41,440 bases of DNA from a virus: positions 1 through 41,440 of the IMG/VR virus record IMGVR_UViG_3300037245_003487; one strand, given 5' to 3'. Shown in pieces: positions 1 through 41,440 of this stretch (within the stretch, counting starts at the first letter, position 1; each line of letters begins with the position of its first letter). Below the pieces are notes generated by a model. That model did not search any database, was not told where the DNA came from, and saw nothing but the letters and a program-made list of their open reading frames with translations. A program made the translations under genes and the position numbers.

Positions 1-485
1 GCTGTAGTTATGAAGGAAGAAAAATTAAATATAACAAGCCTATTTTATTAAAAGAATTTATGTTAAAAAATAAACAGTATGAATATTTTATTAATGGTAA
101 ACAAATTAATGAATATAGTGAATTTGAAAATGATTTGTTCAAAAAAAATAATTTTATTTTTGAAATAAAAGTGAATAATGAAGCTTTCGCAGTATTAGCA
201 GAAATAGGAAAAAATAAAAAAATAAAAAATAAAAATATGTTTATAAGAGTTAATACCTGTAAATGTGGACATAAAAACAATATTTATATTAAAAAATTCA
301 CTTACGTACAATCCAAACCAGAACCAATAAAAGAAGTCAAGGCACTCAAATCAGACTGGTCCATCAAAAAGATCTTACTACTAATAGTGTTATGCTTCGT
401 GGGATTACAATTGGCAACTAAATTAACAACTAAAGTTATTTTAGTACAGGTTAAGAAATGGAAAAAAACCTGGGACGAGGTGTAA
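1..485 (+). CDS. C-terminal part of a single-pass membrane protein, cut by the left edge
   Basis: The frame is open from the first bases of the window, so the start lies outside. The ATG at 60 is probably internal, because about 20 plausible codons precede it. A short cysteine cluster (CKCGH) lies in the middle of the visible part. Near the C-terminus a hydrophobic segment (KKILLLIVLCFVGLQL) is followed by a basic tail, which suggests a tail-anchored membrane protein. The family was not recognised. Confidence 0.7.
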   Translation, partial: CSYEGRKIKYNKPILLKEFMLKNKQYEYFINGKQINEYSEFENDLFKKNNFIFEIKVNNEAFAVLAEIGKNKKIKNKNMFIRVNTCKCGHKNNIYIKKFTYVQSKPEPIKEVKALKSDWSIKKILLLIVLCFVGLQLATKLTTKVILVQVKKWKKTWDEV

Positions 486-487
486 GT

Positions 488-895
488 ATGATAGGAAAGT
501 TATTTGAAGATTGTGAGAGATATTGTGGAATTTGGTTTATTATATTTATTATAACAATAGGATTATTGTTTTTATGTAGCTTTGGAATTCAAAGTTTACA
601 TTATTGGGATACATTTACTGCCTTATCTAATTATATAACACTTATAGTTGTGTTTGTGGTATTATTAATATTATACATGTTATCATTTATTATGTATACA
701 ATAGGGATGCAGGAGAATGAAAATTATTTAATATATTACATATCAGTATTTATTTATCTTATAGGATTTATAAATGGAATAGCTTGTATGGGATTTTATA
801 ATATAAATTTTGGAACCTGGATGGCGGGGATAGTTATAACAGGAATAAATGTATGTTTTTTTTCATGGATAATACGATCAATTGATAATTGTTAA
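488..895 (+). CDS. Four-helix integral membrane protein, unknown function
   Basis: The product has 135 residues with four hydrophobic segments at roughly 14-34, 48-72, 78-100 and 109-129. The ATG at 488 was chosen because GAGGTG lies five bases upstream; the frame stays open 10 codons further back but without a binding site there. The gene begins two bases after the preceding stop, so the two are probably co-translated. No enzyme motif is visible. Confidence 0.75.
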   Translation: MIGKLFEDCERYCGIWFIIFIITIGLLFLCSFGIQSLHYWDTFTALSNYITLIVVFVVLLILYMLSFIMYTIGMQENENYLIYYISVFIYLIGFINGIACMGFYNINFGTWMAGIVITGINVCFFSWIIRSIDNC

Positions 896-904
896 GGAGG
901 AATT

Positions 905-1072
905 ATGGGCTGGATATTAGTTTATATATTAATAGGAATAATAACAGGAGCACTATTATCAGAAAATGCAACTGAGTTTCTAATGTGTTTAGCTGGATGG
1001 CCATTATTGGCAATTATTTTTATATGGTATTTAATTAGTGAAGTTATAAATTATTTTAAATGTAGATCATAA
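905..1072 (+). CDS. Small two-helix membrane protein (55 aa)
   Basis: AAGGAGG precedes the ATG by six bases. The product is almost entirely hydrophobic, with two segments (about 3-19 and 28-46) separated by SENATEF, and a GWP motif before the second helix. It sits between a membrane protein gene and a lipoprotein gene. Function unknown. Confidence 0.65.
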   Translation: MGWILVYILIGIITGALLSENATEFLMCLAGWPLLAIIFIWYLISEVINYFKCRS

Positions 1073-1086
1073 TACTGGAGAGTTAA

Positions 1087-1518
1087 ATGAAAAATATATT
1101 TTTATTACTTATTACGCTTTCATTAATAGGATGTTACCCATTGCAATTTCAATCAACTGAACGTAGAATAAAAACTTATGTTCAGGAAGTTGAGTTAAAT
1201 GGAATAGATTGTCAGTTAATTGAAGATACGCTTTTATATTTTTGGCCAATAAATTTTAATGATGAATTCACTGGAAAAAACATAAAATATCGTTTATCAT
1301 TAGGTGTTAAGTGGAGAGGCTTAAGATATAAAGTTATAAGTAATGGAAGATATCGTGTTTATGTTAAAACTCATTATGATAAACACACTAAACAGGTTTA
1401 TCTGTATACGTTTCATTGGTCGTTAAGTCTAAAAAAAGTGAAATATATACATATAGAGAAAGAAGTGATGCCTGAAGTAAAACCAGAAAATAGAGGTGAG
1501 GCATGGATAAATATTTAA
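1087..1518 (+). CDS. Putative lipoprotein (143 aa)
   Basis: The N-terminus has a charged start, a hydrophobic core and the lipobox LIGC at about residues 13-16, so signal peptidase II cleavage and lipid anchoring are expected. The mature part is hydrophilic, rich in Tyr, Lys and Arg, with no motif I recognise. It overlaps the next gene by 16 bases. It is the first of at least six lipoprotein genes in the rightward block. Confidence 0.75.
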   Translation: MKNIFLLLITLSLIGCYPLQFQSTERRIKTYVQEVELNGIDCQLIEDTLLYFWPINFNDEFTGKNIKYRLSLGVKWRGLRYKVISNGRYRVYVKTHYDKHTKQVYLYTFHWSLSLKKVKYIHIEKEVMPEVKPENRGEAWINI

Positions 1519-1781
1519 TTAAAGTATTAAAAAAAATGTGCCATATAGTTAATGTTAATTATAATGAAATTAATTTCAAATCACATGATTGGTATTTACA
1601 TCATCAATGGACCAAAGATCAGGAAAATAAATTCAAGAAATGGTTTATTAGAAAATTAAATTGGAATAAAAAAATGAGACAGAGTATAATGAATTTTGAT
1701 TCTAAAAGCAATATTATAGAGACTGTGAATTGGTTTGTATTTATGTACGGATGGAAATATAAGGATAATTATTATGAGTAG
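1503..1781 (+). CDS. Conserved small phage-type protein with Trp-rich motifs
   Basis: GAGGTG lies four bases before the ATG, inside the end of the previous gene. The protein has a central WTKDQENKFKKWF block and ends with a MYGWK element. From memory this 'WTxxQExxFxxW ... YGW' layout recurs in phage hypothetical proteins, but I cannot check it here and no function is known to me. Confidence 0.7.
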   Translation: MDKYLIKVLKKMCHIVNVNYNEINFKSHDWYLHHQWTKDQENKFKKWFIRKLNWNKKMRQSIMNFDSKSNIIETVNWFVFMYGWKYKDNYYE

Positions 1782-1965
1782 TAGAATAGGTGAATTTAAG
1801 GATATAATAATAAATAAATTTTATGGTGGAGATAATAGAGGAACCTGTATATAAATAACCAGAGAAACTGATAACTTCAAAAATGATCCGTTTTTTGATT
1901 ATCTACAATTCACAAAAGAAGAGGTCGAATTTATAATTGAAACATTACAAGATAATTTTTTGTAA
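1774..1965 (+). pseudogene. Small gene with an in-frame TAA stop at 1852-1854
   Basis: An ATG at 1774 overlaps the end of the previous gene and reads MSSRIGEFKD onward to RGTCI, then meets TAA. The same frame continues as ITRETDNFKNDPF through YLQFTKEEVEF to a second TAA at 1963. Codon use and protein character are continuous across the stop. A single C-to-T change in a CAA codon (RGTCIQITR) would explain it. It may be a nonsense pseudogene, a suppressed stop or a sequence error. Confidence 0.6.
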
Positions 1966-2011
1966 TTTTAATGTAAAAACTATTTACTTTTTAGATTTAA
2001 TTTGATATAAA
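1961..2011 (+). promoter_or_regulatory. Promoter with 11-base phased TGTAA boxes
   Basis: TGTAA at 1961, TGTAAA at 1972 and the -35 TTTACT at 1983 are each 11 bases apart. A 17-base spacer leads to the -10 TATAAA at 2006-2011. It reads into the gene starting at 2024. The same arrangement is found at six other places in the window. Confidence 0.8.
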
Positions 2012-2023
2012 TAAGGAGATTGA

Positions 2024-2230
2024 GTGTTTATATTACTCGAGACTTTAGATGATTGTCGATTTTTAACTAGACATTTAACCAAGATAGATTGTGATAACTG
2101 TCTTGATTTAAATAAAATATGCCCTGGAAAAGGCAATGTTATGAGTGAATTTAGGTTTAATACAAAACAAGAATTACTCGAAGGAGTGATTCAATTAACA
2201 GGAGGATTAAATGAAAACAAAAATAATTAA
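2024..2230 (+). CDS. Small Cys-containing protein (68 aa), GTG start
   Basis: This is the first gene after the promoter at 1961-2011. AAGGAG lies five bases before the GTG. The protein contains IDCDNCLDLNKIC, a compact cysteine cluster that may bind metal. Its C-terminus codes the strong AGGAGG site for the next gene, which overlaps by 20 bases. Function unknown. Confidence 0.65.
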   Translation: MFILLETLDDCRFLTRHLTKIDCDNCLDLNKICPGKGNVMSEFRFNTKQELLEGVIQLTGGLNENKNN

Positions 2231-2423
2231 ATGGGTTTTATTTCTAATTTTAATGGGGTTATTAACAATACTGCCATATGTAGGTTTTATCGTCAGTAAG
2301 TTATTGGCTTTATTAGGTGTTTTATTATTAATAGTTTTATTTGGATTAGATTTTTTTAATAAAATTTTTACAGCAATTAAAAACTTTTTTATTAAAATTA
2401 AAAATTTCTTTATAAGGAAATGA
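2211..2423 (+). CDS. Two-helix membrane protein with basic tail (70 aa)
   Basis: ACAGGAGGATTAA precedes the ATG. Two hydrophobic segments cover roughly residues 7-27 and 29-50. The rest is an amphipathic Phe/Lys-rich tail (IKNFFIKIKNFFIRK) containing a short internal duplication. Size and layout resemble holin-like proteins, but there is no direct evidence for that role. Confidence 0.65.
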   Translation: MKTKIIKWVLFLILMGLLTILPYVGFIVSKLLALLGVLLLIVLFGLDFFNKIFTAIKNFFIKIKNFFIRK

Positions 2424-2424
2424 T

Positions 2425-2982
2425 ATGAACTTTCTATTTAAAAAAATAAAAGGAACATGGCGTGATGTTGGTGATTCAGCAAGGACTACTGTTAATATGA
2501 AGCCTGGGACCAAAGAACCTTCATCTGATTGGAAACGTAAAATGCTTTTAGCAGAACATTCTCCAATTAGACAAATTATCGTAAAAGGCATTTGGGGGGA
2601 CTTGAAGTCCTGGGTTTCAGTGCATCTCGTAAGGCATTGGCTTGGAATAGTTCATTGGGTTAGATCTCAAAGATCAGATCGTACTGGAGTGAACCGAGAT
2701 GAGTTAAGGCAAGATGCTTTAGTTGAACATGAAATTGAAGTAAATGCACAGGCAATGATAAATATATCTCGTAAGAGACTGTGTAATTGTGCTTCAAAGG
2801 AAACCAGAGAAGCCTGGAAAGATGTGGTAGAGTCTATTAAAAATGCAGAGCCAGAACTTTATAGATGTTGCGTGAGGGATTGTGTTTACAGATCTCATTG
2901 CTATGAAATAAAATCTTGTAATTATCATAAAACATGGGAATTCCAAGAGGAATTAAAAGATTACCGTGATGGTATAAATTAA
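2425..2982 (+). CDS. ThyX-like (FAD-dependent thymidylate synthase family) protein
   Basis: ThyX makes dTMP from dUMP with FAD and methylene-tetrahydrofolate. This 185-residue protein shows ThyX-like blocks: AEHSPIR near residue 43, HLVRHWLGI near 69 followed by WVRSQRSDR, and EINAQ-like and ISRKRLC elements further on. The canonical RHRxxSxNxxSxR signature is altered (RHW). The C-terminus is Cys-rich (LYRCCVRDC ... CYEIKSC). It is shorter than typical ThyX. The family call rests on remembered resemblance; activity is uncertain. Confidence 0.6.
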   Translation: MNFLFKKIKGTWRDVGDSARTTVNMKPGTKEPSSDWKRKMLLAEHSPIRQIIVKGIWGDLKSWVSVHLVRHWLGIVHWVRSQRSDRTGVNRDELRQDALVEHEIEVNAQAMINISRKRLCNCASKETREAWKDVVESIKNAEPELYRCCVRDCVYRSHCYEIKSCNYHKTWEFQEELKDYRDGIN

Positions 2983-2993
2983 AGGAGGATATT

Positions 2994-3311
2994 ATGTTAG
3001 ATTTTTATATTTATTTTGCACTAGGACTTATCGCAAGTTATATGATATTTATAATAGGCGTTGGCGCTTATTTGCTCTACCTACAAGCGGTATCTTATAT
3101 TAAAGATGAGGAATTTGAGTTTCCAAAATGGCTAATGGATGGCGACTCTTATTCAAGTCAATGCTGGATAGGGTATACGCTTTTAGTTGTTGTATTTTTA
3201 AGCTTTTTATGGCCATTAGCTTTAATAGGTTTTACTGGATGGGGAATTCTTCGTTTATTAAGAAGTGTTTATAGATTAAAAGTTAAAGTAGATAAATTGG
3301 AGGCAAAATAA
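2994..3311 (+). CDS. 'LWP' membrane protein family, copy 1
   Basis: A strong AAAGGAGG site precedes the ATG. The layout is: N-terminal membrane helix, YIKDEEFEFPK block, second helix containing FLWPLALIG, then LLRSVYRLKVKVDKLE, a short heptad-like tail. The same order occurs in the genes at 3311, 4321 and 6636, so these are paralogues. The family is not one I recognise. The stop overlaps the next start by one base. Confidence 0.75.
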   Translation: MLDFYIYFALGLIASYMIFIIGVGAYLLYLQAVSYIKDEEFEFPKWLMDGDSYSSQCWIGYTLLVVVFLSFLWPLALIGFTGWGILRLLRSVYRLKVKVDKLEAK

Positions 3312-3640
3312 TGTGGTATGTAGCAGGAATGATTATTGGTTTTATGGCTTTGGGTGCATCATTAATATTGTATGGGATTATATGTTTTGCGTATTTTTTT
3401 GTGAGCTTTATAAATAGAACTGAGGTTAAATTTCCTAATTATATTAATAAGTTAAACAAGGAGGCTGGATATGATGTACCACCTTTAATAGTTGTTTATT
3501 TATTTATTGGTTTTTGTGGTACATTAATATGGCCTATTGGTATTATAGCTGGAATAGTTACAGTTATAATGTTTGCACTAAGAAGTGTTAATGATATTAA
3601 AGTTAAATTAAAGGAATTAGAGGGAAACAATGAAAAATAA
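3311..3640 (+). CDS. 'LWP' membrane protein family, copy 2
   Basis: This is a paralogue of the preceding gene: N-terminal helix, INRTEVKFPN block, second helix with LIWPIGIIAG, then LRSVNDIKVKLKELE. The ATG overlaps the preceding stop (TAATG), which suggests coupled translation of the pair. Function unknown. Confidence 0.75.
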   Translation: MWYVAGMIIGFMALGASLILYGIICFAYFFVSFINRTEVKFPNYINKLNKEAGYDVPPLIVVYLFIGFCGTLIWPIGIIAGIVTVIMFALRSVNDIKVKLKELEGNNEK

Positions 3641-3911
3641 TACACAAGATCAAATTGAATTATTATTTAATAATTTTAAAGATTTTCTCAAGGAAAAAAA
3701 TAGGCGTTATGGTGATTCTGCAATAAGCCCAGTTAAAGTATTTAGCAGAGTTGAAACATCAGGTCAATTATGTAATAGATTGGATGATAAATTAAGTAGA
3801 ATTAAAAATTCCGATGAATTAAAGAAGAATGATATAGCCGATGTATTTGGTTATACCGCCCTTCTTCTGATACAAATGGGGTGGACTGATTTTGAGGAGC
3901 TGTTAGATTGA
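3630..3911 (+). CDS. Nmad1/DUF1599-like protein
   Basis: The 93-residue product has the pattern EKNRRYGDSAISP, then a VFSRVETSGQLCNRLDDKLSRIKN stretch with DDK and DIADVFGYTALL, typical as I recall of the 'nucleotide modification associated domain 1' family, an all-helical phage family. Its role may be in nucleotide metabolism or DNA modification, but the chemistry is not established. It sits directly before a DUF4406 gene. Confidence 0.6.
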   Translation: MKNNTQDQIELLFNNFKDFLKEKNRRYGDSAISPVKVFSRVETSGQLCNRLDDKLSRIKNSDELKKNDIADVFGYTALLLIQMGWTDFEELLD

Positions 3912-4237
3912 AAACAGTATATATTTTTGGTCCCATGAGCGGATATAAAAACTATAACTTCCTGAATTTCTTCAGAGCAGAGCGAGATTTAATAAAGAAA
4001 GGCTACGAAGTTATTAATCCTGCTCGTGAAGCTTTTGCAATGAAGTCAATCCATGATTATAAAGACTTTAAGGTTATTGATTTAATCAAATTAATACGCC
4101 AAGATGTTAATTGCATAATGAATTATAGCGATGCTCTGTATGGCCTAAAAGGATGGGAATACTCTACGGGCGCACAAGCAGAACATGCTTTAGGTAAATG
4201 GTGTAAAAAAGAAATTTATTATCAGAGTACGTTATAA
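3908..4237 (+). CDS. DUF4406, nucleoside 2-deoxyribosyltransferase-like protein
   Basis: The start is a TTG at 3908 overlapping the previous TGA, with GAGGAG upstream; the next in-frame ATG would remove the first strand. The N-terminus KTVYIFGPMSG, then NFLNFFRAERDL and GYEVINPARE, match the DUF4406 pattern, a relative of nucleoside 2-deoxyribosyltransferases. The 109-residue length fits the family. A role in nucleotide salvage or NAD-like metabolite cleavage is inferred only. Confidence 0.75.
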   Translation: MKTVYIFGPMSGYKNYNFLNFFRAERDLIKKGYEVINPAREAFAMKSIHDYKDFKVIDLIKLIRQDVNCIMNYSDALYGLKGWEYSTGAQAEHALGKWCKKEIYYQSTL

Positions 4238-4242
4238 AAAAT

Positions 4243-4293
4243 AGTAAATAATATGTAAAAAGTATTTACTTTTCTATTTAAAAAGTATATAAG
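4243..4293 (+). promoter_or_regulatory. Promoter with 11-base phased boxes
   Basis: AGTAA at 4243, TGTAAA at 4254 and TTTACT at 4265 are spaced 11 and 11 bases. A 17-base spacer leads to TATAAG at 4288. It drives the gene block starting at 4321. Confidence 0.8.
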
Positions 4294-4320
4294 TATTTAA
4301 TCAAATTAAAGGAGGATTAT

Positions 4321-4701
4321 ATGTTAAATTTATATTTATTTATTTGTACTGTAATGTGTTTTATCTGGAGTGGATTCACTATTTTTCTTTCATTATTAAT
4401 GATAAAAAATAAATGTGCATCATATATTAATGATGAAGAATATCAATTACCAAAAACTATTCAGGGCATGAAACACTTTGGGCCAATTAGTTATTTTAGC
4501 GACTCAGAGGAATGTTTTTCTAGCCATTTTTTTCTAAATTTAATTATGATGGGTGTATTTTATAATGTAATTATATGTTTTTTATGGCCTATATCCGTAT
4601 TGATATTTGTGCCTTGGGGAATACTTTATGTATTAAGATCATTAAAAAGATTAAATAAAAAAATAAATACAATATCAGAAAATTGTAAAAATTGTGAATA
4701 G
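4321..4701 (+). CDS. 'LWP' membrane protein family, copy 3
   Basis: This is the first gene after the promoter at 4243-4293. N-terminal helix, YINDEEYQLPK block, second helix with FLWPISVLIF, then LRSLKRLNKKINTIS. It is closest in layout to the gene at 2994 but has a longer loop. Function unknown; the family is probably membrane-inserted with the coiled tail in the cytoplasm. Confidence 0.75.
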   Translation: MLNLYLFICTVMCFIWSGFTIFLSLLMIKNKCASYINDEEYQLPKTIQGMKHFGPISYFSDSEECFSSHFFLNLIMMGVFYNVIICFLWPISVLIFVPWGILYVLRSLKRLNKKINTISENCKNCE

Positions 4702-4710
4702 GAGGATAAA

Positions 4711-5352
4711 ATGCAAAAACTGTTAATTATAATATGTCTACTTATAACAATGGGGCTATTCTCAGAAGTTGTATTAGATGTCAATGGAAAACAAGTTTTT
4801 TTCAATGAAAAAAAATATCAGCAATTAGTTGATAAATATGAATCTCTTTATGTAGCTAAAAGTGAAAAGCTTTTAAAGAAAATAGTTACAGCTAAAAATG
4901 CGATGTTAGATGCAAGACATGAAAAAGAAGTAGCTTATAATGATAGAGATAAAAAGTGGAAAGCTAAAAAAATAGCTGAGAAAAATGTAGATCTCACTAA
5001 GGAAAAACTTTATCGAGTATGTAGTTTAATTGAAGATCTAAGGCTTGATATAAATGAGCTTAGAGTTTATCTTTATTTTAAACTTAAAATTGAAGCAGAT
5101 GTAGTTCTATTAATTGAGATTCTTGATGGTAAATGGAATTATCTAACTAAAAGAGAGTCTATTTTAAGGGATAGTCTAGCTAAATATGAGGCTGTGTATA
5201 AGATAAAAACCGATGAACATAAAAAATGTGATGATTATTTTCAGTACAGAGTCAGAGTATACAATTACAAGGTTTATCAACTCACAGAATTAGATAAACA
5301 ACTTATATCTCTGCATGAATTTATTAAAGAAAATTATGAGGAGTTAAAATGA
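4711..5352 (+). CDS. Exported coiled-coil protein (213 aa)
   Basis: The N-terminus (MQKLLIIICLLITMGLFSE) looks like a signal peptide, possibly uncleaved. The rest is almost entirely charged helix with Lys/Glu heptads, so a long periplasmic or surface coiled coil is expected. It overlaps the next lipoprotein gene by four bases (ATGA), and the two may form a complex. Family unknown. Confidence 0.65.
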   Translation: MQKLLIIICLLITMGLFSEVVLDVNGKQVFFNEKKYQQLVDKYESLYVAKSEKLLKKIVTAKNAMLDARHEKEVAYNDRDKKWKAKKIAEKNVDLTKEKLYRVCSLIEDLRLDINELRVYLYFKLKIEADVVLLIEILDGKWNYLTKRESILRDSLAKYEAVYKIKTDEHKKCDDYFQYRVRVYNYKVYQLTELDKQLISLHEFIKENYEELK

Positions 5353-5675
5353 AATGGATAATATTTGTATTACTGATATTAATATTTGTAAGTTGTGAAT
5401 ATATTTTACAATGTCCAAATGATAAAATGGCTGGTGTTTGGAAGTATGAAAATGAGAATAATGATGAGCAATACATCTTTAATGATGTAGATAACTTCTG
5501 TGAATATATCAGAGTAGCTGAATATCATTACTTATGGTCATTAAAAGGTGGTAAAATAACATTGCAGCCATGTACAAGCGTGGGATTAAAGCTAGATTCA
5601 ATGCCAAGGACTTATGATATTGAAATAAATAAAAACTATTTAATTATAGATGGTAAAAAATATACAAGGAGATAA
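5349..5675 (+). CDS. Putative lipoprotein, lipocalin-like (108 aa)
   Basis: Lipobox FVSC at about residues 13-16 follows a hydrophobic signal. The mature part begins near MAGVWKYENENNDE and has an alternating strand pattern (WSLKGGKITLQ ... YDIEINKNYLIIDGKKY) like small lipocalin-type barrels. That fold is an inference from pattern only. Start ATG overlaps the upstream stop. Confidence 0.65.
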   Translation: MKWIIFVLLILIFVSCEYILQCPNDKMAGVWKYENENNDEQYIFNDVDNFCEYIRVAEYHYLWSLKGGKITLQPCTSVGLKLDSMPRTYDIEINKNYLIIDGKKYTRR

Positions 5676-5677
5676 TT

Positions 5678-6007
5678 ATGAATGGAAAAATAGATAAAAA
5701 TGGAGAGGAAATTCTTAATCCATCAGAGGAGCAAAAAAAGGATTTTGAAAACTTAGAATGTATAGGATCAGTATTAATTGAAGTAAAAATAACTAGTGAA
5801 AATGAAGAAAGTTTTAGAACTTCGATGAATACTGAAGTAAAAAATGTATCTACATCTCAATTAGTAATCATTGGAAATAAAATTCATAAAGAAATTCAGA
5901 AAAAAGTATTTAAAAATGACGGAGGAGATCCTTCAATTATGGGATTTCTTAAATATCTAAAAGGAGAAGCTGATGAAAAAACTACTGATAATAATACTGT
6001 TAATTAG
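5678..6007 (+). CDS. Small soluble protein, unknown function
   Basis: AAGGAG lies before the ATG. The 109-residue product is charged and has no signal or membrane segment. Its C-terminal 35 bases overlap the next gene and code that gene's AAAGGAG site, so the last residues are constrained by two roles. Not recognised. Confidence 0.6.
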   Translation: MNGKIDKNGEEILNPSEEQKKDFENLECIGSVLIEVKITSENEESFRTSMNTEVKNVSTSQLVIIGNKIHKEIQKKVFKNDGGDPSIMGFLKYLKGEADEKTTDNNTVN

Positions 6008-6389
6008 TTTATCTTTCGCTTTAATGGCGAGTGAGAATGATTTTCGTAGAAATGTTTTGTTAGATAACAACCTACGAAACGTAAAATTCTTCAAATCTGC
6101 AATTGCATTAAATATAATTGGATCGTCAATGGTTTTAATTGGCTTACCAATGCTGGCAGTTGGAAGTTATTACATGGATAAAACACCTGTTGATTACATG
6201 AAGTTGATCTTTGCTATTGGATGTACTGCGTTTATTACAGGAATTTTACTGGATTTAGTAAGTGTGATTTATTTCGTTGCTTCTGGAAAACCATTAAGGG
6301 AATTTAAGAAGAAAATGAAAAGAAAATTGCAGTTAAAAAAACAAAAAGGTCCGAATATTAAATTTGGAGTGAGGTTTGATTATGAATGA
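5973..6389 (+). CDS. Membrane protein with signal-like N-terminus
   Basis: A hydrophobic start (MKKLLIIILLISLSFAL) is followed by two further helices near residues 43-67 and 80-105, then a very basic stretch (KKKMKRKLQLKKQK). The layout suggests an envelope membrane protein with a cytoplasmic basic tail. Function unknown. Confidence 0.65.
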   Translation: MKKLLIIILLISLSFALMASENDFRRNVLLDNNLRNVKFFKSAIALNIIGSSMVLIGLPMLAVGSYYMDKTPVDYMKLIFAIGCTAFITGILLDLVSVIYFVASGKPLREFKKKMKRKLQLKKQKGPNIKFGVRFDYE

Positions 6390-6639
6390 TATTTTAGGTA
6401 GAGAAATAAAAATCGATGATTTTATTATTTATGCAACATATAGGAAAACAATCGCAATAGGTAAAGTTTTAGAGTTTGTTGAAACAGAAATAAGGCCTGG
6501 TTATAATATAAAAGAAATTATACTAAAAGGAATTGGTCCTAGAAAAAGTAAAATAAACTTTGAATCCTGGAGAATTGTTTTAGTTGATAAAAAAAATATA
6601 CCAAAAGAATATTTAGAAAAAATGGAGGAAAAAATATGA
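6382..6639 (+). CDS. Conserved small phage-type protein (beta-rich)
   Basis: The ATG at 6382 was chosen over an upstream TTG because GAGG lies seven bases before it. The protein starts NDILGREIKIDDFIIYA and continues with AIGKVLEFVE, a pattern of a small beta-barrel-like fold that I have seen in many phage hypothetical proteins. Function unknown. Confidence 0.65.
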   Translation: MNDILGREIKIDDFIIYATYRKTIAIGKVLEFVETEIRPGYNIKEIILKGIGPRKSKINFESWRIVLVDKKNIPKEYLEKMEEKI

Positions 6640-6992
6640 CTGAAGAATTATATTTTACAATAGGATTTAAAATAGCATTTATATTAACATCAATATATGG
6701 AATACTACCATTAAGCTTAATAATAGCTAAATGTAAAGCTTTTTTATTCGATGAAAGGTATGAGGCTTTTGAGATAACTTATTGGATACCGTGGATTGAA
6801 GTTGGGTGCTTTGACTTTGCTTGGGATTTTTGGTCATCTATGGGTATTGGCGCAGCGTTATTATTTATAACATTTTTGGGTTGGATCATAGTTTTTCCTA
6901 TAGCCATATTGTTATTAGTTACAATAGTTCCGCTTTACATAGCTAGAGCTATAATAAGATTAAATAAAAGAGTAAAAAAACTGGAGGATTAA
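6636..6992 (+). CDS. 'LWP' membrane protein family, copy 4 (divergent)
   Basis: N-terminal helix, LFDERYEAFE block, second helix with IVFPIAILLL (LWP changed to VFP), then ARAIIRLNKRVKKLE. The order of blocks matches the copies at 2994, 3311 and 4321. The start overlaps the preceding stop by four bases. Confidence 0.7.
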   Translation: MTEELYFTIGFKIAFILTSIYGILPLSLIIAKCKAFLFDERYEAFEITYWIPWIEVGCFDFAWDFWSSMGIGAALLFITFLGWIIVFPIAILLLVTIVPLYIARAIIRLNKRVKKLED

Positions 6993-7460
6993 ATGAAAAA
7001 AATAAACTGGATTATAATAATTGTGCTTATAACACTTATGAGTTGTATTTACCCATGGGTTCCAGAGGATAACAGTGGAGTTAGAGGTGATTTATCTACA
7101 GATGTTATAGTCGTGACTGCAACACCATCACCAACTTCTACTGCTACTCCAACCGCAACTGCTACTCCAACAATTGATTTACCATGTATCTTAGGTATGT
7201 GGCAAAGAACAGGATCAACAGGATCGATAGCAACTTATAATTTTAGAAGATGGAAAAATGGTTATTATAGAAGAATAAATTCAAGTAGGGATAAAGATGT
7301 TACTGGATCTTGGTCTATAGTGAATGAAAAACAAATAAGATTACATGAAGATGGATTATATAGTATGGTATTTGATCTCACATGCGATGGACAATCGATT
7401 TGGCTTAGAAATACAACTGCTGGAAGTGACAATCATGCTTACAAATTTAATAAAATGTAG
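6993..7460 (+). CDS. Lipoprotein with Thr/Pro linker and lipocalin-like domain
   Basis: Lipobox LMSC at about residues 15-18 follows a hydrophobic signal. Residues about 42-61 are a Thr-Ala-Pro repeat linker. The C-terminal part (ILGMWQRTG ... TYNFRRW ... TGSWSIVNEKQIRL) looks like a small lipocalin-type domain. The lipid anchor plus extended linker suggests a domain held away from the membrane, possibly spanning the cell wall or periplasm. Role inferred only. Confidence 0.7.
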   Translation: MKKINWIIIIVLITLMSCIYPWVPEDNSGVRGDLSTDVIVVTATPSPTSTATPTATATPTIDLPCILGMWQRTGSTGSIATYNFRRWKNGYYRRINSSRDKDVTGSWSIVNEKQIRLHEDGLYSMVFDLTCDGQSIWLRNTTAGSDNHAYKFNKM

Positions 7461-7785
7461 TTTAGTTCTATTACTCCTTATGTCATGTACAGGTGAATAT
7501 ATGGAGATTTATCTTTACGAGCATAAAGAATACAAGATGTATATCAATGATTGTTATATAGGTAATACGGTTTATAACCTTAATAAAGGTAGAAGAATTT
7601 TTAGATTCACAGTTGATAAAAATAGAGAAGGTAGATTATACGATGACATCATATACCTGGATAACTTTATTTCACCTATTAAAACTATAATTGTAAAAAA
7701 TTTGAAAATAAAGTTTACATACACAGAAGATTGTGGTAAAGTAATAATAACTTATATAAAAGTTAGGGAGATTGATAATGAGTAA
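7435..7785 (+). CDS. Putative lipoprotein (116 aa)
   Basis: The ATG at 7435 was chosen because it gives a clean signal (MLTNLIKCSLVLLLLMSC, lipobox LMSC) and has GGAAG eight bases upstream, inside the previous gene. The mature part (YMEIYLYEHKEYKMYIND, then INKGRR-like strands) is beta-rich and may be PEGA-like, which is only a guess. Overlaps the neighbours on both sides. Confidence 0.65.
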   Translation: MLTNLIKCSLVLLLLMSCTGEYMEIYLYEHKEYKMYINDCYIGNTVYNLNKGRRIFRFTVDKNREGRLYDDIIYLDNFISPIKTIIVKNLKIKFTYTEDCGKVIITYIKVREIDNE

Positions 7786-8041
7786 TACAATAGATAAACG
7801 ATTAATTAAATTCTGGCAATGGATGGAAGTCAATGAATATGGTATTATAATGGATGAAGGAAATTATTTTATAGATAAAAATGGTGATCCTACGTTGCCT
7901 ACGGATATAATGTTAATGGGGAGTTTGATTCGATATATGGTAGAACATATGGGGCCTACATATCATCTTATGTCATTAACAGGCACGTGTAATGTAGATA
8001 ATGAAATTGAGTGTTTAAAAATTGCTATAGGAGGTATGTAG
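7778..8041 (+). CDS. 'FWQWME' family small protein, copy 1
   Basis: GGGAG lies seven bases before the ATG at 7778. The N-terminal LIKFWQWMEVNEYG block recurs in the gene at 16698 (KFWEWMEEKGYG), so the two are paralogues. The middle has MLMGSLIRYMVEHMG, aligned with MLIGYMYEYA in the other copy. Function unknown; phage hypothetical family as I recall. Confidence 0.65.
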   Translation: MSNTIDKRLIKFWQWMEVNEYGIIMDEGNYFIDKNGDPTLPTDIMLMGSLIRYMVEHMGPTYHLMSLTGTCNVDNEIECLKIAIGGM

Positions 8042-8187
8042 TGGGAATTAAAGGTAAGGGTAATAAAAATAAGCCTTGTAAAATTAGATATAAAAATGAG
8101 GAAAGGTGGAAAAAAAATAAAGCAAGAAAGAAAGCAAAACATGCCAGAAAACTTGCAAAACAAAAAGCCAGAAGGGAAGCAAAATGA
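8041..8187 (+). CDS. Very basic Lys/Arg-rich small protein (48 aa), GTG start
   Basis: GTG at 8041 overlaps the preceding TAG by one base, with GGAGG six to ten bases upstream. Nearly half the residues are Lys or Arg, in a probable single helix (KARKKAKHARKLAKQKARRE). Such peptides often bind nucleic acid; nothing more specific can be said. Confidence 0.6.
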   Translation: MGIKGKGNKNKPCKIRYKNEERWKKNKARKKAKHARKLAKQKARREAK

Positions 8188-8459
8188 TTTTAATACTAAA
8201 TAATATGTTGGTGGATTTAGATTATATTGTCAGTATAACCAATGATTATCTTGATGAAATTAGAATGGTGGACACAAATGGAAATGACTTAAGTTTTGAT
8301 TGTGATCCAAGTGGAAAAGCAAAAGATGAAATTTGCACAGAAGTTTTTGAAAAAATCAAAGAGGTTTATAGAAAAAAATATGATAGCGATATTACAATAG
8401 CAGAAATTACTGTTAAAGCCAATGAAGTCACATTAGAATTTTTAAAAGATCTTGATTAA
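8184..8459 (+). CDS. Small acidic protein, unknown function
   Basis: The ATG overlaps the preceding stop (ATGA). The 91-residue product begins with a hydrophobic strand (MILILNNMLVDLDYIV) and is otherwise acidic. No family recognised. It directly precedes the nucleotidyltransferase gene. Confidence 0.6.
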   Translation: MILILNNMLVDLDYIVSITNDYLDEIRMVDTNGNDLSFDCDPSGKAKDEICTEVFEKIKEVYRKKYDSDITIAEITVKANEVTLEFLKDLD

Positions 8460-8468
8460 GGAGTGAGT

Positions 8469-9797
8469 ATGAATTTACCAGAAACTTTATTAAAATTGAA
8501 TAAAATTTTTAAAGAAGAGAAGGCTGAATTGTTTCTGGTCGGTGGTGCGATTAGAAATTATATATTAAGAAAAGATATTAAGGATTATGATTGTGCCACC
8601 AATCTTACTCCTGATAAAATGCTAGAAATAGCAGCGAAAAATGAAATAAAATGCATTGAAACTGGTATCGAGCATGGAACTGTAACATTTGTAATTGATG
8701 AGGATCACTATGAGGTAACAACCTATAGAACCGAGTCAACTTACTCAGATAACAGACATCCTGATGAAGTAAAATTCGTTACAGATATCAAAATCGATAT
8801 GGAAAGAAGAGACTTTACGGTGAATGCAATGTACATGGATATTTCTACAGAGCAAATCTATAATCTTACAGATGATACAACAAACAAACTAATAAAATGC
8901 GTTGGTGATCCGAGTGAAAGATTTAAAGAAGATGCTCTTAGAATGCTTCGGGCTATAAGATTTGCATCACAGTTAGGATTTTACATAGACAAACCAACAT
9001 TCGGAGCCATAGTTAATTGGGGATACTTACTTAATTCTATTTCTAAGGAACGAATACAAGATGAGCTATGTAAGATTTTAATGAGTGATAACCATGTGTT
9101 TGGGATGAATTTACTTAAGCAAACTGGATTATTGCATTTTATTTCATTTGAACTTGAAGATATGATTGGATGTGCACAGAATAATCAGCATCATATCTTT
9201 AATGTTTGGGATCATACTATGATGGCTTTAAAACCAGCTACAAAAGATCTTGAAATAAGGTTAGCATTACTATTTCATGACACTGGAAAACCAATAATGA
9301 AAACGAAAAACGAATACGGAATGCATAATTTTATAGAACACGGAATTGCATCTACAAGGATAACTCAAGAATTTATGGATAAATTTAAGTTTGATAATAA
9401 AACTAAAATTCATGTAGCTCAATTAGTTAAATACCACGATGATCCGATATCTTGTAATAAACCTAAAAAGATAAAGAAATTTATTAATAAATTGGGCCCC
9501 GAGCTATTTGGCAAATTGATTTCAGTTCAAATATCAGATAAACTAGCTCAAAATGGGCTAAAGCAAGATTTAGTAGAAGAATTAAAATCAGTCTTAAAAT
9601 TAATGCCAATACTTCTTCTTGATCCTATTTATCTTAGAGATTTAACTGTGGATGGAGATGATATGCAAGAATTAGGCTTAAGTGGCGCTGATATTGGATT
9701 GGTACTTAATAGATTATTATCACATGTTTGGTCCAGGCCACAAGATAATACTAGAGAGGAATTACTTAAGCTGGTAAAAGGAATGAGAAATGACTAA
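8469..9797 (+). CDS. cca: tRNA CCA nucleotidyltransferase / poly(A) polymerase family, with HD domain
   Basis: Enzymes of this family add CCA to tRNA 3' ends. The ATG at 8469 was preferred to a GTG six bases earlier because AGGAG lies five bases before it. The 442-residue protein has the class II head: LVGGAIRNYIL near 23, DYD carboxylates at about 39 and 41, a third acid in HYEVTTYR near 82, RRDFTVNAM near 113 and RFKEDALRMLRAIRFA near 151. A C-terminal HD domain follows (NVWDHTMMAL, LFHDTGKP). tRNA repair during infection is the likely role; CCA versus poly(A) specificity cannot be read here. Confidence 0.88.
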   Translation: MNLPETLLKLNKIFKEEKAELFLVGGAIRNYILRKDIKDYDCATNLTPDKMLEIAAKNEIKCIETGIEHGTVTFVIDEDHYEVTTYRTESTYSDNRHPDEVKFVTDIKIDMERRDFTVNAMYMDISTEQIYNLTDDTTNKLIKCVGDPSERFKEDALRMLRAIRFASQLGFYIDKPTFGAIVNWGYLLNSISKERIQDELCKILMSDNHVFGMNLLKQTGLLHFISFELEDMIGCAQNNQHHIFNVWDHTMMALKPATKDLEIRLALLFHDTGKPIMKTKNEYGMHNFIEHGIASTRITQEFMDKFKFDNKTKIHVAQLVKYHDDPISCNKPKKIKKFINKLGPELFGKLISVQISDKLAQNGLKQDLVEELKSVLKLMPILLLDPIYLRDLTVDGDDMQELGLSGADIGLVLNRLLSHVWSRPQDNTREELLKLVKGMRND

Positions 9798-10041
9798 TGA
9801 ACAAAAAATGGGAACTAAAAATATGATTCTTAAAATTAAAGTTGGTTCCTATTTATATGGTACAAATACACCCGAATCAGATGAAGACTTAGAGGAAGAT
9901 ATTAGACAAGCTGTTGAAAAAACGGAATTACCGACTAATAAAAGATTTGATGAAATTAATGAACTTTGTATGACAATGTTTCATGAGTTTTATGTTAATG
10001 GGCATTATTATGAAAACTGCAATTACAAGGGAATGATATGA
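9790..10041 (+). CDS. Protein with a minimal nucleotidyltransferase-like GSxxxGT...SDxD motif
   Basis: AAGGAATG precedes the ATG, which overlaps the previous gene. Residues about 14-31 (KIKVGSYLYGTNTPESDED) match the start of phage-type nucleotidyltransferases. The rest of that domain is absent; after the motif comes an unrelated helical tail with MTMFHEFYVNGHYY. It is probably a truncated or domesticated remnant. Activity is doubtful. Confidence 0.6.
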   Translation: MTNEQKMGTKNMILKIKVGSYLYGTNTPESDEDLEEDIRQAVEKTELPTNKRFDEINELCMTMFHEFYVNGHYYENCNYKGMI

Positions 10042-10268
10042 GTTTTAAAGATTTTGAACACAAAGAGCAGATAAGAATGATACTTGAAGTGAAAAATAAG
10101 AATATAAGAAAGCTGGAGGTATTATGCGTAGGGTTATTGGAAAAATATGAAGCTATTAAAATGGAATATTTAGCATGTATTCATGAAGATCTAATAGATG
10201 AACTAAAAAAACTGGATGCAGAAATTACTGCAGCAAGAGATATAATAAAAGGATTAATAGGATGGTAA
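10038..10268 (+). CDS. Small helical protein, unknown function
   Basis: The ATG overlaps the previous TGA. The 76 residues are predicted helical with a heptad-like pattern (KKLDAEITAARDIIKGL). The C-terminal GW is coded by the binding site region of the next gene. Not recognised. Confidence 0.6.
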   Translation: MSFKDFEHKEQIRMILEVKNKNIRKLEVLCVGLLEKYEAIKMEYLACIHEDLIDELKKLDAEITAARDIIKGLIGW

Positions 10269-10269
10269 T

Positions 10270-10479
10270 ATGTTAGTAAAGATATTTATGGAAAGCATGA
10301 AAGAAAAACTAAACGATTATGCAATAGAGGAAATGACCAAAGCTCTAAGAGAAAAAATGTATGTTTGGATAGGAAAAGAAAAACCAATCATTAAACATAT
10401 TGGTACTGATATAATGTGGGGCCCTATACTTGGACAAGAATCTAAAATTGTTTGGACTGTGTTCTGGGATAAAGTGTAA
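10270..10479 (+). CDS. Small protein (69 aa), unknown function
   Basis: AGGATGG lies before the ATG at 10270. The product is helical at the N-terminus (MESMKEKLNDYAIEEM) and has Trp-containing strands later (VWIGKEKP, WTVFWDKV). No family recognised. Confidence 0.55.
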   Translation: MLVKIFMESMKEKLNDYAIEEMTKALREKMYVWIGKEKPIIKHIGTDIMWGPILGQESKIVWTVFWDKV

Positions 10480-10498
10480 AATATTAAAGGATGGTATT

Positions 10499-10702
10499 AT
10501 GAAACCGAAGTTTAGAACTAGTTACGAGGGATTTAACATTACACTAATGAGAGATTTTATACCTATAATTGATTTTTCGATTCTTGGAATTTCTCTGTTT
10601 TATATAGGGTTCTGCAATCACTCTTGGGGCGATAATATCGATAAAAAAATGGAAGTCGTATTATTAGGATTTGGCATTAGTGTTGGTATCGATAATTATT
10701 AA
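10499..10702 (+). CDS. Small protein with a hydrophobic middle (67 aa)
   Basis: The ATG at 10499 follows AAAGGATGG; the longer open frame upstream overlaps the previous gene without a binding site. A hydrophobic stretch (FIPIIDFSILGISLFYIGF) may cross the membrane. Function unknown. Confidence 0.55.
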   Translation: MKPKFRTSYEGFNITLMRDFIPIIDFSILGISLFYIGFCNHSWGDNIDKKMEVVLLGFGISVGIDNY

Positions 10703-10722
10703 ATATGACAAAGGAGTATAAT

Positions 10723-10950
10723 GTGTTTGGTGCAAGTTTCATGGAAATGTTTCTTCAAATGTTTTCTGGATGGAGTAATTCAAATAGAATACCTGTATCT
10801 GTGAAGCCAGAAGGCAATACGCTTAAGGTAATTTGTATGAAAGATCATGAGGGAATAGTAAATGGGTTTTTACAAACAAACATGCTTCCAGGACTTGGAT
10901 ATGTAGTTCGTGGAGTAAATGAAAAGGAAAGAAAAGGAGAGAAAAAATGA
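10723..10950 (+). CDS. Small protein, probable GTG start
   Basis: AAGGAG lies six bases before a GTG at 10723, so this start is preferred to an ATG at 10705 that has no binding site and would code the binding site itself. The product contains FMEMFLQMFSGW and a hydrophilic C-terminus. Not recognised. Confidence 0.55.
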   Translation: MFGASFMEMFLQMFSGWSNSNRIPVSVKPEGNTLKVICMKDHEGIVNGFLQTNMLPGLGYVVRGVNEKERKGEKK

Positions 10951-11198
10951 TTTATATTTTAACGTATATTTTTACAGGACTATTAATAGGAATATTTGTG
11001 GTGGACATGAATAAACTACTTGATGCACATTTCTTTATAAACTTAGGAGCAATATCTCCGCAGAAATTTGTAATGAGATATAAAGCGTGGTCACAGTTTT
11101 TAATATTTTTAATACCACATTTAATGTTTGTATTCTTGCTTTTAATTATATTTTATTCAAAAATAGTAAATCTTATAAGAACATCAAGGATCAAATAA
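10947..11198 (+). CDS. Two-helix membrane protein (83 aa)
   Basis: The ATG overlaps the preceding TGA. Hydrophobic segments lie at about 2-20 and 51-72 with a hydrophilic loop between. The stop overlaps the next ATG. Function unknown. Confidence 0.65.
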   Translation: MIYILTYIFTGLLIGIFVVDMNKLLDAHFFINLGAISPQKFVMRYKAWSQFLIFLIPHLMFVFLLLIIFYSKIVNLIRTSRIK

Positions 11199-11368
11199 TG
11201 ACTGAATTTATAGGAAGTGCATTATTGATGATAGTATTATTTTTCATGCTTTGGTCCGTTATATGTTGGTTCTGGATTGGAGTAATAGCATTTATTATAG
11301 GCGTTATGGTATTTATAATTGCTAAATGTATTATACTTGGAATATTATTTTGGTGGTTAAGGAGTTAA
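11198..11368 (+). CDS. Small Trp-rich membrane protein (56 aa)
   Basis: ATG at 11198 overlaps the previous TAA and has AAGGAT upstream; the open frame extends further back but inside the preceding gene. The product is nearly all hydrophobic, with two helices and several Trp (WSVICWFWIG, LFWWLRS). Function unknown. Confidence 0.6.
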   Translation: MTEFIGSALLMIVLFFMLWSVICWFWIGVIAFIIGVMVFIIAKCIILGILFWWLRS

Positions 11369-11369
11369 T

Positions 11370-11648
11370 ATGTGTAGATGTCAACCAGAAGTAAGAACTC
11401 CATTTTGTGGAAGACCAGGATGTGAATGGCCTCAAAGTGAAGCTGAAAAAGCTGCAATGAAATGTCCTGTATGTGGAAAGGCTGTAGCTTTGATGGAAAT
11501 AAAAACAGAAACCTCATTTTTTAATTATAAAGCAATAGAAAAACTTGCTGAGTGGAAAACCTGGAAACTCGGAAAACATAGAGCACATTTTGAGTGTTCT
11601 AATTGTGGATGCCAGGTTATTCTACCAGGAGATGCAAAATTTGAGTAA
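11370..11648 (+). CDS. Zinc-ribbon protein, Lar-like
   Basis: The protein has three Cys groups: MCRCQPEVRTPFCGRPGC at the start, KCPVCGKAVALME near 30 and HFECSNCGCQVILPG near the end. The CPxC ... CxxC pair resembles zinc ribbons of the Lar (restriction alleviation) type, but the match is generic. AAGGAG precedes the start. Confidence 0.65.
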   Translation: MCRCQPEVRTPFCGRPGCEWPQSEAEKAAMKCPVCGKAVALMEIKTETSFFNYKAIEKLAEWKTWKLGKHRAHFECSNCGCQVILPGDAKFE

Positions 11649-11838
11649 TTTTGAACAAATGACAAATATGGCTTTGAATATATTGGAAAATTTCAATATA
11701 AATATGACTAATATGCTTCAGGACGAACATTTAGAGCAATGGAAACTTATGCATGGAAATTATCTACATGATATTAAAATGGTTGGAAAACCTAGAAAAG
11801 AAATAAATAAATTAGAAGTGGAGGTGAATTTTAAATGA
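11641..11838 (+). CDS. Small helical protein (65 aa), probable TTG start
   Basis: The frame is open from further upstream, but the only start with a binding site (AGGAG nine bases before) is the TTG at 11641, which overlaps the end of the zinc-ribbon gene. An ATG at 11659 is the alternative. The protein is helical and polar. Function unknown. Confidence 0.5.
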   Translation: MSNFEQMTNMALNILENFNINMTNMLQDEHLEQWKLMHGNYLHDIKMVGKPRKEINKLEVEVNFK

Positions 11839-12089
11839 TATTATTAGAAAGTTGTTTTTATAAAGTGGTTAAAATTAAAAAGAAAACTAAAGCTTGTATG
11901 TTTAAAGATCTTAAAATTGGCGATGAGTTGCAATTCTCAATACCAATCCAATCTGCGGGCAGTAACAGAGGCACTTATGCGTCTTATATAAAAATAGCAT
12001 GTATAACAAATGGTAATTACACCACTAAATCTTTTAATCAAATTGGAAGTTGCTTAAATAATTTTGAGTTAGAGGAATTAATATGGTAG
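11835..12089 (+). CDS. 'MFxxLKxGD' family small protein, copy 1
   Basis: The blocks KIKKKTKACMFKDLKIGDELQF, GSNRGTYAS and SFNQIGSCLNNFEL (given here as separate motifs) recur in order in the gene at 18673, so they are paralogues. The pattern is beta-rich with a conserved LK(I/V)GD turn and is common, as I recall, in phage hypothetical proteins. Start ATG overlaps the upstream stop with GAGGTG before it. Confidence 0.65.
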   Translation: MILLESCFYKVVKIKKKTKACMFKDLKIGDELQFSIPIQSAGSNRGTYASYIKIACITNGNYTTKSFNQIGSCLNNFELEELIW

Positions 12090-12289
12090 ACATAAAAGCG
12101 TTAACCGAAAAAGATATCGGGAAATGGGTTACTTACGAACCAGGACATAAAAAAGAATCTGGAAGAATTAAGTCTTGGAATGGCACATGGGTATTTGTAG
12201 TTTACAACTGTGATGGATATTGGCATCGATATGATGAATTTACCGCAGCTGCTACAAATCCACGTGATTTAAAAATTAAAGGAGGATAA
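12083..12289 (+). CDS. Conserved small phage-type protein, SH3-like pattern
   Basis: GAGGAA precedes the ATG. The product reads as a small beta barrel: LTEKDIGKWVTYEPGHKKE, GRIKSWNGTWVFVVYNCDG, then DEFTAAATNPRDL. From memory this is a widespread phage small protein without assigned function. Its end codes the AAAGGAGG site for the next gene. Confidence 0.7.
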   Translation: MVDIKALTEKDIGKWVTYEPGHKKESGRIKSWNGTWVFVVYNCDGYWHRYDEFTAAATNPRDLKIKGG

Positions 12290-12293
12290 AATT

Positions 12294-12608
12294 ATGATAT
12301 TATTTTTAATAGTACTAGGATTAGCGATGGCATTTATAGGATTATTTTTAGCACTATGGGGCGATGACGAATTGGAAAAATGGGCTGTTGGAATTGGGCT
12401 TATAATGTGTATTGGTGGCGCTATAATACTTATATGCGGACTTTCGATGAATGATAAATCTATAGAGCCAGAACCAATAAAGGAAGTTATAGAAGTAACT
12501 CCAATTCCACAAATAACGCCAACTGTAACTCCACAGATTACGCCGAACTATAAAATAGTTATACCTGATAACCAGGGAGTTATTAATATTTACTTAGGAG
12601 ATGAGTGA
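12294..12608 (+). CDS. Membrane protein with Thr/Pro linker and 'NxGxxNIY' C-terminal tail
   Basis: Two hydrophobic segments (about 1-20 and 33-52) are followed by a Pro/Thr-rich stretch with repeated ITP units, and the protein ends NQGVINIYLGDE. The genes at 12608 and 15986 end in closely similar tails, so the tail may be a shared docking or sorting element. Role unknown. Confidence 0.7.
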   Translation: MILFLIVLGLAMAFIGLFLALWGDDELEKWAVGIGLIMCIGGAIILICGLSMNDKSIEPEPIKEVIEVTPIPQITPTVTPQITPNYKIVIPDNQGVINIYLGDE

Positions 12609-12973
12609 TGAGGAAATGGATATTGTTAGCGCTATTACTAATAGCTATTTTTAGCTGTAATGATGAAAAAATATTATGTGAATTTAGTCATATAGAAAAT
12701 GTAATAAATAAAAATTACTGTGTATTTTATGAAGGCGATAAACAACATATAATAAAAATTTATGATGATATAGCTTTTTTGAAACTTAAAAATTTAAAAA
12801 AAGGTGATAATTTCTATCTATCAACAATCAATAGTGACATAGATCATTATGAGTTAACTATATATAAAGAATTATCCCATTCGAGTCCAAAAAAACCTGA
12901 GATAACACCGTTGCCAGATCCTAAAATAGACATAGAAAATAATGGAACTGTCAATATCTATATGGAGGAATAA
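12608..12973 (+). CDS. Lipoprotein with 'NxGxxNIY' C-terminal tail
   Basis: ATG at 12608 overlaps the previous TGA; AGGAG lies upstream. The signal ends in lipobox IFSC near residue 17. A short TPLPDP linker leads to the tail ENNGTVNIYMEE. The central part is a beta-rich region of unknown family. It is coupled to the preceding gene, which has the same tail. Confidence 0.7.
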   Translation: MRKWILLALLLIAIFSCNDEKILCEFSHIENVINKNYCVFYEGDKQHIIKIYDDIAFLKLKNLKKGDNFYLSTINSDIDHYELTIYKELSHSSPKKPEITPLPDPKIDIENNGTVNIYMEE

Positions 12974-13332
12974 TGTACGTAAATATAATAAAAGATCATA
13001 TAAGAAAAAAAATAGAAATATGTGAGGATGATGGATTTACAGATTGGCCTGAAAGATTCCTAGAAATTTGCGATGAAATAATAGATAACTATGGAGAAAG
13101 TACTTGCAAAGATATAGTATTACATGGTCAGTACAATTCATATCTATGCCCATTTTGCGTTCGTGAATGTGAAATTAAAGGAACTAAGTGTGCAGAATGT
13201 GAATTTGGTAAAAGATTTGGGCAATGCGCAAGTGACGAAGATAACTTATTTGATTTACTTCCATTAACATTAGATGTATGGCCAGAATTAATTGAAATCA
13301 ACGAGAGTTATGGAGTGTTTATAGATGGCTGA
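12973..13332 (+). CDS. Cys-rich zinc-binding-type protein (119 aa)
   Basis: The central part has LCPFCVRECEIKGTKCAECEFG and then QCA, a set of six or more Cys fitting a zinc ribbon. The gene at 14714 has a similar ECPFC ... NCKECGY arrangement. The rest is helical and acidic. Function unknown. Confidence 0.65.
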   Translation: MYVNIIKDHIRKKIEICEDDGFTDWPERFLEICDEIIDNYGESTCKDIVLHGQYNSYLCPFCVRECEIKGTKCAECEFGKRFGQCASDEDNLFDLLPLTLDVWPELIEINESYGVFIDG

Positions 13333-13549
13333 TATAACAATGTGTAGCGGTGAATGCTGCATGGTAAAAAATAAATGCTATAGACATACTGCGCCATGGA
13401 ATGAATATAGACAATCTATGTTTACAGATGTTCCAGGTAAGGATAGAGACTGTTCACAGTTCTGGGAAAATGACTGGAAAAATAGTGACGTGAAATCGTA
13501 TCTAGTGAGGAAAGATTTAGATATAGGTTGTTTAATAGGAGATGGGTGA
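13325..13549 (+). CDS. Small Cys-rich conserved phage-type protein
   Basis: The product starts MADITMCSGECCMVKNKCYR and continues TAPWNEYRQSMF and CSQFWEND. As I recall, this CxGxxCxxxxxCYR ... FW pattern recurs in phage genomes and may bind iron-sulfur or zinc; function not assigned. GGAGTG precedes the start, and it overlaps neighbours on both sides. Confidence 0.7.
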   Translation: MADITMCSGECCMVKNKCYRHTAPWNEYRQSMFTDVPGKDRDCSQFWENDWKNSDVKSYLVRKDLDIGCLIGDG

Positions 13550-13998
13550 TGAAAATAATTAAAGGCGATCTTATAAAGCTTGCAAAAGAAGGTAAGTTTG
13601 ATGTGATAGTCCATGGATGTAACTGCTTTTGTAAAATGGGAAGAGGTATAGCCAAAACTATAAAACAAGAATTCCCTGTAGCATATGCTGCGGATATGAA
13701 AACAATGCCTGGTGATCAAAATAAATTAGGTACATATACAGAAAACACTATTCAGATCGAGAATCATATTCTTGTAGTAGTTAATGCTTATACGCAATAT
13801 AAATATTGGGGTAAGGAAGCTAATATAGATTATAAAGCGCTTAGATCTTGTTTTAAGGAAATAAGTAAAAACTATTTCAATCTTAGAATCGGTATCCCTA
13901 AAATTGGAGCTGGTTTAGCTGGTGGAGATTGGGATAAGATTCAAGGTATAATTGAAGAAGAAATGGCTGGCTGTGATATAACATTGGTGGTATTATGA
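13549..13998 (+). CDS. Macrodomain protein (ADP-ribose-1''-phosphate phosphatase type)
   Basis: Macrodomains bind or hydrolyse ADP-ribose derivatives. ATG at 13549 was chosen because AGGAG lies seven bases upstream. Motifs: MKIIKGDLIKLA at the start, VIVHGCNCFCKMGRGIAK near 19-36, a YTENTIQIEN block, NAYTQYKYWG near 82, and IGIPKIGAGLAGGDW near 117. The 149-residue length fits the Appr-1''-pase subgroup common in phages. It may remove ADP-ribosylation products or process tRNA-splicing by-products; which is not decidable here. Confidence 0.85.
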   Translation: MKIIKGDLIKLAKEGKFDVIVHGCNCFCKMGRGIAKTIKQEFPVAYAADMKTMPGDQNKLGTYTENTIQIENHILVVVNAYTQYKYWGKEANIDYKALRSCFKEISKNYFNLRIGIPKIGAGLAGGDWDKIQGIIEEEMAGCDITLVVL

Positions 13999-14008
13999 GG
14001 AGAAAAAA

Positions 14009-14350
14009 ATGATTACAATATTAATAGCAATAGGAATAATAATTGGAATAGTAGGTATAATAATCACAAATAATATAGTAAGTAATTTAATGAAAAAAAA
14101 TAAATGCGCTTATTGTACTTGCTGTAAATATAATAAACATTTTATATATGAACATCAACACAGTGGTTGTTGGCATAAATCTAATGTAGAATTTTGTAAA
14201 GAAGGCATGGATGAAGGTCGGTTTGCTATGATAACAAGTAATTTTAATAATGCAATGAATAAGCAATATGATTGTGGAAATTTTAAGTTAAATATTCTAA
14301 TTAATTATTTACCATGGGGCCACTGGACTAGAATATTTCCAGTATGTTAG
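14009..14350 (+). CDS. Membrane-anchored Cys/His-rich protein
   Basis: A single N-terminal helix (ITILIAIGIIIGIVGIIIT) is followed by a Cys/His-rich domain: CAYCTCCKYN, then HQHSGCWHK, FCKEG and YDCGNF. A metal-binding domain on the membrane surface is likely. Not a family I recognise. Confidence 0.65.
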   Translation: MITILIAIGIIIGIVGIIITNNIVSNLMKKNKCAYCTCCKYNKHFIYEHQHSGCWHKSNVEFCKEGMDEGRFAMITSNFNNAMNKQYDCGNFKLNILINYLPWGHWTRIFPVC

Positions 14351-14359
14351 GAGGAAAAA

Positions 14360-14701
14360 ATGACATTTGGAATAGTAGGTAGTAGAGAATTTACAGACTA
14401 CAAAAAGCTAGAGAGATGTTTACAGCCTTATCGCAAGCTTATAACTAAAATAGTAAGCGGTGGTGCGAAAGGAGCTGATGCATTAGCAAAACAATATGCT
14501 GAATATTTCCAAACGCCTTACGTGGAATTTGAAGCTGATTGGGATAATGATGGCAAGTCAGCAGGGTTTATTCGCAATACACTAATCGTAAAAGCAAGCG
14601 ATGTAATTATAGCGTTTTGGAATTTAGAGTCAAATGGTTCAAGGCATACTATACATACAGCTAAAGCTAGTGATGTACCATGTATTATATTTGTGGTTTG
14701 A
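14360..14701 (+). CDS. DUF2493 / YspA-like SLOG-fold protein
   Basis: The start FGIVGSREFTDY, then KIVSGGAKGADALAKQYAE near 35-53, and SDVIIAFWN near 79 are the standard SLOG (YspA/DprA-like) nucleotide-binding pattern. The 113-residue length fits the DUF2493 family. SLOG proteins sense or hydrolyse nucleotide-derived ligands; the ligand here is unknown. AGGAGG precedes the ATG. Confidence 0.8.
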   Translation: MTFGIVGSREFTDYKKLERCLQPYRKLITKIVSGGAKGADALAKQYAEYFQTPYVEFEADWDNDGKSAGFIRNTLIVKASDVIIAFWNLESNGSRHTIHTAKASDVPCIIFVV

Positions 14702-14713
14702 TAGGAGGAAAAT

Positions 14714-15124
14714 ATGTATCAAGAAAAAATTATAAAATTTATGAAAGGTAAAGCTGAAAGGTTAAATGAATATGATATTGATATTGAATATATTAATAAT
14801 GATGTTCTGGAAATTATAAGACAATGGGATGACGAGAGTGCTGAATATGTCTGGGGTGATATAGAACATAGTAGAGGTCATGAGTATCTTTGGAATCTAA
14901 CTGGAGATGAATGTCCTTTCTGTGTTTTGCAAAATAAGGATGATTACAACTGCAAAGAGTGTGGATATACTAAGGTTATGAATAATTGTACTGATAAAGG
15001 CTCTACGTGGAATAAAATCCAGGATATATTAAGAAAACGTGATCCAGAGAGTAAAGAGATTTTCACAAAAGAATTCTATAATGATCTTGTGGATAAAATT
15101 AATTGTAAATTAATGGTAAAATAA
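14714..15124 (+). CDS. Cys-rich zinc-binding-type protein (136 aa)
   Basis: The middle carries DECPFCVLQNKDDYNCKECG and a later NNC, similar to the Cys arrangement in the gene at 12973. The last 20 bases of the gene hold the two upstream boxes of the promoter that follows. Function unknown. Confidence 0.65.
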   Translation: MYQEKIIKFMKGKAERLNEYDIDIEYINNDVLEIIRQWDDESAEYVWGDIEHSRGHEYLWNLTGDECPFCVLQNKDDYNCKECGYTKVMNNCTDKGSTWNKIQDILRKRDPESKEIFTKEFYNDLVDKINCKLMVK

Positions 15125-15153
15125 GTTGACTTTATCTTAGGATTTGGTATTAT
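15104..15153 (+). promoter_or_regulatory. Promoter with 11-base phased boxes, inside the end of a gene
   Basis: TGTAAA at 15104, GGTAAA at 15115 and TTGACT at 15126 are spaced 11 and 11 bases. A 16-base spacer gives TATTAT at 15148. The upstream boxes lie in the last codons of the preceding gene. It drives the gene starting at 15173. Confidence 0.75.
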
Positions 15154-15172
15154 GATTTAAAAGGAGGTAATA

Positions 15173-15613
15173 ATGTTTGGAGTTAAATTTTTAAAGAATA
15201 ATAAATTTCTATACATAATCGTGTTAATATTACTTATACTTGGAACCGTGTTAATGTTTAACTTGGGAATTTTCTGTGGAGGAAAGGGTAGTATAGCTTA
15301 TTATTATATAGTAGATGCAATAATACTATTTACCTTATCAGGAGCTTGTCTTTTATTTAGCATAGATGCTTTTATGAGATTTAGTGAATGGTTATGGACT
15401 GTAAATAAGGGAATTTTCTGGGCTTTTATATCATTGGCTTTAATAGGGATGTTGCATTTTATTGTGTATTTTGCATGTCAATGTAGCCCTAATGGTGGGG
15501 CAATAAGGCTTCAAGAGGCGATGGTGATATTTGGCATTATATACTCCGTAGTTACAGGCATAGCGGTTGGATCATTTATAAGTGAAGACGAAACTAATGA
15601 TTATGAATATTAG
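15173..15613 (+). CDS. Four-helix membrane protein (146 aa)
   Basis: First gene after the promoter at 15104-15153, with AAAGGAGG before the ATG. Hydrophobic segments lie at about 11-31, 41-64, 78-101 and 113-133. No motif beyond a Gly-rich loop (FCGGKGS). Function unknown. Confidence 0.7.
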   Translation: MFGVKFLKNNKFLYIIVLILLILGTVLMFNLGIFCGGKGSIAYYYIVDAIILFTLSGACLLFSIDAFMRFSEWLWTVNKGIFWAFISLALIGMLHFIVYFACQCSPNGGAIRLQEAMVIFGIIYSVVTGIAVGSFISEDETNDYEY

Positions 15614-15622
15614 GAGTAAATA

Positions 15623-15790
15623 ATGTTTAAAGTATTTAATTATAATTCAAATGTAAATGGTAGCATAATTCTTTTTACAGATAGTGTTCAGGATTTTATT
15701 GATGATCATAATATATTAAGTGTTAAAGTAGAAAATAGCATGGGCGGATCTTACTGTGTGATATCTTATGTGATTGAGTATAAATTATGA
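15623..15790 (+). CDS. Small beta-rich protein (55 aa)
   Basis: AGGAG lies before the ATG. The 55 residues alternate strands (MFKVFNYNSNVNGSIILF, YCVISYVIEYKL) and carry no signal or charge bias. The stop overlaps the next ATG (ATGA). Function unknown. Confidence 0.6.
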   Translation: MFKVFNYNSNVNGSIILFTDSVQDFIDDHNILSVKVENSMGGSYCVISYVIEYKL

Positions 15791-15984
15791 ACAACGACAT
15801 AATAGATAAATGGAATGCAAGTGTTCCAGAACAACCAGATCGTGATGAGCCTGTAGATGATATGAGGGATGCCTTGAGAGATCTTGTGAATAAGGTAGAT
15901 GAATTTACAAGTAATGATAATCTATGGAACTTATCTGCTATGCTTCTGAGTATAGAGAGAGCTAAAAGGGTGTTAGGGGATTGA
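15787..15984 (+). CDS. Small acidic helical protein (65 aa)
   Basis: The ATG overlaps the preceding stop. The product is acidic (PDRDEPVDDMRDALRDL) and helical. It is placed between two membrane-associated products and has no recognised family. Confidence 0.6.
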   Translation: MNNDIIDKWNASVPEQPDRDEPVDDMRDALRDLVNKVDEFTSNDNLWNLSAMLLSIERAKRVLGD

Positions 15985-15985
15985 T

Positions 15986-16234
15986 ATGAAAAAAATATTA
16001 TTTATTTTGTCATGTATAATTTTAGGAATAATCATACTTAGCTGTGATTGTCCTGACTGTACTGCTTGTAATGGTCCTAGAAATAAAAGAAGTTCGGATG
16101 CATCTATAAGAAGGTATAGAGCTTCATTTATAACTCCGACACCTAGACCAACTCCAAAAGCAACTAAAGGTGGCGCTACTATAATTTATAACATAGAAAA
16201 TTATGGCACTGTAAATATATATGAGGGGGATTAG
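15986..16234 (+). CDS. Lipoprotein with Thr/Pro linker and 'NxGxxNIY' C-terminal tail
   Basis: A long hydrophobic signal ends in lipobox IILSC near residue 20, followed at once by CDCPDCTAC, an unusual cluster of extra Cys next to the anchor. A TPTPRPTPK linker leads to IIYNIENYGTVNIYEGD. The tail matches those of the genes at 12294 and 12608. Nothing resembling an enzyme domain lies between anchor and tail. Confidence 0.7.
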   Translation: MKKILFILSCIILGIIILSCDCPDCTACNGPRNKRSSDASIRRYRASFITPTPRPTPKATKGGATIIYNIENYGTVNIYEGD

Positions 16235-16235
16235 T

Positions 16236-16436
16236 ATGAAATATCCTAACAGAACTATGTATAGAATGGAAGAAAAGATAAGTAAGTTAATTAAATTATG
16301 TGATGTATTAAATGAAAGAATTATAGAGCTAAGTTTTCAAGGGCATTTTAACTCATGTGGCTGCCCAGATTGTATTCAGTCAAGGGAAAAAATACGGCAA
16401 TATGAAGGGCGGCTAAGTAAATTAAAGGAGGATTAA
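16236..16436 (+). CDS. 'KLKED' coiled-coil family, copy 1
   Basis: GAGGGGG lies before the ATG at 16236. The product starts MKYPNRTMYRMEEKISKLI and ends QYEGRLSKLKED, with a CGCPDC turn in the middle. The start and end blocks recur at 17158 and 17383. The terminal KED codons form the AAGGAGGAT binding site of the next gene. Confidence 0.65.
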   Translation: MKYPNRTMYRMEEKISKLIKLCDVLNERIIELSFQGHFNSCGCPDCIQSREKIRQYEGRLSKLKED

Positions 16437-16694
16437 ATGAAAAATAAAATGGTTATTGATAAAGAATTATTAGAAATTTATTATGATAAGATCGGTGAGA
16501 CTGTTATGATAAACTATAAAGATAAACAGACAAAAGCAAAAATTTGTGAAATAGAAATCAATGAAGATAAAACTATAAAAGTTGTAATGGATTATGAATT
16601 AAACGATGTTACCAATGAGATCTTTAAAGAGCTACATAGTAATCATGGCGTATCTGTTGGGTATGAGTTGGATAACAGTATTATCAGGAGGTAA
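16437..16694 (+). CDS. Small beta-rich protein, unknown function
   Basis: AAAGGAGG lies before the ATG. The protein reads KIGETVMINYKDKQTKAKICEI-like strands, then helices (NEIFKELHSNHG). Not recognised; a KOW/Tudor-like small barrel is possible. Confidence 0.55.
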   Translation: MKNKMVIDKELLEIYYDKIGETVMINYKDKQTKAKICEIEINEDKTIKVVMDYELNDVTNEIFKELHSNHGVSVGYELDNSIIRR

Positions 16695-16697
16695 GTT

Positions 16698-16979
16698 ATG
16701 GATAAATTTTGGGAATGGATGGAAGAAAAAGGTTATGGAAGAAGTGGAACTCTTGTGAATGGTGACTGGTTTATGATGAAGATCCATTTAAAAATACAGA
16801 TGCTAATAGGGTACATGTATGAGTACGCCAGACAACTACTTGTTGAGTTGGATATTAATTATCAGCAGAATGGAAGTTTTGAAGCTAGGCTTAATACTGC
16901 CAATAACCATAAAAATCATTATGAAAAACTTGAGATAATTATTAATGATATGGAATTAATAAAACTGAGGGTGAAATGA
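16698..16979 (+). CDS. 'FWxWME' family small protein, copy 2
   Basis: Starts MDKFWEWMEEKGYGRSG, matching LIKFWQWMEVNEYG in the gene at 7778; the MLIGYMYEYA block also aligns. The C-terminal half is helical and differs from copy 1. AGGAGG precedes the ATG. Function unknown. Confidence 0.65.
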   Translation: MDKFWEWMEEKGYGRSGTLVNGDWFMMKIHLKIQMLIGYMYEYARQLLVELDINYQQNGSFEARLNTANNHKNHYEKLEIIINDMELIKLRVK

Positions 16980-17161
16980 ACGGAAATAATAACAAAGATT
17001 ATATAGGTGATGGAGTTTATGTGATCCATGAAGGATATGGTATTTGGCTGCATGCAAATCACCCAGAAAATCCAACCGATAGGATCTGGCTTGAAGGAGA
17101 TATGCTTGAGAAGTTAGTTAAGTTTGATAAGCGCATTAAATCTGAGATGGGGAATAAATGA
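16976..17161 (+). CDS. Conserved small phage-type protein ('YIGDGVYV')
   Basis: The product (61 aa) has DYIGDGVYVIHEGYGIWLHA and RIWLEGDMLEKLVKF. As I recall, this YIGDGVYVxxxGYxxxL ... I(Y/W)LxxxxLxxL layout is widespread in phage genomes; its function is unknown to me. Start ATG overlaps the upstream TGA. Confidence 0.75.
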   Translation: MNGNNNKDYIGDGVYVIHEGYGIWLHANHPENPTDRIWLEGDMLEKLVKFDKRIKSEMGNK

Positions 17162-17382
17162 AATATGTAAACTTAACTATGCAAAGGATGGCGGAATCAA
17201 ACGAAAAACTAATCATTTTATACGAAGAGTTGATTAAAAAGCTTCAAGAAGAAGTGGATGACTCGCTGTATGTTGGAGAAGGTGGTGTGTTTGGATATTA
17301 TGGTAAATATATTGAAGCTGATTGTATAGGTGGTATAAAATACGAATACGAAGATAAGCTTAATAAATTAAAGGAAGAATAG
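17158..17382 (+). CDS. 'KLKED' coiled-coil family, copy 2
   Basis: Starts MKYVNLTMQRMAESNEKLI and ends YEDKLNKLKEE, matching copy 1 at both ends; the middle differs and is Gly/Tyr-rich. The last codons again form the binding site (AAGGAAGAA) for the next gene. Confidence 0.65.
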   Translation: MKYVNLTMQRMAESNEKLIILYEELIKKLQEEVDDSLYVGEGGVFGYYGKYIEADCIGGIKYEYEDKLNKLKEE

Positions 17383-17733
17383 ATGGATAAGTTAGAGAGA
17401 AACTTGAAGTTTATAACAAAAGAACTAAATAAAACATATAGGGATCTATATATAGAGCAAGTAAACACGAATGAAAAATTATTTATTTTATGTGAAGAGT
17501 TGATTCATAAATATCATATTGCAGAAAAAACCTTATTTATGAGCTTATATAAAGAAGAAAAAGCAATAGAAAAAATGTGTATATTAGATGAAGAAATTCA
17601 ACAATACGAAAATGATCTAAGTAAATTAAAAGGAGGTGAAGTGAAAAAATGCTTTACCTGCAGATATGATGGTAATTCTGAGGGATTGATTTGTATAGAA
17701 TGTGTTGATAGTAGTAACTATAAGGAGGATTAG
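17383..17733 (+). CDS. Composite frame: 'KLKED' coiled-coil domain joined to a small zinc-ribbon protein
   Basis: Residues 1-86 match the coiled-coil family at 16236 and 17158 and end ENDLSKLKGGE where the others stop. The frame then continues without a stop as VKKCFTCRYDGNSEG, CIECVDSS to the end. The GTG at 17641 is preceded by AAAGGAGGTGAA, a full binding site. Standalone small proteins of the KxCxTCxY type occur in phages as I recall. Two products are likely: the whole fusion and a 30-residue zinc protein. Confidence 0.65.
   Translation: MDKLERNLKFITKELNKTYRDLYIEQVNTNEKLFILCEELIHKYHIAEKTLFMSLYKEEKAIEKMCILDEEIQQYENDLSKLKGGEVKKCFTCRYDGNSEGLICIECVDSSNYKED
17629..17643 (+). promoter_or_regulatory. 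Internal ribosome binding site and GTG start inside a composite frame
   Basis: AAAGGAGGTG followed two bases later by GTG (17641-17643), all in frame with the surrounding gene. It would give a separate 30-residue Cys-rich product. The site itself codes the K-G-G linker of the fused protein. Confidence 0.55.
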
Positions 17734-17910
17734 ATGAATGAAAAAATGATGATCGATTTTATTACAAATAAAGGCTTTGGAAAAGAATTTGCAACACAAG
17801 CTGCTTATCAAATAATGTCTACAGCAAGTATGCTTTCGTTATGCTGCGAAGGTAGTTTTGATGATATGGTTATTAGTATTTTAAAGATAATTGGGTATGA
17901 GGATGAATAA
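17734..17910 (+). CDS. Small helical protein (58 aa)
   Basis: AAGGAGG precedes the ATG. The product is MNEKMMIDFITNKGFGKEF followed by a helical stretch with LSLCCEGSFDD and IIGYEDE. The start resembles weakly the FW(E/Q)WME family. Ends directly before the next ATG. Confidence 0.6.
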   Translation: MNEKMMIDFITNKGFGKEFATQAAYQIMSTASMLSLCCEGSFDDMVISILKIIGYEDE

Positions 17911-18282
17911 ATGCATATAGATAAATACTTTAAAGATGACGGTTATTATGATGGTGATACCTATTACGAGGATGCAGAGTCTTTTCTTGCAACTGCTATA
18001 TTAGATTTTTGTGGTTGTGGTATGCCTGATGCTGCATTGGAGCATGTAAGAGATGCTTTGCAATTAATTAAAGATCTTTATGATACCAATAAATATGATG
18101 AGTGGAGAGAAAAAGAATTAAAGTTATTTAATAGTGATGGACCTGCATATTTTATGTATTACTTTCTTGATAATAAGGAATTAACTGAACACGGTGGTCA
18201 AGTACCTGGGTGGTTAACATTGGAAGGCGAAGAATTACTTGATGATTTAAATGAACTTATTAAGAATTGCGAGGAGGAATAG
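17911..18282 (+). CDS. Conserved acidic phage-type protein (123 aa)
   Basis: The ATG follows the preceding stop directly, with GAGGATG upstream. The protein has ESFLATAILDFCGCGMP, AYFMYYFLDNKELTEHGG and GWLTLEGEELLDDL. I remember this layout from phage hypothetical proteins with no assigned function. Helical overall. Confidence 0.7.
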   Translation: MHIDKYFKDDGYYDGDTYYEDAESFLATAILDFCGCGMPDAALEHVRDALQLIKDLYDTNKYDEWREKELKLFNSDGPAYFMYYFLDNKELTEHGGQVPGWLTLEGEELLDDLNELIKNCEEE

Positions 18283-18672
18283 ATGGTAATAACAGATAAA
18301 ATGAAAAAAGACATACAGGATTATTTAGAATATAAAATTAAAAATAACCAAAAATTTACAACCGATTTAAAAGATTTTTTTGAAAATAGAAATTACGAAG
18401 TCGAAGAAGAAGAAGAAAGCAAGCTTGATGAGCTTTATGAAGAAATTGAACACATGGAAGAAATGGACTTTATCAAAACAGGAGGAGTCCAAAATTTATC
18501 TGCTTTAATAAGGGAAACAATAAAAGAACTCCAACAAAAACCAAAAATTGATGCTGATTTGATTGAGTGGCTGGAATATCTAAAAAATGGAAATTATTAT
18601 CCAGAACATTTTAACTACACAGGATTTAATGATTTAGCAGAAAAACTATTAAAGCAATTAAAGGAGGATTAG
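18283..18672 (+). CDS. Acidic helical protein ending in LKED (129 aa)
   Basis: GAGGAGG precedes the ATG. The product has a Glu-rich middle (EEEEESKLDELYEEIEHMEE) and ends AEKLLKQLKED, whose codons make the AAAGGAGGAT site of the next gene. An internal AGGAGGAG occurs at 18480 but no start follows it. Function unknown. Confidence 0.65.
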   Translation: MVITDKMKKDIQDYLEYKIKNNQKFTTDLKDFFENRNYEVEEEEESKLDELYEEIEHMEEMDFIKTGGVQNLSALIRETIKELQQKPKIDADLIEWLEYLKNGNYYPEHFNYTGFNDLAEKLLKQLKED

Positions 18673-18951
18673 ATGTTAATGATGAAAAGTGACATATTAA
18701 CAATAACTGGTATCAAAAAAGAAGTTAAGTCTGCAAAAATGTTTTGCAATCTTAAGGTTGGTGATCGTATTAGATTATCAAGTCGTGTTTTATTTGTGGG
18801 AAGTTATAGTGGACACCCTAACGCTGCTTCAATTATTATTACTAACTTAAAAACTCATGAGACTACAGAGAAAACTTATAATGAGATATGGAAATGGTTA
18901 GATAGATTTGAGTTAATTAATGAGGATCATTATGAGGTCAAAGAGTATTAG
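18673..18951 (+). CDS. 'MFxxLKxGD' family small protein, copy 2
   Basis: GIKKEVKSAKMFCNLKVGD, GSYSGHPNAAS and TYNEIWKWLDRFEL align in order with the gene at 11835. The fold is probably beta-rich. AAAGGAGG precedes the ATG. Function unknown. Confidence 0.65.
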   Translation: MLMMKSDILTITGIKKEVKSAKMFCNLKVGDRIRLSSRVLFVGSYSGHPNAASIIITNLKTHETTEKTYNEIWKWLDRFELINEDHYEVKEY

Positions 18952-18960
18952 GAGGAATAG

Positions 18961-19191
18961 ATGAAAGAAGTAACATCTTATAAAGCTAATGATGGTAAGA
19001 TATTTGAGGATTTAATTGAGTGTATGAGACATGAAGTGATTGAAAAAGCAAGATCTAGTATAGACGCATGGATTTCTCAGTATGAAACAATGTCTGGGAT
19101 ATTAATAAAGGAAGAGATGTATATAATGTTATTAAGGTTCTCTAAGGAATTTGAAGAGATTTTACATGTGTATAATAAGGAGATGAAGTAA
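18961..19191 (+). CDS. Small helical phage-type protein ('YKANDGKIFED')
   Basis: The N-terminus reads VTSYKANDGKIFEDLIECMRHE, a pattern (strand, DGxxF, helix) seen in many small phage proteins. The rest is helical. AGGAGG precedes the ATG. Function unknown. Confidence 0.65.
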   Translation: MKEVTSYKANDGKIFEDLIECMRHEVIEKARSSIDAWISQYETMSGILIKEEMYIMLLRFSKEFEEILHVYNKEMK

Positions 19192-19374
19192 GTGATAGGT
19201 GATTTAGAAATATTAAAAGTAATGTGTTTTGCTTTTATTTTAACTGCTATTACGATGTGTTTAACATTCGTGATGTATTTTTTACCAGCATTTGTGATGA
19301 TTATTTTTATACCCATGTGGATATTTGTTATTATTAAGGTATGTTGGTGGGTAGTTAAAAAAGGGATATTATAA
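19192..19374 (+). CDS. Two-helix membrane protein (60 aa), GTG start
   Basis: The GTG at 19192 follows the previous TAA directly, with AAGGAG nine bases upstream. Hydrophobic segments cover about 8-28 and 31-53. Function unknown. Confidence 0.6.
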   Translation: MIGDLEILKVMCFAFILTAITMCLTFVMYFLPAFVMIIFIPMWIFVIIKVCWWVVKKGIL

Positions 19375-19382
19375 GGAGAATT

Positions 19383-19628
19383 ATGAGTGAATTAACAATG
19401 AGTGACATAGTAGTTACTATTAAAAAAAAGGTATTAGATATAGGAATGTTTAGAAAATTTGATATCTTTCAATTAGATGATGTTATTTATTTAGTTGATA
19501 ATTTATTTGATGGACATTTAGAATGCAAAGCTCGTATAGAAGATGGAATAATAATTAAGGCCACTTTGAATGTAGAAGATTTTATTGGTAAAAAATATAA
19601 GGACCTAGGTAATGTGTTTGGGAGTTAA
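19383..19628 (+). CDS. Small protein (81 aa), unknown function
   Basis: AAGGAG precedes the ATG. The middle has IFQLDDVIYLVDNLFDGH and CKARIEDGIIIKATLN, alternating strands. Not recognised. Confidence 0.6.
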   Translation: MSELTMSDIVVTIKKKVLDIGMFRKFDIFQLDDVIYLVDNLFDGHLECKARIEDGIIIKATLNVEDFIGKKYKDLGNVFGS

Positions 19629-19646
19629 TAAATGGAGAAATAGCGC

Positions 19647-19850
19647 ATGGTAATATCTTATTTAAAAGGACATGAAATATATTATAAAAACAACATGTGG
19701 ATGTTTAGTGATACCGATGAAAAAATATACAAAAGGGCGTGTATAAAATGTGGCGGAATCTCTGATTACGATGATTGTTTAGGTATAATAGACAATACTA
19801 TAAGTGCTTGTTGTGGCCACGGAGTAACAAAGGGTTTTATTAAAAAATAA
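19647..19850 (+). CDS. Conserved small Cys/His protein with ACCGHG motif
   Basis: The product has RACIKCGGISDYDDCLGII and SACCGHGVTKGFI. The CxxCG ... DDCLG ... ACCGHG order is familiar from phage hypothetical proteins and looks metal-binding. GGAG lies before the ATG. Function unknown. Confidence 0.7.
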   Translation: MVISYLKGHEIYYKNNMWMFSDTDEKIYKRACIKCGGISDYDDCLGIIDNTISACCGHGVTKGFIKK

Positions 19851-19863
19851 AAGGAGTTAAAAT

Positions 19864-20145
19864 ATGACCGTAGGACAAAATAATAATAACCAGATTAGAA
19901 ATTTGATAGATGAATGTGAGAAAAATATAAAAAATAGTAAAAATGTAATGGAATATTTAGAAAATGAGTTTATAAAAGTAAATACTGAAAATATGCAAGG
20001 ATATAAAATATTAACTGGAAATGATTTTGTGATAAAAGGGGATGAATTCCTAGCATTTGATGGTTCGTGGAATTATTGTAGTATTGGAGGACATAGAGTT
20101 TGGGATGAAAGACACATAATGAAAGCAGTAAGGAGAAAATTATGA
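19864..20145 (+). CDS. Small protein with 'GDEFLAFDGSW' motif
   Basis: The N-terminal half is a charged helix (IDECEKNIKNSKNVMEYLEN). The C-terminal half GYKILTGNDFVIKGDEFL, then FDGSWNYC, is a small beta element repeated in many phage proteins. Overlaps the next gene by four bases. Confidence 0.6.
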   Translation: MTVGQNNNNQIRNLIDECEKNIKNSKNVMEYLENEFIKVNTENMQGYKILTGNDFVIKGDEFLAFDGSWNYCSIGGHRVWDERHIMKAVRRKL

Positions 20146-20474
20146 ACTTTAATTGTAAAAAGTGTGGGAAATGTTGTACGGCAAAAGGTTTTCTCTATGT
20201 TAATTTAAATGATGTCGTCAACATAAGCGAGTTTTTAAAAATTAAAAAGGATGATTTTATCAACAATTATCTTCATAAAGATAATGATGATAAATACTAT
20301 CTTGGAGGGAGCGATAACTCATGTCATTTTTTTCAAAAAGGATGCACAATATATGATGTAAGACCTTATCAATGTAGGTCTTACCCATTTTGGTATTATA
20401 TTGTTAGATCTAAAGAAGAATGGAATAAAGAGTCTAGGTTCTGTAAAGGAATAAAAATCCCTAGCGACTTATAA
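20142..20474 (+). CDS. YkgJ-family cysteine cluster protein
   Basis: The start NFNCKKCGKCCTAKGFLYV has the CxxCGxCC signature. Later come SCHFFQKGCTIYDVRPYQCR and SYPFW, as expected for the YkgJ (UPF0153) family, which is thought to bind zinc or an iron-sulfur cluster. The length (110 aa) is normal. A role in protein or RNA modification is possible but unproven. Confidence 0.85.
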   Translation: MNFNCKKCGKCCTAKGFLYVNLNDVVNISEFLKIKKDDFINNYLHKDNDDKYYLGGSDNSCHFFQKGCTIYDVRPYQCRSYPFWYYIVRSKEEWNKESRFCKGIKIPSDL

Positions 20475-20497
20475 TTTTTTTATAAAGGAGCAATTAA

Positions 20498-20581
20498 ATG
20501 GAAGATATAATAATAAAAATAGGGCTTGTAATAGTATCAGTACTATTAGGGTTTATGTTTGGTATGTATTGGAATAAGTAA
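20498..20581 (+). CDS. Single-pass membrane micro-protein (27 aa)
   Basis: AAAGGAG lies before the ATG. The product is one hydrophobic helix (IIIKIGLVIVSVLLGFMFG) with MYWNK at the end. Length, spacing and binding site match the other micro-proteins at 20793 and 36844. Function unknown. Confidence 0.6.
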   Translation: MEDIIIKIGLVIVSVLLGFMFGMYWNK

Positions 20582-20596
20582 AGTTAGGGGGTAAAA

Positions 20597-20776
20597 ATGA
20601 TAATTAATAAAGTATCAAAACTGACAATTGAACATTTAAATGGTGTTAAATATTTATATAATGAACAAAAGCAAGGATTTATTGTAACTATTGGAAAGTG
20701 TTTTCCTGATGAAAAATACAGTGATATTGTAGAGTCAATAGATCATGGATGTAAGATTTATTTTGATATGCAGTAA
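20597..20776 (+). CDS. Small soluble protein (59 aa)
   Basis: TAGGGGG lies before the ATG. The product has a strand-rich pattern (VKYLYNEQKQGFIVTIGK) with Cys at CFPDE and GCKIYF. It lies between two membrane micro-proteins. Not recognised. Confidence 0.6.
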   Translation: MIINKVSKLTIEHLNGVKYLYNEQKQGFIVTIGKCFPDEKYSDIVESIDHGCKIYFDMQ

Positions 20777-20792
20777 TTGGAGGAGTAGAAAC

Positions 20793-20879
20793 ATGATATA
20801 CTTAATAATATTTATTTTATTTATAGGGTTTTGTTTTGGGAATTTATTTCAAATTTTGATTAGGGATTACTGGAGTTAG
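20793..20879 (+). CDS. Single-pass membrane micro-protein (28 aa)
   Basis: GGAGGAG precedes the ATG. One hydrophobic helix (IYLIIFILFIGFCFGNLF) is followed by QILIRDYWS. The GF(C/M)FG core is shared with the micro-protein at 20498. Confidence 0.6.
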   Translation: MIYLIIFILFIGFCFGNLFQILIRDYWS

Positions 20880-20893
20880 ATAAGGAGGATAAT

Positions 20894-21406
20894 ATGAATG
20901 GTTCGGAATTTTTATGTAAGTGTAAAAAACGTAAAACATGGATATTAGAAGGTGAAAAAACAGAAAAATGTGATAATTGTGAAAGAGTATATTTTGGAGT
21001 ATATAGTAAGAAAAAATTATCTATAATAGGAAAGGAGATTTTTATGTGGAAAATTAGATTGATAGCAAGCTGGTATGTGTTGTGGTTTGAAATAAAAAAT
21101 CTTTTTGCTAAAAAAGAAAATTGGGATAAAATTAAAGAATCGGTTGCTACCTTTTTAGGACCTGATGATGTTGATGATTTTGTAAAACTTTATAAAAAAC
21201 ATAAAGAAATTCCTTTAGCTATAGACGGGGGCGGATTTCCTTATTCGATACATCTTCATGAAGGTATGCAGATTAGGAATCATATGAGGGAATTACCTGA
21301 ATGTAAAAACTGGAATTGTCATGATTTTGATAATCAGTGGATTAAGGTTGTAACTGATATTGCTGCGGATATAGTTGCGGATATGGATGGAGGAAGAAAT
21401 GGGTGA
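20894..21406 (+). CDS. Composite frame: zinc ribbon joined to a 'GGGFPxSxxxxEGMQIRN' phage protein
   Basis: Residues 1-50 form a short zinc ribbon (FLCKCKKRKTW, KCDNCERVYFG). The second part begins at Met51 (ATG 21044), preceded by AAAGGAG, and contains FLGPDDVDDFVKLYK, DGGGFPYSIHLHEGMQIRNH and HDFDNQWIKVVTD. The second part resembles, from memory, a standalone phage protein. No stop separates them. Either the fused protein, the short form, or both may be made. Confidence 0.65.
   Translation: MNGSEFLCKCKKRKTWILEGEKTEKCDNCERVYFGVYSKKKLSIIGKEIFMWKIRLIASWYVLWFEIKNLFAKKENWDKIKESVATFLGPDDVDDFVKLYKKHKEIPLAIDGGGFPYSIHLHEGMQIRNHMRELPECKNWNCHDFDNQWIKVVTDIAADIVADMDGGRNG
21031..21046 (+). promoter_or_regulatory. 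Internal ribosome binding site and ATG inside a composite frame
   Basis: AAAGGAG at 21031-21037, then six bases and ATG at 21044-21046, in frame with the surrounding gene. It codes the G-K-E-I-F linker of the fused product. Confidence 0.55.
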
Positions 21407-21473
21407 TTGTGAAAGTTGTAAAAAAGCAAGAAGAGTGTGGAGTATGAGTATTGGTCAGGTTAGGAGGAGTTAG
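21399..21473 (+). CDS. Micro-protein with CxxC (24 aa)
   Basis: GGAGGAAGAA lies just before the ATG, which overlaps the preceding TGA. The product is MGDCESCKKARRVW plus a short tail; its end codes the AGGAGGAG site of the next gene. Small and basic; function unknown. Confidence 0.55.
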   Translation: MGDCESCKKARRVWSMSIGQVRRS

Positions 21474-21477
21474 ATAA

Positions 21478-21615
21478 ATGGTTTTAAATTCTAAGGAAGT
21501 TGAATGGTATATTAATATGGTTATTAAATATAGGCTACCAGTATATTGGTTATTTAATTTTTTATATGATTATGAAAGTTTAAGTGAGTATAATGGATTT
21601 TTAGTTGAATGTTGA
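21478..21615 (+). CDS. Small protein (45 aa), possibly frameshifted at its end
   Basis: AGGAGG lies before the ATG. The product contains VEWYINMVIKYRLPVYWLF and ends GFLVEC. Immediately after, a different frame reads VDKSDVLDNSLVYS and DLLPWS to a TGA at 21683-21685. Removing one base near 21610 would join them into one protein of about 69 residues. It is the last gene of the rightward block. Confidence 0.5.
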   Translation: MVLNSKEVEWYINMVIKYRLPVYWLFNFLYDYESLSEYNGFLVEC

Positions 21616-22345
21616 TAAGTCTGATGTGTTGGATAATAGTTTAGTTTATAGCTATGAGATTGAGGATTTACTTCCTTGGTCCTGATGAAAAACTTAAAAT
21701 TATAAATTTTTTATAGCTATGGTCATGATGAAGAAGTGAAAACTGTAAAAATATGAGAATACACCGGACAAAGAAATACATAAACCGCCGTTACTAGTAG
21801 GGGGTATACCCCTTTCATTCTCTCACAGCTTCATACTACCACTTCACAGCTCGTTCTCACATACCACTGATACAATTCCACCATATAAAGGGTCGCTCTC
21901 TCCTGGGTTCATTCTACCACAATACAGAACATGTCAATATACCGCCACTTCTATTCATTATCATGATGGATCGTGTTGCATCAGTGCGTGACGTTGATCA
22001 TTGCTTCATTGGCTAGTCCAGGTTAGATCTATATATAGTTAGTTATCATGAGTAGTATATATAAATATATCTATTGGTTTATATGGTTAGCTGTATAGCG
22101 TAGTATTATATATATGACATATATACTATGCTATATAATGACATACCGGTATATACGTACATACATGCATGATACTATACGTATGACAGGTATCAATATA
22201 GTATACACCTTATAGTAATAGCTGAGGGTACGCATACAGAGTACTACTCATAGGGTTATAGGTTATAATATAGGGTTATATAAGGGCTTGTTAAGGGTTA
22301 CGAAGACTTATGAAGGGTTATGAAAGGGTTTATATGACAGGGCAT
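21616..22345. other. Non-coding convergent island with palindromes and tandem degenerate repeats
   Basis: No gene of convincing length lies here on either strand. The composition differs from its surroundings: 21790-21960 is C-rich and G-poor on the upper strand with repeated CACAGCT and ACCAC words, and 22020-22210 is alternating TA/CA/TG sequence dense in short palindromes (ATACCGGTAT, CATGCATG, ATACGTAT). GGGGTATACCCC is a perfect 12-base palindrome near 21806. It separates the rightward and leftward blocks. A replication, packaging or termination role is possible but not shown. Confidence 0.6.
22094..22135. repeat. Imperfect inverted repeat (hairpin)
   Basis: A left arm starting TAGCGTAGTA and a right arm ending TACTATGCTA meet at TATGACATA. 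The arms pair over about 18 bases with one mismatch and a short bulge. There is no T-run, so it is not an ordinary terminator. Confidence 0.55.
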
Positions 22346-22354
22346 AAAAAAGGG
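22253..22354. repeat. Phased GGG(TTA) repeats
   Basis: GGGTTA-like words start at 22253, 22273, 22284 (GGGC), 22295, 22315, 22326, 22340 (GGGC) and 22352 (GGGC). Several intervals are exactly 11 bases, one helical turn. An inverted copy (ACCCTATAG) follows at 22376. They look like protein-binding iterons. Confidence 0.5.
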
Positions 22355-22380
22355 CAACAACTAATTAAAGTCATTACCCT
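22346..22380 (-). terminator. Intrinsic terminator of the leftward block
   Basis: On the lower strand, AGGGTAATGACT pairs with AGTTGTTGCCCT around a TTAATT loop (12 pairs, three of them G-T), followed by six T. It lies just after the end of the gene at 22405. Confidence 0.75.
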
Positions 22381-22404
22381 ATAGATCATATATGAATATT
22401 TAAA

Positions 22405-22743
22405 TTACTCCTTGTCAATTCTTTTAATCAGCTCCACTATAAGCTCCTTAACCTTATTCTTACTATCATTACAGCCGAAATCAATACCATCAACTAGATC
22501 AAGTAATGGATCTTGCTTTATAGTCTTATAATTTTCAACTGCTTTTAAGAATTCATCTAAAGTTACTTCTGATGCAGTAATACCAGCAGTTGATAAGCAC
22601 CTACGATTAAAATCAATATGAATATAATCCATATTTATTACATTACCTTTTGAAATAGGCCAAATCAAACCATTTTCAAAACATTTCTCTTGTATCGCTT
22701 TACTTACATTTTGATCACTAACTTTGATAAAAATATTATCCAT
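22405..22743 (-). CDS. Small soluble protein (112 aa), last gene of the leftward block
   Basis: AAGGAG lies before the ATG at 22743. The product has KAIQEKCFENGLIWP, YIHIDFNRRCLST and EVTLDEFLKAV, a layout familiar from phage hypothetical proteins that pair a mixed fold with a C-terminal helix. Function unknown. Confidence 0.65.
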   Translation of the reverse strand: MDNIFIKVSDQNVSKAIQEKCFENGLIWPISKGNVINMDYIHIDFNRRCLSTAGITASEVTLDEFLKAVENYKTIKQDPLLDLVDGIDFGCNDSKNKVKELIVELIKRIDKE

Positions 22744-22769
22744 TTTAATTTACTCCTTGTATATTAAAT

Positions 22770-23126
22770 TTACCAATTAGTCCAGCTTGGTTCTAATACG
22801 CCTCTTAAACTCTTGCCTGAATAATACAAATGACCTGTCTTACTTGTACAATTATCATCATAACATAATGTAGTTATCATTCGATCCTTAACTTCTATCC
22901 AGTAAGTAACATTACCAGTATATTTAGTACCTTTAACTATAATACCGTTCTTTATGATCTTGTAATCATCATCATCAGTAATTACAGTTGATCTACCAAT
23001 ACAATTGATCTTACCTTGATTGACTCTAACATGAAGGATCTTGACTTTGCCTTCAATTCTAGTATCACAAGGATAAACACTTAGTAATATACTAAGTAAT
23101 AACATAGTAATAATTATTCTTTTCAT
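22770..23126 (-). CDS. Exported protein (118 aa)
   Basis: A signal-like N-terminus (MKRIIITMLLLSILLSVYP) is followed by CDTRIEGKVKILHV and beta-rich sequence with CYDDNCTSKTG. Cys15-20 region is not a clear lipobox, so a secreted soluble protein is likely. AAGGAG precedes the start. Confidence 0.65.
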   Translation of the reverse strand: MKRIIITMLLLSILLSVYPCDTRIEGKVKILHVRVNQGKINCIGRSTVITDDDDYKIIKNGIIVKGTKYTGNVTYWIEVKDRMITTLCYDDNCTSKTGHLYYSGKSLRGVLEPSWTNW

Positions 23127-23248
23127 TTAATACTCCTTGTATTTATAGTATTTATAATAATTATATGCAATAACTAACTATATAATTAAGTCTCCGGCCC
23201 ATGAGAACATAGCACTTTACGTTGGTAACAGTACATAGTTAAAATTGA

Positions 23249-23404
23249 TTACCTTGAATTTAGCTCGTTTTCTACTGCTTTTAATCGTTTTTTTATATTA
23301 TCTACAGTCCTTTTATTAAATAAAGATCTAAACTCATAATCTAAACATAAGCTGTCTTTCATTGTTTGTAACTCTCCAGAGCTTAATTGGCTTAATTTAT
23401 TCAT
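23249..23404 (-). CDS. Small helical protein (51 aa)
   Basis: AAAGGAAA lies before the ATG at 23404. The product MNKLSQLSSGELQTMKDSL continues with RSLFNKRTVDNIKKRLKAV, a helical pattern. Function unknown; too short for a fold guess. Confidence 0.6.
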   Translation of the reverse strand: MNKLSQLSSGELQTMKDSLCLDYEFRSLFNKRTVDNIKKRLKAVENELNSR

Positions 23405-23462
23405 ACTATTATTTTCCTTTAAACAGAGTCTCAGAGTACTTGCCTATTGCATTAGAGCTGTT

Positions 23463-23591
23463 TTAGTTAATTTTTACATCTAATACAACTATATTACCTT
23501 TAATAAGATCATTAAATTCGATCATATTCATTGTTTTTACTTCAATCTTTGTATCATCATCAACGCTATAGAACACTTCATATTTAATCAT
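23463..23591 (-). CDS. Small protein (42 aa)
   Basis: AGGACGG lies before the ATG at 23591. The product begins MIKYEVFYSVDDDTKIEVKT and ends VVLDVKIN, with strands and an acidic centre. Function unknown. Confidence 0.55.
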   Translation of the reverse strand: MIKYEVFYSVDDDTKIEVKTMNMIEFNDLIKGNIVVLDVKIN

Positions 23592-23603
23592 TTAATACCG
23601 TCC

Positions 23604-23747
23604 TTATTTATTTAATTTATATATTCTCATTATACCATATATTTTATTAGCTCTAATTACATCTAACTCACTTTGAGTAGTTACTGTAGTATAGCTAACG
23701 TCACCAGTTTTAAAGTTCTTAAGTTGTACGTTTGTTAAGTTATTCAT
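23604..23747 (-). CDS. Small protein (47 aa), first gene after a promoter
   Basis: AAGGAG lies before the ATG at 23747. The product is MNNLTNVQLKNFKTGDVSYT and a helix-strand C-terminus. It is first in the short leftward transcript from the promoter at 23775. Function unknown. Confidence 0.6.
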   Translation of the reverse strand: MNNLTNVQLKNFKTGDVSYTTVTTQSELDVIRANKIYGIMRIYKLNK

Positions 23748-23774
23748 ATAATGCTCCTTAGTAAGTTATATCTA

Positions 23775-23834
23775 GTTATACAACTATTTATATTATAATG
23801 CAAGCTTTATTTAATTATTTACATTTGATTTACA
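23775..23834 (-). promoter_or_regulatory. Promoter with TGTAAA pair set one turn further upstream
   Basis: Lower strand: TTGCAT (-35, 23803-23798), 17-base spacer, TATAAC (-10, 23780-23775). Two TGTAAA boxes 11 bases apart lie at 23834-23829 and 23823-23818, so the nearer box is 20 bases from the -35 instead of 11. Confidence 0.65.
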
Positions 23835-24280
23835 TTATAAATAGGTTATTTTCTCTTATAGCACATAGAATATAGTTCATAGCGATTATAAATTAATTAG
23901 ATTGCTTTTAATATTTTAGTAGGGAAGTACATGCGAATTTTGCTACTTCTCACTATCACTATCATTACTATTCACCACAATAATATATATTTATAATCCA
24001 TTACATATACTATTAACAACCATTTAAGCCTTACTACTTAAGTATTACTTAACTTACTTAACTACCACTTAACAACAACTATTGTTAAGTTAACACTAAG
24101 TTAACATACCTAAGATCTAACCATATCAACACTTCAACTACAACACAACACAACACGACACAAGTTAACAATAAGTTAACATATACGACTTAAATTATAC
24201 TTAAGTTAATTAAATTCAATCTAAATTTAATCATTATTAATCAATAATTAATCATTATTTTTTAGAGCCTTTATCATCAG
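23835..24280. repeat. Non-coding iteron-like region
   Basis: About 440 bases without a gene. ACTTAA words start at 24036, 24047, 24056 and 24067. AAGTTAACA occurs at 24087, 24098, 24162 and 24173, in two pairs each 11 bases apart, with a variant at 24203. A 5-base tandem (ACAAC, three exact and one variant copy) spans 24140-24159. The upper strand is nearly free of G from about 23945. The whole looks like a replication origin or regulator-binding array. Confidence 0.6.
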
Positions 24281-24283
24281 TCA

Positions 24284-24382
24284 TTAAGTATAACTCCTGG
24301 AATTATTCCCAATGCATAATATAAAATAGGTATGTTTATTAAAATTTACATCTAGTATAGCTGATAATATTAACTCTTTCAT
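24284..24382 (-). CDS. Short open frame (32 aa), possibly frameshifted membrane peptide
   Basis: AAGGAG lies before the ATG at 24382. The product begins MKELILSAILDVNF and then becomes polar. In the next frame the sequence reads IPILYYALGIIPGVILND, a better membrane segment, ending at 24277. A frameshift near 24338 could have broken one gene. Weak evidence. Confidence 0.35.
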   Translation of the reverse strand: MKELILSAILDVNFNKHTYFILCIGNNSRSYT

Positions 24383-24472
24383 TTTATTAACTCCTTATTA
24401 TTATATACTACTTGTAATAGGAATGATTCATACTGACAAGTATTTAATTATCAAATATAATCTAATTATTAA

Positions 24473-24586
24473 TCATTCGGATTTAAGGCGATCATTCTTT
24501 ATATTTTCACATTCTAAACAAAATATAATCAATTTCCCAACACCATAACCAAGTAAGCTAATAACTAATATAAATAATATAATCAC
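24473..24586 (-). CDS. Single-pass membrane micro-protein (37 aa), GTG start
   Basis: AAAGAGGTG lies before the GTG at 24586, which overlaps the previous TGA. The product has one helix (IILFILVISLLGYGVGKLII) and a tail FCLECENIKNDRLKSE. Function unknown. Confidence 0.6.
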   Translation of the reverse strand: MIILFILVISLLGYGVGKLIIFCLECENIKNDRLKSE

Positions 24587-24744
24587 TTTTTCACCTCTTT
24601 AATCTCTTGATAGATATCAAATAAAATTTTAATATCTCTCATTAAATCATTTTTATTTATATTATCAGATTTATATAATAATATTTGGCTCTGTATTATC
24701 TCAATTCTATTAAAAAATTCTTTGTTTAAATCTTCTATACTCAT
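24583..24744 (-). CDS. Small helical protein (53 aa)
   Basis: The ATG at 24744 overlaps the preceding TGA. The product is one long polar helix pattern (IEIIQSQILLYKSDNINK) ending EIKEVKK, whose codons form the next gene's AGAGGTGA site. Confidence 0.6.
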   Translation of the reverse strand: MSIEDLNKEFFNRIEIIQSQILLYKSDNINKNDLMRDIKILFDIYQEIKEVKK

Positions 24745-25055
24745 TTTATCCCCTTATATAAATATAATTTATCTGGTATAGTTTTAAATAAATTCCTTAA
24801 CTCAGTCTTACAAATACTTATACTATCATGTACATTATAATAATAATCTATCCAGGGATAAATATCATCGTTAATTTTAAATTCATCAATTAGAGTATAT
24901 TTCTTTGATTTTCTATCCGATAGTAATAAATCTTTATTTAATAGATCCTTACTATTCAAATAAAGATATACATCACTATAGAAATCAAATTCATTATCTT
25001 TAATTATTATATTCATCCCTTCCATATTTCTTTTAAGTTTAAACTTAATTATCAT
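24741..25055 (-). CDS. 'IPDKIYIY' family, copy 1
   Basis: The ATG at 25055 was chosen because CGAGG lies eight bases upstream. The product (104 aa) has LNKDLLLSDRKSKKYTLIDEF and ends ELRNLFKTIPDKLYLYKG. The genes at 25616 and 26148 share the order (L/I)SD(K/R)xxK ... LFKxIPDKIYIY. Mixed beta-helix fold; function unknown. Confidence 0.65.
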   Translation of the reverse strand: MIIKFKLKRNMEGMNIIIKDNEFDFYSDVYLYLNSKDLLNKDLLLSDRKSKKYTLIDEFKINDDIYPWIDYYYNVHDSISICKTELRNLFKTIPDKLYLYKGIK

Positions 25056-25146
25056 TTCTTTACCTCGTATAGTATATATTTTAATATCCATGTATATGGA
25101 CAACTATTATATATCAAATAACACTTAATTATTAATTATTCGGTTT

Positions 25147-25320
25147 TTAGCCAAATAACCAATTTATAAAAGAATCTATCATTTTTCTTGTGTCAATCTC
25201 TTTCCTTACCTTGCCTTTTACCTTATAACTTTTTAATTGATCAATATTTAATCTTTTTTCCTGCAAGCCTTCATTGAATAATGCTTCAATTCTTAATTGT
25301 TCCAGGTATGATCTTTTCAT
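25147..25320 (-). CDS. Small basic helical protein (57 aa)
   Basis: AAGGAAA lies before the ATG at 25320. The product MKRSYLEQLRIEALFNEG, then LKSYKVKGKVRKE and FINWLFG at the end, is basic and helical. No family recognised. Confidence 0.6.
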   Translation of the reverse strand: MKRSYLEQLRIEALFNEGLQEKRLNIDQLKSYKVKGKVRKEIDTRKMIDSFINWLFG

Positions 25321-25333
25321 TATATTTCCTTAT

Positions 25334-25534
25334 TTAATTTTCTAATAATTGTTTAATTCTTACTATTTCACCTTGTTTTTTATCAATAAGCTTATAATAT
25401 ACATTTAATTCATTTATATATATATCTACATTATCTATATTTATATCAGATCTTAATTGATATTCTAATTCATATAAATAATTTACTATTTTCTGTTGTC
25501 TTTGTTTAATTTCTTGCTTTAATTTATTTTCCAT
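25334..25534 (-). CDS. Coiled-coil protein (66 aa)
   Basis: ATG at 25534 follows AAGGAAG; a longer frame upstream lacks a site. The product is Gln/Lys/Glu-rich helix (KLKQEIKQRQQKIVNYLYEL) with heptad spacing to the end. Function unknown. Confidence 0.55.
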   Translation of the reverse strand: MENKLKQEIKQRQQKIVNYLYELEYQLRSDINIDNVDIYINELNVYYKLIDKKQGEIVRIKQLLEN

Positions 25535-25615
25535 TTCTTTATACTTCCTTATATAGATATTTAATAAAGTCCATTCATACAAACAAACATTTAATTATTA
25601 AAGTCAATACAATTG

Positions 25616-25942
25616 TTAATTATTCGGTTCTATGGAATTTTCATATATATAAATCTTTTCAGGAATACAATTAAATAATTTATATAGCCAGTTCACGCAA
25701 ATAGTTAAATTTTGTTTATTTGTTATATAACGACAATCATCACAACTATATTTATGTTCAAATTTTAATATATGTAAAGATTTTTTTTTTAATCTTTTAT
25801 CAGATACTATCAATTTTTTATTAAGATTATTTTTTTTAATAAATTTATCTACACTGTTATAAAATATAGTTGTATTATATTCAAAAAACATATCATATTC
25901 ATTATTCATTGCACCATATTTTATTTTAATTTCATGCTTCAT
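25616..25942 (-). CDS. 'IPDKIYIY' family, copy 2
   Basis: AAAGAGGTGA lies before the ATG. The product has NKKLIVSDKRLKKKSLHILKF, a YSCDDCRY insertion not seen in the other copies, and WLYKLFNCIPEKIYIYENS. Paralogue of the genes at 24741 and 26148. Confidence 0.65.
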   Translation of the reverse strand: MKHEIKIKYGAMNNEYDMFFEYNTTIFYNSVDKFIKKNNLNKKLIVSDKRLKKKSLHILKFEHKYSCDDCRYITNKQNLTICVNWLYKLFNCIPEKIYIYENSIEPNN

Positions 25943-26148
25943 TTTTTCACCTCTTTTAATTCTAATTGAATTTTTAAAACTTTAATTTCATCATGTAAAA
26001 CATCGTTTAAAAGCTTGCAGCCTTTATTATTAATATTTAAATCAACTATACGATCTTTCAAGATCTCATTATCATTATTTAATCTCGAATTCCCAATTAT
26101 AAACACTACTAAAAAACTAATTAAAATAAATATAATTGCTCCAGCCAT
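25939..26148 (-). CDS. Membrane-anchored coiled-coil protein (69 aa)
   Basis: ATG at 26148 with AGAGGT upstream. An N-terminal helix (AGAIIFILISFLVVFIIG) is followed by a coiled coil (LNNDNEILKDRIVDL ... LKIQLELKEVKK). It sits between two 'IPDKIYIY' genes and may anchor them. Inference only. Confidence 0.6.
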   Translation of the reverse strand: MAGAIIFILISFLVVFIIGNSRLNNDNEILKDRIVDLNINNKGCKLLNDVLHDEIKVLKIQLELKEVKK

Positions 26149-26495
26149 CAAATTACCTCTTTATTATTATAAGTTATTTCATAATATTGATATATATAAA
26201 TATTATCAGGAACCTTTTTAAATAATTTATCAAATTCTTCTTTACATAATGAAATTAATTGATCTGTTTTCTCTGATATATAATAATATAATTTATCCTC
26301 TTTATATTGAAAAAGTCTTAATTTATCAATTGATTTGCTTTTAAATTCTTTATCTGATATAATTAAATAGTCTTTTAATAAGTTTAATTTTTTAATATAA
26401 AATATATTATCATTAAACATTTTTATCTTTTTACCGTTAATTTGAATTGATAAATTGCCAAATTCATTTAAATAAAATATTGATTTAATATACAT
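26148..26495 (-). CDS. 'IPDKIYIY' family, copy 3
   Basis: ATG at 26495 follows AAAGAGGTGG by five bases; the earlier GTG overlaps the site. The product (115 aa) has LLKDYLIISDKEFKSKSIDKL and EFDKLFKKVPDNIYIYQYYE. First gene after the promoter at 26514. Confidence 0.65.
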   Translation of the reverse strand: MYIKSIFYLNEFGNLSIQINGKKIKMFNDNIFYIKKLNLLKDYLIISDKEFKSKSIDKLRLFQYKEDKLYYYISEKTDQLISLCKEEFDKLFKKVPDNIYIYQYYEITYNNKEVI

Positions 26496-26513
26496 TTTTG
26501 CCACCTCTTTATT

Positions 26514-26563
26514 ATTATATCAAAATAAAATTATATTGCAAGTCTTTTTTACTATTTATTACT
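26514..26563 (-). promoter_or_regulatory. Promoter with AATAGTAAA upstream boxes
   Basis: Lower strand: TTGCAA (-35, 26541-26536), 16-base spacer, TATAAT (-10, 26519-26514). AGTAAA boxes lie at 26553 and 26563, 10 bases apart, with a 6-base gap to the -35. It drives the gene at 26148-26495. Confidence 0.7.
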
Positions 26564-26620
26564 ATTTATTAATAAGCTTAATAAACAGAATTAAATTAAT
26601 AATCCTGAATATAAAACCGA

Positions 26621-26821
26621 TTAAATTAAATTCTTATTCATATGTAATTGATCATTTTTTATATCATATATAAAATCGAAATATTTAGCGAATCTATCTA
26701 ATACATTAGTATAGACTCCATTTTCAAATTCATTATCATTAAATACATAACAATTACTATCCTGGTTTATAACATCTTCAATGTTTACTTCTGTAAAATA
26801 TTCTTTTAAAAATTCATTCAT
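26621..26821 (-). CDS. Small acidic protein (66 aa)
   Basis: AAAGGAG lies before the ATG at 26821. The product MNEFLKEYFTEVNIEDVINQ, then YVFNDNEFENGVYTN, is acidic and Asn-rich. Function unknown. It is the downstream end of the transcript from 29135. Confidence 0.6.
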   Translation of the reverse strand: MNEFLKEYFTEVNIEDVINQDSNCYVFNDNEFENGVYTNVLDRFAKYFDFIYDIKNDQLHMNKNLI

Positions 26822-26896
26822 TTAATTGACTCCTTTATATTTGCTCAATATCCATATAATAATTAAACTTAAAATAAAAAATATAATAGTATACAT
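26822..26896 (-). CDS. Single-pass membrane micro-protein (24 aa)
   Basis: AGAGGTGG lies before the ATG at 26896, which overlaps the preceding TAA. The product is YTIIFFILSLIIIWILS with a short KYKGVN end that codes the next AAAGGAG site. Confidence 0.6.
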   Translation of the reverse strand: MYTIIFFILSLIIIWILSKYKGVN

Positions 26897-26976
26897 TAGC
26901 CACCTCTAAAAATTTTACTTAATCCAGTAATTAACAGTAACAAAACTATACACATAATAATAAAAAAATCTACCAA
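26896..26976 (-). CDS. Single-pass membrane micro-protein (26 aa), TTG start
   Basis: AAGGTGG lies before a TTG at 26976, the only start available. The product VDFFIIMCIVLLLLITGLSK ends IFRGG, whose codons give the AGAGGTGG site for the next micro-protein. Confidence 0.5.
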   Translation of the reverse strand: MVDFFIIMCIVLLLLITGLSKIFRGG

Positions 26977-26977
26977 A

Positions 26978-27148
26978 TTAAACCACCTTTTTTAAATCAT
27001 TTAAATTAACTGAATTCTTTTTATTTATTAAACTGATAACATATTTAATATTATTATCAATTACTTTTAAAAATTCCCAATAATTTAATACAGGATCTTT
27101 AAATATTTTAAAATTATCCTGTTTATCTTTATAATGTATTATTATCAT
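26978..27148 (-). CDS. Small protein (56 aa)
   Basis: AAAGGTGGTGA-type site lies before the ATG at 27148. The product has HYKDKQDNFKIFKDPVLNYW and ends NDLKKVV, coded by the AAAAAGGTGG site of the next gene. Function unknown. Confidence 0.6.
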   Translation of the reverse strand: MIIIHYKDKQDNFKIFKDPVLNYWEFLKVIDNNIKYVISLINKKNSVNLNDLKKVV

Positions 27149-27165
27149 AATTCACCACCTTTTTA

Positions 27166-27417
27166 TTAAAATGAATTTTGCCTATACCAATTAGGATAAA
27201 CATTTTTATCTTTAAATTGCACATAAAATTTAATAGAATCATAATAAGGCTTACTCATTCTAATATTAATATAATTCATATCATTTCTTGATATTGCATT
27301 ATCTTCTACGGTGATCGCTTCTTTCATATTTTCACATTCAAAAACTAATTTATTTATTTTTCCCTTTGCAGGTCCCCAACCTGACATAAATTTATCATTC
27401 ATTGTAACATAGATCAT
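27166..27417 (-). CDS. Conserved small phage/plasmid-type protein ('TMNDKFMSGWG')
   Basis: The product (83 aa) has YVTMNDKFMSGWGPAKGKIN, CENMKEAITVEDNA, MNYINIRMSKPYY and VYPNWYRQ. From memory this is a widespread protein of phages and conjugative elements with no known function. AAAGGTGG precedes the ATG. Confidence 0.8.
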   Translation of the reverse strand: MIYVTMNDKFMSGWGPAKGKINKLVFECENMKEAITVEDNAISRNDMNYINIRMSKPYYDSIKFYVQFKDKNVYPNWYRQNSF

Positions 27418-27436
27418 AATTCACCACCTTTAAATT

Positions 27437-27787
27437 TTAATCAAATAAACCATATAAAATTAAATCACTTGCAAAAAATAAAATAACTTGTAAATTATTT
27501 AATTTATTTTTACCTTCACAATATTTTTTACAATAATTATGATTATCCCCAATAAAAGAATCAATACTTTCTTTATTTTCCCGATATGCTTCAATTAAAT
27601 CATTCAATGATAAATTATAAGTCTTTTTTTTATCAAGTCCAGGATTATCCTTTAAAACATATTCAGGATAATACATATAAAAATCTATCCAGGTATCATT
27701 ATTTAATTTTTTTCTCATATCAAAATCAACTATCAAATAACCTTCATTTATACAAGTATCCAAATCAATATCAGTTCCAAAAATCAT
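27437..27787 (-). CDS. Protein of unknown function (116 aa)
   Basis: AAAGGAGG lies before the ATG at 27787. The product has TCINEGYLIVDFDMRKKL and a Cys pair YCKKYCEGK before a hydrophobic C-terminal helix (LQVILFFASDLILYGLF). Possibly membrane-associated at its end. Confidence 0.6.
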   Translation of the reverse strand: MIFGTDIDLDTCINEGYLIVDFDMRKKLNNDTWIDFYMYYPEYVLKDNPGLDKKKTYNLSLNDLIEAYRENKESIDSFIGDNHNYCKKYCEGKNKLNNLQVILFFASDLILYGLFD

Positions 27788-28143
27788 TTTTTAACCTCCT
27801 TTATTGTAACACCGCCATTATAAGCCATATTATATTCAGTCTGTAAATATAATGCGTTTTCATGATCATCAGTTCGATCAATTTCCTCACCTTTCCACAT
27901 TAAAATATATTCCATATTTAAACCACCTTTAAATTCTTTTATTTTCTCATTTAATATAATTCTCTCACAAGAAGAACAATATAAATAATTGCCTATTCTT
28001 TGATCTTGCCTTTTAACTGGTATTCTAAATGATGGAATATGAATTAATTTATCTTTGTTAAATTCTTTTTTACAGCAATCGCAAGTCAAAAATTCAAATG
28101 TTTGATAGATTTTAACAGTTTTTATTAATTTAGTTACAATCAT
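27784..28143 (-). CDS. Composite frame: zinc-binding domain joined to an 'EYNMAYNGGV' protein
   Basis: Residues 1-76 contain LTCDCCKKEFNKDKLIHIP and YLYCSSCERI, a two-pair zinc ribbon. Then FKGGLN leads to Met77 (ATG 27915), preceded by AAAGGTGG. The second part, MEYILMWKGEEIDRTDDHEN to LQTEYNMAYNGGVTIKE, matches my memory of a standalone 40-50 residue phage protein. The junction lacks a stop. Confidence 0.65.
   Translation of the reverse strand: MIVTKLIKTVKIYQTFEFLTCDCCKKEFNKDKLIHIPSFRIPVKRQDQRIGNYLYCSSCERIILNEKIKEFKGGLNMEYILMWKGEEIDRTDDHENALYLQTEYNMAYNGGVTIKEVKK
27913..27930 (-). promoter_or_regulatory. Internal ribosome binding site and ATG inside a composite frame
   Basis: Lower strand AAAGGTGG (27930-27923) then ATG at 27915-27913, in frame. 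It would yield a separate 43-residue product and codes K-G-G in the fused one. Confidence 0.5.
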
Positions 28144-28144
28144 A

Positions 28145-28228
28145 TTAAACCACCTTACAAATTAAAATTACACCTAATAAGATCAATAAATTAATCCCTT
28201 TTACAATAAATATTATTTTTAATTCCAT
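28145..28228 (-). CDS. Single-pass membrane micro-protein (27 aa)
   Basis: AAGGAT lies before the ATG at 28228. The product ELKIIFIVKGINLLILLGVI ends LICKVV, coded by the AAGGTGG site of the next gene. Confidence 0.55.
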   Translation of the reverse strand: MELKIIFIVKGINLLILLGVILICKVV

Positions 28229-28229
28229 A

Positions 28230-28481
28230 TCAGATCCTTACAAGCCTTTTAATAATATCAGTATTTAATAAGTTTAAATTCTTGCCAATATTATTTTTTA
28301 CTGCTGCTTTCATTTTTTCCATACTTTCAAAATATAATATCTTTTCCTTACCTAAATTTATTATACTTTCAAATAATTTGCCAGCTCTTTTCTCTTTTAC
28401 AGTTATAGGAATAGATATAGTTTCGTATTTATACCTATAGCTATTTGACAACTCTATAATATTTACTTGTATCAATTTCAT
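28230..28481 (-). CDS. Small protein (83 aa), unknown function
   Basis: GGGGAT lies before the ATG. The product has TISIPITVKEKRAGKLFESI and AAVKNNIGKNLNLL, a strand then helices. Function unknown. Overlaps the preceding gene by four bases. Confidence 0.6.
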   Translation of the reverse strand: MKLIQVNIIELSNSYRYKYETISIPITVKEKRAGKLFESIINLGKEKILYFESMEKMKAAVKNNIGKNLNLLNTDIIKRLVRI

Positions 28482-28735
28482 TCTTGATCCCCTTTATAAT
28501 TTGCATGTAAATATTTATCACTTCTTTTAATTAAATCATAGTTTTTATATACAAAATAATCAAGATACTCTTTACACTCTTTTAACCCTATTTTTCTATT
28601 AAATATTTCATTTCTAAAAAACTTTATTATAAATATTCTACAGCTAGTAAATTCATGAAATAAATTTCCATTCATTAAAAATAATATCATTTTTTTATAA
28701 AATAAAAATGCAAAAAATAATTTAATATTTTTCAT
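28478..28735 (-). CDS. Basic protein with hydrophobic N-terminus (85 aa)
   Basis: The N-terminus (LFFAFLFYKKMILFLM) is aromatic and hydrophobic; the rest is basic (CKEYLDYFVYKNYDLIKR). A peripheral membrane protein is possible. Function unknown. Confidence 0.55.
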   Translation of the reverse strand: MKNIKLFFAFLFYKKMILFLMNGNLFHEFTSCRIFIIKFFRNEIFNRKIGLKECKEYLDYFVYKNYDLIKRSDKYLHANYKGDQE

Positions 28736-29106
28736 TTTTCACCTACTTTTTTTTTATTTGAGTCTAAAAATTTCTGTATACTTTCTTTTAGTGTAGGAGC
28801 TAAATTATCTGATTTAAAAGACCATCTAACTACAGAACTTGTATTATCTACTACTTGACACATATAAAATCCACCGTGTTTAGGATATATTATTTCTTTC
28901 TCATAATATCTTTTACTATCTGGAAATATTTCTTTTAATCTTTCAATTTGTTTAGAATTCATATTTGAAAAATCTATATTTTTACTTATAAGCTCTCTAC
29001 CTTCTTTAATAGGCTTGTCCTTGTAATGACTCCACATATTAACAGTAAAATTAGGTATTTTTCTAATTGATAAATTATTATCATCTATGATTTTTAAAAC
29101 ATTCAT
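28732..29106 (-). CDS. Conserved phage-type protein (124 aa)
   Basis: The product has IIDDNNLSIRKIPNFTVNMW, YPKHGGFYMCQVVDNTSSV and RWSFKSDNLAPTLKESIQKF. The order of these motifs is familiar from phage hypothetical proteins; function unknown. First gene after the promoter at 29135 with AGAGGTGA before the ATG. Confidence 0.75.
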   Translation of the reverse strand: MNVLKIIDDNNLSIRKIPNFTVNMWSHYKDKPIKEGRELISKNIDFSNMNSKQIERLKEIFPDSKRYYEKEIIYPKHGGFYMCQVVDNTSSVVRWSFKSDNLAPTLKESIQKFLDSNKKKVGEK

Positions 29107-29134
29107 GATATCACCTCTTTAATTAAGTTAATTT

Positions 29135-29176
29135 ATATTATCATTATAATTATATCATGTCAATATAAATTTTACT
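29135..29176 (-). promoter_or_regulatory. Consensus promoter with AATAGTAAA upstream box
   Basis: Lower strand: TTGACA (29163-29158), 17-base spacer, TAATAT (29140-29135). AGTAAA lies at 29176-29171, seven bases before the -35, as in the promoter at 31215. It drives the gene at 28732-29106. Confidence 0.75.
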
Positions 29177-29182
29177 ATTTTT

Positions 29183-29413
29183 TTAAATTCTTTGGAATTC
29201 CTCAATATATTGTCGAGATCCATTTTTAAAGAAATATGGTTTATTTTCTTTTTTCCCATTGGTATAATATATTTTATTTACTCTCACTTGATCGACTTTA
29301 TCATTTAATATATTACAAGTCTTAATATGATCATCTATTATATCAATTATACCAATTGAAAGCCCGATCCCTTCAGTTTTAATTGCTTTAATTCCTCTGT
29401 TATCTATTATCAA
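29183..29413 (-). CDS. Conserved small phage-type protein (76 aa)
   Basis: The product has VRVNKIYYTNGKKENKPYFF and NGSRQYIEEFQRI, an order (strand, KIYYT, F-x-K-x-GxRxYIxEFxR) known to me from small phage proteins. Function unknown. Overlaps the upstream gene by four bases. Confidence 0.7.
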   Translation of the reverse strand: MIIDNRGIKAIKTEGIGLSIGIIDIIDDHIKTCNILNDKVDQVRVNKIYYTNGKKENKPYFFKNGSRQYIEEFQRI

Positions 29414-30060
29414 ATTATTTCACCTCTGCCATTAAATTTATATTCGTTTGCTTGTAAAGTTTCAATTATTGCTTCAGTACTTACCAGACAATCATAATTT
29501 TCTTCAAGTTGTTTATATAACCATTTACACAAATTCCTTATTTCGATTTCAAGTTCTTGAATTCCTTCATATTGACTAGAATGATTATTATAAATTTCAA
29601 TACCAATAGAATTGTAATGGTAATAATGATCGTTATGAGTAATTTCTGATTCCAATTTATAGAAGTTTAATTTTTGAATTTTACTCAAATTTAAAACTAT
29701 TTCATGAAGTTCTTCATCATGTGGCGCAAATTCTTTTATATTTTTATAACTACCTTGTTTATAATCATAATAACCAGTAAAACAAGCTCCGTCTCCTTGA
29801 CTTGAAAATCCAGAAAAATAAATATTTTTAACTTTAATTCCTATAATATCACATATATTCTTAAAATCTTCATATATAAAATCAAACCAGTCATGATTTG
29901 TATTTATATCATGATAATTCTCTAATATCAATTGTCTTAATTCCTCACTACAATTATCAATAGTATATTCTTTTTTAAGATCAATAAAATTATTGTCACC
30001 TTGATCAATTGGAAGATCTATTAATTCACCTTCCAAAGTTTTTAATTTAATCATTTCCAT
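29410..30060 (-). CDS. Conserved 'FSGFSSQGDGACFTG' protein (216 aa)
   Basis: The central block HDWFDFIYEDFKNICDIIG is followed by VKNIYFSGFSSQGDGACFTG, EFAPHDEELHEI, ITHNDHYYHYNS and a C-terminal helix (LCKWLYKQLEENYDCL). This protein is widespread in phages and mobile elements; database entries sometimes call it an antitoxin of a stability system, but I know of no direct evidence. No toxin gene is recognisable next to it. Confidence 0.75.
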   Translation of the reverse strand: MEMIKLKTLEGELIDLPIDQGDNNFIDLKKEYTIDNCSEELRQLILENYHDINTNHDWFDFIYEDFKNICDIIGIKVKNIYFSGFSSQGDGACFTGYYDYKQGSYKNIKEFAPHDEELHEIVLNLSKIQKLNFYKLESEITHNDHYYHYNSIGIEIYNNHSSQYEGIQELEIEIRNLCKWLYKQLEENYDCLVSTEAIIETLQANEYKFNGRGEII

Positions 30061-30103
30061 TTTATACCTCTTTTTAATTTTAAGCTCTTACGAACTTTAT
30101 TAA

Positions 30104-30129
30104 AATGACTGATAATTAAACCAGTCATT
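30104..30129. repeat. Perfect inverted repeat, possible weak terminator
   Basis: AATGACTG and CAGTCATT form an 8-pair stem with a 10-base loop in the gap between two leftward genes. Only three T follow on the lower strand, so termination would be partial. Confidence 0.45.
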
Positions 30130-30158
30130 AAAATAAAATCAATAACTCTTAATAACTA

Positions 30159-30284
30159 TTAACAAGTTATAAGGCTTTTAACTTTTCTTTCCTTTCTTCG
30201 TTGCTTTATTCTCTGTTTAATCATTGCCTTTTTTCTAAATTCATCTTTCATATTTTCATAATTCTTTTGACTTGTTTTTTTCAT
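30159..30284 (-). CDS. Small basic protein (41 aa)
   Basis: The ATG at 30284 follows the previous stop directly, with AGAGGTAG upstream. The product KKTSQKNYENMKDEFRKK continues KQRIKQRRKERKVK, strongly basic and helical, so nucleic-acid binding is plausible. Confidence 0.6.
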   Translation of the reverse strand: MKKTSQKNYENMKDEFRKKAMIKQRIKQRRKERKVKSLITC

Positions 30285-30560
30285 TTAAACTACCTCTTTA
30301 AAAGTTTTATTATATTCATTTTTAAATTCATCTTCATTCAATCTGATAGAATGATCTCTATCAATAGAATTTAAATGTTTTCCCGTTGTAATATTCCAAT
30401 AATTTTTTATAATCCTTAATTCACCTTTACTTTCAAAAGCAATTAGAGTTTCATAAGAATAATAAAATAAATTCCCTTGCCCATCTTCAAAACATAAAGA
30501 ATTAATTCCATAATTAGCACTTGATCCTTGACAGTAATTAAAAAATTTTGGTAATTTCAT
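30285..30560 (-). CDS. Small protein (91 aa), unknown function
   Basis: AAGGGGA lies before the ATG. The product has GINSLCFEDGQGNLFYYSYET and a basic C-terminal region. The order 'NSLxFxDxxGxxxYFSYxT' recalls small phage proteins. Function unknown. Confidence 0.65.
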   Translation of the reverse strand: MKLPKFFNYCQGSSANYGINSLCFEDGQGNLFYYSYETLIAFESKGELRIIKNYWNITTGKHLNSIDRDHSIRLNEDEFKNEYNKTFKEVV

Positions 30561-30570
30561 ATAATTCCCC

Positions 30571-30810
30571 TTATTTATAATATATATCAGACTTTTCGAA
30601 GTCTATTTTACTTATTAGATCTTTTTTTGCTTTTTTAATATCATTACTTGAAAATGCAATATTATAAGCCTGGTGATCTGTTATTTCTCCACTTCTATTA
30701 TATTCATCAATAAAAAAACTAAATTCCGTTGTAATAACACAATGATCATTGTTTAAAATTACCTGATCATTAATATAGATAAATTTTGTTTTAATTTCTT
30801 TAAATGTCAT
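30571..30810 (-). CDS. Small protein (79 aa), unknown function
   Basis: GAAGGTGG lies before the ATG. The product has TKFIYINDQVILNNDHCVIT and AFSSNDIKKAKKDL. Beta then alpha. Not recognised. Confidence 0.6.
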   Translation of the reverse strand: MTFKEIKTKFIYINDQVILNNDHCVITTEFSFFIDEYNRSGEITDHQAYNIAFSSNDIKKAKKDLISKIDFEKSDIYYK

Positions 30811-31184
30811 TTCTTACCACCTTCATTATAAATTTCCTCTGCTTCATTAATAGCTTTTAAATATTTACTTTGTAGATTTTTATTTAGGAATTTACTAATA
30901 ATATGTTTTTTACTTATTCCCAAGTTAAAAGCCGTTAAGGCTGCAAACTTTACATTATTATAATGATTTTTAAAACTACCATTATTTTTAAGTTCATCTT
31001 CTTTTATTGCAAGATCTTCTATACTATCAAGTATAATAAATAATAATTTTTCAATGCCATAATAATTAATATACATTTTTCGACCCTTCGTAAAGTATCT
31101 ACTTACTATATATATTTTATTATCATGTACAAAAGCAAGCTTTAAACCTGCACTGTTAAATAAGTCATTGTTCTTAATTTCCAT
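30807..31184 (-). CDS. Protein of unknown function (125 aa)
   Basis: AAAGAGGT lies before the ATG at 31184. The first half is strand-rich (LAFVHDNKIYIVSRYF) and the second helical (NVKFAALTAFNLGISKKHI). It is the first gene after the promoter at 31215. Function unknown. Confidence 0.6.
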   Translation of the reverse strand: MEIKNNDLFNSAGLKLAFVHDNKIYIVSRYFTKGRKMYINYYGIEKLLFIILDSIEDLAIKEDELKNNGSFKNHYNNVKFAALTAFNLGISKKHIISKFLNKNLQSKYLKAINEAEEIYNEGGKK

Positions 31185-31214
31185 AATTTACCTCTTTATA
31201 TTTAATCTACTGTT

Positions 31215-31265
31215 ATTATATTACTTTATCGGTATAAGTCAAGTATTATTTTACTATTTTTTACA
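31215..31265 (-). promoter_or_regulatory. Promoter with AGTAAA/TGTAAA upstream boxes
   Basis: Lower strand: TTGACT (31242-31237), 16-base spacer, TATAAT (31220-31215). AGTAAA at 31255 and TGTAAA at 31265 lie upstream, 10 bases apart, with a 7-base gap to the -35. Confidence 0.75.
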
Positions 31266-31286
31266 TATTTTTTCATATTTATACAT

Positions 31287-31326
31287 AAAAAAGCTTATAG
31301 CCAATATTATCAATGGTTATAAGCTT
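31287..31326 (-). terminator. Intrinsic terminator
   Basis: Lower strand: AAGCTTATAACC pairs with GGCTATAAGCTT (11 of 12) around a 12-base loop and is followed by six T. It ends the upstream leftward transcript just before the promoter at 31215. Confidence 0.8.
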
Positions 31327-31612
31327 AAATATTTATTTTATATATTTATATATTTTTCAATTAAATTCCTTGTTTTTATAATACACTCTCATTCGCATAA
31401 AATGACACCTACAATCAAAATTAATATATTTGATAGAATAACATTAAACTTTAATACTTATTCATTACAACTATCATTTTTAATTGCTAACTATGTGTTA
31501 ACTTAGTTTAATTAAGATCGCATTAAATCATATATTTTCAAACTATGAGAAGAATTTCTCCAACTCCGACTGCTGGGCTGGCGAAATTAAAAAATCCGAG
31601 CTTATTAATAGC
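31327..31612. other. Non-coding stretch with a GC-rich block
   Basis: About 285 bases without a convincing gene. Around 31553-31600 lies an unusually GC-rich stretch containing GAGAAGAATTTCTC, CTCCGACTGC and GGGCTGGCG, in a very AT-rich neighbourhood. TCCGA words recur here as in 36975-37075. Nothing else is seen. Confidence 0.4.
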
Positions 31613-31849
31613 TTATATACTATTATATATATCATTGATTATCTGGATCTTTTCTTTGATATGTTTAATTTTTATATCATACTCCAGTACACAATTAGCT
31701 GATTTTATTACCTTGAATATTATATCTCGACCATTTTTGTATTTATTATAGTCATTTTCAAGGCAATATTCAAAAGCCTTCTTTAATTGTTCATCTTTTG
31801 ACAACTGTTCATTTAAAGCGTTTAATTTATTTGTGAAAATACTTGACAT
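31613..31849 (-). CDS. Small helical protein (78 aa)
   Basis: AAAGGAG lies before the ATG at 31849. The product LNALNEQLSKDEQLKKAFEY continues CLENDYNKYKNG and a helical C-terminus. Function unknown. Last gene before the terminator at 31287. Confidence 0.6.
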   Translation of the reverse strand: MSSIFTNKLNALNEQLSKDEQLKKAFEYCLENDYNKYKNGRDIIFKVIKSANCVLEYDIKIKHIKEKIQIINDIYNSI

Positions 31850-31962
31850 ATTATACTCCTTTTATATGAAATATACATAAGAAAAATTAAGAGAATCGCT
31901 GTGTAAAAATCGTAAAATTTGATATTTCCCAATTCTTAAAAAACATATTATGAAATTCCTCT

Positions 31963-32247
31963 TTAAAATATATCATAATCAGCTCTTTGCTCTCTATCAT
32001 CAAAAGCTTTTTCATCATCATAAGATTCAAAGCAATCATTGCAATAATAACCTTTTTCAAGTTCAGTCATACTTTCAATTCTTTTAAACGTACCACACTT
32101 TATACATTCTTTTACAGTTGTATCAGTAAGGCATTCCATGAAGCCATCATTGTTATCATATAACTCTATGCTGTCATTAGTACATTTTTCATCTTTATTA
32201 TGATTACAGTTATTATTTACGCATATAATATTTACTAATTTACTCAT
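31963..32247 (-). CDS. Cys-rich zinc-binding-type protein (94 aa)
   Basis: ATG at 32247 has GGGAGGTG five to twelve bases upstream. The product has IICVNNNCNHNKDEKCTND, then ECIKCGTFKRIE and YYCNDCFESYD, so two metal sites are likely; the first part resembles DUF1540-type clusters. The frame is also open 30 codons upstream to an ATG at 32337 that overlaps the previous stop, so a longer fused form is possible, but a hairpin sits in that stretch. Confidence 0.65.
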   Translation of the reverse strand: MSKLVNIICVNNNCNHNKDEKCTNDSIELYDNNDGFMECLTDTTVKECIKCGTFKRIESMTELEKGYYCNDCFESYDDEKAFDDREQRADYDIF

Positions 32248-32258
32248 TTTCACCTCCC
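32245..32258 (-). promoter_or_regulatory. Strong ribosome binding site deciding the start at 32247
   Basis: GGGAGGTG on the lower strand at 32258-32251 followed by ATG at 32247-32245. The longer upstream frame starting at 32337 has no comparable site. Confidence 0.6.
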
Positions 32259-32277
32259 TTACATATTTTGGTTTATA

Positions 32278-32310
32278 AAGCCTGTCTGGATCTTCCCATA
32301 TGACAGGCTT
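32278..32310. repeat. Nine-base perfect inverted repeat before a leftward gene
   Basis: AAGCCTGTC and GACAGGCTT are separated by 15 bases, between the stop of the gene at 32330 and the start at 32247. It may be a partial terminator or a leader structure. Confidence 0.5.
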
Positions 32311-32329
32311 AAAATTACTTATCCAGTGT

Positions 32330-32641
32330 TTAATCATTTGGATATTTAAATAAAGTTCTTTCTTTAAAAACTACTTTGAAAAAATTAATCAACTTATCGG
32401 GCAAGGTAAAATTATACTTATCATTTAAATATAACCAAGCTTTATATATCCCACAACATAAACTTACTACAATAAGCATTATTATTATAAAAATAAATAC
32501 CATGCCTCCCATAAGAGTTATACCTATTATCATAATAACATCAAGAATCTTAATTTCCACACTACCATTAGAATGATATTCCAGCCAATAAACAAAAACA
32601 GCACTAATAAACCCTAATAATAACCATATAAATAAACCCAT
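32330..32641 (-). CDS. Membrane protein (103 aa)
   Basis: GGAGG lies before the ATG. Two or three hydrophobic segments lie at about 2-20, 33-52 and 50-68; the C-terminus is basic and aromatic. Close to the lytic transglycosylase genes, so a lysis-related role is possible but unproven. Confidence 0.65.
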   Translation of the reverse strand: MGLFIWLLLGFISAVFVYWLEYHSNGSVEIKILDVIMIIGITLMGGMVFIFIIIMLIVVSLCCGIYKAWLYLNDKYNFTLPDKLINFFKVVFKERTLFKYPND

Positions 32642-32643
32642 AA

Positions 32644-32892
32644 TTAAACCTCCAGTATTTCAAGTGCTTTAAGCATTTTAGCTAACACTTGTATGTTTTT
32701 TGCTATGTTATCAGAAAAAGAAATAGAATCATGGAATATTAACTTTTCTTCATGTTCCATATCTCTATCATTATCTGATATTCGTAATATAACATAATTT
32801 GGATATATGTCAAGTATAATTGAATATCTTTTTTCTATTCTCATATTATACTTAAATACTATCTCTGCAACTTCCATTAAAAATATTATCAT
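32644..32892 (-). CDS. Small protein (82 aa), unknown function
   Basis: AAAGGAAA lies before the ATG at 32892, which overlaps the preceding stop. The product has strands (RYSIILDIYPNYVILRISDN) then a helix. Function unknown. Confidence 0.6.
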   Translation of the reverse strand: MIIFLMEVAEIVFKYNMRIEKRYSIILDIYPNYVILRISDNDRDMEHEEKLIFHDSISFSDNIAKNIQVLAKMLKALEILEV

Positions 32893-33335
32893 TAATTTTC
32901 CTTTATCGTTATTGTAAATTGTTGCTCTTGCTTTTCTTTATATCTGTTATTATATTTATCTACCCGATCTCTTAATTTATAATCTTTTATTTCCTCTATA
33001 AGTAAATTATTATGATATTCTCTATTTTTAATATCATTTTCCAAATTAACTATTTTAATTTTTAACTTTTCATTTGTAGTTCTATAAACATTAATTTCCT
33101 TAATATCTTGATATGAATTTTCGGGTTCTTTTTTGTTAATCCTCGCATCTTTTAATTTTTCTATATAACTATAATTATCATTACATTGCTGTTTAAATAA
33201 TTCAATTCCCTTAACTTCTTTTTCTAGATCATCTATTTTATACTTTTGACAAATAGAACCTATAAACCCCACTAAACTCATAAACCCTATAACAATAAAA
33301 ATCAAACAAAATACTCCAAAATTTTCATCATTCAT
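32892..33335 (-). CDS. Membrane-anchored coiled-coil protein, spanin-like layout
   Basis: ATG at 33335 with GGAGGTTAGT upstream. One N-terminal helix (FGVFCLIFIVIGFMSLVGF) is followed by about 110 residues of charged coiled coil. The layout and the nearby transglycosylase gene are like an inner-membrane spanin, but no outer lipoprotein partner is embedded or adjacent, so the role is a guess. Confidence 0.6.
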   Translation of the reverse strand: MNDENFGVFCLIFIVIGFMSLVGFIGSICQKYKIDDLEKEVKGIELFKQQCNDNYSYIEKLKDARINKKEPENSYQDIKEINVYRTTNEKLKIKIVNLENDIKNREYHNNLLIEEIKDYKLRDRVDKYNNRYKEKQEQQFTITIKEN

Positions 33336-33336
33336 A

Positions 33337-33534
33337 CTAACCTCCAATAATTTTATTTTTTATTTCATTATCACATGATACTCTTTGATTATTATGGCGA
33401 TCCATAATATAGAGAATATCATCTTTTGATAACTTTTCCGTACTATCTAAAAAATTTACAAATGATATATTTTCATTATATACAGTTTTCCAAATTTTCT
33501 CAATAAATTCAACTATCCTTTTCCCTGCTGTCAT
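33337..33534 (-). CDS. Small protein (65 aa), unknown function
   Basis: AAGGAG lies before the ATG. The product GKRIVEFIEKIWKTVYN continues STEKLSKDDILYIMDRHNNQ. Helical; not recognised. Overlaps the upstream gene by four bases. Confidence 0.6.
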   Translation of the reverse strand: MTAGKRIVEFIEKIWKTVYNENISFVNFLDSTEKLSKDDILYIMDRHNNQRVSCDNEIKNKIIGG

Positions 33535-33734
33535 TTTAACTCCTTAAATTGTTCTTTAATGTGATTTATAAGTAATTTCATTATTTTAGGTATTCCCCAA
33601 AAAACATTTAACCACTTATAAAAAACTTTTTTAGTTTTATAATACTCATTATCTACTTGACATAATAATACAGTAAGTACACCAGTATAATAACAAGAAA
33701 TAATTAAACTTGTAAAAAATATTAAATTAAACAT
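33531..33734 (-). CDS. Single-pass membrane protein (67 aa)
   Basis: AGGAGGG lies before the ATG, which overlaps the transglycosylase stop. One N-terminal helix (FNLIFFTSLIISCYYTGVLT) is followed by a basic region (WGIPKIMKLLINHIKEQF). Directly next to the transglycosylase, so it may act with it. Confidence 0.65.
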   Translation of the reverse strand: MFNLIFFTSLIISCYYTGVLTVLLCQVDNEYYKTKKVFYKWLNVFWGIPKIMKLLINHIKEQFKELK

Positions 33735-34417
33735 TAATCCCTCCTATAAACTATAATTTTTTCAATATGATCTGTTAATATAAAAAGCTTATAAACTCTT
33801 GAAATATAACTCTTAATAAGAAATTCATTTTTTAATTCAATTTGCTTTTTATAACGTTCAATTATTTGTTTTTTAATAAATATAAACTTTGTTATATATC
33901 CTTTAGTTTCATCAGGAAGATACATTTTAATCTTTATAATTTCAAGTGAATTTGATCTCCTAATTATATGATTAAGATTACCTATACCGTGATTATAAGC
34001 TATTAAACTTAATATTATATCAGTTGATCCATATCGTTGTTTAATGTATTTCCTGATCCATTGCATATAATAAGAACCTGCTTTGATGTTATCGCCTGGA
34101 TTATTGAGATCATCAACAGGAATTTGCTTTCTTATATCCTTTAATGTATCTGGCATTATTTGCATTAAACCCTTTGCGCCTACCCATGATAGAGCTTTTG
34201 GATTAAGTGTTGACTCAATATATGACTGAATCTTTAAGTCAATCCAGTCATTCCCAAATTCAGCACCATATTTTTTAAATAAATCATCATATTTCTTTTG
34301 AGATTCAACATAATTAATATCAAAGTCTGATAAAGAAAATAAGCCACCTGTAATAAATAATAATGAAATTATAATTATCATTACAATTAAACAATTATCA
34401 ACTATCCAATTTTTCAT
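33734..34417 (-). CDS. Membrane-anchored lytic transglycosylase (SLT family)
   Basis: SLT enzymes cleave the MurNAc-GlcNAc bond of peptidoglycan to give anhydro ends. ATG at 34417 follows GGGTGG; 227 residues. An N-terminal helix (about 9-29) anchors it. The SLT core shows catalytic Glu68 in YIESTLNP, SWVGAKGLMQIMPDT at 77-91, NIKAGSYYMQW at 110-120 and LIAYNHGIGN near 138-147. A helical C-terminal part (about 150-227) has no known match. It may serve lysis or, if packaged, entry. Confidence 0.88.
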   Translation of the reverse strand: MKNWIVDNCLIVMIIIISLLFITGGLFSLSDFDINYVESQKKYDDLFKKYGAEFGNDWIDLKIQSYIESTLNPKALSWVGAKGLMQIMPDTLKDIRKQIPVDDLNNPGDNIKAGSYYMQWIRKYIKQRYGSTDIILSLIAYNHGIGNLNHIIRRSNSLEIIKIKMYLPDETKGYITKFIFIKKQIIERYKKQIELKNEFLIKSYISRVYKLFILTDHIEKIIVYRRD

Positions 34418-34419
34418 TT

Positions 34420-34776
34420 TTACCACCCTAATTCTTTTATTAGATCTTCTTTTTTTTCTTTTAATCGTTCAGCTATTTCTCTTAAATCATTTTCAATTTG
34501 AAACTCAACATCATCAATACTATCAGTTATAAGCTCTTTAGCTACTGAGGTTACATGACTGTCGTATTGTGTATAAAACTTTTTCATACAGTCTGTAAAG
34601 TCAAGTTCATGATTATTGATTTTAAAAGTTATATCAAACTTACCATTTCTATCTGTTAGCTGCTTTAAATATTCACTGCCTTTATCAAATAGTTTAGCTG
34701 TTTCTAAAGCTTCGAAAAACAACCACTCTGTAAATTCATTTGAAGTTATGTTACTTATGTCCATGTCTTTATTCAT
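34420..34776 (-). CDS. Acidic helical protein (118 aa)
   Basis: AAAGGAG lies before the ATG at 34776. The product EFTEWLFFEALETAKLFDKG continues to a C-terminal acidic helix (AERLKEKKEDLIKELGW). First gene after the promoter at 34804. Function unknown. Confidence 0.65.
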   Translation of the reverse strand: MNKDMDISNITSNEFTEWLFFEALETAKLFDKGSEYLKQLTDRNGKFDITFKINNHELDFTDCMKKFYTQYDSHVTSVAKELITDSIDDVEFQIENDLREIAERLKEKKEDLIKELGW

Positions 34777-34803
34777 AATACACTCCTTTTAATAAGTTAA
34801 ATC

Positions 34804-34853
34804 ACTTTAACATTTTTGATTCAAAAGTAAAGATATTTTACATTTAATTTACA
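34804..34853 (-). promoter_or_regulatory. Promoter with 11-base phased boxes
   Basis: Lower strand: TGTAAA at 34853, TGTAAA at 34842 and TTTACT at 34831, 11 bases apart each. A 16-base spacer leads to TAAAGT at 34809-34804. Drives 34420-34776 and the genes after it. Confidence 0.75.
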
Positions 34854-34856
34854 AGA

Positions 34857-35258
34857 TCAATCTAATGTATCGAAAATAACCTCTTTATCTTTATCTGACA
34901 ATATAGAAAAAAATCCCCTCTCATCAATTTTAACTTCCTTGGTTTTTTCATCTTTATAAACTAGTCTTTTCATTAAAGTTATAAATTCATTTTGTGATTC
35001 AAGTTCTCTTCTTAATTCATCATTTTCATTATCAAGATCATAATTATGATCTTCTAATTCTTCCTTACAATCTGGGCAAAATAATTTTTCATGATCTTCA
35101 AATCCTATTTCAATTCCACATGTGCATTGTAATCCTTCGATAGTATATTTCATACCATGAGTTTCTTTTTGAAAAGCTCTAATATAATCTTCGCAATCAA
35201 TTGAATTTATATGTTCCCTTATTTCTTGCCTTAATTTATCAGTTTTTAAATAACACAT
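34857..35258 (-). CDS. Zinc-ribbon plus coiled-coil protein (133 aa)
   Basis: AAAGGAG lies before the ATG. The middle has LQCTCGIEIGFEDHEKLFCPDC, a zinc ribbon with CxC and CPxC, followed by an acidic coiled coil (NENDELRRELESQNEF). Function unknown. Confidence 0.65.
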   Translation of the reverse strand: MCYLKTDKLRQEIREHINSIDCEDYIRAFQKETHGMKYTIEGLQCTCGIEIGFEDHEKLFCPDCKEELEDHNYDLDNENDELRRELESQNEFITLMKRLVYKDEKTKEVKIDERGFFSILSDKDKEVIFDTLD

Positions 35259-35651
35259 TTAAAGCTCCTTTTTTAATTCTTTAAGTTCTTTTTCTAATTT
35301 AGCAATCTTGTACTCAATAGCTTTTTGTTTTTCTGGATCTTCGTATTGAGTATGATCCTCAAAGCCTAATTTTAAAAGTTCATTAATAAAATCATCCTGT
35401 GATACTTTTTTACTATCTAATTCTGGTAATAATTTAAATAATTCAGGATAATATTCAAACGCTTTCCATGAATCATTAAACATCATTAGTCTTGGTGTTA
35501 ATTCATTATCTCTTAAATCACGCCATGTAATATTAAATTCCATTGTACAACCACCATCATCAGTATAATCACCAATTAATATTTCTGGATCATCTAAAGT
35601 TAAGCTTTTAGCATACCAGGCTTTATTAGTTATAACAAAACATTTATTCAT
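35259..35651 (-). CDS. Conserved phage-type protein (130 aa)
   Basis: ATG at 35651 follows AAAGGAG; a longer frame upstream overlaps the previous gene without a site. The product has CFVITNKAWYAKSLTLDDPE, GDYTDDGGCTMEF, LTPRLMMFNDSWKAF and a C-terminal coiled coil (IAKLEKELKELKKEL). Familiar from phage hypothetical proteins; function unknown. Confidence 0.7.
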   Translation of the reverse strand: MNKCFVITNKAWYAKSLTLDDPEILIGDYTDDGGCTMEFNITWRDLRDNELTPRLMMFNDSWKAFEYYPELFKLLPELDSKKVSQDDFINELLKLGFEDHTQYEDPEKQKAIEYKIAKLEKELKELKKEL

Positions 35652-35652
35652 A

Positions 35653-35796
35653 TTATTCTCCTTTATTGTATTCAAAATAATGCTCTAAACCAGCTTTAAA
35701 AACTAAATTATATATTTCTGTTTTGGTCTTTAATCTTAAAATGCTTTTTAATAAGTTGGCTTTCTTTGCTAACCTTTCATTAACTCTTATTATCAT
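35653..35796 (-). CDS. Ribbon-helix-helix-like small DNA-binding protein (47 aa)
   Basis: GGAGGT lies before the ATG at 35796, which overlaps the previous gene. The product MIIRVNERLAKKANLLKSIL, then RLKTKTEIYNLVFKAG, has the strand-helix-helix order, size and basic charge of Arc/CopG-type repressors. It may regulate this operon; the fold is inferred from pattern. Confidence 0.6.
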   Translation of the reverse strand: MIIRVNERLAKKANLLKSILRLKTKTEIYNLVFKAGLEHYFEYNKGE

Positions 35797-36280
35797 TAAT
35801 ACCTCCATTTTCAAGATCACACTTTAAACATTTATTTTTATCCATACTACATATACTACATGGTAAAATTAATTTATTACATGAAGGGCATACTTGAATT
35901 TTCCTTTCATTTTGCAATGTGACATCAATATCGCAAACAGGACAATATTCAGTGCAAAATTCACCTGGATTATCATTTACATAATTATCAATAGAACAAT
36001 CTATAGTTTCCCAGATTATACCATAACTGCAATCATGTAAACTTTTTATATTACTAAGAATGTTTTTTGCTTGCTCCTTATTTATAACGATATTGTGATC
36101 CTTTGCTTTATCTATAACATCTATAATATTCCATTTAATAGATATTTCATTATTATCTTCAAATATCGGTTTTAAAACTTCATAAAGTTCTTTCACCTGC
36201 TCTTTACGCATATAATATTTTAAATTATGTTCTTTATTTATTAACTCAAAAATATCATTACATTCTATTACTTCAAACAT
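35780..36280 (-). CDS. Multi-domain Cys-rich phage-type protein (166 aa)
   Basis: Three parts are visible: an N-terminal EVIECNDIFELINKEHNLKY domain, a helical NKEQAKNILSNIKSLHDCSY and IIWETIDCSIDNYV part, and a C-terminal zinc ribbon (YCPVCDIDVTLQNERK, CPSCNKLILPCSICS, CLKCDL). Each part resembles small phage proteins I know singly, so the gene looks like a domain assembly. AAAGGAG precedes the ATG. Confidence 0.7.
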   Translation of the reverse strand: MFEVIECNDIFELINKEHNLKYYMRKEQVKELYEVLKPIFEDNNEISIKWNIIDVIDKAKDHNIVINKEQAKNILSNIKSLHDCSYGIIWETIDCSIDNYVNDNPGEFCTEYCPVCDIDVTLQNERKIQVCPSCNKLILPCSICSMDKNKCLKCDLENGGINDNKS

Positions 36281-36296
36281 ATAAAACTCCTTTTAA

Positions 36297-36638
36297 TTAT
36301 TTCTTTGCTTTTTTCTCTTTAAGTTCAGTGATATTAAATGTTTCACTTTCAGTTTTTTTAACTGATTTTTTAAATTGATAATCTGTTAAGTATTTTTTAA
36401 GTAAAACATAATCAGCTTTCTTACTTTCTGTTGGTGAGATAATAAGAGAATAATTTTTGTTATCAATTTTTAAAGTTCTATCAATTGCATTTTTGACTTT
36501 ATCTACTACACTAATACCTTTACTTTCCTTAAAAAGCTTTTTAATTTCAACCTTTACAGCTTTTTGTTTTTTATCGGCTGCACTTTTTATTTTACCATAC
36601 TTAAGATACTCCATAAATTTATCTTCTAATTTAGTCAT
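36297..36638 (-). CDS. Basic protein (113 aa), first gene after a promoter
   Basis: AGGAG lies before the ATG at 36638. The product is Lys-rich at both ends (ADKKQKAVKVEIKKLF, ELKEKKAKK). It may bind nucleic acid. No family recognised. Confidence 0.6.
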   Translation of the reverse strand: MTKLEDKFMEYLKYGKIKSAADKKQKAVKVEIKKLFKESKGISVVDKVKNAIDRTLKIDNKNYSLIISPTESKKADYVLLKKYLTDYQFKKSVKKTESETFNITELKEKKAKK

Positions 36639-36692
36639 TTAACACTCCTATGTTTTTATTAAGCAATCCAATGTTGCTTTTGATTTAATCGA

Positions 36693-36742
36693 ATTATAAT
36701 TGATTTGATTCAAAAGTCAAATTATTTTACACTTAATTTACG
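36693..36742 (-). promoter_or_regulatory. Promoter with 11-base phased boxes and consensus -10
   Basis: Lower strand: CGTAAA at 36742, TGTAAA at 36731 and TTGACT at 36720, 11 bases apart each. A 16-base spacer leads to TATAAT at 36698-36693. Drives 36297-36638 and onward. Confidence 0.8.
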
Positions 36743-36843
36743 AAAAACTTAACAAGCACTGTTTATTGTAAATCTGGATCTAATTCTGATCTAATGTTGA
36801 TAATATATGATATTATAAATTAACTTATATTAAGGAGGCAGAT

Positions 36844-36924
36844 ATGGAATTAATGATAGCTTTTGTAATTGGTTTATTTATAGGCTGCTTTTTAGGAGTT
36901 ACCATAATTTATATTATTAACTAA
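36844..36924 (+). CDS. Single-pass membrane micro-protein (26 aa), rightward
   Basis: A strong AAGGAGG lies before the ATG. The product LMIAFVIGLFIGCFLGVTII is one helix with Gly at regular spacing, like the micro-proteins at 20498 and 20793. It is the only rightward gene in the leftward half; TTGATA and TATTATAAA lie upstream but no clean promoter is seen. Confidence 0.55.
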   Translation: MELMIAFVIGLFIGCFLGVTIIYIIN

Positions 36925-37455
36925 AAATTCGCAATTCGAGAACAGCGAACAGATCTATAAAATTCATTACTTATCACAAAGTCCAAAAATCTCGACAAAT
37001 TCCGATGAGAATTTTGAAAATCCGAAAACATTAATATATCCCTTGCGTGAACTCTTCAAAGTCCGACGAAAGTTTTGACTTGAAACTTCGACTAAAAAGT
37101 TGTTAAAATTCCAAGGAAATATTATTACCTATCAATTAAATCACATGAAATTTTCATTAAAATGAAATAAGTGTGGAAATTCTACTAAAACTCACAGCTA
37201 AATTGCATGAATTTTCAATATAATGAAAAATAATAATTTGAAATTACGAGGAATTGTTGGGTTATTAGCTTAATTTGTTGGACAAATCTAAGGTATTATG
37301 TAGGTATTATAGGAAATTAGTTTATAAAGTTGAAAAAAATAAATTGAGTTTTTGAAATGTTCTAAACTGTCAAAAATATTTGATGAAATTAATCCTAAAT
37401 AAAAAATTTGAAAAAGTAAAAGTATTATATTCTTAAAATAAAAATCATGATAAAT
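36925..37455. repeat. Non-coding region with degenerate direct repeats
   Basis: About 530 bases without a gene. AAA(G/T)TCC(G/A)A words occur near 36982, 37001, 37021 and 37062 (steps of 19, 20 and 41 bases). A longer unit (CCGA ... TTTTGA) is repeated at about 37002 and 37063. Two copies of a 34-base unit (ATGAAATTTTCATTAAAATG in the first) lie at 37137 and 37199. Confidence 0.5.
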
Positions 37456-37477
37456 AAAAAGCCAGAATTAACTGGCT
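37456..37477 (-). terminator. Intrinsic terminator after the gene at 37486
   Basis: Lower strand: AGCCAG, loop TTAATT, CTGGCT, then TTTT. Six pairs, four of them G-C. It sits directly after the stop of the gene at 37486. Confidence 0.75.
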
Positions 37478-37485
37478 CAATATAA

Positions 37486-38103
37486 CTAATCGTGTCGTAA
37501 ACATATCTCAATTATTTTATTAGCAATTTTTTTAACTACTTCACGCTGCTCATCACAATCAAAATTTAATGTATCGATGAATTGGTTTATGTCAGATTGT
37601 GGAATATTTTCTTTTTTCTCTACAAGCTCAAGACAATAAAATGGCCAAGACCAATTATCATCAACTTTAAAACTTCCATTTTCCACTGTTGTAATAACAA
37701 CTACATCACCAATGTAATCATTTATTGAACTAAACTCAGTAAGTTCACATCCATACTCACCGTCCTTAAACCCTCGTGCTATCCTAACTTTATCTCCTAA
37801 GCCTAAGCCACATTCTTTAAACATCTTTAAATAAGCTTTTGTGCTATTCATTATATCCTCCTTTAATTTTAAACCTTCTTGTGTTATGACATAGTAAAGA
37901 TTATTGTGTAATATAATATATCTATTATCACCATAAGCAATACTATAATATACAACATCACATACAGCGCCTAAAAATAATACATTCCCATGATCATGTC
38001 TTACTTCATTCAATCCAGTATGATTGAAGATTTCAGTACAATAAGGGCAAATACAACCACTATTTATTACTTCTACTTTATCATCAATATTAAACTTTCT
38101 CAT
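37486..38103 (-). CDS. Composite frame: two SH3-like phage proteins joined
   Basis: Residues 1-84 start RKFNIDDKVEVINSGCICPYC and end EGLKLKEDI. Met85 (ATG 37851) is preceded by AAAGGAGGA, and the second part begins MNSTKAYLKMFKECGLGLGD with DKVRIARGFKDGEYG, IGDVVVITTVENG and DNWSWPFYCLELVEK. Each half is a small barrel-like protein of the sort phages often carry singly. LKED at the junction is the same end seen in separate genes at 16236 and 18283. Single-gene transcript. Confidence 0.7.
   Translation of the reverse strand: MRKFNIDDKVEVINSGCICPYCTEIFNHTGLNEVRHDHGNVLFLGAVCDVVYYSIAYGDNRYIILHNNLYYVITQEGLKLKEDIMNSTKAYLKMFKECGLGLGDKVRIARGFKDGEYGCELTEFSSINDYIGDVVVITTVENGSFKVDDNWSWPFYCLELVEKKENIPQSDINQFIDTLNFDCDEQREVVKKIANKIIEICLRHD
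37849..37864 (-). promoter_or_regulatory. Internal ribosome binding site and ATG inside a composite frame
   Basis: Lower strand AAAGGAGGA (37864-37856), then ATG at 37851-37849, in frame. It would yield a separate product of 121 residues and codes the K-E-D-I linker in the fused one. Confidence 0.6.
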
Positions 38104-38124
38104 AATATATCTCCTTATTTCCTA

Positions 38125-38175
38125 TTTATACCACAACTAAATCTCAAAGTAAACAACTTTTACACTTAAGTTACA
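38125..38175 (-). promoter_or_regulatory. Promoter with 11-base phased boxes
   Basis: Lower strand: TGTAAC at 38175, TGTAAA at 38164 and TTTACT at 38153, 11 bases apart each. A 17-base spacer leads to TATAAA at 38130-38125. Drives the gene at 37486-38103. Confidence 0.8.
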
Positions 38176-38176
38176 A

Positions 38177-38246
38177 TAAAAAAGGATCAGCTTATTAAGC
38201 TGGTCCTTTCAAAGGAGTATTTAATTACGTATTGTAATTATGATTA
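38177..38246 (-). ncRNA. Candidate small RNA between a promoter and a terminator
   Basis: The promoter at 38253-38303 should start transcription near 38246, and the terminator ends near 38178, leaving about 70 bases with no gene. The RNA would have a 5' hairpin (AATTAC / GTAATT), an unpaired-capable ACTCCTTT that is complementary to AAAGGAG binding sites, and the terminator stem. It could instead be an attenuated leader of the gene at 37486. Predicted only. Confidence 0.45.
38178..38209 (-). terminator. Strong intrinsic terminator
   Basis: Lower strand: AAAGGACCAGCTTA pairs with TAAGCTGATCCTTT (one G-T or mismatch), followed by T-run to six T. It lies between the promoters at 38253 and 38125. 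Confidence 0.8.
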
Positions 38247-38252
38247 TAATTT

Positions 38253-38303
38253 ATAATAACATATTTTAAATATAAAGTAAAGTCTATTTACATTTTGCTT
38301 ACA
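38253..38303 (-). promoter_or_regulatory. Promoter with 11-base phased boxes, no gene directly after it
   Basis: Lower strand: TGTAAG at 38303, TGTAAA at 38292 and TTTACT at 38281, 11 bases apart each. A 17-base spacer leads to TATTAT at 38258-38253. A terminator follows about 45 bases later. Confidence 0.75.
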
Positions 38304-38311
38304 AAAAACAT

Positions 38312-41020
38312 TTAAACATTACCTTGTAGCTTAACTCTTTTTTGCCTTGTCATCTCAGCATCATTACCCATGTCCATTTGTGCAAAACAATCCTCAAGTA
38401 ATAAAAGTCCATCAATTGATACAGGAAATTTCTTTAAATATTCTTTCAATGCTATCAAGCATTCTCTATACAACTCTTTACTAAAATACATTTTAGCCAT
38501 ATTCAATAAAAAACTATCAAATTGATCAGTTTCAGCCATAACTTCTTTTAACTGTTCCATTCCTGCATATGTATCCTGAAGCAATAAAGCTAATCCATAC
38601 TCAAATTTATATCTTTGGTTTCCAGGACATGTATCTATAAGTTTTTTATAATATTTAACTGACTTACTTATTTTGCCTACGTGATGATATGTAGTGGCAA
38701 GTCCCCATAAAGCCTGTTCGTTATCAGGAAATAGTTTATGAGCTTTTTCTAATTGTTCTAAAGCTCCAGTAAAATTCCTTTTATCTATTTTATCTTTTTT
38801 AGGTTTTCCAAGTTTTTTTGCTGCTTCCATATAGTCATTAAACTTTATAAGATCTGTCTTATCTTCTCTATTATTAGCCTTCTCAATTGACTCCTGCCTC
38901 AATTGTGTAGATCTCATATAAATATCTTTAGCTAATTTTATCTCACCATCAGTATAATCAGGTAAGTTTGCTAAAACCCTTTTGGCATCAACATAAGGAT
39001 GACCCCAATTACCGGCTTTAAAGTATTTCTCAACATCTTTGAGATTAGCTTTTATGGGAGATCTATCTATTAATAAGCTATCATCATTTGTTTTCATGTA
39101 TTCTTTTAAAATACCTAATGACTCTTTATATATCTTACTTAGCTCTTCAGCGCCTTCAACAGCACCTTTAAGAATCATAGAATTTCTTTTGATCCTCTTT
39201 TTAAGATCAATTCTCTTTTTAACTAAAGCATCGCCTTCTGAAGATTTAACATTATATTCTTCTGCATATAACTTTCTACTATACTTATAGATATATAATC
39301 CAATTAAAGGGCTATTTATTGCTTCAGTATGAGCGATATTAGAAAACTCCTCATTTTTATCTAACAGCTCTTTTAACTCAGTAAGAGGTCGTCTTTTCTT
39401 TTGATTTAACTCTTGAATTTTATCACAAGTCTCAAGGGCTTTTTTAGAAAACTTTTTAATTTTCTTTAAACCTTCTATTTCTTCTTCTAATATAGGAATG
39501 ATAGTCTTTATGTTTTTCTTCCATCCCTGTTCTAACCCCAGGTATCTTTCTATAATAGACTTGTTTATCTTCTTCTTACAGTACTTTTTAAGCGCATTCT
39601 CTAAAGGCATCTGTATAGTGCCCTTTAATTTAGCACCACCCTCTGTGCAATTAACATATGTTTTATCATTATATACACTGAATAACCCCTCATAAGAAGT
39701 AATAAAACTAGCTAAACCAACGTTGGTTAGTACAGGTTCGCCATAGTAACCATCAACAGGTACTGCACCACCCATACTATAACTACCTTTTGACTTCTTA
39801 TCCTTCTTTAAAGTGCTACGTGGATCTTTAATCTTCCATGTTAACCCACCATTTTCATCAATTTTAATGTCGCCACCTGCATCAACGAGTGGTATATGAG
39901 ATTTATCACCTTCATATGCAAGATCTTGACCAATAAACATGATCGGATCACACTCCATCTTAAGTGCAAGACCATAACAAAAGTGACTAACACTTCCGCC
40001 CTGCTCTAAACTACCTTTTTTTTGAAGAAAACCAACACTTGTGCTTTCAGGAACATTAGCTTTTGATATTGACACAATCTTATTACCTTGCCATCTCTTT
40101 AAAATACCATCATAACTTCTATTAAGTGCAACTAAAGTTACGTCCGAGTCCCATAAACCTCTAAAATGCTCTTCATTTACCACTCCAAAATCAACTGTGC
40201 CTATAAAATCAGGTTCAATGTCATATGCCTGTAATACACGTAATGCCTGTGCAACTGCAATAATAACAATATTACCTCTATGTTCTTTTAATAAATGTAT
40301 GTTCTTTTGTAGGCTAGGGCCTGTACTCACGATAACACATGGTTTATCCCTATATATACCCTCTAACTCATTAACACCTTTATGTCTTATGATATAAGGT
40401 AAGTTAGCTATATCATTAAGCGCTATCTTATACCCTGCGCCTTCCATAGTACCTATATTACACTGCATTTGGTTAATTAGTCTCATTACATATAGGTTAA
40501 TTTCACCATAGTCATCGGTCCTAAATATAGTATAATACTCAGAAGATAGGAACCATCTTTGTACTACTTGTGTTTGATCATAAAGAGAAAACATACCAGC
40601 AATTATTCTTTCGTCATCAGTATCTATAATAGTTACCGTATCATTCTCTAGATATTTAGAAAAATTATGTAGCTCTAATGCTTTTTTAACTAAATATGTA
40701 TTAGGCTCTATAATTAATATATTATGCCCTGGATCTTTCTTCTTAACAAGTTCACTTAAATGATAACCTAATCCAATTCCAACCACAACAGTTAAATTTG
40801 ATTTAGTTAAACCATCTTTTTTAACTTTAATAACTTTTAATGGATTTTTAATATCATAAGCAGGAATTACATTTCCACCATTCTTGATTAAAAAATTTGC
40901 CATTTTATTTTTAGAATAAATTAACTCAAACCATTTTGGCTTTTCACACTCTTGAATATTTTCATATAACTTAGGAATTTTTGTCTTTATTACTTCCAGA
41001 TTTTTCTCTAGTATTTCCAT
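38312..41020 (-). CDS. DUF115 (MptE-like / Maf-type) protein with C-terminal TPR repeats
   Basis: Residues about 76-110 form a Rossmann-like start (VVVGIGLGYHLSEL, LIIEPNTYL). The DUF115 core has CVIVSTGPSLQKNI near 228-241, GTVDFG near 274, and MFIGQDLAY near 361-369. A helical region (about 480-720) is followed by TPR units (ALEQLEKAHKLFPDNEQALW, SVKYYKKLIDTCPGN). The DUF115 fold is shared with motility accessory factors linked to flagellin glycosylation and with MptE; phage versions are known but their role is not established. AGAGGAG precedes the ATG. Surface sugar or receptor modification is an inference. Confidence 0.8.
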   Translation of the reverse strand: MEILEKNLEVIKTKIPKLYENIQECEKPKWFELIYSKNKMANFLIKNGGNVIPAYDIKNPLKVIKVKKDGLTKSNLTVVVGIGLGYHLSELVKKKDPGHNILIIEPNTYLVKKALELHNFSKYLENDTVTIIDTDDERIIAGMFSLYDQTQVVQRWFLSSEYYTIFRTDDYGEINLYVMRLINQMQCNIGTMEGAGYKIALNDIANLPYIIRHKGVNELEGIYRDKPCVIVSTGPSLQKNIHLLKEHRGNIVIIAVAQALRVLQAYDIEPDFIGTVDFGVVNEEHFRGLWDSDVTLVALNRSYDGILKRWQGNKIVSISKANVPESTSVGFLQKKGSLEQGGSVSHFCYGLALKMECDPIMFIGQDLAYEGDKSHIPLVDAGGDIKIDENGGLTWKIKDPRSTLKKDKKSKGSYSMGGAVPVDGYYGEPVLTNVGLASFITSYEGLFSVYNDKTYVNCTEGGAKLKGTIQMPLENALKKYCKKKINKSIIERYLGLEQGWKKNIKTIIPILEEEIEGLKKIKKFSKKALETCDKIQELNQKKRRPLTELKELLDKNEEFSNIAHTEAINSPLIGLYIYKYSRKLYAEEYNVKSSEGDALVKKRIDLKKRIKRNSMILKGAVEGAEELSKIYKESLGILKEYMKTNDDSLLIDRSPIKANLKDVEKYFKAGNWGHPYVDAKRVLANLPDYTDGEIKLAKDIYMRSTQLRQESIEKANNREDKTDLIKFNDYMEAAKKLGKPKKDKIDKRNFTGALEQLEKAHKLFPDNEQALWGLATTYHHVGKISKSVKYYKKLIDTCPGNQRYKFEYGLALLLQDTYAGMEQLKEVMAETDQFDSFLLNMAKMYFSKELYRECLIALKEYLKKFPVSIDGLLLLEDCFAQMDMGNDAEMTRQKRVKLQGNV

Positions 41021-41150
41021 TTTTCTCCTCTGATTTATATCTAGCTGGCTTAGAATTTTTGATCATAGCTGGAATTCTTTTATGAAATTCATCTATGGAT
41101 CGTAAAATTTCTTCCATATACTCATCAATCATTTTTTTCGTTCTCTTCAT
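40971..41150 (-). CDS. Small basic protein (59 aa) overlapping the DUF115 gene start
   Basis: ATG at 41150 follows GGGTGAG; a second in-frame ATG lies at 41132. The product KRTKKMIDEYMEEILRSIDE ends in a Lys/Asn/Ser-rich tail that overlaps the first 50 bases of the DUF115 gene. That gene's GAGGAG site lies inside. Function unknown. Confidence 0.5.
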   Translation of the reverse strand: MKRTKKMIDEYMEEILRSIDEFHKRIPAMIKNSKPARYKSEEKNGNTREKSGSNKDKNS

Positions 41151-41277
41151 TTAATATCTCACCCAATGCATCCTTACATCGTTCTATATAGCCTCTATCA
41201 ATCTCACATCTGGTCCTACCATCAATACGACCAGCGATATAAGCTATGATAAAGATTGGTATAAGTAGAAAAATCAT
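41125..41277 (-). CDS. Small membrane-anchored protein (50 aa)
   Basis: AGAGGT lies before the ATG at 41277, which overlaps the preceding TGA. One N-terminal helix (IFLLIPIFIIAYIAG) is followed by RIDGRTRCEIDRGYIERCKD, an acidic helix. Function unknown. Confidence 0.6.
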   Translation of the reverse strand: MIFLLIPIFIIAYIAGRIDGRTRCEIDRGYIERCKDALGEILNEENEKND

Positions 41278-41440
41278 TCAACTAACCTCTCACATAGTTT
41301 GTGTATTTTATCATCGTTATCTACGATCTTTTTGAATAATTCAATTCCATCTTTTATGTCGTTGTGAAATATTACTTTTAAACAATTCATAAGTTTTTCA
41401 TTATTTTTAGCCCTTTTTTCTTTAATTTCTGCTATTTCAA
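41274..41440 (-). CDS. C-terminal part of a charged helical protein, cut by the right edge
   Basis: The lower-strand frame is open to the edge and reads EIAEIKEKRAKNNEKLM, then HNDIKDGIELFKKIVDNDD and KLCERLVE before TGA. The start lies outside the window. Coiled or helical; family unknown. Confidence 0.65.
   Translation of the reverse strand, partial: EIAEIKEKRAKNNEKLMNCLKVIFHNDIKDGIELFKKIVDNDDKIHKLCERLVE

Follow-up and report, generated by a model that had tools for sequence, protein, structure and literature searches.

Middle promoters of bacteriophage T4 form a phage-wide class in which an extra sequence box, the MotA box, is combined with a weak -35. Among bacterial response regulators, WalR (also known as VicR or YycF) typically controls genes for cell-wall hydrolases. 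The WalR binding site consists of two hexamers, TGTWAH-N5-TGTWAH (PMC9210968, PMC4168254), and the WalRK system is present in all Firmicutes (PMC9210968). For S. aureus, activation has been linked to WalR sites that lie upstream of the -35, and repression to those within or below the promoter (PMC10746227). Control of phage genes by a host regulator has a tested precedent in PhoB, which acts on genes of cyanophages (PMC10976474). Promoters of B. subtilis have two UP subsites, centred at -43 and -53, and the C-terminal domain of the RNA polymerase α subunit (α-CTD) supports expression of ribosomal-protein genes (PMC4495994). In the literature searched, we found no report of WalR reading phage promoters; where WalR is mentioned in a Kayvirus paper, the topic is host autolysins rather than phage promoters.

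Here we describe a phage promoter element that resembles each of these systems in part. The window analysed comprises bases 1-41440 of a 122,610-bp virus record, which is possibly incomplete. The record encodes a contractile-tailed phage (portal, major head protein, tail sheath, tape measure and terminase), together with a DnaB-type helicase, a ribonucleotide reductase and NAMPT. A simple script called ~226 ORFs on the record, most of them without annotation, and the structural genes form a block at 82.4-120 kb. Queries with the capsid, sheath, terminase and a Maf-like protein returned distant phage matches or none, and the lone IMG/VR match to the phage is a fragment of the same phage. The Maf-like glycosyltransferase was also considered as a guide to the host and rejected, its best bacterial matches having ~30% identity.

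A phased element at phage promoters

The original prediction named seven promoters within the window that share an upstream element in strict phase with the -35. Direct reading and exact pattern matching located all seven, and at 7/7 sites box 1, box 2 and the -35 follow one another at 11+11 bp, with a spacer of 16-17 bp leading to a TATAAT-like -10 (Table 1). For the four leftward promoters the sites were right, but the values given were their left ends; box 1 in fact starts at 34853, 36742, 38175 and 38303. The window also contains an eighth, weaker site that was absent from the original seven. Besides the starts listed for sites 1 and 2, we predict transcription from ~7750 for the eighth site and from ~15161, 34796, 36685, 38117 and 38245 for sites 3 to 7.

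Table 1. Promoters carrying the phased element, and one putative RNA, within the window (coordinates of the whole stretch)
Feature	Span	Strand	Box 1	Box 2	-35	Spacer	-10	Downstream
Site 1	1961..2011	+	TGTAAT (1961)	TGTAAA (1972)	TTTACT (1983)	17 bp	TATAAA	predicted start ~2019; ORF 2024-2230
Site 2	4243..4293	+	AGTAAA	TGTAAA	TTTACT	17 bp	TATAAG	predicted start ~4301; ORF 4321-4701
Eighth, weaker site	7692..7742	+	TGTAAA	TGAAAA	TTTACA	17 bp	TAAAGT	ORF 7778-8041
Site 3	15104..15153	+	TGTAAA	GGTAAA	TTGACT	16 bp	TATTAT	predicted to drive ORF 15173-15613; two boxes within ORF 14714-15124
Site 4	34804..34853	-	TGTAAA	TGTAAA	TTTACT	16 bp	TAAAGT	predicted to drive ORF 34420-34776 and the transglycosylase-domain ORF behind it
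Site 5	36693..36742	-	CGTAAA	TGTAAA	TTGACT	16 bp	TATAAT	predicted to drive ORF 36297-36638
Site 6	38125..38175	-	TGTAAC	TGTAAA	TTTACT	17 bp	TATAAA	predicted to drive ORF 37486-38103
Site 7	38253..38303	-	TGTAAG	TGTAAA	TTTACT	17 bp	TATTAT	intrinsic terminator directly downstream
Putative ~66-nt RNA from site 7	38180..38245	-						stable hairpin and T run at end

We seeded a matrix from the strict pattern, scanned the whole record and removed reverse-strand echoes manually. This identified 20 promoters with the element, whose consensus is TGTAA(n)-N5-TGTAAA-N5-TT(T/G)AC(T/A)-N16/17-TAnnnT. The list was partly chosen by eye after the scan, and the logo thus describes selected sites; the strict-pattern, simulation and spacing counts given below are independent of that choice. 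In the logo, box 1 reads (T/a/c/g)GTAAn at about -57 (positions -57..-52 relative to the start), with GTAA invariant and hence G at -56 in 20/20 sites. Box 2 reads TGTAAA at about -46 (-46..-41), with G at -45 in 19/20 sites and AAA at -43..-41 in all 20. The -35 is TT(T/G)AC(T/A), position -33 being T in 10/20 sites and G in the other 10, and the TATAAT-like -10 lies 16-17 bp past it, usually preceded by TG. The edges of the logo are sharp, and no comparable conservation is seen farther upstream of box 1. At one site, 50493(-), the boxes form a triple array.

The exact pattern has 13 matches in the 122,610-bp record, and the reversed pattern has none. Genomes simulated with a third-order Markov model gave a mean of 0.01 matches and a maximum of 1, as compared with 13 observed with the full -35 and 17 with TTKAC. 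Start-to-start distances from GTAAA to TTKACW are 10 bp in 25 cases and 21 bp in 19, with each of the remaining distances within 6-25 bp occurring 0-4 times.

The sites are also positioned as expected of promoters. Box 1 is intergenic at 14 of the 20 sites, although only 10% of the genome is intergenic, and 16 of the 20 lie 45-110 nt upstream of an ORF preceded by an RBS, as compared with 5-9.5% of random positions. Three further sites are predicted to begin RNAs: the predicted start of the 68568(-) site is the exact 5' end of tRNA-Glu, that of the 50493(-) site falls at a tRNA-like region, and site 7 precedes a putative terminated ~66-nt RNA (-17.9 kcal/mol, z = -6.2). The matrix scan that had been proposed as a check therefore places the element at predicted transcript starts, and equally good matches are not scattered inside genes. 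The original prediction had also placed the boxes of one promoter inside coding sequence; this holds for the 15104 site, and likewise for five sites outside the window. The whole-record scan detected no element between 82.4 and 120.9 kb, that is, in the structural gene block, and sigma-A-like sites in this block (119951, 108011) lack the boxes. Judged from the sequence, a co-regulated set of promoters with strict helical phasing, as first proposed, is well supported.

We compared the phage with phages SPO1, K, A511, EF24C, Twort, phiCD27 and pCD1602_4, which have 0-1 weak matches each, versus 16 here at the same stringency. No other contig with a comparable set of elements was found in IMG/VR. 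Three near-identical promoters whose GTAAAG boxes keep the same phase occur on an 87.8-kb contig (G004); neither these promoters, nor an iteron-like set (L344-L346), nor the single scattered matches on other viral contigs identified a relative.

The same architecture at bacterial promoters

We searched 84,980 prokaryote species genomes, requiring the boxes, the -35 and a perfect TATAAT. The same architecture was found at 64 loci, ~56 of them labelled Clostridia and many of these Ruminococcus. The genes rpsO, rplU, rnpA, ctsR, thrS and a zinc-uptake gene recur behind the element in different genomes, with spacer letters that differ from one genome to the next; tRNA genes likewise recur, and rpsL and assorted other genes were found in addition. 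Each bacterial genome has only a few such promoters. Allowing ≤3 mismatches, we detected 38 matches in 11 bacterial genomes and 10 in the phage; the reversed pattern gave none, and an off-phase control, in which the boxes were shifted by 4 bp with the promoter intact, gave 1 match in all twelve genomes.

All of the rplU and rpsO promoter copies examined had been selected by the pattern. We sampled 88 promoter-like sites from 400 kb of one Ruminococcus genome (G029), picked regardless of boxes. TGTnAA peaks at -22 (8 sites) and -11 (5 sites) relative to the -35, the peak including TGTGAA variants in which the G is kept. A second Ruminococcus genome and Tepidibacter showed no peak of TGTnAA. The module is thus real in some Clostridia, at a small subset of promoters, and such a restriction is more in keeping with a specific regulator than with a general contact by the polymerase. 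Moreover, the presence of the same phased element at bacterial promoters, mostly of Clostridia, points to a host factor.

Candidate factors that read the boxes

The original prediction attributed the phasing to a phage-coded activator or a modified RNA polymerase. This mechanism is not supported, since we recognised no OmpR-type domain, sigma region 4 or other transcription factor among the phage ORFs scanned, most of which are unannotated, and since the element also occurs in bacteria. In sequence, repeat geometry, position and bacterial occurrence, a host regulator of the OmpR family is the best fit. The WalR consensus matches 7 of the 20 phage sites exactly and 19 of the 20 with ≤1 mismatch; in 5 of the 20 sites box 1 carries G where the consensus has A, C or T. 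The WalR box and the phage element alike consist of a directly repeated TGTWAH hexamer with 5 bp in between (an 11-bp period). Like the sites at activated WalR promoters, 20/20 phage sites lie upstream of the -35, directly and at a fixed distance. The phage differs in that the putative operator recurs at ~20 promoters at a single distance to the -35, and the bacterial genes that have this architecture are not mainly cell-wall genes.

We tentatively propose, at a little short of even probability, that the boxes are bound by a response regulator of the OmpR family supplied by the host, with WalR (YycF/VicR) or a close relative of PhoP/WalR-type specificity as the likeliest candidate, and that this regulator activates weak sigma-A promoters. 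The two boxes would form one binding site, TGTAAn-N5-TGTAAA at about -57 to -41, on which two regulator subunits would bind head to tail. Host RNA polymerase would then be recruited by the bound regulator to the weak sigma-A promoter directly downstream (TTTACT or TTGACT, in many cases with an extended -10). We infer not only the identity of the binding protein but also activation through its binding, and the timing. The ~20 non-structural promoters would constitute one regulon tied to a host regulator that is active in growing cells, comprising small early-type genes, DNA and nucleotide metabolism and tRNAs, while the structural block would be served by other promoters. A precedent for such a phage promoter set is PhoB in cyanophages S-PM2 and P-SSM2, where a host regulator of the same family reads phage promoters. 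The cyanophage system involves degenerate Pho boxes, few genes and phosphate limitation, and was tested by gel shift; in contrast, the element described here is rigid, near-invariant and present at most non-structural promoters.

Several observations argue against this reading. Such promoters are few in each bacterial genome, and the G in 5 of the 20 box-1 copies departs from the WalR consensus. In the bacteria searched with the strict pattern, genes behind the element are not enriched for cell-wall hydrolases, although many WalR sites could escape so strict a search. Finally, the positions of the boxes coincide with those contacted by α-CTD. This last observation underlies the main rival to a host OmpR-family regulator, namely that the boxes represent a UP element in clostridial form. 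The two α-CTDs of host RNA polymerase would bind the AAA of each box, at about -42 and -53, and give strong phage promoters with no separate activator. The boxes, at -46..-41 and -57..-52, match the UP subsites of B. subtilis (PMC4495994) in promoter-relative position and are similarly A-rich, and the bacterial promoters with the element include those of ribosomal-protein, rnpA and tRNA genes. However, UP elements are plain A/T tracts, whereas the element described here has a sequence-specific TGT with one conserved G per box, which is unexpected for minor-groove recognition of A/T tracts; it is mainly for this reason that we consider α-CTD contact unlikely, albeit worth retaining as an alternative. 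The boxes are also confined to a discrete minority of Ruminococcus promoters, about 5-8 of the 88 in G029, and the seven other large or Firmicute phages examined have next to none.

We regard as improbable a reading by analogy with T4 MotA, in which an early phage DNA-binding protein would bind the tandem boxes and turn on a middle gene set. In its favour, the phage carries the element at about a hundred times the density seen in the bacteria searched, the other large Firmicute phages lack it, a multi-copy set of this kind was found on no other IMG/VR contig, and most of the ~226 ORFs are without annotation. As at T4 middle promoters, an additional sequence accompanies a weak -35 throughout a phage-wide promoter class, but here the boxes number two and precede a -35 that is still recognisable. 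No relative of MotA or AsiA was found by the family searches made, and neither the OmpR-type DNA-binding domain (PF00486) nor sigma region 4 (PF04545) has a match among the phage ORFs. The other ORFs, scanned against Pfam and PHROGs, showed no regulator among the families listed, at most the first 25 per set, and most small ORFs matched nothing. A phage regulator among the many unannotated small proteins is thus unlikely, and it would leave unexplained why several Ruminococcus genomes have promoters of this same phasing ahead of rpsO and rplU. Finally, an operator for a phage or host repressor, formed by the GTAAA-N5-TTTAC inverted repeat over the -35 with box 1 as an extra half site, is very improbable: TTTAC serves as the -35 in 10 of the 20 sites and creates this dyad, but the G at -33 in the other 10 abolishes it, and the upstream box is as well conserved as the downstream box, at direct-repeat distance.

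A possible host-controlled regulon on a phage genome

Since the boxes resemble a response-regulator site and occur at some bacterial promoters too, the phage probably turns on its non-structural genes with a factor borrowed from the host. It is possible, though we hold this with some doubt, that a lytic-type phage has made nearly all of its non-structural genes depend on a single host response regulator linked to growth (WalR or a relative). It would have done so by copying the rigid module of operator and promoter with which Clostridia-type hosts express ribosomal-protein and tRNA genes. In addition, our analysis exposes a phased promoter element in Clostridia (at rpsO, rplU and tRNA genes) of which we found no description in the literature searched. 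If the host-regulator reading is correct, a host two-component regulator would be used phage-wide rather than gene by gene, and infection would be linked to the growth or envelope state of the host.

tRNA-like region

The tRNA-like region, which lies downstream of a promoter carrying the phased boxes (Table), is flanked by two homing-endonuclease-type ORFs. Its first element is a ~117-nt tRNA-like sequence for which ARAGORN returned no tRNA call. The second element consists of tRNA halves, with the 3' half ahead of the 5' half; once rejoined, these halves gave a tRNA call. We also detected a sub-threshold Rfam match of the region to Y RNA-like (YrlA) RNA (24.1 bits, E 0.007). We looked for a Ro60/TROVE gene in the phage and found none; a match to the RtcB-like family is present.

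Table. Features of the phage record (L009 and L010, stretches of the same record)
Feature	Location	Strand	Remarks
Putative RNA, ~66 nt	window 38180-38245	minus	from site 7 (box-bearing promoter); intrinsic terminator at end
Maf/MptE-like glycosyltransferase (flagellin glycosylation type), 902 aa	window 38312-41020	minus	
tRNA-like region	record 50050-50440 = L009:8650-9040	minus	downstream of box-bearing promoter
phrog_1735 protein, 685 aa	L009:10305-12359		function not assigned
Ribonucleotide reductase large subunit	L010:5-2895 = record 61305-64195		

Putative short RNA and other phage genes

The terminator closing the putative ~66-nt RNA has z = -6.2; this RNA lies between the Maf-like gene and the box-bearing promoter at 38125..38175 (-). 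The glycosyltransferase contains TPR repeats and had no match in the phage collection. Since the phage also codes for DegT aminotransferase, epimerase and cytidylyltransferase families, these genes together suggest a surface-sugar pathway. An intein that carries a LAGLIDADG domain interrupts the large subunit of ribonucleotide reductase, and the phrog_1735 protein shares 44-46% full-length identity with proteins from large phages infecting many unrelated hosts. Gene blocks running rightward and leftward converge at window 21600-24600, where coding sequences are few and repeats, including paired AAGTTAACA repeats, are many.

Phased boxes outside this phage

Viral contig IMGVR_UViG_3300036945_000242 (L017, L027, L028) has three near-identical promoters whose GTAAAG boxes are spaced 11 bp from each other and precede TTGACT by 10 bp. 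The phased boxes of the phage described here also occur at rpsO, rplU and some other promoters in six Ruminococcus genomes (G018, G021, G026, G029, G030, G043). These Ruminococcus promoters possibly constitute a small regulon, of which no description was found in the literature searched.
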